NCBI GenBank assembly: GCA_030581615.1
Contig: JAKTTT010000109.1
Location: forward strand, 1 to 32,516
DNA length: 32,516 nucleotides
Reading direction: 5' to 3'
Source of the DNA: Alloascoidea africana
Taxonomy: Eukaryota > Ascomycota > Alloascoideomycetes > Alloascoideales > Alloascoideaceae
The position numbers and the translations under genes are program-made. The notes beneath the pieces were generated by a model. It saw only the letters and a program-made list of their open reading frames with translations. It did not search any database and was not told the origin of the DNA. Of this stretch, positions 1 through 32,516 are shown piece by piece (positions within the stretch are counted from its first letter, which is position 1; each line of letters begins with the position of its first letter).

Positions 1-13
1 ATCCCTCCGCCGT

Positions 14-412
14 TTGCAAGACACCCACCCATTTCCAACCTCCACACCCAGTACCCATAGTCGTACCCTTTCAACAGGCACGGCCTGGTGTGCTGTTGCG
101 AATTTCTACACCTCTATTGATTCTTGTATTTCTACTTTGTCTACAGAGAGACAGTCAGTACTATCACTAGAAGTTAAAGGAATTCTTGCGAGTGGGCTCG
201 CCCGGGCAGACGAGCTTACAATGTTCAACGTGCCCGATTATATGACAGAGATGCTACCAGAGCTTAAAGCTCACGACACAAAGAGGAGGAAAACGCTCAA
301 GGAACCCATACAGCCAGGTGGGTCTTGTCAATCCGACAATCCTCTGGTTGACAGAAAGGTTAAAACAATTTTTGATTCATTGGTCTATAACGACCAACTT
401 ACAGCAAAATAG
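14..412 (+). pseudogene. Gene-family fragment, left arm of inverted duplication
   Basis: Open frame with no ATG near its 5' end; it may be cut by the window edge or be an exon. From about position 251 it encodes MLPELKAHDTKRRKT, then QPGGSCQ and DNPLVDRKV. The same blocks are read on the minus strand at about 830-1037, so this is an inverted paralogous copy. The part before 251 has no counterpart in the other arm. The frame stops at 412, while similarity to the other arm continues at the DNA level to 634. The family is not recognised, and whether this piece is expressed is unclear. It reads best as the 3' part of a duplicated gene rather than an independent gene. Confidence 0.4.
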
Positions 413-1037
413 AAATGCGTTTCTTTGGAGTTTTTACAGATGCAAACTTCCATAGAAAATGCAATTTGTTCGAGTTTTATCTTTTTCCTATCTACAAAAC
501 AAAATATCAATTTGTTAAAAACCCTCAATTTCAATTTTTACTATTCTGGTTTAAAACCTGAAAAATGTCAAGTTACTGGAGTAATTGAAAATTTCGACAA
601 GTTTGTCGTGCATTGCTCAACAGTGTCGAGGCTGCCAAGAGAATAAAGACCAGCCTCGACACTGTTGAGCAGTGCACGACAAACTTGTCGTAATTTTCAA
701 TTACTCCATGAACTTGACATTTTTCGGGTTTCAAACCAGAATAATAAAAATTGAAATTGATGATATTTAACAAATTGATAATATTTTTTGTAGATAATAA
801 AAAAATACAACCAGAACAAACTGCATTTTCTATGGAAGTTTGTAATAGTAAAAACTCCATAGAAACACACCTATACTTTTCAGTTAGTTGTTCCGAGTAT
901 TCCAAAGATTCAAAAAGTGCTCTGACTTTTCTGTCAACCAGAGGATTGTCGGGTTGACAAGACCCACCTGGCTGAAGTTCATACACCCTGAACGTTTTTC
1001 TCCGCTTGGTGTCGTGAGATTTAAGCTCTGGTAGCAT
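251..1037. repeat. Large inverted duplication, ~385-bp arms, 16-nt spacer
   Basis: Left arm 251-634 and right arm 651-1037 are inverted copies around a 16-nt spacer (635-650). By eye the innermost ~60 bp differ at only about four positions, while the outer parts are roughly 80% alike. Both arms contain the tail of one coding family (blocks HDTKRRKT, QPGGSCQ, DNPLVDRKV). A transcript through it would fold into a very long hairpin. Confidence 0.9.
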
Positions 1038-1199
1038 GCTCTTCGCAGCTTCTACGGCACCTGCAGGACAACAAATCGTGAGGTTGACACCAGACCCATA
1101 GGCGCGCTGGTAGGGGGTCTTATAGGTTCCTTGGGGCCTTCCGCAATTGGTGCAAAGACTTCTCATTTGAGATCCCTCACTCAGCTTTGGCGCCCACAA
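573..1199 (-). pseudogene. Cys-rich 3' part of unknown gene family, out of frame with upstream gene
   Basis: This minus-strand open frame overlaps the 3' end of the spliced gene at 1177-1762 in another frame. It encodes CTNCGRP, a CCPAGA segment, then the MLPELK/HDTKRRKT/QPGGSCQ/DNPLVDRKV blocks shared with the left arm. The upstream gene ends with ECCIGCH just before its stop, so two CxxC pairs sit on either side of the frame change. A family member with both pairs in one chain (a possible zinc site) is a reasonable guess, with this copy shifted. The distal part, beyond about 830, looks non-coding and runs into the palindrome centre. No family name can be given. Confidence 0.4.
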
Positions 1200-1762
1200 T
1201 GCGATGGCATCCTATGCAGCATTCGCCATACTTGATGGGAAGCAAAAGTTCTGGGGGGTTGCTTAGAAATGCCAGACCTTTTTCATTCAAACCAGACGCT
1301 GACTTGAATTTGACGGTTGTGGGGTTGCCAAAACATTTGCACATGTGCTTCAATTCCTTCAACAAGAGGGAACTGTTGAACCCTGGGCGAAGGTGATCGG
1401 GATGCAAACCGTTGTACAGTCTGATCACCCCCAGCGGACTCACCGGGACGGCAAAGTTTAGCTCAACTCGCTCTAAGGAACGTAGGTGGAGTAGCATTCC
1501 AGTAGAGCGGGCAAAATTGAGACCATATTTTTTCGAGATTGTTATGTATTGGTATTGGTTGAGCTCGGGGTAGTTGATAACGAGTAAAGAGTGCCACTCC
1601 AGCCTAGCTGGTGTCGGTTCTACTCCTGCAAAGATGCAGTTTCGGAACGTTTTGATCCAGGTCAAGACTTCGGGTTTACTTTTAAAAAAGTTTTAAATAA
1701 TATTGGTTAATAGGAAATATTAGAACTTACGTTTCTTCAGATGTAAGCATTGTTGTAGACAT
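1177..1762 (-). CDS. Uncharacterised spliced gene, two exons, 177 aa
   Basis: Exon 1 is 1731-1762 and exon 2 is 1177-1678. The 52-nt intron has donor GTAAGT, branch-like TATTAAC and acceptor AAAAG. Joining restores one frame from ATG (MSTTMLTSEETKPEVLTWIK) to TGA. A TATATA lies about 39 bp upstream of the ATG. The protein has no signal peptide or membrane segment; its middle (RSLERVELNF, VSPLGVIRLYNGL) has the texture of F-box/LRR-like yeast proteins, but that is only an impression. It ends with ECCIGCH, directly before a second CxxC-containing frame (573-1199). The gene may therefore be a truncated allele of a longer Cys-rich protein. The splice signals and TATA favour a transcribed gene. 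Function unknown. Confidence 0.55.
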
Positions 1763-1800
1763 TGCTGATTGAATGATGACGACAGAGATGGAGTAAGAAC

Positions 1801-1806
1801 TATATA
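1801..1806 (-). promoter_or_regulatory. TATA box of the spliced gene at 1177-1762
   Basis: TATATA about 39 bp upstream of the minus-strand ATG at 1762, a plausible yeast TATA distance for a short 5' leader. No other TATA lies closer. Confidence 0.5.
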
Positions 1807-2007
1807 GGCCACTGTTAGGATTAGGGTTTTACAGAACCTTCATATTATTAACAAAAGAGACTTGTAGATTAATATTAGAAATCTGAACAACCGACTAGCA
1901 AAAGGCTATACTGTTACAATGAGATGGGATATCAAGCCAGTCATTCTCTGAGATCAAGCTGTTACCAACCACCTTAGTTGTTAAACTATATAGCGTCAAA
2001 CAAAATT

Positions 2008-2124
2008 GAATTCCAGACTTGGAAAATTGAGTAGTCGTTGTAAAAGGAAGTAGGATGAGCTTCCTCGCAAAGTGCACCCTACTTCCTTTTACAACGACTA
2101 TTCCATTTTCCAAGTCTGGAATTC
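2008..2124. repeat. Foldback: 47-bp inverted repeat, 23-nt spacer
   Basis: Left arm 2008-2054 and right arm 2078-2124 match at 45 of 47 positions as inverted copies and begin and end with GAATTC. The spacer is 2055-2077. No coding frame explains it, and it is far too long and exact for an ordinary transcription terminator. Confidence 0.93.
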
Positions 2125-5100
2125 GCATCCCGCGCGGTTTTGGTCAAGGCATCCATCTCCCCAAACTTTTCCATGAGATACCGAGACAGAAGATTGATCA
2201 GAGTGCCCCGTAACTCTGAAAAGAGGAATAGGACGCCTAAGTAATCATGTCTTCATCAAAATTATTTCTAACCTGTCACATCGCTCGTAGAAAGGCATCT
2301 AGCACTTGCTGTTTCTGATCTCGGTTCTATTGGATATACATCTGAGGGGTAGAAAAGTTGACATTCTTAGTTTTCAATGTTTTTATCCTGGAAACTCAGA
2401 AAACACCGTCAGGCGGTGGGTAGATTAGTGCAAATAATTGGATGCCACAGGAAAAGGTAAAGCAGTCTGCAAAAATTTGTCAACATGAAGAGGTATGCCT
2501 CGTTATCTCACAGAACAGTCTCTTCTTCAGGAGCAGTAGGAGGCGCATTAACAGTCGCAGTATCTCTATCGTCAGCATTGCTCGATTCGATTGCCATTGT
2601 CATCAATGGCATAGAAGTGATTCTCCATCTGCATCAAAAGAAAGACAATAGTGCTTGTAAACCGGATCATAGGGGTAAAGGAATTGCCAAAGCAGCATTA
2701 GAATCATTATAGTCAATGCGAGCTAGTTCTCAGTCAACTCCAACATAAAAGGTTTTACCATTGATGGCAGCACTATTGGTGTGGTAGCCTCATCATCCTA
2801 AACATGCTGATAAATTGTAACATATCCAAGAGAACACATCCTCCTACAATTTCTATAGCTATAGTGGCGAATGACACGCAAATGTGGCTTAAGAGTCGAC
2901 AGCCAGGAAAGGTTCATTATGAGAAGCAGTTACCCTGGGTTGGGGCTCAGGTTTGTGAGTGGGACATGTTGATCTGAATATTACAACAGAAGTAGCCAAC
3001 TTTGCCTACCCAACTCATTGTTATGACGCCCCATATCACACAGGATACTGCCATAGCGTGCCTCGAAGCAAATCTTCGGCGAAGCTTACCCACAACTTTT
3101 GGGAAGGAGCTGCATCGCAATACCCAGCATCATCAGAGGTGATCACCTAGATTGTATATGAAGCAAAAAGACGCCTACAACTGTTAGCTGAGAAGCATAA
3201 GCAGTGCGGAATACTAGATAATGCTTGGCTCTTTGATGACAAATATTGATATGCTTTAGATAAGCTCCAAGGTGAACAGACTTTGACGCTGTCTCATTGT
3301 CTGAAGTCTGTCACATTTAGCCTCTGTACGAATATGGTAGCTCGACTTCAACGTCGAGGACATTTCAGATAGAGCTAACTCTCTAGCGACTCCCCAAATT
3401 GTGGCTCAGCTATGTAACTTTCGTACCAGTTAGTACCAGCACGATTTTTCTTGCTGGGAACCAAGCAAAAACACTTTCTACTTCTGACTTTATCATTCCA
3501 ACTCGGGCAGCATCGCTATTACAACTAGTATCCTTATGATATCGGATACTGGGCTTTATCGTGCATTTTGGGGGCTGTTTTGTTTGACAAGGCGAGAAGC
3601 CGATTCTGCTGAAGACGTTGATCTACGTGACGCTTTGCTTTTCGGCAGAGTATGCTTCCATCCAGAGCGTGAGATGATGACTTGCCAAATACCGGCTCCT
3701 AGATAATTAGAAGCTAGAGCTCTTGCAATTTCTGCTCAGGGTCCGCTCCCTAAGAGTTCGCCCCTATCTTTCATTGGACATGAAGCTAATCTAGACTAGA
3801 TAGACCCAGAAGAGCCGGGTATATACCAGTATTGATGGGGAGCAGAAATATCTGGCAAAGAAACGGGTTGAATTTGCAACTTGAGGATGCGATAGACAGT
3901 AGACTTCCTAGCTATAAACATTCACAGAAGATATAGGGGCATGGTGCAATTAGGAGGGAAAGGCTTCTTGGAACAACTTATCCACTTGAGCGGCATGAAG
4001 AATGACACTTTTGAAGATTGAGAAATCGTTATGAGTGAAAAGGGTAAGCAGACATTGAAACATTTTAAGCTGTAATACTGTGGATAATTATTCAGGTCAG
4101 CAGTAAGGTCTTTCCCGTAGTAGTGTCTTTCAAGGGAGGTGATGTCTGTTAAATAATTTGCAAGAGTATTGGCTTCGTTTCTAACCCATATCAAGTTCGC
4201 CACCATAAAGTGTCTTTAGGATCATATCTGTGTGTTCAGAAAAGTCACAATTGAGGTTTTGCTACGTTCATCATTCTCAAGGGTGGCAACCAGAGACTAG
4301 GATCCTATCAGCCCTGCAAACGATTCTCAAAGATACACTTGAAAAAGCTTGGTTGTTTTGTATTCTGGAATCTCTCGAAAAGATCCCTGAGCACCCAAAA
4401 AAGGCGAAAACAAAGCCAAGAATAATAAAAGACTATGGATTGATTTTAGCTCTGATTACAAGAAGAGCGGCAAGAGACCGCAGCAGATTTAGCCTCCAGG
4501 ATGACAATCCCAATCAGCTCACCATTAATGTTCAACCTTATGGTAGTTGCTGATTGCTTCCAGAAGGCCTTACGATATATTCAGCACGCACAATTTTTCA
4601 GCGACAAACACTTGAATGAAGAAACGGAAAAAAGATGATGCTAAGAACCCATCCAGAAAAATTCATATGACTATATTCCATCTCGCCAAATGACCTATAA
4701 AGGGCTGATACACAGATGCAAGTGAAGAATAGTAGAATGAATCATTGGTCTCTAGTATATCTGGTTAAAGCCACTAGTAAAACTTCAATTGCTTATAGTA
4801 ACGTAATAGTAAGCAATTGAGACCATAATTGCCAGTTTGTTAGTATTCAATTGTGTAGCAATATGCTCATCTTTCTGTTCCCAATCATCAAAGAGAACAA
4901 GACCTTGATGTTTACACAGTTTGACTGTCTGGTGCTTTATGCTAGGCTATGTACTTTTTCCTCTTGGTCTGATTGCCGTTTGTGATTCTCTAAATTTCAT
5001 ACAGATCCAGCAACTCTGGAACAGACGCAGATAATATCTTTTATTCCATATCATGAAAACAAGCCCCCATTGAAAGCCTTCGTCATCTAATGAAAACGTG

Positions 5101-6230
5101 CTCTCATCAATACTCGATAGTAAGTCCACTCGATCGGTTCGTGTTGAGAAAGGAGGTTGCAAAAAGGTTTCAAAAAACAGCTTGCGGACCTCGAACGCTT
5201 ATTAGAGATTTAGGACACGAGTCTCGTTCATTCTCCTTACCGTGTTGTCAGCAGAACTCGCTATTAACTTTATGGCGCGAGGAGCGTTTTCAACTGACGG
5301 CGCATCTCGCATCAAACTGTGAATGGTAATACCAAGATCGTGGCCAAAGGCTGGTTTGTTTTTAAACATTCTGTTTCTAGCAAAATTGCTCGCCCATAAT
5401 TTATAACACGGTTTGAAGCAAGTCATCACCCGAGATATCAACCGGCAAGCTAAGCGCTGGGTTGGGTAAAGTAGTGGGAATGGAATAAGAGTTCTTCTTC
5501 TCATGCCAAACATATTCTTTCCTGCCACCGCTCCACGAAAACATTAAAGATATGAGTCAAATTGTGATGTCAGAAGAGAGCCAGTTTGTCGCAGGATCAG
5601 ACGAAAAATTTATATCTCACGCCCACCGTCGCATTCAGCCCACCCCTCTTGCTATGATGTTGCAAAATGGGTAACAAGTTTGAAATGAAACTACCAGAGC
5701 AAATAGGGCCACACATACATGAGAACACTGATAAGAGAGAAATTCCAAAAACCGTGTCAAGTTTTATATCCAAAATCAGCTGCATGTCAAAATGCTCCAG
5801 AACATGTCAGATGGATATCATCTCAATTCTAGTCAACACATGGTTGAGAAGCACAACCAAAAAACGAAACAATTAAAAACATTCCAAGAATAGAACAAGA
5901 GCTTGGCTAGGGACTGAAAACGATTAAGAGAAAACCTTTGAAAGGAAGAAATAAGAACTTTTCTCCTTTTATATGCTCTATGCATTGGCTTTCATCTAGA
6001 AGAAACGTTACATGATGGCGAGCTTTCTTCATTCTAGCTTGATCCAACAACATCAGAATTCGTGCACAATAGTCACAGCTATTCACTGAGGCAAGAAACA
6101 GATAAACAAGAAAGAAAATATATAATATAATACAATTTATAATATGATCTAAAATTATCGAATAGAAAGAGCATTGCTACATAAAACTGTGAAGCTAGAA
6201 TTTCAAAGGAAAGGATTTTGGGGATAAGGT
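2125..6230. other. ~4.1-kb gene-free stretch with decayed coding remnants
   Basis: Only short frames (at most 108 codons), none with a recognisable domain or a credible start and leader. Stretches that read protein-like for 20-40 codons and then break in several frames (2485-2830, 3155-3300, 3555-3700, 5202-5528) suggest old pseudogenes. No tRNA, tandem array or transposon ends were seen. The 3' end, 6100-6200, is AT-rich and serves as the downstream region of the wall-protein gene. Confidence 0.5.
2485..2830 (+). pseudogene. Possible acetyltransferase (GNAT) remnant
   Basis: The frame from 2485 ends with PDHRGKGIAKAALESL, which resembles the acetyl-CoA loop of GNAT enzymes (R/Q-x-x-G-x-G/A). 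About 60 bp further on, 2763-2815 reads AALLVW-stop-PHHPKHAD, similar to AAVAVWHPPHPKHED in the intact GNAT gene at 13250-13885, and 14 of 16 bases around CATCCTAAACATG match it. The order of these motifs is not that of one intact GNAT chain, so this may be a scrambled relic or chance. Weak call. Confidence 0.2.
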
Positions 6231-8204
6231 CTAAGCAAAAACATTCACTAGCATCAAAGTCATCAACATGGCTAAAAATTGTGGTATTGTCTTAGCACTA
6301 GTTCCACCCTGAATTATATCTCCGCCAGTGTCATTGGTAGGTTTAGGGTTAGGAGTATTTGACGAACAATCAGAACAACTTCCAATGTCACCCGAAGCTG
6401 AAGATTTTGAGCTAAATGTAGGGCATGAGTGGTCCTTGTTTCCATCGGTCGTTGAAGATCGGCTACTTTGGGTTGTGGGACCACTTGAGTAGGAGTTCGA
6501 GTTAAAACCATTAGAAGAAGAAGGTTTGGACGTAAACTTGGAATGATGGGCACTAGAGCAGGAAGACGATGAATATGTGAAGCTATTTGAATTGGTGGAG
6601 GATATGGATGGCTCCGGAGTTGAACTTGATGCTGATGCAGAAGCAATAGACATAGAGCTTGAACAAGAAGTTGCACTAGAAGAATGTGATTTTGACGACC
6701 CAGAGCTAGACGACATTAGACTTGAACTTGCGAAGCTTCGTGAAATTGAGGAAATTGAGGAACTCAATGAACTTGAAGAGCTTAGAGAACTTGAGGTACT
6801 CAATGAACTTGAAGAGCTTAGTGCACTTGAAGAGCTTAACGAACTTGAGGAACTCAATGAACTTGAGGAACTTTGTGAACTTGAAGATCTCAATGAACTT
6901 GAGGAACTTTGTGAACTTGAAGAGCTCAATGAACTTGAAGAGCTCAATGAACTTGAAGAGCTCAATGAACTTGAGGAACTTTGTGAACTTGAAGAGCTCA
7001 ATGAACTTGAAGAGCTCAATGAACTTGAAGAGCTCAATGAACTTGAGGAACTTTGTGAACTTGAGGAACTTTTTGAACTCAACGAGCTCGAGGAGCTTTG
7101 TGAACTTGAAGAGCTCAATGAACTTGAGGAACTCAACGAGCTCGAGGAACTTTGTGAAGAACTTAGAGAACTTGAAGAGCTTAACGAACTTGAAGAACTC
7201 AACGAGCTCGAGGAACTTGAGCTAGAAGGTGTTACGTAGTGGTAACTAGACAAGTATTGAGTGGTTTCAGCAGTTATTGTGTCAGCATATTCACAATTGT
7301 TGTTTGGGTTCCAGCAGAATACATCAGAATAGTAATAGTCAGTTTGACTTGGTGTACCGGAAGATCCAGGCTTAAACTGGATCGAAATTTGAGCAGCTTT
7401 CCTACAAAAGATATCCATAAAAGAGTCTTTTCGAATTATTTCTCGAGCAAAATCAAACGAATTGGGATTTGAGTCGATCAAGTCAATGCCGTCTGGGCTA
7501 TAGAGGATGATTTCGTTGTCTTCATCAGTGAATCTTATTTCTTGGATACTTTCGATAGCGTTTTGCTGATCTTTTGGTTTAAAATGGTAGACAAGACCAA
7601 TGGTATCTTTGTCCGTGAGCCATTGAAGTTGTGTAGCTTTGAGTTCAGTGTGACATTCGCCGTCACAAACTTGGTTCAGTTTACAATCAGGATTAGGAGG
7701 TACCGGTTCATGTGTGGTTGTTAAACAGGTGTAATCCATAAAAGACATATCGCACTGGGCTGGTATGCAGAATACATCGTGAGAGAAAACAAAGTCCTCG
7801 TCGATATCAGCAATCTTATAGTTTAGTGAAATAGGGTCCACGCATTCACTGCCTTCCACTGTGGTGGAATATTCAAGTACGATGGGAATATCGGCCTCAT
7901 ACTTATTAAGGTCCGATCCAATAACATTCTCACCAGTTGAGCGGTCAAATAACACCTGTTCTCCATTTACCTGAGTCACGGTCCAAATTTTCAAGACACT
8001 TTCGGCCGTAAACTTGCCCTTCAGATTAACGGCAACTGTTGCTTTACGAATTATTTCATACGGATGTATTTCAGTGACTTTGAACAATTCTCGACAGTGC
8101 CCCACGCAATATTGCTTTAGATCACAATCGGTATCATCAGCAAATGCAATCGTGGAAATGCTTAGTAGTAAAAGCAGCGGTAAGGCGAAGTTTTGTTTTC
8201 TCAT
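6231..8204 (-). CDS. Secreted Ser-rich GPI-type cell-wall protein with duplicated Cys domain
   Basis: 657 aa from the ATG at 8204, chosen because it starts a signal peptide (MRKQ, then a Leu-rich core ending near residue 22) and because a TATA lies between it and the upstream in-frame ATG. Residues 26-151 and 173-304 are two diverged copies of one domain. Each begins DCxLxQxCxGxC and ends SxDVFCxPx(2-3)C (SHDVFC, SDVFC). Residues ~325-600 are an S(5)L-type low-complexity stalk, expected to be O-glycosylated. The C-terminus (NDTGGD, then a hydrophobic tail ending MLVNVFA) fits a GPI signal with a G/S cleavage site. By architecture it is a cell-surface protein or adhesin: a head on a Ser stalk. 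The head matches no family I can name. It stands alone between decayed regions. Confidence 0.82.
   Translation of the reverse strand: MRKQNFALPLLLLLSISTIAFADDTDCDLKQYCVGHCRELFKVTEIHPYEIIRKATVAVNLKGKFTAESVLKIWTVTQVNGEQVLFDRSTGENVIGSDLNKYEADIPIVLEYSTTVEGSECVDPISLNYKIADIDEDFVFSHDVFCIPAQCDMSFMDYTCLTTTHEPVPPNPDCKLNQVCDGECHTELKATQLQWLTDKDTIGLVYHFKPKDQQNAIESIQEIRFTDEDNEIILYSPDGIDLIDSNPNSFDFAREIIRKDSFMDIFCRKAAQISIQFKPGSSGTPSQTDYYYSDVFCWNPNNNCEYADTITAETTQYLSSYHYVTPSSSSSSSSLSSSSSLSSSSSLSSSQSSSSSLSSSSSLSSSSSQSSSSSLSSKSSSSSQSSSSSLSSSSSLSSSSSLSSSSSQSSSSSLSSSSSLSSSSSLSSSSSQSSSSSLRSSSSQSSSSSLSSSSSLSSSSALSSSSSLSTSSSLSSSSSLSSSISSISRSFASSSLMSSSSGSSKSHSSSATSCSSSMSIASASASSSTPEPSISSTNSNSFTYSSSSCSSAHHSKFTSKPSSSNGFNSNSYSSGPTTQSSRSSTTDGNKDHSCPTFSSKSSASGDIGSCSDCSSNTPNPKPTNDTGGDIIQGGTSAKTIPQFLAMLMTLMLVNVFA
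6721..7232 (-). repeat. 18-bp tandem minisatellite coding for Ser5-Leu units
   Basis: Imperfect 18-bp units (plus strand GAACTTGAAGAGCTCAAT and variants) repeat across about 500 bp inside the wall-protein gene. On the coding strand each unit gives six residues, mostly Leu-Ser-Ser-Ser-Ser-Ser, with Gln, Lys, Arg, Ala or Thr variants. The copy number probably varies between strains. Confidence 0.9.
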
Positions 8205-9338
8205 ATTGAGCCAGAACTGCCGTCTAATGAGTACCAATGAATGGGTTGAAGAACAAATATATAAAAATCTTTTATGTGACTTTTGGTCCTCGAGCATCTA
8301 AGATTTAACCACTCTAGATTTAAGTGTGCCCAATATAGTTTATTGATTGTTAGCATGTTTATCATGCATTTGCAAGAGAGGTTTTCTTTTCTTCGCTGTA
8401 GCGCACTTTAACACTCATTCTATGGTAATAAGGTTTCTGTTTGAAGCCTGCTGCTTCTCCTTGCTTCGTATAACACCACCATTTTTGATTGGTAATGTTC
8501 GCTATACTGTTAAATTGCTCGTTGATGTTTCCTCTTTATGAACGGTGAAATGAAAACGGAGTAGGAGGAAGTGCTTAGGGTTATCTTGACAAAATGAATG
8601 AAGCTTTGCTTATTTGGGTTTTCACAGACATCCTTTCTTCAAACGAATATACGCTTTGAATTTTGACGGAGCATCCTAGAGGAAAACAATCCCTAGAAGA
8701 CGAACTTTAACTTGAAGTTTACTATACAGCAAAATAGTAGGCTGTAATCCTAATCACGTTTAGACCTGCTAGGTTGTTTGACAGCTTTTGCGATTTCAAG
8801 AGGTTTAGGATCTAGGCCTTTTCCCTGTTGACTTCTCCCAACCTATTACTCTTTCCAGTCTAGTACCTAATCGAACCATAGATATGATCACCATGGCACG
8901 GTACACCCATAAAAGGTAAATTGAAGTGGCCAATGATCGCAACCCTTTATGTTCATGGACTTTTACATTGCGAACAGCATGTAAGATAGGTCTAAATTCT
9001 AACCACGAACAGGCATGGGCTTCCTCGTTTGGGCTATCATAGCAAAAGAATCCTTTCTGGTTCTATTGTTGTTGAAATCGATAACAATTTACGTCATAAG
9101 CGGTTGGCTAACTCGGTAAAACCAAAAGAACAAATCGTTCTTCCGCTAACCTGCATCTAAAAGCTTGCAGAAATCGAAAGAATTGCCACCAACCAACAAC
9201 AGATTTAACAGAACTGAATATTAATGAGAACATGCTACAAAGGCCAAACTCACTAGAAATATTTTTCCTAATAAAGAAGGGATTACGCTATGCCTGAGCT
9301 CTAGAAACACTTATGAGAAGCAGGTTTGAGGAGTAGAG
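8205..9338. other. Intergenic: wall-protein promoter and decayed sequence
   Basis: Holds the 5' region of the wall-protein gene and then about 1 kb without credible frames, RNA genes or repeats, ending at the TA next to the transposon. No other structure was seen. Confidence 0.5.
8258..8263 (-). promoter_or_regulatory. TATA box of the wall-protein gene
   Basis: TATATA in a T-rich context about 55 bp upstream of the minus-strand ATG at 8204. It supports the start at the signal peptide rather than the in-frame ATG at 8297, which would lie upstream of this TATA. Confidence 0.5.
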
Positions 9339-9340
9339 TA

Positions 9341-10413
9341 ACGTAGTTCACATACGAACGTTCCAGCAACCATGCCCCTACACTATTCAATAGACAATTA
9401 AAACACAACCACAATAAAAATCTACTCGCTATTACCATTATCTGAATCTCCAGATATTTCTACATCTATTGCACAGGTCCGCGCATTTTGACCAACTTTC
9501 CCGCAAGTACGACATCGCCGAACAGTCGCCGCCTCGACCGACCACCAGATTGCCTTGTTTCATGAGCTGCCTGCTTATCAACCTCCTTCTGAGCTATAAG
9601 GTCTTGACCTCCCCCTACAGAAAGGGCTCCTCCTTGCCGCATGCATGTCTTTTTAGCCCTTCGGCGCTTGCTAAGTCTCTCATTAGCCTCGCAAAGTGAC
9701 TTGTTCTCAGCACGCAGGAGGGCCACCTGGTGCATAAAAGACTGAGTTCCTTTAACAATCTTGTCCACAGCTTCATAAATTGGTGTTGGAGAGCTGCTCT
9801 GGTGTCGGGAAATTCGATCTTTGATGTAGGCAGACTGGGAAGCGGCCCGTGGAAGGGTCTGTGGTGTCGAAGAGACTCAAGTTGTAGAAATCCGCATCAG
9901 CAACATCATACTTGCGGTTATCGCGTCTGAATCTTCGCATTTGGCACTTTGGTCGTCGCATGTGCGATTAAAGCGTGTCTTGAGCTCTGGTTTTCGCTTG
10001 ACGAAGTTTGTAGCCCAGAGCTTCCGGACACGTCCGCCTCATGCTTTGCAACCAGGAGATTGGCCATATCTTCAACACCAGAGAGGCGGGGAGAAAATCA
10101 TCGGGCACCAAGGTCAAGGATGAACTTGACCAGGGTCTCCTCTTCTAGCAGACTTAATCTCATTGAATTGGCAGGAGTATCAGCGCGAGCGCGGGTTCCA
10201 TTCATCCTAGTGCGTAGATTTGAATAGGGAACATAGTAGTTCTGAGCAGCTTTCCGGATGCTAAGTTTTGTATCTTGTTTGATGGCCTGGATGGCAAGGA
10301 GGAGTTTGGTTTCTTTAGAATTTGAAGACATGTTATGTGGCAGAAGAAAGTAATAGTTAAATAAAGAGTTTGTTAGAATTGTGGAGAGTGATCAGCTCGT
10401 ATGTGAACTACGT
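9341..10413 (-). mobile_element. Degenerate Fot1/pogo (Tc1-mariner) DNA transposon, intact ends, core deleted
   Basis: Perfect 17-bp terminal inverted repeats, ACGTAGTTCACATACGA at 9341-9357 and its complement at 10397-10413, are flanked on both sides by TA, the Tc1/mariner target duplication. On the minus strand, 10331-10098 encodes the N-terminal helix-turn-helix region (IQAIKQDTKLSIRKAA, then the CENP-B-type part). The next piece, about 10050-9960, reads WATNFVKRKPELKTRF, typical of Fot1 transposases, in shifted frames. The C-terminal LRAENKSLCEANERLSKRRR and a zinc knuckle CRTCGKVGQNARTC (about 9473-9517, Gln where His is usual) follow. The DDE catalytic core is absent: only about 1.07 kb remains of an element usually near 2 kb. 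It is dead by itself, but its ends could still be moved by a relative. Confidence 0.9.
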
Positions 10414-10620
10414 TATGATTTCTTGTTGTCTCTATCTAAGAAATAAATACACTATTTAAGTAATTTTACTTGTGTTAACGATAGATTATTCTTGATGATC
10501 ATTCAAGAAGATAGGGGTTTCTTGAAAGATGCTCTATAAGGTTTAAGAACATAATAATAGGAAATAGGGTAGATTTAGGTGAATAACAGTAAATGGGGTG
10601 CAACCATGTTGGTCACATAT
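10414..10620 (+). repeat. Dispersed repeat, copy A
   Basis: 207 bp that recur in inverted orientation at 31596-31803, about 85% identical by eye, including a long identical block around TGTTAACGATAGATTA and GATGCTCTATAAGGTTTAAG. It starts exactly at the TA flanking the transposon and ends at GGTCACATAT. No coding frame. It could be a MITE or part of a solo LTR; ends and family are undecided. Confidence 0.85.
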
Positions 10621-10661
10621 CAAAGGAGTGATACTTTGACCTATTACGTCTTTATTATGCA

Positions 10662-12110
10662 TTATATGTTTCCATTTACACTGTACAACAGTGCTACATT
10701 ATCAAAGAGAAACCTTTGGTTGACTACATCAGGTAGACCTCTCGCCCAGTACTTGTTGTCTTGTAAGAATGCCCTTCCACTCATCATCATCCTACTGGTT
10801 CGTCCAGGCCGGCGAACTAAACAATTTGAAGATTTGGGCATGTCGTAGATAATCACTTTTTTAACTCCAGCAAAGTTTAAACCCCTGGCTATGAGATCTG
10901 TTGCTATTAACACTTTGAGTGGTTTATCGTGCTCACTGTCCAGATCTGCTAATCTTTTTGCTACATTTATAAAGTCTTTTATTTTCAGCTTTTTTTCCTC
11001 AAAAGAAGTCTTGCATGATATTCCAACCGCATCTTTCCAAGGACTCAATGAGTTCTTCCGCTGTTTCCTTTTTGTTGACAAAAATCACAACTTTTTTTTG
11101 GCTCAGATCCGTCTTTTGTGGATTGCGTACAGTGCCTGGGCTAATGCTTCCTCTTGACATTCTGGTAAGGGCTGACCGAGACGTTAATGAGTCAGAAATC
11201 AATAGCTTTGAGAGTTTTATGCAGGTTCGCAGTCATGATCAACAATAAATCGTTCGCTCAAACTGTTTTGGAATAGTTAAAGTGCAAAACATCAAATCAG
11301 TTAGGTTATAATTTGATACTTCGATATGTTTCTTCATCCAGCTCTAATCCATTAGTGTATCTGCCTCATCTATTACCATAAATACATGCTTGTATGGCCT
11401 TATCAGGACGTTTGAAAACGCAAAGATTCGTTAGTACATGAAAACTGGATGGAGCAGTTAACAAAATATCTATTCTCTTTCCCATATACTCGAAAAACGT
11501 TTCAAACTCTCTTGGATCGGCGTACTTATAAGGGTGCACCCCTAGCATCGTGCTCAATTCAACAGCACCGAGATCTGTTCTACCAGTTCAATCGGTTTGT
11601 CATGGATCGGCTTCCAATGCTCTGGCTTCTGCAGCTTCTATCATTTGAATTTATGAAGCAGAGGGGCAAGACACGCTCATGTTTTCCCAGATCCAGTCTC
11701 TGCTGCAAGTAAAAACTCTTTAATCTGTGGGAATTCTCTCGGAAGTTTGAAATCCCTTGTATGCCATGGACTTGGATTTGCCATGTCTCGATATTTTCTA
11801 GATCTAGCCGGTCTTCCTCTTTTGCCTCCTCGGAGGTACTTGGGCCATCTCTCTTTGATCTATATATATCACTAACCATTGCATTTCTAATTTCAGGTGC
11901 TAGTCTCAAATGATCCTGTTTATCAATCTTTTGCAGTGCCGCTTCTCAGGGGGTTTAACAATGAGTCCCGGAAAAGCTTTGCCAGAATGCTCAGGAATAT
12001 CATCGCACATCCTTTCAACATGCGCTTTTAGAATGTGGCTACCGTATAGATATGTCATTTCACCGTTTGGCCTGATACATATCTTGTATTATTCATGTGT
12101 GCCGTTATGT
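10662..12110 (-). pseudogene. MRH4: Broken MRH4-type mitochondrial DEAD-box RNA helicase
   Basis: Pieces in several frames line up in order with yeast Mrh4, a mitochondrial RNA helicase needed for large-subunit ribosome assembly. Seen on the minus strand: EAALQKIDKQDHLRLAPEIR (about 11940), motif I AAETGSGKT followed at once by a stop (about 11680-11705), RIDILLTAPSSF (about 11470), motif II VIDEADTLMD followed by a stop (about 11347-11379), EEALAQALYAI (about 11140), KVVIFVNKKETAEELI (about 11070), motif V ATDLIARGLNFAGVKKVIIY (about 10850-10910), then RRPGRTSRM in place of HRVGRTAR. There are at least three frame changes and several stops, and segments between motifs are shortened. Mrh4 is normally required for mitochondrial translation, so a working copy probably lies elsewhere. 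Confidence 0.85.
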
Positions 12111-13249
12111 GAAGCCTGAACTATCCCGTTTTTGTGGGTTTGCCTAGACATGCCTCAACCGATATTCAATTAGTCCTTGCTACAAAGTTAGCAACCATGT
12201 CACTAATCTTTTTTCTGTATTAGAAACACAACTCTTACAGCAAGTGTTGAAAAAAATGTACTACCTATAAACTCGGTCTTTCAGAAGTCAAAAGCAGTGA
12301 GCATCTTCAAGATTGTTCACCAGGTGTGCTATATTCCGCCCAATACAATTGGCAAGCTTCTTGAAAACGACTTTGGTTTCCTCTTCAGTTACCTGTCTCA
12401 ATTGTGATTATAATAATAGTGGTGAAGAGCCTTAAAGAAACAAATTAAGCGCTCATCATTCTACACAGAATGACAGGTGCAACTCACATACAATTCTGCC
12501 CTCGCCTTTCCCATTCAAACACTTACATCGAATCTGATGGAGTCCTAAAGTGGGAATGAAAGAAATTCCATTCCAAAATGCGTCGTGTCATTTTACTTCT
12601 TGTAGTTTCCCAATGTTATTGTTAAAAACATTATTCTTGTCAATTCACTATATGATGGGTGTACAATGATCTCAACGATGATTGACTGAGCAGGGTCATC
12701 TTTTCTCATTCTGATATAAGTACTCTTGACGGATTAGATACAATGACAATTGTCCCAATTGTTGCTCCTTTCATTTCTTGAGATAAAAATGGTTTGCAAT
12801 TACCGTGTTGTCCGCTTCATGTTCGCGAAACTGTATTCTCGATGGAGAAGAAATGCTTCAATTGCCCTTCGCTCTAAAACAAAGCTTAGAACCTCCTTCA
12901 CAGAAAATAGTAATGCTTATCTATAAGATCGAAGGCCAAATATCTACCATAAAGCGCTACCTAGGTTTCGCTTCGCATTATATATAATCAAAGCTGTTTC
13001 TGGGAACGCTTTATCTTCATGGATTAATTGGTTGCAAGATCTGTTCACTCCAAGTTTTCAAGAACCACATGAGCATGCCCACAACTTCCAGGAAGCGCTT
13101 GTACGAGGCTATCATAGAAGACCGAGTACGGTGTAAATGAAATGCTTTAGCGGTAACAGGGTTTTGCAGACAGAAATGGCAATGGGTAAAAGTCATTTTT
13201 CGTGTTCAGATCTCGTTCTTCTCTCCGCCACACCCACGCAGCCACCACG
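12111..13249. other. Intergenic, with leader of the acetyltransferase gene
   Basis: No frame longer than 60 codons with a credible context was seen, and no repeat or RNA gene. The right end is the promoter and leader of the GNAT gene and carries the upstream frame listed at 13176-13253. Confidence 0.5.
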
Positions 13250-13253
13250 ATGA
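13176..13253 (+). promoter_or_regulatory. Upstream ORF overlapping the GNAT start codon
   Basis: ATG at 13176 opens a 25-codon frame (MAMGKSH...PTQPPR) whose stop TGA overlaps the main ATG at 13250 as ATGA. If the mRNA starts upstream of 13176, this frame would control access to the main start. If transcription starts between 13180 and 13249, it is irrelevant. Confidence 0.3.
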
Positions 13254-13885
13254 CAATCTCCGATATTCGGGACTCCAGCACTAAACTTCAAAGAAGAATC
13301 CTTTCATCGGTTGAGGATATCCAACGGGCAAGTGAGGTCACGGCTGCCGCTTTTGGGCCCTATCCTTTTAATGCCTACCTAGTCGACACTGAAGGAAAAG
13401 GCAACTCCAACTTGGAGTTCTGGTGTGAGAGGTTTAAAAAGTATGCCAAAGAAGGGCTAGAGATAGTGGAAAGCGGCGGATTCGCAGCTGTCGCTGTGTG
13501 GCATCCACCTCATCCTAAACATGAAGATCAAACTGGAGAAAAGAAATCTTTGTATGCGAGCATTATAGACGGTCTAAAGAAGAAGTATCTCACGAAAGAA
13601 CAACTCGACGGGCATTGGTATCTCGACATTATTGCCCGGAACCCAGAAGATTCGACCACAGGCGCAGTGAGTGAACTCATACTTCCGTATCTGGTACGGG
13701 CCAAAGAAACAGGCGCTTTGGTGATATTAGATGCAATTAATGAGCATGCAAAGAAGGTCTATGAGCATTACAACTTTGTAACGCTTGAAGAGTTTCAGCT
13801 AGGGGAAGGAGGTTATAATGAAGACGGAATGCCCGCTCAAGATGGAAAGGGAATTAAGATATCCTTCATGGCTTTTAACATGTAA
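13250..13885 (+). CDS. GNAT-family N-acetyltransferase
   Basis: 211 aa from the first in-frame ATG. The fold signature is visible: helical N-terminus with AAAFGPYPFNAYLV (33-45), strand GGFAAVAVWHPPHP (77-90), strand HWYLDIIARNPE (122-132), and the C-terminal ALVILDA...HAKKVYEHYNF motif (156-176), typical of small soluble fungal GNATs that use acetyl-CoA. The acetyl-CoA loop is unusual: after NPED comes STTGAVSELI, without the standard R/QxxGxG/A. The substrate cannot be read from the sequence. The gene is intact, and its neighbour on the left is a decayed region. A weak possible relic of the same family lies near 2760. Confidence 0.75.
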   Translation: MTISDIRDSSTKLQRRILSSVEDIQRASEVTAAAFGPYPFNAYLVDTEGKGNSNLEFWCERFKKYAKEGLEIVESGGFAAVAVWHPPHPKHEDQTGEKKSLYASIIDGLKKKYLTKEQLDGHWYLDIIARNPEDSTTGAVSELILPYLVRAKETGALVILDAINEHAKKVYEHYNFVTLEEFQLGEGGYNEDGMPAQDGKGIKISFMAFNM

Positions 13886-14728
13886 ATACAAAGCTTATCC
13901 TAAGGTTTATTGCTAGAGTATCTGAGCATCCGCTTTTATGGCGACAGTGTTTGGTCATAGATTTTTGAATTTTATTACTCAAAATAGATCCCAGACCTAT
14001 GCTTTCAACACTGATCAAAATTATGAAGCAGCTGCCATCTTGATTTGTCCAAAAAGTTTGAAGTGAAACTGTCTAAGATTGAGAACAGCTGAACGAGTCT
14101 TAGGCGGCGGATCAGCAACAAACTTTTCGGTTTGATCATATAGGCATCCGTAGACCAATCTTCTAGAATGGTGAACCTATGCCAGCAGCTCTCATGTCTT
14201 GATATGAGCAACTTGAAATTATCAGCTATTTCCCAATTCTAAAGCATCTAGCTAGAACTATTGCCTCGGACGCTAAACCATTTCAAGCACCTGAGTTATT
14301 TTCTCTTGAAAGATTCTATTCTTTGAAAAAGAGGAAGAACCAAACTAGTAACCGAGCGTAGGCTTTCTCTGAATGCTCAATCTTTCATTACAAGTGATGG
14401 ATATTCAACACGATACAACTAATCCTTCAGCGTTTACTCATCCCCGACAGCTTGTACAATCTCAGCATTTGTGCAAGTTTTTTTCTAATCAAGAGGGCGA
14501 TGGTCAGATCAAAGTTTCGGTTCCAACATAATCGGGAAAAGATACATCCATACATCCATTCTCATCCCCCGCAGTTCGGTTTGGATGTGGACTTTTCCCT
14601 CTCCAAGTAGAGTATAAAAGTCAAACACATCAAAAATTCCACCCAAAACGCCCAATCCCATTTCTGCCAGTACGGCACCCCGTTCGACCTCCTTCTTGCT
14701 GACATTTATCCTCGGTGCCATATTTGCA
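13886..14728. other. Intergenic: GNAT terminator and pyrophosphatase promoter
   Basis: No gene seen. TATAAAA at 14613-14619 precedes the pyrophosphatase ATG by about 115 bp, with no intervening ATG on the plus strand. The rest shows no repeat or RNA gene. Confidence 0.55.
14613..14619 (+). promoter_or_regulatory. TATA box of the pyrophosphatase gene
   Basis: TATAAAA about 115 bp upstream of the ATG at 14729, the first ATG after it on the plus strand. Confidence 0.55.
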
Positions 14729-15688
14729 ATGGTCGCATCAAGTGCTGTTTCGCGGTTAAACATTTTGAAAGCTCATCTGTCGGGAAACCTCACCTCGGCA
14801 TCACAGCCAGCTTCAAGTGGTATTAGAGCCCGCCATATTGGAGTTCCAAATACTTTTGATTACAGAGTGTTTCTTGAGATCGACAACAAGGCGGCTTCCT
14901 TTTGGCATGATGTCCCTCTTAAGAATTCAGCTGCCTCTCCTTCTGATCAAATCTATAACATGGTGGTAGAGATTCCTCGATTTTCTAATGCGAAACTCGA
15001 AATATCAAAAACGGATAGTCTTAACCCAATACTACAGGATACTAAAAAGGGCAAGCTTAGGTTTGTCAAGAACCTCTTCCCATACCACGGGTATATCCAC
15101 AACTACGGTGCTCTTCCCCAAACTTGGGAAAACCCCTATAAACCTGACCCTACCACCGGGTTCAAAGGTGATAATGATCCGCTTGATGTGTGCGAGATTG
15201 GATCAAAAATTGGGAATATCGGGGAGATAAAGCCTGTGCGTATTTTAGGTGCAATTGCACTTATTGATGAAGGAGAAACTGACTGGAAGCTGATTGCAAT
15301 TGACACGAGAGATCCATTGGCCTCAAAATTAAGGTCACTGAAGGATGTTGAAGCCGAAATGCCTGGCTTGCTAGATGCGACCCGGGTTTGGTTTAGGGAT
15401 TACAAGAAACCAGACGGCAAGCCCGCGAATGAATTTGCACTTGATGGCAAGTACCTTGATAAGAAGGAAGCTGAAAGAATTGTCCAGGAGTGTTTTGAGC
15501 ACTGGCGGTCTTTGCAGTACGATGGCAAAGCAGAGCTTGAGAAGGGTTTGGAACTTTTTAATACTTTGCAGACTCAATCAAAGCATTACAAACCTGCGGC
15601 CTTAAATGATCAAGGCAACTACAGCTACGAACCCAGTGCACCTGCTGTGATAGATGATACAAGCCTTGACAAATGGTATTACGTTTAG
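14729..15688 (+). CDS. PPA2: Soluble family I inorganic pyrophosphatase, probably mitochondrial
   Basis: 319 aa. Hydrolyses pyrophosphate to two phosphates with Mg2+. The family signature DNDPLDV lies at 148-154 and a further metal-ligand Asp in DEGETDWK at about 185; NPILQDTKKGKLRFV (99-113) and HGYIHNYGALPQTWE (120-134) are near-identical to yeast Ipp1. The first ~40 residues (MVASSAVSRLNILKAHLSGN...) have Arg, Lys and Ser but no acidic residue, as expected for a mitochondrial presequence, so the PPA2 role is favoured over cytosolic IPP1. The ATG at 14729 is the first after the TATA; the open frame extends further upstream but without an ATG. It is convergent with IML2, 109 bp apart. The symbol follows the presequence, which is an inference. 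Confidence 0.9.
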   Translation: MVASSAVSRLNILKAHLSGNLTSASQPASSGIRARHIGVPNTFDYRVFLEIDNKAASFWHDVPLKNSAASPSDQIYNMVVEIPRFSNAKLEISKTDSLNPILQDTKKGKLRFVKNLFPYHGYIHNYGALPQTWENPYKPDPTTGFKGDNDPLDVCEIGSKIGNIGEIKPVRILGAIALIDEGETDWKLIAIDTRDPLASKLRSLKDVEAEMPGLLDATRVWFRDYKKPDGKPANEFALDGKYLDKKEAERIVQECFEHWRSLQYDGKAELEKGLELFNTLQTQSKHYKPAALNDQGNYSYEPSAPAVIDDTSLDKWYYV

Positions 15689-15797
15689 TTGATAGAATTT
15701 TGATTTCTAAATAGATCGATAGCAGACAGTTTAGTAATGATATTGCATGTTAAGATAGAATGCGGTCTAAATTCTAGTTATAATCCAAGGTCCCAGA

Positions 15798-18135
15798 TCA
15801 TTTCATATACCCATGACTTTGTAAATGATCAATTGCTGCTTTGATCTTCATGCTAATTCTCGTACTCAGTTCATAATCGTCCGCCCAAGATTTGGCCATT
15901 TCCAAATACAGAATGCACTCCTGGATCCCCTGCTTGCCGTTAATTTTCCATTCAAATATCGCACGTTCGTAGAGAGATGTGGGATACACCCATGGATTAA
16001 CCTTGTAGTCCCGGTGGTTGAACTGATGCTTGCCTCTTTTCAAAACTGAACCTGAATTATCTGGAGCAGGGTGTTCGAAAGATACAATTTTCGATATCAC
16101 TTCATTTTGTAACAAATCACGACCTTTGTCTAGTTCTCCCGCAGACCGTAGGCAAAGCGCTGTGAGCAAATGTCTGAGTAGTGCTTCTTCATTTGTCTCC
16201 GGTATCAATGGGAACCTCAAAGTCTCTTCTTCAGAGTGCTCACCAGGTCCTGCGGAGTAGGCCAGTTGCTTGAGAGCAATCTCAGTATTCTTTTTGTCTA
16301 GTCTGTTGTAGCCGTTCCAGAAGTATATAACCTCATGGACTGGCGATGTTCCAATGGCATCTACAAGTGCAACGTTGTGGTGTACCGCTGTTGCCTCCCA
16401 CATTTTACACTTTCGAGCGACAAAGATGTCAAATGGCATAGTCTTTGAGATGAATTTCTTTTTTCCAATAAGTTTGGGCGCCTCCCTCAATCGCTCTGTG
16501 GCAGTCTTCTTCAATCTTTCGATTTCGTCTTCTTCTGCCTCTCGCGTCAGAGCAGAGCGGTACTCTTCAACAAGGCAAACACCCGAAAAATACATGTAAA
16601 GGGCGTGGCTCCATTCATTTATGTCCATGAGCTCCACGAAGTCTGTCGCAGCCCTTTCAAAGCTATGGGTAAATAACAAAAATGTGCTCCGGTCAAAAGC
16701 AACCAGTGCTTCAATCTGTCGCATTTGCGGCTTTCGAGCAGTCATTGCCTTATCTAAAAGATCGATTGCCTCTTGAACACGGAGCTTGGAGGCAAAGACT
16801 CGGCCCTGCTCTAACGTCCATAGGGCACAGTGTGGAAACAATTTCAAGGCATGGTGAAGTTGCACCTCTATTTTTTTGCCAGGCTTCATCATATCTTCAG
16901 GAATGTCACTATCTGTACTATCTTGTTTTTCAGTTGACCCACTGTCCAAATCAATTTCGCTAAATTGGAAAGGTCCATCGTAGAATACAAGCAAAGCTAG
17001 CAACGCAAACCCACTGTGGATATTCCGTGCTCCAACAGTTGCGTTCCACATCATCTTCAAGCCAGTCTTGCGGTCTCCTTTAAAGCCAACAATTGATAAG
17101 ACTTTTCCTAACCCCGCTGGAAGTAATGAAAGCACCAGTTGGAGGATGCCAAAGCAAAGATTGGTACCCGAGGTTATAAATTCGTCTATTGTAGCCTCTG
17201 CTGAGGCAATTGAAGCTGATGTGCGAGCCACTGCCGGAGATGGAACTGCAAGAGAGTCTGATGTTGAAGGTTTGTTTCCAATGTGTTCGCCTGTTTCTCT
17301 TTTCTCTTGCATTTCTGCTATTTCTTGTACAAGTTGGTTAATTTCGTCATTCCCTTCGGCCAGAGAAGACGTTGATGAATTGGCATTAGAGCTTGACTCG
17401 TTCATATTTGTCAATTCAACCATTGATACCGAATGTCTGGGAAGTTTGCCATCGTCGTTTTCCTTCTCGTTGCTGTCTTCCGAATGCTTTTCAGGTTCAC
17501 TCATCAGTTTAAAGACCTCATCAAGGAGGAAATAGGCTCTCCTAAGTTTGTACAAGGCCTTGACACCTTCAATCAAACTTTCGCTAAGGAGCAGAATCAA
17601 AGCATTCATCAAACTGGCCTCTGCAGAAACAACGGCGTAAACAGTGCCTGGTGGAAATCGAGAGGAAACCACGCCCTCCCAAGACTTGCTTTGCTTTTCT
17701 CTAATTTCGGCCCGAGCCCAGGTTGCCTGTTGCTCGGCTTCTTGTAGTGTATTAGAAGCAAGCTTCATTGTTTCTTGCTCAAAGCTCATGGTTGATTGTA
17801 AAAAGTAGATTACACCTCTGGCAAGCTAATCCAACTGTCAGAGAATTGAAAAGAAATAAAGACCCCAACACCACCATACCATATGAATGCATTCGTTCTT
17901 TCCTTCTAGCAAATCAATAGCTTCTTGTTCCCGGTCGTCAAGGACATAATCCATTGCCTTGAGGGCAGTTTCAACTATTCAAGGTTAGGCAGGGGTAATT
18001 GTGAGGCTCCGCTGGGAACTTGAACTCACAATCGCGGACTTCTTTCAGAACCTGAAGCGTTACATCTTTGGGGTTGTCCTTGAGCTTTGAATCATCAGTA
18101 GAGCCAAGATTTCCAAACCCAAGAGCTCGTAACAT
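15798..18135 (-). CDS. IML2: Iml2/TTC39-type tetratricopeptide protein, three exons
   Basis: Exons 18135-18030, 17974-17880 and 17825-15798 give 742 aa, close to yeast Iml2 (about 730). Intron 1 (55 nt): GTGAGT, CTAAC, ATAG. Intron 2 (54 nt): GTATGG, CTGAC, TTAG; the nearer AG at CTGACAG would lead straight to a stop, so the second AG is used. Splicing joins QVLKEVRDFETALKAMDYVL and LARGVIYFLQSTMSFE, both collinear with yeast Iml2. FPPGTVYAVVSAE, about residues 120-132, is also conserved. In S. cerevisiae Iml2 is a cytosolic and lipid-droplet-associated protein that helps clear inclusion bodies. A low-complexity acidic insert (SEDSNEKENDD, NESSSNANSS) lies near 180-230. A CTG codon in exon 1 is read at a conserved Leu. 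Confidence 0.92.
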
Positions 18136-18894
18136 TTTGGATTTGGAGATGGGAAATGTTCAGCCCGGAAAAGCTGGAAACATCGACCAAGGCCGGGTAA
18201 CAGGGCATTGCATTTAGAATAAGATGCCGCTAGGCTATTTCGTTAATGCTGTTTGCCATTTTATACCAGTAGAAAGATTAGTTAAAAGGGTCATCAATAT
18301 TTAACCCAAGACTTTTCCCCTTTTTCGTCGTCTTTGCTCTCATTTCTGTTTGGGCGATCTCATAGCTACTCGTAAACCCATGCGCCTGTATGTCCAAACC
18401 TTTTTCCATTTCAGTAACCGCTTGCATTTCGAGAAGCTGAATGAAGAGTGCTTTAGGAATAGCTCTACGGTTGGGCCATATTTTCGGCCGGTGCCTATAA
18501 TATCTGTGTCTGGATGTATCAGGAAACTCAATGTATGATTGTATCAGCCGGTACAGGGGCGTACATTTAAAAGATAGAAAAATTCAAGCTAAAGGTTCTG
18601 GCAGATGTCATTTTGCAGGCAAATAAAGAAGATAAAAAACCAAAAGGTAAAGCAATTAAAAAGATAGAATAAACAAAAGAAATCAAACGGGTACTAGAAA
18701 TCTCGTTGCGTACTTGCAGTCCTAACTATGGGAAATGGTGTAAATAGTCGGTTGTTCAATACATTCAGCGTTTTATATTCTTTTTTCTTAATAGAGCTAC
18801 CGCCTTTTCCCAAGATCCAACAGGAGCTAGTCAAATGCAAAACAAACGGGCCATTGCAGGAAAAATGAAAAATAAAAAAAATCGTGAAGCTGTA
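18136..18894. other. Intergenic: IML2 promoter and PRY terminator
   Basis: 759 bp between two minus-strand genes. No credible frame, RNA gene or repeat. Several A- and T-rich tracts near 18640-18880 suit the PRY 3' end. Confidence 0.5.
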
Positions 18895-20070
18895 TTATGA
18901 AACAAGGCCAAGAACATTTTCTTTAAAGTTTTCTTCACCAACGTAGTTTCCCGGCGAATAGTAGTTACAAATTGTGTACTGCCCAATGCCTGAACCACAG
19001 TCGATAAAAGCGCACCCCATCTGCGAGGTGTCTTTCCAGATCATCTGGGTAAAATGGCCTGTTGCTTCAGAAAACCCGGGACTAGAGTAATCGTAGTACT
19101 TTATCTCGTCATACCATGCTTCGTATGCCGCTGTAGTTTCATAGCCAACAGCCAGGTTTTCACCATAAGGCCCATTGGAGTGTACCAGAACTCCAGAGCA
19201 GTCATACTTGATGGCATAGTCATTCGCATACTGGAAGAGTGTGTCATTCCAAGAAAGGTCGCCTGCTCCATGTAGTGCCCGTTTGACATTATGACCTTTT
19301 AATATGATTTTTGCAAAGCTCTTGTCCACTTCACCGTCTATGTCTGTTGAAGCTGGCTCCCTGGAGGTGCTTGTTGAGGTGGGTTCTTCATCCGAATAAT
19401 AAATTGTCCACTCTGAAGTCCAGGCAGAAGTCCAGGCCCCACCGTTATTGTCATTGTCAGCTTCAGGGGCCGATTCTGATGTCGGTTCTGGAGTAGGGCT
19501 TGGGGTTGAAGTAGGTTCCGGTTCCGGTTCCTCAACCTCTACAGGTGTCGCTATGGTTACGACCTGTGTCTGCTCTTGAGCTTGAGTTTCGACTTGAACC
19601 GTTGGAGTTTCCGCTACGGTGGTAGGTTCTGGAGTTGCTTCTATCTGAACTGTAACAACTTGAGCTTCGGGACTTTCCGCTACGGTGGTAGGTTCTGGAG
19701 TAGCTTCTAGCTGAACCGTAACAACCTGAACAGTTTCTGGGTTTTCTGAGGAAGTAGTAGATGGAGGCGGAGGAGGAGGACTTGATGTTGATGTTGTTGA
19801 TGTTGACGTGGTAGTCGGAGTTGGATTAGTCCCAGCAGTACCAGTGCCAGCACTAGCGGCTCCAACATACTGAGTTATCCATTCCGTAACGTAGATTGTT
19901 TTGTAGTTGGTATCTCGAGAGGTTGCGGTCTCCGTAACAATCTCAGTTACATATACAGTTGCGCATAAACTTGGCCGAGCTAATAGGGCAAGGTGTATTA
20001 AAAGAATCAGGGACAAAAGCTGTTGAAAACTCCCGAATGTTGAAGTTCTTATTAACGAGGAAGGCATCAT
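18895..20070 (-). CDS. PRY1: Secreted PRY-type CAP (SCP/PR-1) protein
   Basis: 391 aa. A signal peptide (hydrophobic core LLSLILLIHLALLA, cut near LCA, residue ~36) is followed by YVTE repeats (TVYVTEIVTE, TIYVTEWITQYV), a Thr/Pro/Glu-rich stalk (about 70-225) and a C-terminal CAP domain (about 250-391). The CAP domain shows GHNVKRALHGAGDLSWNDTL, GENLAVGY, the conserved GHFTQMIWKDTSQMGCA and ICNYYSPGNYVGE. Yeast Pry proteins bind and export sterols and fatty acids. The stalk contains two 22-residue repeats built on VVTVQ(L/I)EATPEPTTVAE. No C-terminal GPI signal is present, so it is secreted (Pry1/Pry2-like) rather than Pry3-like. The paralog number cannot be settled from sequence. Confidence 0.9.
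   Translation of the reverse strand: MMPSSLIRTSTFGSFQQLLSLILLIHLALLARPSLCATVYVTEIVTETATSRDTNYKTIYVTEWITQYVGAASAGTGTAGTNPTPTTTSTSTTSTSSPPPPPPSTTSSENPETVQVVTVQLEATPEPTTVAESPEAQVVTVQIEATPEPTTVAETPTVQVETQAQEQTQVVTIATPVEVEEPEPEPTSTPSPTPEPTSESAPEADNDNNGGAWTSAWTSEWTIYYSDEEPTSTSTSREPASTDIDGEVDKSFAKIILKGHNVKRALHGAGDLSWNDTLFQYANDYAIKYDCSGVLVHSNGPYGENLAVGYETTAAYEAWYDEIKYYDYSSPGFSEATGHFTQMIWKDTSQMGCAFIDCGSGIGQYTICNYYSPGNYVGEENFKENVLGLVS
19608..19730 (-). repeat. 66-bp tandem duplication in the PRY stalk
   Basis: Unit 1 starts at 19608 and unit 2 at 19674, in frame (22 codons each), with few differences. It encodes the VVTVQ(L/I)EATPEPTTVAE(S/T)P repeats, an expandable stalk segment. Confidence 0.85.
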
Positions 20071-21442
20071 CGAGAATGCTGCTCCAATTATGGGTTATTC
20101 TAAAGTTTTGGATTAATAGCAGTTTGCAGGTTATCTCGATTAAAAGAGGCCGAATATATCAAATTCAATATTTGAGTTTCTTAGCACGGTGAGCAGATGC
20201 TGTATTTCAAGCTAGATTGTAATGAGCGAATATTGGGTAAGAAGTGAAGAATGATAAACGAGGGCGCAAAGTATTACTGATGGCAGCAGTTACGGTATGA
20301 GACCAAGAGCGATTTATAGAACTGAAAAGACTATCGAGTAAAATAGTACTCGTAGATTGTTGTTGAAAAAGAGATGTGAAATAAAAAAGAAAAAAGTTTG
20401 TAAGAAAGCGCCAGAAACAAAAATGAGGTAAGGCTGAGACACGATGGATGATGCAGTCTTGGAGTAAACTTGCATGTCGAGATATGAGTTTGATCTCCTA
20501 AGCAAAAGCAGGTCTGCGAGAAAGACTGCCTCGTAGCAGTACCAGTCCAGTCTGGACCCTACCAGCAGCTCAAAACTCTTTTAATTCAGGTACAGAAAGA
20601 GCTTTTGTTGAGGAAAGTATTGGCCCGACTTTTGGTTAAAAGACTGCAAAGTACAAAAAGTAGCGGAGTATGGGGTGGGAAAAGGTTGTGAACCGCCCTA
20701 AAAAAGATCAAATTGTAGTGTGGACATATCAGTTTAAAACCTAATTTGAGTGTTCTTACCTCGCCAATGTGCAGGGTTTTGACCTTGTGAGACCGCCAGA
20801 AGCTTGTTCTAGGATCCAAAATATATTGATACTTTGGGATTGTTCAGATTGAGCAATCAAGCACTCCGATTTAGTTTTTTATATTGTAACTGATACATGT
20901 GCAAAGGTTTGCCACTGATAATAATCGATAACAAAGCTGATGATCAATAAAATTTTGAGCAGGAGTATACCGATATCTTATTCTTCCGAAAAATGGGCAG
21001 TAGAGTAGATATATTTCCTGCATCGATGGAGAGATTTGTTCCTAGCTGTTTTCTATTTTCTCTTCAATATCATTCTGGCAAATTAGATGTTCTTGAAGTC
21101 GCCCCTCTTTTTATCAGATTTAACAATAAATAAACTATTGCATTTTGCTGCTGAAAAAGCCCGGGCTGCTGGTTATTTGCAATGCTATGTTTAAAGATTT
21201 CAAAGCGATTCGAATGAAACTGGAACAAAAATAATGAAAAAAAAGTCGGTATATACGATGATCTGATTTTGCACAATACTAGGATAAAATACAACACAAT
21301 AGACAGACAAAGGTTTTGGTTTCTTTCGCTGTTGCTTGCAAGGTACCTTTGCGATAAAAAAAAAAAAAAAAGCACTGGATAAAAGCACTCAAAATAGCAA
21401 AAACTAAAAAGAACTAGAAAAAAAATCTATCTGGCCTCTGTG
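20071..21442. other. Intergenic 1.37 kb: PRY promoter and HMT1 terminator
   Basis: Both neighbours are on the minus strand. TATATT near 20152-20160 is a possible PRY TATA. A 15-A run sits at about 21357-21371, upstream of the HMT1 stop. Frames on either strand are low-complexity (Phe- or Leu-rich) and have no homology signal. No RNA gene seen. Confidence 0.5.
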
Positions 21443-22591
21443 CTATCGCATATAGTACTGTCGCTGACCAGAAACGCTTCTACTTAACTCATTTTTGTGG
21501 TGTTTCTCAGTAGATGATTCTTTAAAATCCCATTTAACATTAATATCCAGTTGCCTTGGGTTTTCTTCATTAGGTTTGTTGATCAAGACACCAGTGATCT
21601 GTTCACCCTTACAAGTAACTGCAATATCATCAAGATAAAAGACAGTTTGTTTCCAATGTGTATAACTTGCAAAAGGGCCAGTTGAAAACTTGACAGGTTT
21701 GTGACAACAAGAGAATTCGATATCAAACCACGATATCAACGCATGCACATAATCGTTTCTTTGAGCAGTAAGCTTAAAGTTGGAACTAAACTTGAGATCT
21801 TTGGGTTGAACAGTATAGAGATCAAAATCAATAAGTTTTGCAGTATTTGTAACCACTGAGTTTGCCTCAACGCAATCCACCAGAGGCTCAGACATTGCTA
21901 TAGATCTGAAGGGCGAATAATCAAATCCATAAACGTCATCCCAGTACTCAATTTTTTCCTCCTTGTATTGTCCATCTTCTATCCCAGCAATCAGCATGGA
22001 GCACTTATCGGGGAAGATGAGCCCGTCTGGCTTAAGGTACTTGTCTCTGGCTAATAAAACGGTATCGAGCATAGATTCGTAAAGCAGGAAATAGCCCATC
22101 CATTCTGAGATGATGATGTCTACCTTTTCATATGGCAACTTGACTTCTTCCATTTTACCGTGCAACAGAGTAATTTTGTCGGAAAATCCATTAATTTCGA
22201 TAATCTTCTTGGCCATGGAGATGATATTGGAGTAATCCACAGCAATAACATGTTTTGCTCCAGCCTGCGCAGCAAACATGGACAAGATACCTGTTCCACA
22301 CCCAACGTCCAAAACAATCTTGTCTTTAAACAAGTGTTTATTCTGCAAAATAGCCTTTCGATAAGACATGGTTCGCACCTGGTCCTTCAGCATTTCCTCG
22401 TGTATTCCAAAATGGTCATAAGAGGCAAAGTAGTGCTTTTCAGAGAATGGAAGCGGATCATGCGCCTTTTCAACCTCATCGACACTACCATTAGCCGCTA
22501 CAGGAGTATCGTTAGCAGATGGATCTGGCTTCTGAAAGGTGGGCAAATCCTCGCCTGTTGAAGATGGAACTGTCATTGGGCTATCTTCCAT
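21443..22591 (-). CDS. HMT1: Type I protein arginine methyltransferase (PRMT1/Hmt1)
   Basis: 382 aa. Transfers methyl groups from S-adenosylmethionine to arginines of RNA-binding proteins, making asymmetric dimethylarginine. Visible: FASYDHFGIHEEMLKD (55-70), SAM motif VLDVGCGTGILSMFAAQAGA (93-112), the double-E loop SEWMGYFLLYESM (162-174, Glu163 and Glu172), and the THW loop (311-313). The C-terminus ends QYYMR, as PRMT1 enzymes do. The N-terminus, about 45 residues (SSTGEDLPTFQ..., acidic and Pro-rich), is longer than in yeast Hmt1 (348 aa); a start at Met6 is also possible. The frame is open upstream to a CACAG that could be a splice acceptor, so a further 5' exon cannot be ruled out. Confidence 0.95.
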   Translation of the reverse strand: MEDSPMTVPSSTGEDLPTFQKPDPSANDTPVAANGSVDEVEKAHDPLPFSEKHYFASYDHFGIHEEMLKDQVRTMSYRKAILQNKHLFKDKIVLDVGCGTGILSMFAAQAGAKHVIAVDYSNIISMAKKIIEINGFSDKITLLHGKMEEVKLPYEKVDIIISEWMGYFLLYESMLDTVLLARDKYLKPDGLIFPDKCSMLIAGIEDGQYKEEKIEYWDDVYGFDYSPFRSIAMSEPLVDCVEANSVVTNTAKLIDFDLYTVQPKDLKFSSNFKLTAQRNDYVHALISWFDIEFSCCHKPVKFSTGPFASYTHWKQTVFYLDDIAVTCKGEQITGVLINKPNEENPRQLDINVKWDFKESSTEKHHKNELSRSVSGQRQYYMR

Positions 22592-23767
22592 ATCTACAGA
22601 GGGGAAAAGGGTGGTATAGGAGATGTCCTTGAGCCGGCAGTAAAACTCTGTGAAAAATAAATGTCGAAAAATGTTTGTTAAACTTTCTTTCAGAGAGGGT
22701 TACCCTGTGCAGTAGATAGTCACGTGTTAGAATGTAAACGAAAACTACCCACCGTGAAACCTAGAAAAGTGGATTATCTACGGTTTAATGGGTCTCTGTT
22801 ATCGAGTCGAGATCCAAATGGACTAGGTATGGATTGCGTGTGAATCTGTTGCAAAATGTAGAATACATACAAACCTCCGTTTGATGATGAGAACGCTCCG
22901 AGCGTGACGTTGTGACTCGGTCTTCTTCTGCATCAGCTTTTTACAATTTGGGGAGACGGGAAGTTACCGGTTTTCAAACAGATTAAAAGGCGGGATGGTT
23001 CTAAATTATTTAAATATTCAGGGCATGGCCACAAGTCACTATCTGGGAATCCAGAATACAAGTCTAGGCTTGCCATGAATTCTCGTTTCTCAGAAATCAT
23101 TAAATCAAAGGTAATGATCCCTGCACAAATCGACGACTTTTTGCCAAATACTTGGAAATGAGTTGAGATAGCGAGCACACGCTATAAACCAGAGCCAGTT
23201 GTGTCAAGTTTAGATTGAAGCGCTCTGAATCTTTGAAGTTAAGAAAAGTCTGCGAAATCAGAAAGGTCCAACCCTGTTATATAGATGCGAACTTCTCGAA
23301 ACTGCTCGTATAACTCAACTTCTCTAGTAGAACAAACTGGTGTTCAAGTGTGAGAAAAGTCAGCTCTCGAAAACATGGAGATCAAGAGTTTTGTCTTTGA
23401 ATTGCAATAGGTGATGTGGGGAATCATTGTTTTTACACCCTCTCAGTTCGTAGTGTTCAAACAAGGAGATCGTATTTACTCTCTGCTTAAAACAGAGCTC
23501 AATAGACACTTTGTTAATTCCAAGTGATTAACCGATCTTTAGCCCCAGGTATTGGATTATTGGAGCCTTAACACTCGTAGTATTTATCAGAAAGTAGAAT
23601 TTTAACATGAATTACCAATTGTTATGTAAATTGGGCCATTAGCGTTGGTCGCTGATTGGTGGACTTTGTAACTCTGTGTATGGAAAGAAACATACGAAGT
23701 TGAGCTTATTTGGTTTTGGCATGCTGCACAGAAGCCTGTGTGTCTTTCCACTTGCTCAACTTTGACA
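22592..23767. other. Divergent promoter region HMT1 / LSB1-type gene
   Basis: 1.18 kb between diverging genes. A CACGTG is at 22721-22726, about 130 bp before HMT1. The rest has no credible frame; an 81-codon minus-strand frame at 22933-23178 shows no family trait. No repeats seen. Confidence 0.5.
22721..22726. promoter_or_regulatory. CACGTG E-box upstream of HMT1
   Basis: GTCACGTGTT contains the core bound by Cbf1/Pho4-type bHLH factors in yeasts. The position fits HMT1 control; actual use is inferred only. Confidence 0.3.
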
Positions 23768-24621
23768 ATGCCACAGGAAGAAGCGCTCATCAACAGGTCT
23801 CTTACCAGTATCCACACAGTGAGTTTTGGGAAAATAAATAAGTTTAATGAGAGGACATCTATTTGCTGACCTATCTGGTTCAAAAGGAAATTGAATTTCT
23901 CAAAGACTTGGGAATCCTTTCACCAGAGTTGTGTAAACAGCTCGAATCGAAAATACCTCGACGATATGAAAAGGGACTTGAGAATATACGTGCTTTTGAC
24001 GTTGTAAATAATGATACCGACCCAGATACAAATTGTTGTATGAGTTATTCAAAGGATTCTGCGATTCCCAGACCGGATGAGCCACCTGAGTATTCTGAAA
24101 TCGGGGAGAAAAGGTTGAACATGGCGAACACACAGCACTCACAATCTGAGGGGAAAAGAATGGTCAAAGCAGTATTTTCTTTCCAAGCGCAGGCCAAAGA
24201 GGATATTTCTCTGCAAGAGGGAGATGTAATACATGTATACTCAACACCAAACGAGCACTGGTGGGAAGGTTACAACTCCAGAACTGCACAAACGGGGTTG
24301 TTCCCTTCCAACTATGTTTGCCCCATCACAAGTACAAAGACTCAAGATGTGTATGGTAGGTCTCCTCCACCAGTTCCGAGCTCAGTTGGTGCACCTAGCT
24401 GGAACAACAATATGAATAGTTATGGACCAGCGCCAGCGCCAGCGCCAATGCCAATGCCAGTGCCAATGCCATCACCGTACCAAAGTGCTCCAACAAGTGG
24501 TGGTTCTCAACATGGAAGGTCGCATCCACATCTAAAGGCGCTTGGGACTCGATTTGGCGAGGCAGCTGTATTTGGAGCCGGGGCCACTCTTGGCAGCGAC
24601 ATTATAAATTCCATTTTTTGA
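23768..24621 (+). CDS. LSB1: SH3-domain protein of the Lsb1/Pin3 family, two exons
   Basis: Exon 1 is 23768-23818 and exon 2 is 23887-24621. The 68-nt intron has GTGAGT, branch CTGAC and acceptor AAAAG, all in phase 0. The joined 261-aa protein starts MPQEEALINRSLTSIHTEIE, collinear with Pin3 (ALINRSLTNIRTELDFL). A PPEY at about 83-86 is a PY motif for the Rsp5 ubiquitin ligase. The SH3 domain is at ~110-163 (VKAVFSFQAQAKEDISLQEG, WWEGYN, GLFPSNYV), followed by a Pro/Ala/Met tract and the conserved tail (HPHLKALGTRFGEAAVFGAG...DIINSIF). In yeast these proteins bind Las17/WASP, dampen actin assembly and affect prion induction. The exon-2 frame is open upstream but lacks an ATG, so exon 1 is needed. 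Confidence 0.92.
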
Positions 24622-24772
24622 TAAGAATGCTATATTTCATATTATTATTCAAATTATGTAAATGCTCAAGGGAAAGGGAAAATATGTAAAACATCATATG
24701 TAGAAGCAAATCTATCGACATAACAACAAAAAGAACTAAAATGTGTAGACATACAACAAAAAAGTAAACTGA

Positions 24773-25942
24773 TTAAACCTGTTTCCCAGGTAAAGTATCG
24801 AGTTCGGATGAGGATATTTCGTTTGTTGGTTTACTACCGCGGGCAAAGCGGGCAAAGCGGCTGTGTTGGGGGCTCGTATTTTCTTTCTCTTTCTTGTCGG
24901 TGGATTTGTCACGAACTGGAATGTGTTGTCGTCCAAAAACGAATCCCGGGTGGTAAACGGTTAGTACCACAACGCATATGCCCATCATGAGGGCATCAAG
25001 GATGAAGAAATAGATTTCATGGACAATCAAATGGCCTGTAAAACCCTGGCTGAGCTCAGCGGCTCTGTATATGGATCTGATATAGACGCAAAGAATGGAG
25101 ACCAAAAGAACCGGGACAAAATGTTTGAACCAAAACGTGCTTCTGATGTTGGCGTATCCGGAGTCGAAAACGTCATCTGTTTTGCCGTTTTTGGAGTAAA
25201 CCCTGTTGATACGGAACAAGAATTCAGCGACAAGAACTAGAAACAGGGTTATGGAAACGACTTGGAAAACAACACCGGAGACCATAATGTTTGTACCTGT
25301 ATTTGTGTCGTCGTTGGATCTCATGGCGACTGCGGCCATTCCACCGCCAATCGCCTGCAAGACTATTGAAATGGCATCGCAAACGACAAATATTTTGGAA
25401 TAACTCAGGGGAGCCAGACGTGAGTATTGGCGGCCATAGACAACAGCGAGTTTTGCAAGCAGGTAGTAAATGCCTGCTGCGAGGAAAGCTGGAGCCAGGG
25501 TCAGAGCAATGATTTGGAGTAAAAAATAGTTTTGGTTCAAGGTGTCATTTGCGGCCAAAGTGCGACCGATATAGCCTGCAAGTTCCAGGACTGTGCCAAT
25601 CCAAAAAGCGGTTCCGAACCACCACTGGCGATACCAGAACATGAGGAAAGTTTGGAGGAGCCATGCGATTCCCATGATTATGGCCATGGCGAGGTTCCCG
25701 CCGAAGCTTGGGGTCATGCCGTAAATGGAGTCGACAAAGTTGGGGTGTTTTATGTATAGAGCAAGCAAGTCGTCGAAGGCTTCGGCAGCGGTGGATAGAG
25801 CCGCAGGGTAGTCATTAGAGTTTGTGACTGTGGCGGTGGCACTGGAGAGCAAGGAGAGGTAGACGGAGGTCGGATTGACGGTAGAGGGCAGAGCCGAGAT
25901 GCTTGGTATCGGGGGTATGCTCAGCTGGGTTGATAGAGACAT
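24773..25942 (-). CDS. RTA1/RSB1-family seven-helix membrane protein, copy 1
   Basis: 389 aa from MSLSTQLSIPP; the frame stays open further upstream but through a 12-bp repeat tract that looks non-coding. An N-terminal lumenal region of about 90 residues is followed by seven hydrophobic segments. Family motifs: GNLAMAIIMGIAWL, WWFGTAFWIGTVLELAGYIGR, LLQIIALTLAPAFLAAGIYY, YSKIFVVCDAISIVLQAIGG, YIRSIYRAAELSQGF, HEIYFFILDALMM. The charged cytosolic tail starts DKSTDKKEKEN. Rsb1 in yeast exports or controls sphingoid long-chain bases at the plasma membrane; Rta1 gives 7-aminocholesterol resistance. Tandem with a paralog, 810 bp apart, same strand. Convergent with the SH3 gene. Confidence 0.92.
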   Translation of the reverse strand: MSLSTQLSIPPIPSISALPSTVNPTSVYLSLLSSATATVTNSNDYPAALSTAAEAFDDLLALYIKHPNFVDSIYGMTPSFGGNLAMAIIMGIAWLLQTFLMFWYRQWWFGTAFWIGTVLELAGYIGRTLAANDTLNQNYFLLQIIALTLAPAFLAAGIYYLLAKLAVVYGRQYSRLAPLSYSKIFVVCDAISIVLQAIGGGMAAVAMRSNDDTNTGTNIMVSGVVFQVVSITLFLVLVAEFLFRINRVYSKNGKTDDVFDSGYANIRSTFWFKHFVPVLLVSILCVYIRSIYRAAELSQGFTGHLIVHEIYFFILDALMMGICVVVLTVYHPGFVFGRQHIPVRDKSTDKKEKENTSPQHSRFARFARGSKPTNEISSSELDTLPGKQV

Positions 25943-26752
25943 GATGGGATTGGTTTGAGTTTGGGTGATTATTTTTCTGGTGGGGGATGGTGAAGTAGAT
26001 ATAGAAGGAGGGAGAAGGAGGATGGGCCACCGCCAGGCATACCGCCAGGCATACCGCCAGGCACACCGCCAAGAGCCGCTCAGCAGAACACAACACACGG
26101 CACAGTAAAGCAGGGACTAAAGAGAACCAAAAATCAGCCAGATTGGAGTCATATTGGGAGCCTTGCGTGGCGTGACAGACAGAGAGACGGAGAGAAGGTA
26201 CAGGGTTCGAACAATTGGCAATTACAAAATACCAAGGGTTTAAGGGACTATTACGTGGCGGTTCAGTATAATTGGTTTGGTGGCAAGAATAGCCCTATAT
26301 CTATATTTATGGGGGTATACAGATTTTGATAAAGTGATCACAGTACAGACAGGGCTGTGAAATAATACAAAGTGGCCAAGTTAAGGCTTGTAGATCTGGG
26401 TATTTAAGCCCACGTTTGGGTTGGCTGACCAAAAAATGCGTGTTTGTGATTTTCTTCTAGAAGGAAGGATATGGGAACTACTATGGGACTTTATGGATTT
26501 CAGCAAACGCTGTTCGCAGTTTCTTTTCAAGTAAATACAGAAAAACATAAAGTAGCGGGTTAACCAAATGCTTGTCTATAACACAAAAGAAAAAAAAAAA
26601 AGAGAAAAGAGAAAGGTATATTAAAGAACCACGTAAAGCATTCTTGGAGAAGCATCACGTGGAGGATTGAAATAAAGAGTAAAATTAGAAAGATCTTGGG
26701 CATTTAAGCTTAATCCCAAAACAGGCAAAGAAAGTTTGATGGACGGACTAGA
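25943..26752. other. Intergenic between the two RTA1-family genes
   Basis: 810 bp: promoter of copy 1 and terminator of copy 2. Contains the 12-bp tandem repeat at 26029-26072 and a CACGTG at 26656-26661. No frame with coding character beyond the 5' extension of copy 1. Confidence 0.5.
26029..26072. repeat. 12-bp tandem repeat (ACCGCCAGGCAT) x ~3.7
   Basis: Three full units at 26029, 26041 and 26053 plus a partial fourth, about 90 bp upstream of the copy 1 RTA1 ATG. The 12-bp period keeps the upstream frame open, so on paper it adds a WRYA repeat to the protein. More likely leader or promoter. Confidence 0.85.
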
Positions 26753-27913
26753 TCACTTTTTCGCAAAGTCGTCGATGGAGTAAACGTCCGGTTGGATGGT
26801 TGGGGGATGGGATTGAGATTGAGATTGAGAATGGAGGGCGATTTCCGAAGTTTCGAGCGATTGGGCTCTGTCTCTGGCAGTGGCTGCGGCCTTCTCGTGG
26901 GCTTTCCGGGTAGCGCGCTTGGTGATGGGGATGTGGTAGCGCTTGAACACAAAGCCCGGGTGGACGACGGTGAGCAGGAAGATGGCGAGGGAGACCATGA
27001 GGGCGTCGAGGAAGAAGAAGTAGTTTTCGTGGAGGATCAGATGGCCTCTCCAGCCCTCGGCCAGCTCGACGATTCTGTACAGAGATCTGATGAAGATGAA
27101 GACCGTGGCGGCGAGGATCACGACGGGGAAGTATTTGAAGGCCGTGGAGCGGCGGATGTGGGCGTATTCGGGCACGAAGCCGGCGTCGGAGCGGCCGTTC
27201 CGGCGGTAGCACGAGTGGACCGAGTACAGAAAGTCGGACAGCAGCACCAGGAAGAGCGAGATACAGGCGACCTGGAACGCGATGCCCGCGACCATGATGT
27301 CGGTGCCGCGCTTCTGGCCGGACGGCGAGTCCGCGCCGGACGCCACGCCGCCGCCGAGGCCCTGGACGGCGATGGACACGAGGTCGCACGCGATGAAGAC
27401 CTTGGAGTAGGTCAGCGGCTTCCAGCGGCCGAGCTCGGGCCCGTAGACCACGGCCAGCTTCGCGAGCAGGTAGTAGAGCCCGGCGGTCAGAAACGCCGGC
27501 GCCAGGGTCAGCGACACGATCTGTAGCAGAAACAGGTTGTCGTCCGAGTAGTCGTCGTGGCTGAGCGTCCGGCCGACGCCGCCGGCCAGCTCCAGCACGC
27601 ACCCGCAAAAGAAACACGCGCCGAACCACCACTGTCGGAACCACAGTCCCAGCCCGACCTGGCCCAGCAGCAGCAGCCCCATCACGACAGCGAACGCCAG
27701 GTTGCCGCCCAGCGCGGGAATGATCCCGTACGCGCTGCGGTCCACCAGAATCTGCGTGTACGCGGCCTCGGCGGCGGCGGACGCGCTGGCGACGGCCTGC
27801 GGCGACGAGCCGGACACGGTGCCCGTGGCCGTCGCCAGCAGAATCGAGTGCAGTGCCGCCGTGTCGGACAGCGACAGCACGGACGTCGGAAGCGTAGCAG
27901 TATCAATTGACAT
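26753..27913 (-). CDS. RTA1/RSB1-family seven-helix membrane protein, copy 2 (GC-rich)
   Basis: 386 aa from MSIDTATLPTS; a minus-strand TATAAA lies about 70 bp upstream. Same order of motifs as copy 1: GNLAFAVVMGLLLL, WWFGACFFCGCVLELAGGVGR, LLQIVSLTLAPAFLTAGLYY, YSKVFIACDLVSIAVQGLGGG, FIRSLYRIVELAEGW, HENYFFFLDALM, VHPGFVFKRYHIPI. The tail is basic, then Ser/Gln-rich. The two copies are clearly paralogs, but copy 2 is far richer in GC (row 27301-27360 has 50 G or C of 60; row 25321-25380 in copy 1 has 34), concentrated at third positions. Divergent from REG1. Likely plasma-membrane lipid-handling protein; substrate unknown. Confidence 0.92.
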   Translation of the reverse strand: MSIDTATLPTSVLSLSDTAALHSILLATATGTVSGSSPQAVASASAAAEAAYTQILVDRSAYGIIPALGGNLAFAVVMGLLLLGQVGLGLWFRQWWFGACFFCGCVLELAGGVGRTLSHDDYSDDNLFLLQIVSLTLAPAFLTAGLYYLLAKLAVVYGPELGRWKPLTYSKVFIACDLVSIAVQGLGGGVASGADSPSGQKRGTDIMVAGIAFQVACISLFLVLLSDFLYSVHSCYRRNGRSDAGFVPEYAHIRRSTAFKYFPVVILAATVFIFIRSLYRIVELAEGWRGHLILHENYFFFLDALMVSLAIFLLTVVHPGFVFKRYHIPITKRATRKAHEKAAATARDRAQSLETSEIALHSQSQSQSHPPTIQPDVYSIDDFAKK

Positions 27914-28256
27914 GGTATAGCTATAATGTGGGTGTGTTCTCTCCAGACTTCCCTCGCGACCCCACAGGCAGCCCGGCCGGTCTTTATACCTCCCCGTCTC
28001 AGCCCTCTCAGCCCGCTCGAGCTGGGTGCAGTTTCCTGGCTCTGCTCGATCACTATATCGCCCACTCGCACTTTTCGGCGACTGCAGCGGCAGCAGCAGC
28101 GGCAGCCCTTCGTAGACGGTGGTCACGTGCGGACACCCGGACACCCGCGGGTGCTTCGCCACTTGCCAGCTGCTCTGGTGCCAGTTCTCCTAACCTCCGT
28201 GTCTCGCCGCTCTGCTTCCCGTTCCTCGTTCAGAGCCTCGCCCAGAGCCATCCTCC
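27914..28256. promoter_or_regulatory. Divergent promoter between RTA1 copy 2 and REG1
   Basis: 343 bp. TATAAA (minus) at 27983-27988 serves the RTA1 gene. A CAG/CGG-type triplet tract sits at 28083-28106. CACGTG at 28124-28129 is directly followed by CGGACACC at 28130-28137, again at 28138-28145, then CGCGGGTG. The cluster resembles bHLH plus Rap1- or zinc-cluster-like sites. No TATA was seen for REG1. Confidence 0.45.
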
Positions 28257-31001
28257 ATGGCCGCCACAGACAAGCCCTGCCCGGTCTCATCTTCCCCGGT
28301 TGTACCCGTCCCAGCTCCAGCTCCAGCTCCTGTTTCAGCTTCAGACTCAGCCCCAACCACTGCCTCGCTCGCCAGTTTCACCCCCACCTCTCCTGCCTTT
28401 GCCATCCACAAGGACTCGGACTACTCTGCCTTCCCGACCCAGTCCAGAGCCGTCGAGGCCGAGAATGACTCGCTCTTCCACTCCTCCTCCTTCGCTCTGA
28501 AGCGTACCCGCTCCATGGGCGTCCTCGACCACTACATTGTCCAGAGAAACCAGCAGAATCAGCTCCCAGATCCAACTCCAACTCCAACTCCACAACCACA
28601 ACCACAACATGCCCATGCAATGGCAATGGAAGGATCAATCCCTTCCTTGCCATCCATCCTCCTCCAGGAATCCCCAGACTCTTCATCTTCACCATCTTCT
28701 CCTTCTCCTTCTCATCCCTCCCAAACCGCCAACCAGAACCAAATCCACCCTCTCTTAAAATCTCGCAAAAACAAACCCCACCACCACTTGGATCGCTCCC
28801 ATCCTGATCAGTCACCATCCCCTGCTCCAATCCCTCATTCCCTCACAACCTACGACGATTCCGCAATCTCCAAAAACGAACCCTCCCGCCACGTCGACTA
28901 CCTCACCCACAACTGGAACGAACCGGACATCTCCTCCTCCTGGAGATACATCATCCGCGAAAAAAAAAAGGGCTCCCACGATGACGACGACTATCTACCA
29001 AACGTAGAACGTCTCGAAAGCGCCTCCTGGAGACTCTGGGTAAAGACAAAATATAGCCTCAAATCCGCTAGCCCCAGCTATGCCCAATGGCTCAAAAACA
29101 AAGACCCAATCTCCCCCTGGCTATACGGGCCCTTTTGTCGCCAACCTGACATACATTCCTTGCTGGATCTGGACGAACACCGCTCGGCATCTTCCTCTTC
29201 CACTTCCCTTCATCGTCATCATCAACCGGAATCTTCCACCACCACTACTACTACCTCCAACTACTGTCCCCCAAAACCCATCCTGAAAAAACCAACCGCC
29301 TCCGAAAGGCTAAAATCCTCCGCCGCCGCTCAACAACCACTCGACCATCCCATTCCCCTCAACAATGCCCTAGCCTCCTCAACTACCCTTTATTCCCGAC
29401 AACACAAGTATCGACAATCCCTAAAGCCAAAACGTCCCTTTGATTTCACCTCTCCAACCTCCCGCGATACACATTCCTCCTCCCCAAATCTCAACGCCTC
29501 TTCCTCTTCCTCCTCATACCCTGCTGCATCCCCCATCGACTCCTCCCATAAATCCCCTCTCCTTTCGTCCTCAGCCTCCTCTTCATCTTCCTCATCTTCT
29601 TCTTCCGCTCCTTCCAAAAAATCAGGAAGACACATCCATTTTAACGACCGTGTAGAACAGTGCATAGCAATCGACATATCCTCTTCCAATGATTATATAC
29701 CTGATGATTCCCAAGAAGACTCCGATTCTGGTGATGATGATTATGACGACGATGATGAAGATGAAGATGGTTTTTTTCTAAAAGTTCACAAACCTTCTTC
29801 CGGCGTGCTCCACAACTATGGCACAACGGTTGTACCATTGGACCCAAACTCAAACCCTCAACCCACAACATTATCTTCCTCAAAGTCTTACACAACGATA
29901 GCAATGCTCCCTGCCACTACTCTAAACTACTGTGACAACGAAGATGATTACTCCTACGATGAAGACGAATATTATACCCTGAACAGCAGCTCCAACAGCA
30001 ATAATAATAACCGTAGCTCAACCTCAAACAACAGTTACTCAATGCTGAATGCGATGAGCCACAATACAAACACTTTTCGGGGTTACGACTACCGCTACGA
30101 CTACAATTCCGTTTACCCGACTCCATCAACCCCCGCCGACCAGTATGCCTACTCCTACAGCTACAGCACTTACTACGACAGTCAGGATCCCCAAACCTCT
30201 TTACAGGACGAATCCGATCCAAGTCTGGAAATCGTAGACTTCCCAATGGGTGAATTCACCAGCGTCGTTTCCGGCCCCGAAATTTCCGACTCCACAGCTC
30301 CAACACCAACAACCCCGAAACAAAAGCCGTTGGTCCCTCAAAAAGACCAAGAAGAACCCGCGACTTCTGCTGCCACTCCATCCACTGTCTCCGCATCAGT
30401 CTCGAGCAAAAGCACAACCTCTTCCTCAACAAGCTTTGGCTATCTCTTTCACGATTCGGACAGTTCCACCGACAGTAATGATGAAAGTGATCGGGAAATG
30501 ACAGATTCGAATTTCAACCCGAAAAAGGCTCCAGAACTTTCAATAGACTTGAAAACCGCTGTTCCAAGCAAAGTTGCATCTGTTGAAAACTCTTTACGCG
30601 TCGGCCCTTCCGGTCCGTCACCGGCGGCTCCTTTCAAAACCACCAAAAAAAATGCACCGGGCCAGATGAGGGGGGCTTTTCAGTTTGGAGATTCGGATTC
30701 CGAATCGGACTCGGACGCCGAATCGGCTGCATCTTTGGATTCCGATGACGAAATGGAGGATGCTGTAAAGCAAATCCCTGGTTCCAGAAGAGATAGCAAT
30801 GCGGTTGAGGAATTACAAAAGCTCATGATCCAACAACGAACATCCTCGGGGGAATTGGGAAAGGCATCCACTGCCAGTTCAGCAGGATCTGTGGATGATG
30901 AAAGTTCAAGCACAACCACAAATTCAGGAGGCGCCATAAGCAACGCAATGAGTTTTGCAAGAGGACTGATATCTGGAAATTGGCGAGATATGGAGAGCTA
31001 A
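28257..31001 (+). CDS. REG1: Reg1/Reg2-type regulatory subunit of protein phosphatase 1
   Basis: 914 aa. Directs Glc7 (PP1) in glucose repression, opposing Snf1, in S. cerevisiae. The DUF1752 block starts at about 211: HVDYLTHNWNEPDISSSWRY, then RLESASWRLWVK and WLYGPF, collinear with Reg1 (HNWDEADILSSW, RLENASWRTW, WLYGP). RHIHFNDRVEQCIAID (about 458) is the PP1-docking RVxF-type motif (R-H-I-H-F), as in Reg1. The rest is low complexity: Pro/Ala and Pro/Thr tracts, a Ser run near 440-450, an acidic stretch (DDYDDDDEDEDG) and Asn/Tyr-rich parts. The coding strand is very poor in G up to about 29,700. Start at the ATG after the divergent promoter; no intron is needed. Confidence 0.9.
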   Translation: MAATDKPCPVSSSPVVPVPAPAPAPVSASDSAPTTASLASFTPTSPAFAIHKDSDYSAFPTQSRAVEAENDSLFHSSSFALKRTRSMGVLDHYIVQRNQQNQLPDPTPTPTPQPQPQHAHAMAMEGSIPSLPSILLQESPDSSSSPSSPSPSHPSQTANQNQIHPLLKSRKNKPHHHLDRSHPDQSPSPAPIPHSLTTYDDSAISKNEPSRHVDYLTHNWNEPDISSSWRYIIREKKKGSHDDDDYLPNVERLESASWRLWVKTKYSLKSASPSYAQWLKNKDPISPWLYGPFCRQPDIHSLLDLDEHRSASSSSTSLHRHHQPESSTTTTTTSNYCPPKPILKKPTASERLKSSAAAQQPLDHPIPLNNALASSTTLYSRQHKYRQSLKPKRPFDFTSPTSRDTHSSSPNLNASSSSSSYPAASPIDSSHKSPLLSSSASSSSSSSSSSAPSKKSGRHIHFNDRVEQCIAIDISSSNDYIPDDSQEDSDSGDDDYDDDDEDEDGFFLKVHKPSSGVLHNYGTTVVPLDPNSNPQPTTLSSSKSYTTIAMLPATTLNYCDNEDDYSYDEDEYYTLNSSSNSNNNNRSSTSNNSYSMLNAMSHNTNTFRGYDYRYDYNSVYPTPSTPADQYAYSYSYSTYYDSQDPQTSLQDESDPSLEIVDFPMGEFTSVVSGPEISDSTAPTPTTPKQKPLVPQKDQEEPATSAATPSTVSASVSSKSTTSSSTSFGYLFHDSDSSTDSNDESDREMTDSNFNPKKAPELSIDLKTAVPSKVASVENSLRVGPSGPSPAAPFKTTKKNAPGQMRGAFQFGDSDSESDSDAESAASLDSDDEMEDAVKQIPGSRRDSNAVEELQKLMIQQRTSSGELGKASTASSAGSVDDESSSTTTNSGGAISNAMSFARGLISGNWRDMES

Positions 31002-31067
31002 CCTACTCCAATCCCGATACCTTTGCGGAAAAAACTGCTTTTTTTTTTTTTCTCTTTTTTTTTTTTT

Positions 31068-31225
31068 TGATCTTTTCGCTTTATGTCGTATCATATCGTA
31101 ATCGCATAACACATAGTAATAGTAATAGAAGTATCATGTCAATTGTCATATACATACTTCTATTACTATTACTATGTGTTATGCGATTACGATACGATAT
31201 GATACGATATAGAGCGAAGAGATCT
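31068..31225. repeat. Foldback ~65-bp arms, 19-nt spacer, behind REG1
   Basis: 31094-31134 and 31154-31194 are a perfect 41-bp inverted repeat around a 19-nt spacer (31135-31153). The arms go on outward to about 31068 and 31225 with a 5-bp insertion (CGATA) in the right arm and a few mismatches, then merge into a T-tract on the left and an A-tract on the right. It starts about 67 bp after the REG1 stop, probably within its 3' UTR. Confidence 0.95.
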
Positions 31226-31595
31226 AAAAAAACAAAAAAAACGGTATATAATAAAAACTAACCATCAAAAAAAATTGAATGAAAAACACCAAAAAAAAAA
31301 TCATTATTTGCCAAAAGCAGAGCAGACAGAAAAAGAAATTTAAAAAGGGAACAAAAAAGTTGAAACGCCATCACAAAAAGGATAAATTAATGTACCTTAT
31401 AGAGCTGGAAGTATTTAAAACTACTTCTTTATTCTTATTCTTGTTTATTTTTTTTATTTATATAATTTCCCACCCTTTTGCCTTTTCTTTTCCTTTTCCT
31501 TTTCATAGTTTACAGGATCATACCTTTGTTATATAGAAATCCAAACGCCATGACAATTATTCCATGCTTTATAGTAGTAAAGTCCAAGTGGTGTA

Positions 31596-31803
31596 ATATG
31601 TGACCGACATGGTTACATCCTTTTTACTTTTATTCACCTAAATCTACCCTATCTCCTATTATTCTGTTCTTAAACCTTATAGAGCATCTTTCAAGAAGAT
31701 AGAAGCTTCTTGAATGATCATCAAGAGTAATCTATCGTTAACACAAGTAAAAGTACTTGAATAGTGTATCAATTCCTTAGATAGAAAGACAAAGAAAATC
31801 ATA
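31596..31803 (-). repeat. Dispersed repeat, copy B
   Basis: Inverted counterpart of 10414-10620, about 85% identical by eye over 208 bp. It carries a small internal dyad (TTGAATGATCATCAA). No transposon is attached here. Unclassified; a MITE or a solo LTR remnant are both possible. Confidence 0.85.
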
Positions 31804-32310
31804 TCCAGATTTTCCTACAATAAAACCTTTCACTGCCTTGATGTTCGCGTTAAACCACATCCCAAAACAAGCAACACGCTACAAGTGATGACCAAACAAG
31901 TTGTAAACATCTCCGATCTCCTCTACATAACAAGGTCCTAAACTTAATACAGCTGTGTCTTGTTTTCAATTCCTATCTCTCCCCGCCTGCGCATCGCCTA
32001 GCCTACCATCATACCAATTGAACATCTTCAGCAAAACCTCAAGCACAGGTTTGCTCAATCACAACTATGGTTTGGGTGTAATGTGGCACGGATGCCTGTG
32101 TTTTGGACTCTGCCATAGCGAGATTTGTCGGAGGCGAGTTTCGAGCTTCACAGGTTTGACGCCTGGCTAGCTGAGTCTGTTCGATTAGCTGACGATTTGA
32201 GTGTTTGTTAGCAGTCGGTTTGGTTCTTCTGTGTTCAGTGCACTTTGTCTCGTTGCCGTAGCCAGAGCCTTCAGGACACGGGTCCTAGCTTTGGGTTGGC
32301 TCCCAATACA

Positions 32311-32328
32311 CGCACGGGTACCCGTGCG
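32311..32328. promoter_or_regulatory. 18-bp perfect palindrome CGCACGGGTACCCGTGCG
   Basis: Perfect dyad containing CGG-N4-CCG, the form bound by dimeric Zn2Cys6 regulators of fungi. It stands in non-coding DNA at the window's right edge, where an off-window gene could use it. Confidence 0.4.
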
Positions 32329-32516
32329 CCCAAGAGTCACGTTTCGGGTTACATAATCAGAATCTTACATAATCGAAAATCAGCACCCGGGCACCTGGAA
32401 TAGGGAAGCCCCGGTACCAAACAGTAATAACCTCACCTCTAAGGAAACAGATCTATCTTCACCACAAGAGACACATTAGCGTTTGGGCTTACTCATGCGA
32501 ACTAGCTCAACCAGAA

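Follow-up and report, generated by a model that had tools for sequence, protein, structure and literature searches.

Foldbacks near the ends of an Alloascoidea africana contig as probable decayed products of separate local inverted duplications

Analyzing the entire contig C109 of the Alloascoidea africana assembly GCA_030581615.1 (32,516 bases; hereafter, the window), we found that three foldbacks, FB1, FB2 and FB3, all within about 2.1 kb of the contig ends, each consist of two inverted copies of one local sequence, without a repeat-family explanation. Each of them probably goes back to a local inverted duplication of its own and has since decayed. In such an event, a DNA end, either growing or broken, would switch to the opposite strand, or fold back on itself, near its stopping point, copy the neighbouring DNA in reverse, and then be rejoined; a polymerase or a break end would presumably be the agent of this inverted copying. 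The spacer would represent the distance separating the two switch points, so that its length would differ from event to event, and the copies, once made, would decay through ordinary mutation. Any use of the foldbacks as hairpin RNA is hypothetical.

Structure and divergence of the three foldbacks

The features of the window considered here are the following.

14..412, plus strand: 132-aa open reading frame ending inside the FB1 left arm; no Pfam match at E 0.001
247..634, plus strand: FB1 left arm, holding the final codons of a short open reading frame plus its 3' flank; gapped alignment to 651-1042
573..1199, minus strand: 208-aa open reading frame running through the FB1 right arm; no Pfam match
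635..650, no strand: FB1 spacer, 16 nt; gapped alignment
651..1042, minus strand: FB1 right arm, inverted copy (either arm may be older); gapped alignment and genome search
2008..2057, plus strand: FB2 left arm, 47/50 identical to 2075-2124 reversed, no gap
2058..2074, no strand: FB2 spacer, 17 nt by gapped alignment; other rules for ending the arms give 7 to 23 nt
2075..2124, minus strand: FB2 right arm; gapped alignment
31055..31134, plus strand: FB3 left arm, starting in a poly-T tract; matches 31154-31238 reversed at 75 of 80 bases, with a single 5-nt gap
31135..31153, no strand: FB3 spacer, 19 nt; gapped alignment
31154..31238, minus strand: FB3 right arm, ending in an A-rich tract; gapped alignment

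Gapped alignment of the arms confirmed that all three are real inverted repeats. Their scores (158, 44 and 42.5) lie far above the shuffle maximum: 40 dinucleotide shuffles of 232.5 kb produced a single inverted repeat scoring at least 16 (value 16.0), and none scoring at least 19 was found in 16 shuffles of the whole sample described below; thus, chance is excluded. The preliminary description of this DNA had given spacers of 16, 23 and 19 nt. The values for FB1 and FB3 stand, whereas that for FB2, which is set by the choice of arm ends (23 nt in the preliminary description, 7 nt by a repeat finder), is 17 nt in the gapped alignment. The same description had called the arms unrelated, with both coding and non-coding DNA included, and this is borne out: each foldback, used as a query, retrieved only itself in the 23.18 Mb genome, so that no sequence common to the three is detectable in this way. 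No other copy of any of the three was thus found, and the trio does not represent a single transposon family.

The aligned arm bases diverge by 6-14% across the three foldbacks. In FB1, 330 of 385 aligned bases are identical, leaving 55 mismatches and 10 gap columns; in FB2, there are 3 mismatches and no gaps. In these two, the divergence consists mainly of substitutions and looks as it would in old duplications. We also searched the flanks of each foldback, over 3 kb or as far as the piece reached, for a further copy in direct orientation, and found none.

FB2 is located among dispersed repeat pieces with relatives elsewhere in the genome (1933-1993 and 2227-2400), and a dispersed LTR-like repeat starts about 350 bp to the right of FB3. 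The open reading frame 28257-31001 matches PF08550 (GATA_AreA domain), and its stop codon lies 53 nt before the start of FB3. We considered an origin of FB3 as a snap-back cDNA, given the poly-T start and the A-rich end; the genome search found no parent sequence, and this origin is thus unlikely.

Foldbacks and undivided relatives elsewhere in the genome

The genome sample included 61 pieces, window among them, with a total length of 292.5 kb (about 1.3% of the 138-contig assembly). It contains 15 foldbacks, compared to 0 (score of at least 19) in each of the 16 shuffles of all 61 pieces, so the excess over shuffled sequence that the preliminary description proposed to look for is present. 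Arm lengths range from about 30 to 450 bases, the latter being a lower bound because one arm exceeds its sampled piece. With 3 foldbacks in 32.5 kb, the window is not significantly denser than the rest of the sample (12 in 260 kb, P 0.23) or than the interiors of contigs taken separately (4 in 200 kb; P 0.06); the sampled contig ends are denser in foldbacks than the interiors. Over the same flanking range as for the window foldbacks, no further direct copy was seen beside any of the 14 foldbacks checked, of 15 in total.

A peak of spacer lengths near 20 nt, also predicted from the window, was not found. Spacers of the 12 foldbacks outside the window range from 12 to 316 nt, with a median of 71, and only 1 of the 12 falls between 16 and 23 nt; accordingly, a common spacer near 20 nt is rejected. 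The spacers of the window trio are closer together than expected from a log-normal fit to the 12 outside foldbacks (P about 0.0008), a comparison in which the trio was chosen post hoc and the FB2 value hinges on the arm end. For short perfect inverted repeats with 11-bp arms, there was no excess of loops of 15-24 nt (1 observed versus 0.83 expected); the counts were 3 versus 1.17 for loops of 25-39 nt and 4 versus 2.13 for loops of 40-69 nt, with the long foldbacks taken out of the observed count only. A few equal loop lengths within one window can therefore mislead. Of the common process suggested in the preliminary description, local inverted copying other than by one transposon family is retained, given the single-copy arms and the undivided relatives outside the window, whereas the shared spacer of about 20 nt is not.

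For four of the eight outside foldbacks searched, we identified an undivided relative, a single segment elsewhere to which both arms map at least in part. The most informative case is the second L024 foldback (contig C50). Positions 2751-3468 of L024 align to the minus strand of C5 (110269-109527; 656 identities, 61 mismatches and 27 gap columns). Without a skipped base, positions 3469-3812 then align to the plus strand of C5 (109458-109804; 323 identities, 21 mismatches and 3 gap columns). Because the alignment resumes at the next base, the 69-nt spacer is contiguous with the right arm in C5, and both arms together with the spacer map to one undivided C5 segment. The 1,041-bp C5 piece contains a single frame of 346 codons open throughout (no Pfam match), which suggests that C5 has the undisturbed arrangement; the geometry is as if synthesis had jumped 69 nt and then copied back. 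Past the right arm (3812), no match to the 1,041-bp C5 piece was found, leaving no visible return to the template there. By eye, this one mapped join has no clear microhomology today, the copies differing by 6-9% in substitutions.

In the other three cases, the mapping is similar. Both arms of the first L024 foldback, which may be Ty1/copia by the look of its peptide (a 127-aa piece has no Pfam match), map to a single C107 segment, 5564-6091, and parts of both arms share their target stretches in C40, C43 and C54. Parts of both arms of one L056 foldback map to one segment, C39:3527-3712, and those of the L042 foldback, whose arms are identical at 349 of 351 positions, map to one segment at C102 and C14. 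An exception is C56, where part of the L042 query is present twice, in opposite orientations (479-692 plus and 750-847 minus). Judging from the alignments, the foldbacks with undivided relatives fit template-switch or foldback-primed inverted duplication, a known class of mutations. No undivided relative was found in this genome for FB1, FB2, FB3, L016, L037 or the other two L056 foldbacks, so their origin is assigned by analogy; we infer that the three foldbacks of the window formed in the same way as the outside cases. It should be noted that some foldbacks sit within repeat sequences; there, a pair of independent insertions could look like an inverted duplication.

Alternative explanations

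FB1 alone might be a tail-to-tail pair of paralogous genes, in which case the trio would be of mixed kinds. There are open frames in both arms, with different upstream parts; the 208-aa frame can be aligned with the 132-aa frame over 53 codons, and the codons common to both arms have evolved with dN < dS (dS 0.48 and dN 0.18, dN/dS about 0.37). However, the homology of the arms extends about 220 bp beyond the left stop codon, as far as the 16-nt spacer, which is not required of separately placed genes, whereas an inverted duplication catching a gene end explains the frames and the flank alike. A protein search of the genome with the 208-aa frame retrieved itself and the other FB1 arm, and nothing else. 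We consider such a pair unlikely. The diverged codons also argue against assembly or library artefacts, i.e., chimeric palindromic reads at contig ends, an explanation that would accommodate the location of the three foldbacks near the ends of a whole contig and the higher density at sampled contig ends. The 6-14% difference between the window arms, where copies from the same molecule should be near identical, and the foldbacks in contig interiors further reduce it to the least probable of the alternatives weighed here. The nearly identical L042 arms are the sampled case to which an artefact is likeliest to apply.

Non-autonomous foldback or MITE transposons, spread by a transposase, would be in line with the repeat pieces around FB2 and the LTR-like repeat next to FB3, but no second copy of any window foldback was found in 23.18 Mb, no target-site duplication was seen by eye at the outer ends, and where sampled foldbacks have relatives, these are single segments, with the one partial exception at C56; we find this origin very improbable, if slightly less so than an artefact. 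Selection for hairpin RNA genes, either precursors of fungal small RNAs or, in the case of FB3, a 3' end signal, with inverted duplication only supplying the raw material, is somewhat less improbable than transposition and still decidedly unlikely. The predicted RNA folds are very stable (2000-2130 of FB2, -80.3 kcal/mol, z -15.27; 31080-31215 of FB3, -77.8 kcal/mol, z -15.25), and the genome contains a single Piwi-domain match, located in an open frame of 1,068 aa. Short inverted repeats of S. cerevisiae are reported to be enriched near poly(A) sites (PMC6420913), and FB3 starts shortly past a stop codon. In all three window foldbacks, the arms resemble each other more in their inner than in their outer half; an identity gradient from centre to edge is expected if hairpins keep correcting themselves. 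Conversely, good folding is common to any inverted duplication, there is no Rfam match anywhere in the window, and the would-be G-U mismatches have no consistent side (9 on plus versus 14 on minus for FB1, 1 versus 1 for FB2, and 3 versus 0 for FB3). Pooled over 14 foldbacks, there was no such gradient: of the 1,284 positions compared in each half, 135 differ in the inner and 120 in the outer one (P 0.36), and the inner half is more alike in five foldbacks (the window's three among them), less alike in seven and equal in two. A further possibility, which we rate between the hairpin-gene and transposon explanations and regard as highly doubtful, is an unusually high rate of local inverted duplication in repeat-rich regions combined with an Argonaute turning some hairpins into small RNAs; “unusually high” is a guess, the rate being known from this genome alone (15 in 292.5 kb). 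If this were true, a copying error would continually seed new silencing loci.

Comparison with known systems

The preliminary description regarded the foldbacks as the best candidate for an undescribed genome feature. This part does not stand, because template-switch or foldback-primed inverted duplication is already in print (PMC13334657, PMC11724301, PMC10622511, PMC7954356, PMC8794818). At the level of titles and abstract beginnings in the open-licence literature, we found no genome-wide description of foldbacks of this kind in a fungus, which is no proof of absence.

Short templated inverted duplications are reported to form by foldback at yeast double-strand breaks (PMC11724301), where, as here, local DNA is copied inverted beside itself; in that system, one end is synthesized and the other is captured by joining. 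The yeast events are mostly about 5-34 bp and use microhomology, whereas the arms here measure from about 30 bp up to 450 bp or more, with no clear microhomology today at the C50/C5 join, the sole one mapped. The four-point template-switch mutations (PMC7954356, PMC8794818) are similar in that a strand jump and reverse copying give rise to inverted repeats and new hairpins; however, that model includes a return to the original template, and at C50 none is seen within the 1,041 bp of C5. Small inverted triplications in rad27-deleted yeast, with a median inverted fragment of 160 bp and a median spacer of 30 bp (PMC13334657), are in the same size range as the foldbacks here, but have an extra direct copy. 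In break-induced inverted duplication chromosomes, synthesis is likewise primed by foldback at short inverted repeats, for example with spacers of 6 and 35 bp, although those events are chromosome-scale rearrangements via hairpin-capped and dicentric chromosomes (PMC10622511). Much of the cited work tracks newly formed events, either in yeast mutants or in cancer. Where a genome retains old events, some with an undivided relative, the switch distance and the copied length could be read from natural events.

Foldbacks in the contig and in a genome sample

The window spans contig C109 in its entirety (32,516 bases of a genome of 23.18 Mb in 138 contigs). Its gene content has a fungal look, with two RTA1-like proteins, a GATA_AreA domain, Iml2, an arginine methyltransferase and a pyrophosphatase; the RTA1-like membrane protein ORFs form an adjacent pair (24773-26098 and 26753-28162, both on the minus strand). 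It contains three foldbacks, i.e., two inverted arms with a spacer:

FB1, arms 247-634 and 651-1042, spacer 16 nt
FB2, arms 2008-2057 and 2075-2124, spacer 17 nt (7 nt or, as in the preliminary description, 23 nt under other arm-ending rules)
FB3, arms 31055-31134 and 31154-31238, spacer 19 nt

In the genome search, in which very common words were skipped and the best candidates alone were scored, each of the three matched only itself, with no second match at E 0.001, which is the sense of "single-copy" used here. FB1 duplicates the final ~50 codons of a small ORF and ~220 bases past its stop. Over 53 aligned codons, the arms have dS of 0.48 and dN of 0.18. These values make the duplication look old and suggest that at least one of its copies has been under coding constraint. 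No Pfam match was found for either FB1 ORF; for the adjoining ORF (1177-1665, minus strand), the match to a transposase-like RNase H C-terminal domain (PF21789, E 0.062) was weak and fell short of the cutoff. FB2 is surrounded by pieces of dispersed repeats; of the short repeats flanking it, 1933-1993 is found in five other places and 2227-2400 on contigs C130 and C127. FB3 starts 53 bases past the stop codon of the GATA_AreA-domain ORF and ends ~350 bases ahead of an LTR-like repeat. This dispersed repeat of ~290 bp (31592-31883, plus strand; 10414-10620, minus strand) is solo-LTR-like, with TG...CA ends by eye, and has 55 matching pieces genome-wide, query included.

A single finder (ungapped score of at least 19, spacer of at most 1,000, followed by gapped extension) was applied to the window together with 20 pieces of 10 kb from contig interiors and 40 of 1.5 kb from contig ends, 61 pieces in all (292.5 kb). 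We found 15 foldbacks, the window's three included, compared to none in 16 shuffled versions of the same pieces; therefore, foldbacks are recurrent in this genome.

Gapped spacers (nt) of the foldbacks outside the window, by sampled piece
L010: 284
L016: 167
L024 (from contig C50), two foldbacks: 94, 69
L037 (one end of C52): 73
L042 (start of C87): 130
L048: 52
L056 (right end of C52), three foldbacks: 30, 21, 12
L058, two foldbacks: 50, 316 (the latter weak, its ungapped and gapped solutions being different pairs)

The three foldbacks of L056 lie within ~720 bp (356-1076), their spacers following in the order 30, 12, 21 nt, and C52 also has a foldback at its opposite end (L037). Of the outcomes that would count against the preliminary description by its own account, a lack of excess over shuffled sequence is not observed, but a broad range of spacers is: outside the window, they vary from 12 to 316 (median 71, 1 of 12 within 16-23), albeit in a small sample (n = 12), and the proposed common spacer near 20 nt did not hold. 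The spacers of the window's trio are tighter than this distribution would predict (P about 0.0008), but the trio had been chosen for looking alike.

Contig ends contributed 8 of the 12 outside foldbacks from 60 of 260 kb (P 0.0016) or, with pieces as the unit, 5 of 8 (P 0.019); a foldback was present in 5/40 contig-end pieces versus 3/20 of the longer interior pieces. The G+C content of contig-end pieces is slightly lower (0.41 versus 0.44). Assemblies tend to break in repeat-rich regions, and several copies of the LTR-like repeat lie no more than 3 kb from the start of a contig (C50, C91, C102, C106, C120, C133). Together with the surplus at contig ends, this suggests that foldbacks may favour repeat-rich regions. 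The window's density, three in 32.5 kb, is unexceptional compared to all other pieces (P 0.23).

Undivided relatives and origin

The strongest evidence on how foldbacks arise comes from the comparison of C50 with C5. L024 2751-3468 aligns to C5 110269-109527 on the minus strand, and the very next base begins an alignment to C5 109458-109804 on the plus strand; by these alignments, both arms correspond to one C5 segment, with two switch points separated by the 69 nt of the spacer. The fetched C5 piece is open throughout in one frame of 346 codons, and its order is therefore probably the undisturbed one. Beyond the right arm of C50, no match to C5 was found within the 1,041 bp compared. This would be consistent with a broken end folding back, being extended and then joining elsewhere, although a return to the template may have occurred farther off.

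Relatives were sought genome-wide for 11 foldbacks (the window's three, L016, L037, both of L024, all three of L056, and L042), and single-segment relatives were found for four and not for the remaining seven. The neighbouring C50 foldback (spacer 94) likewise maps to a single C107 segment, with 36 of the 94 spacer bases, beside the left arm, uncovered; for L042 and one L056 foldback, parts of both arms map to a single segment. The two C50 foldbacks adjoin each other in repeat-like DNA (L024 1736-3812), each with an undivided relative elsewhere. The geometry can be read directly at C50; for the window's three, we infer the mechanism.

Alternative readings

If FB1-FB3 were foldback transposons, they would be expected in multiple copies, and their copy number in the genome search argues against this. 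Palindromic reads are unlikely to have produced the three artefactually, since 6-14% of the aligned arm bases differ, FB3 also has a 5-nt gap, and FB1 has a coding signature. The near-identical palindrome of L042 (669-1500, 349/351), which runs to and past the end of the fetched piece, may be either a recent event or an assembly artefact. A hairpin-RNA role is possible, given strong folds and a Piwi-domain match in the genome, but arm mismatches show no consistent pairing-preserving side. That match, the only one found (C28:100635-101600), belongs to an open frame that spans 1,068 aa and probably encodes an Argonaute.

Comparison with published systems

Foldback insertions at breaks (PMC11724301), small inverted triplications with a median spacer of 30 bp (PMC13334657) and larger break-induced inverted duplications (PMC10622511) are described in yeast, template-switch mutations in apes and RNA genes (PMC7954356, PMC8794818), and switching between pre-existing inverted repeats in S. 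cerevisiae genes (PMC8604942). Across 118,019 genomes, inverted repeats were surveyed with perfect arms and spacers of at most 8 bp (PMC13155455), so that by those settings the present foldbacks would not be listed as such. Inverted duplication by such routes being described in yeast, the foldbacks belong to a mutation class that is already known, of which they are natural and mostly diverged cases.
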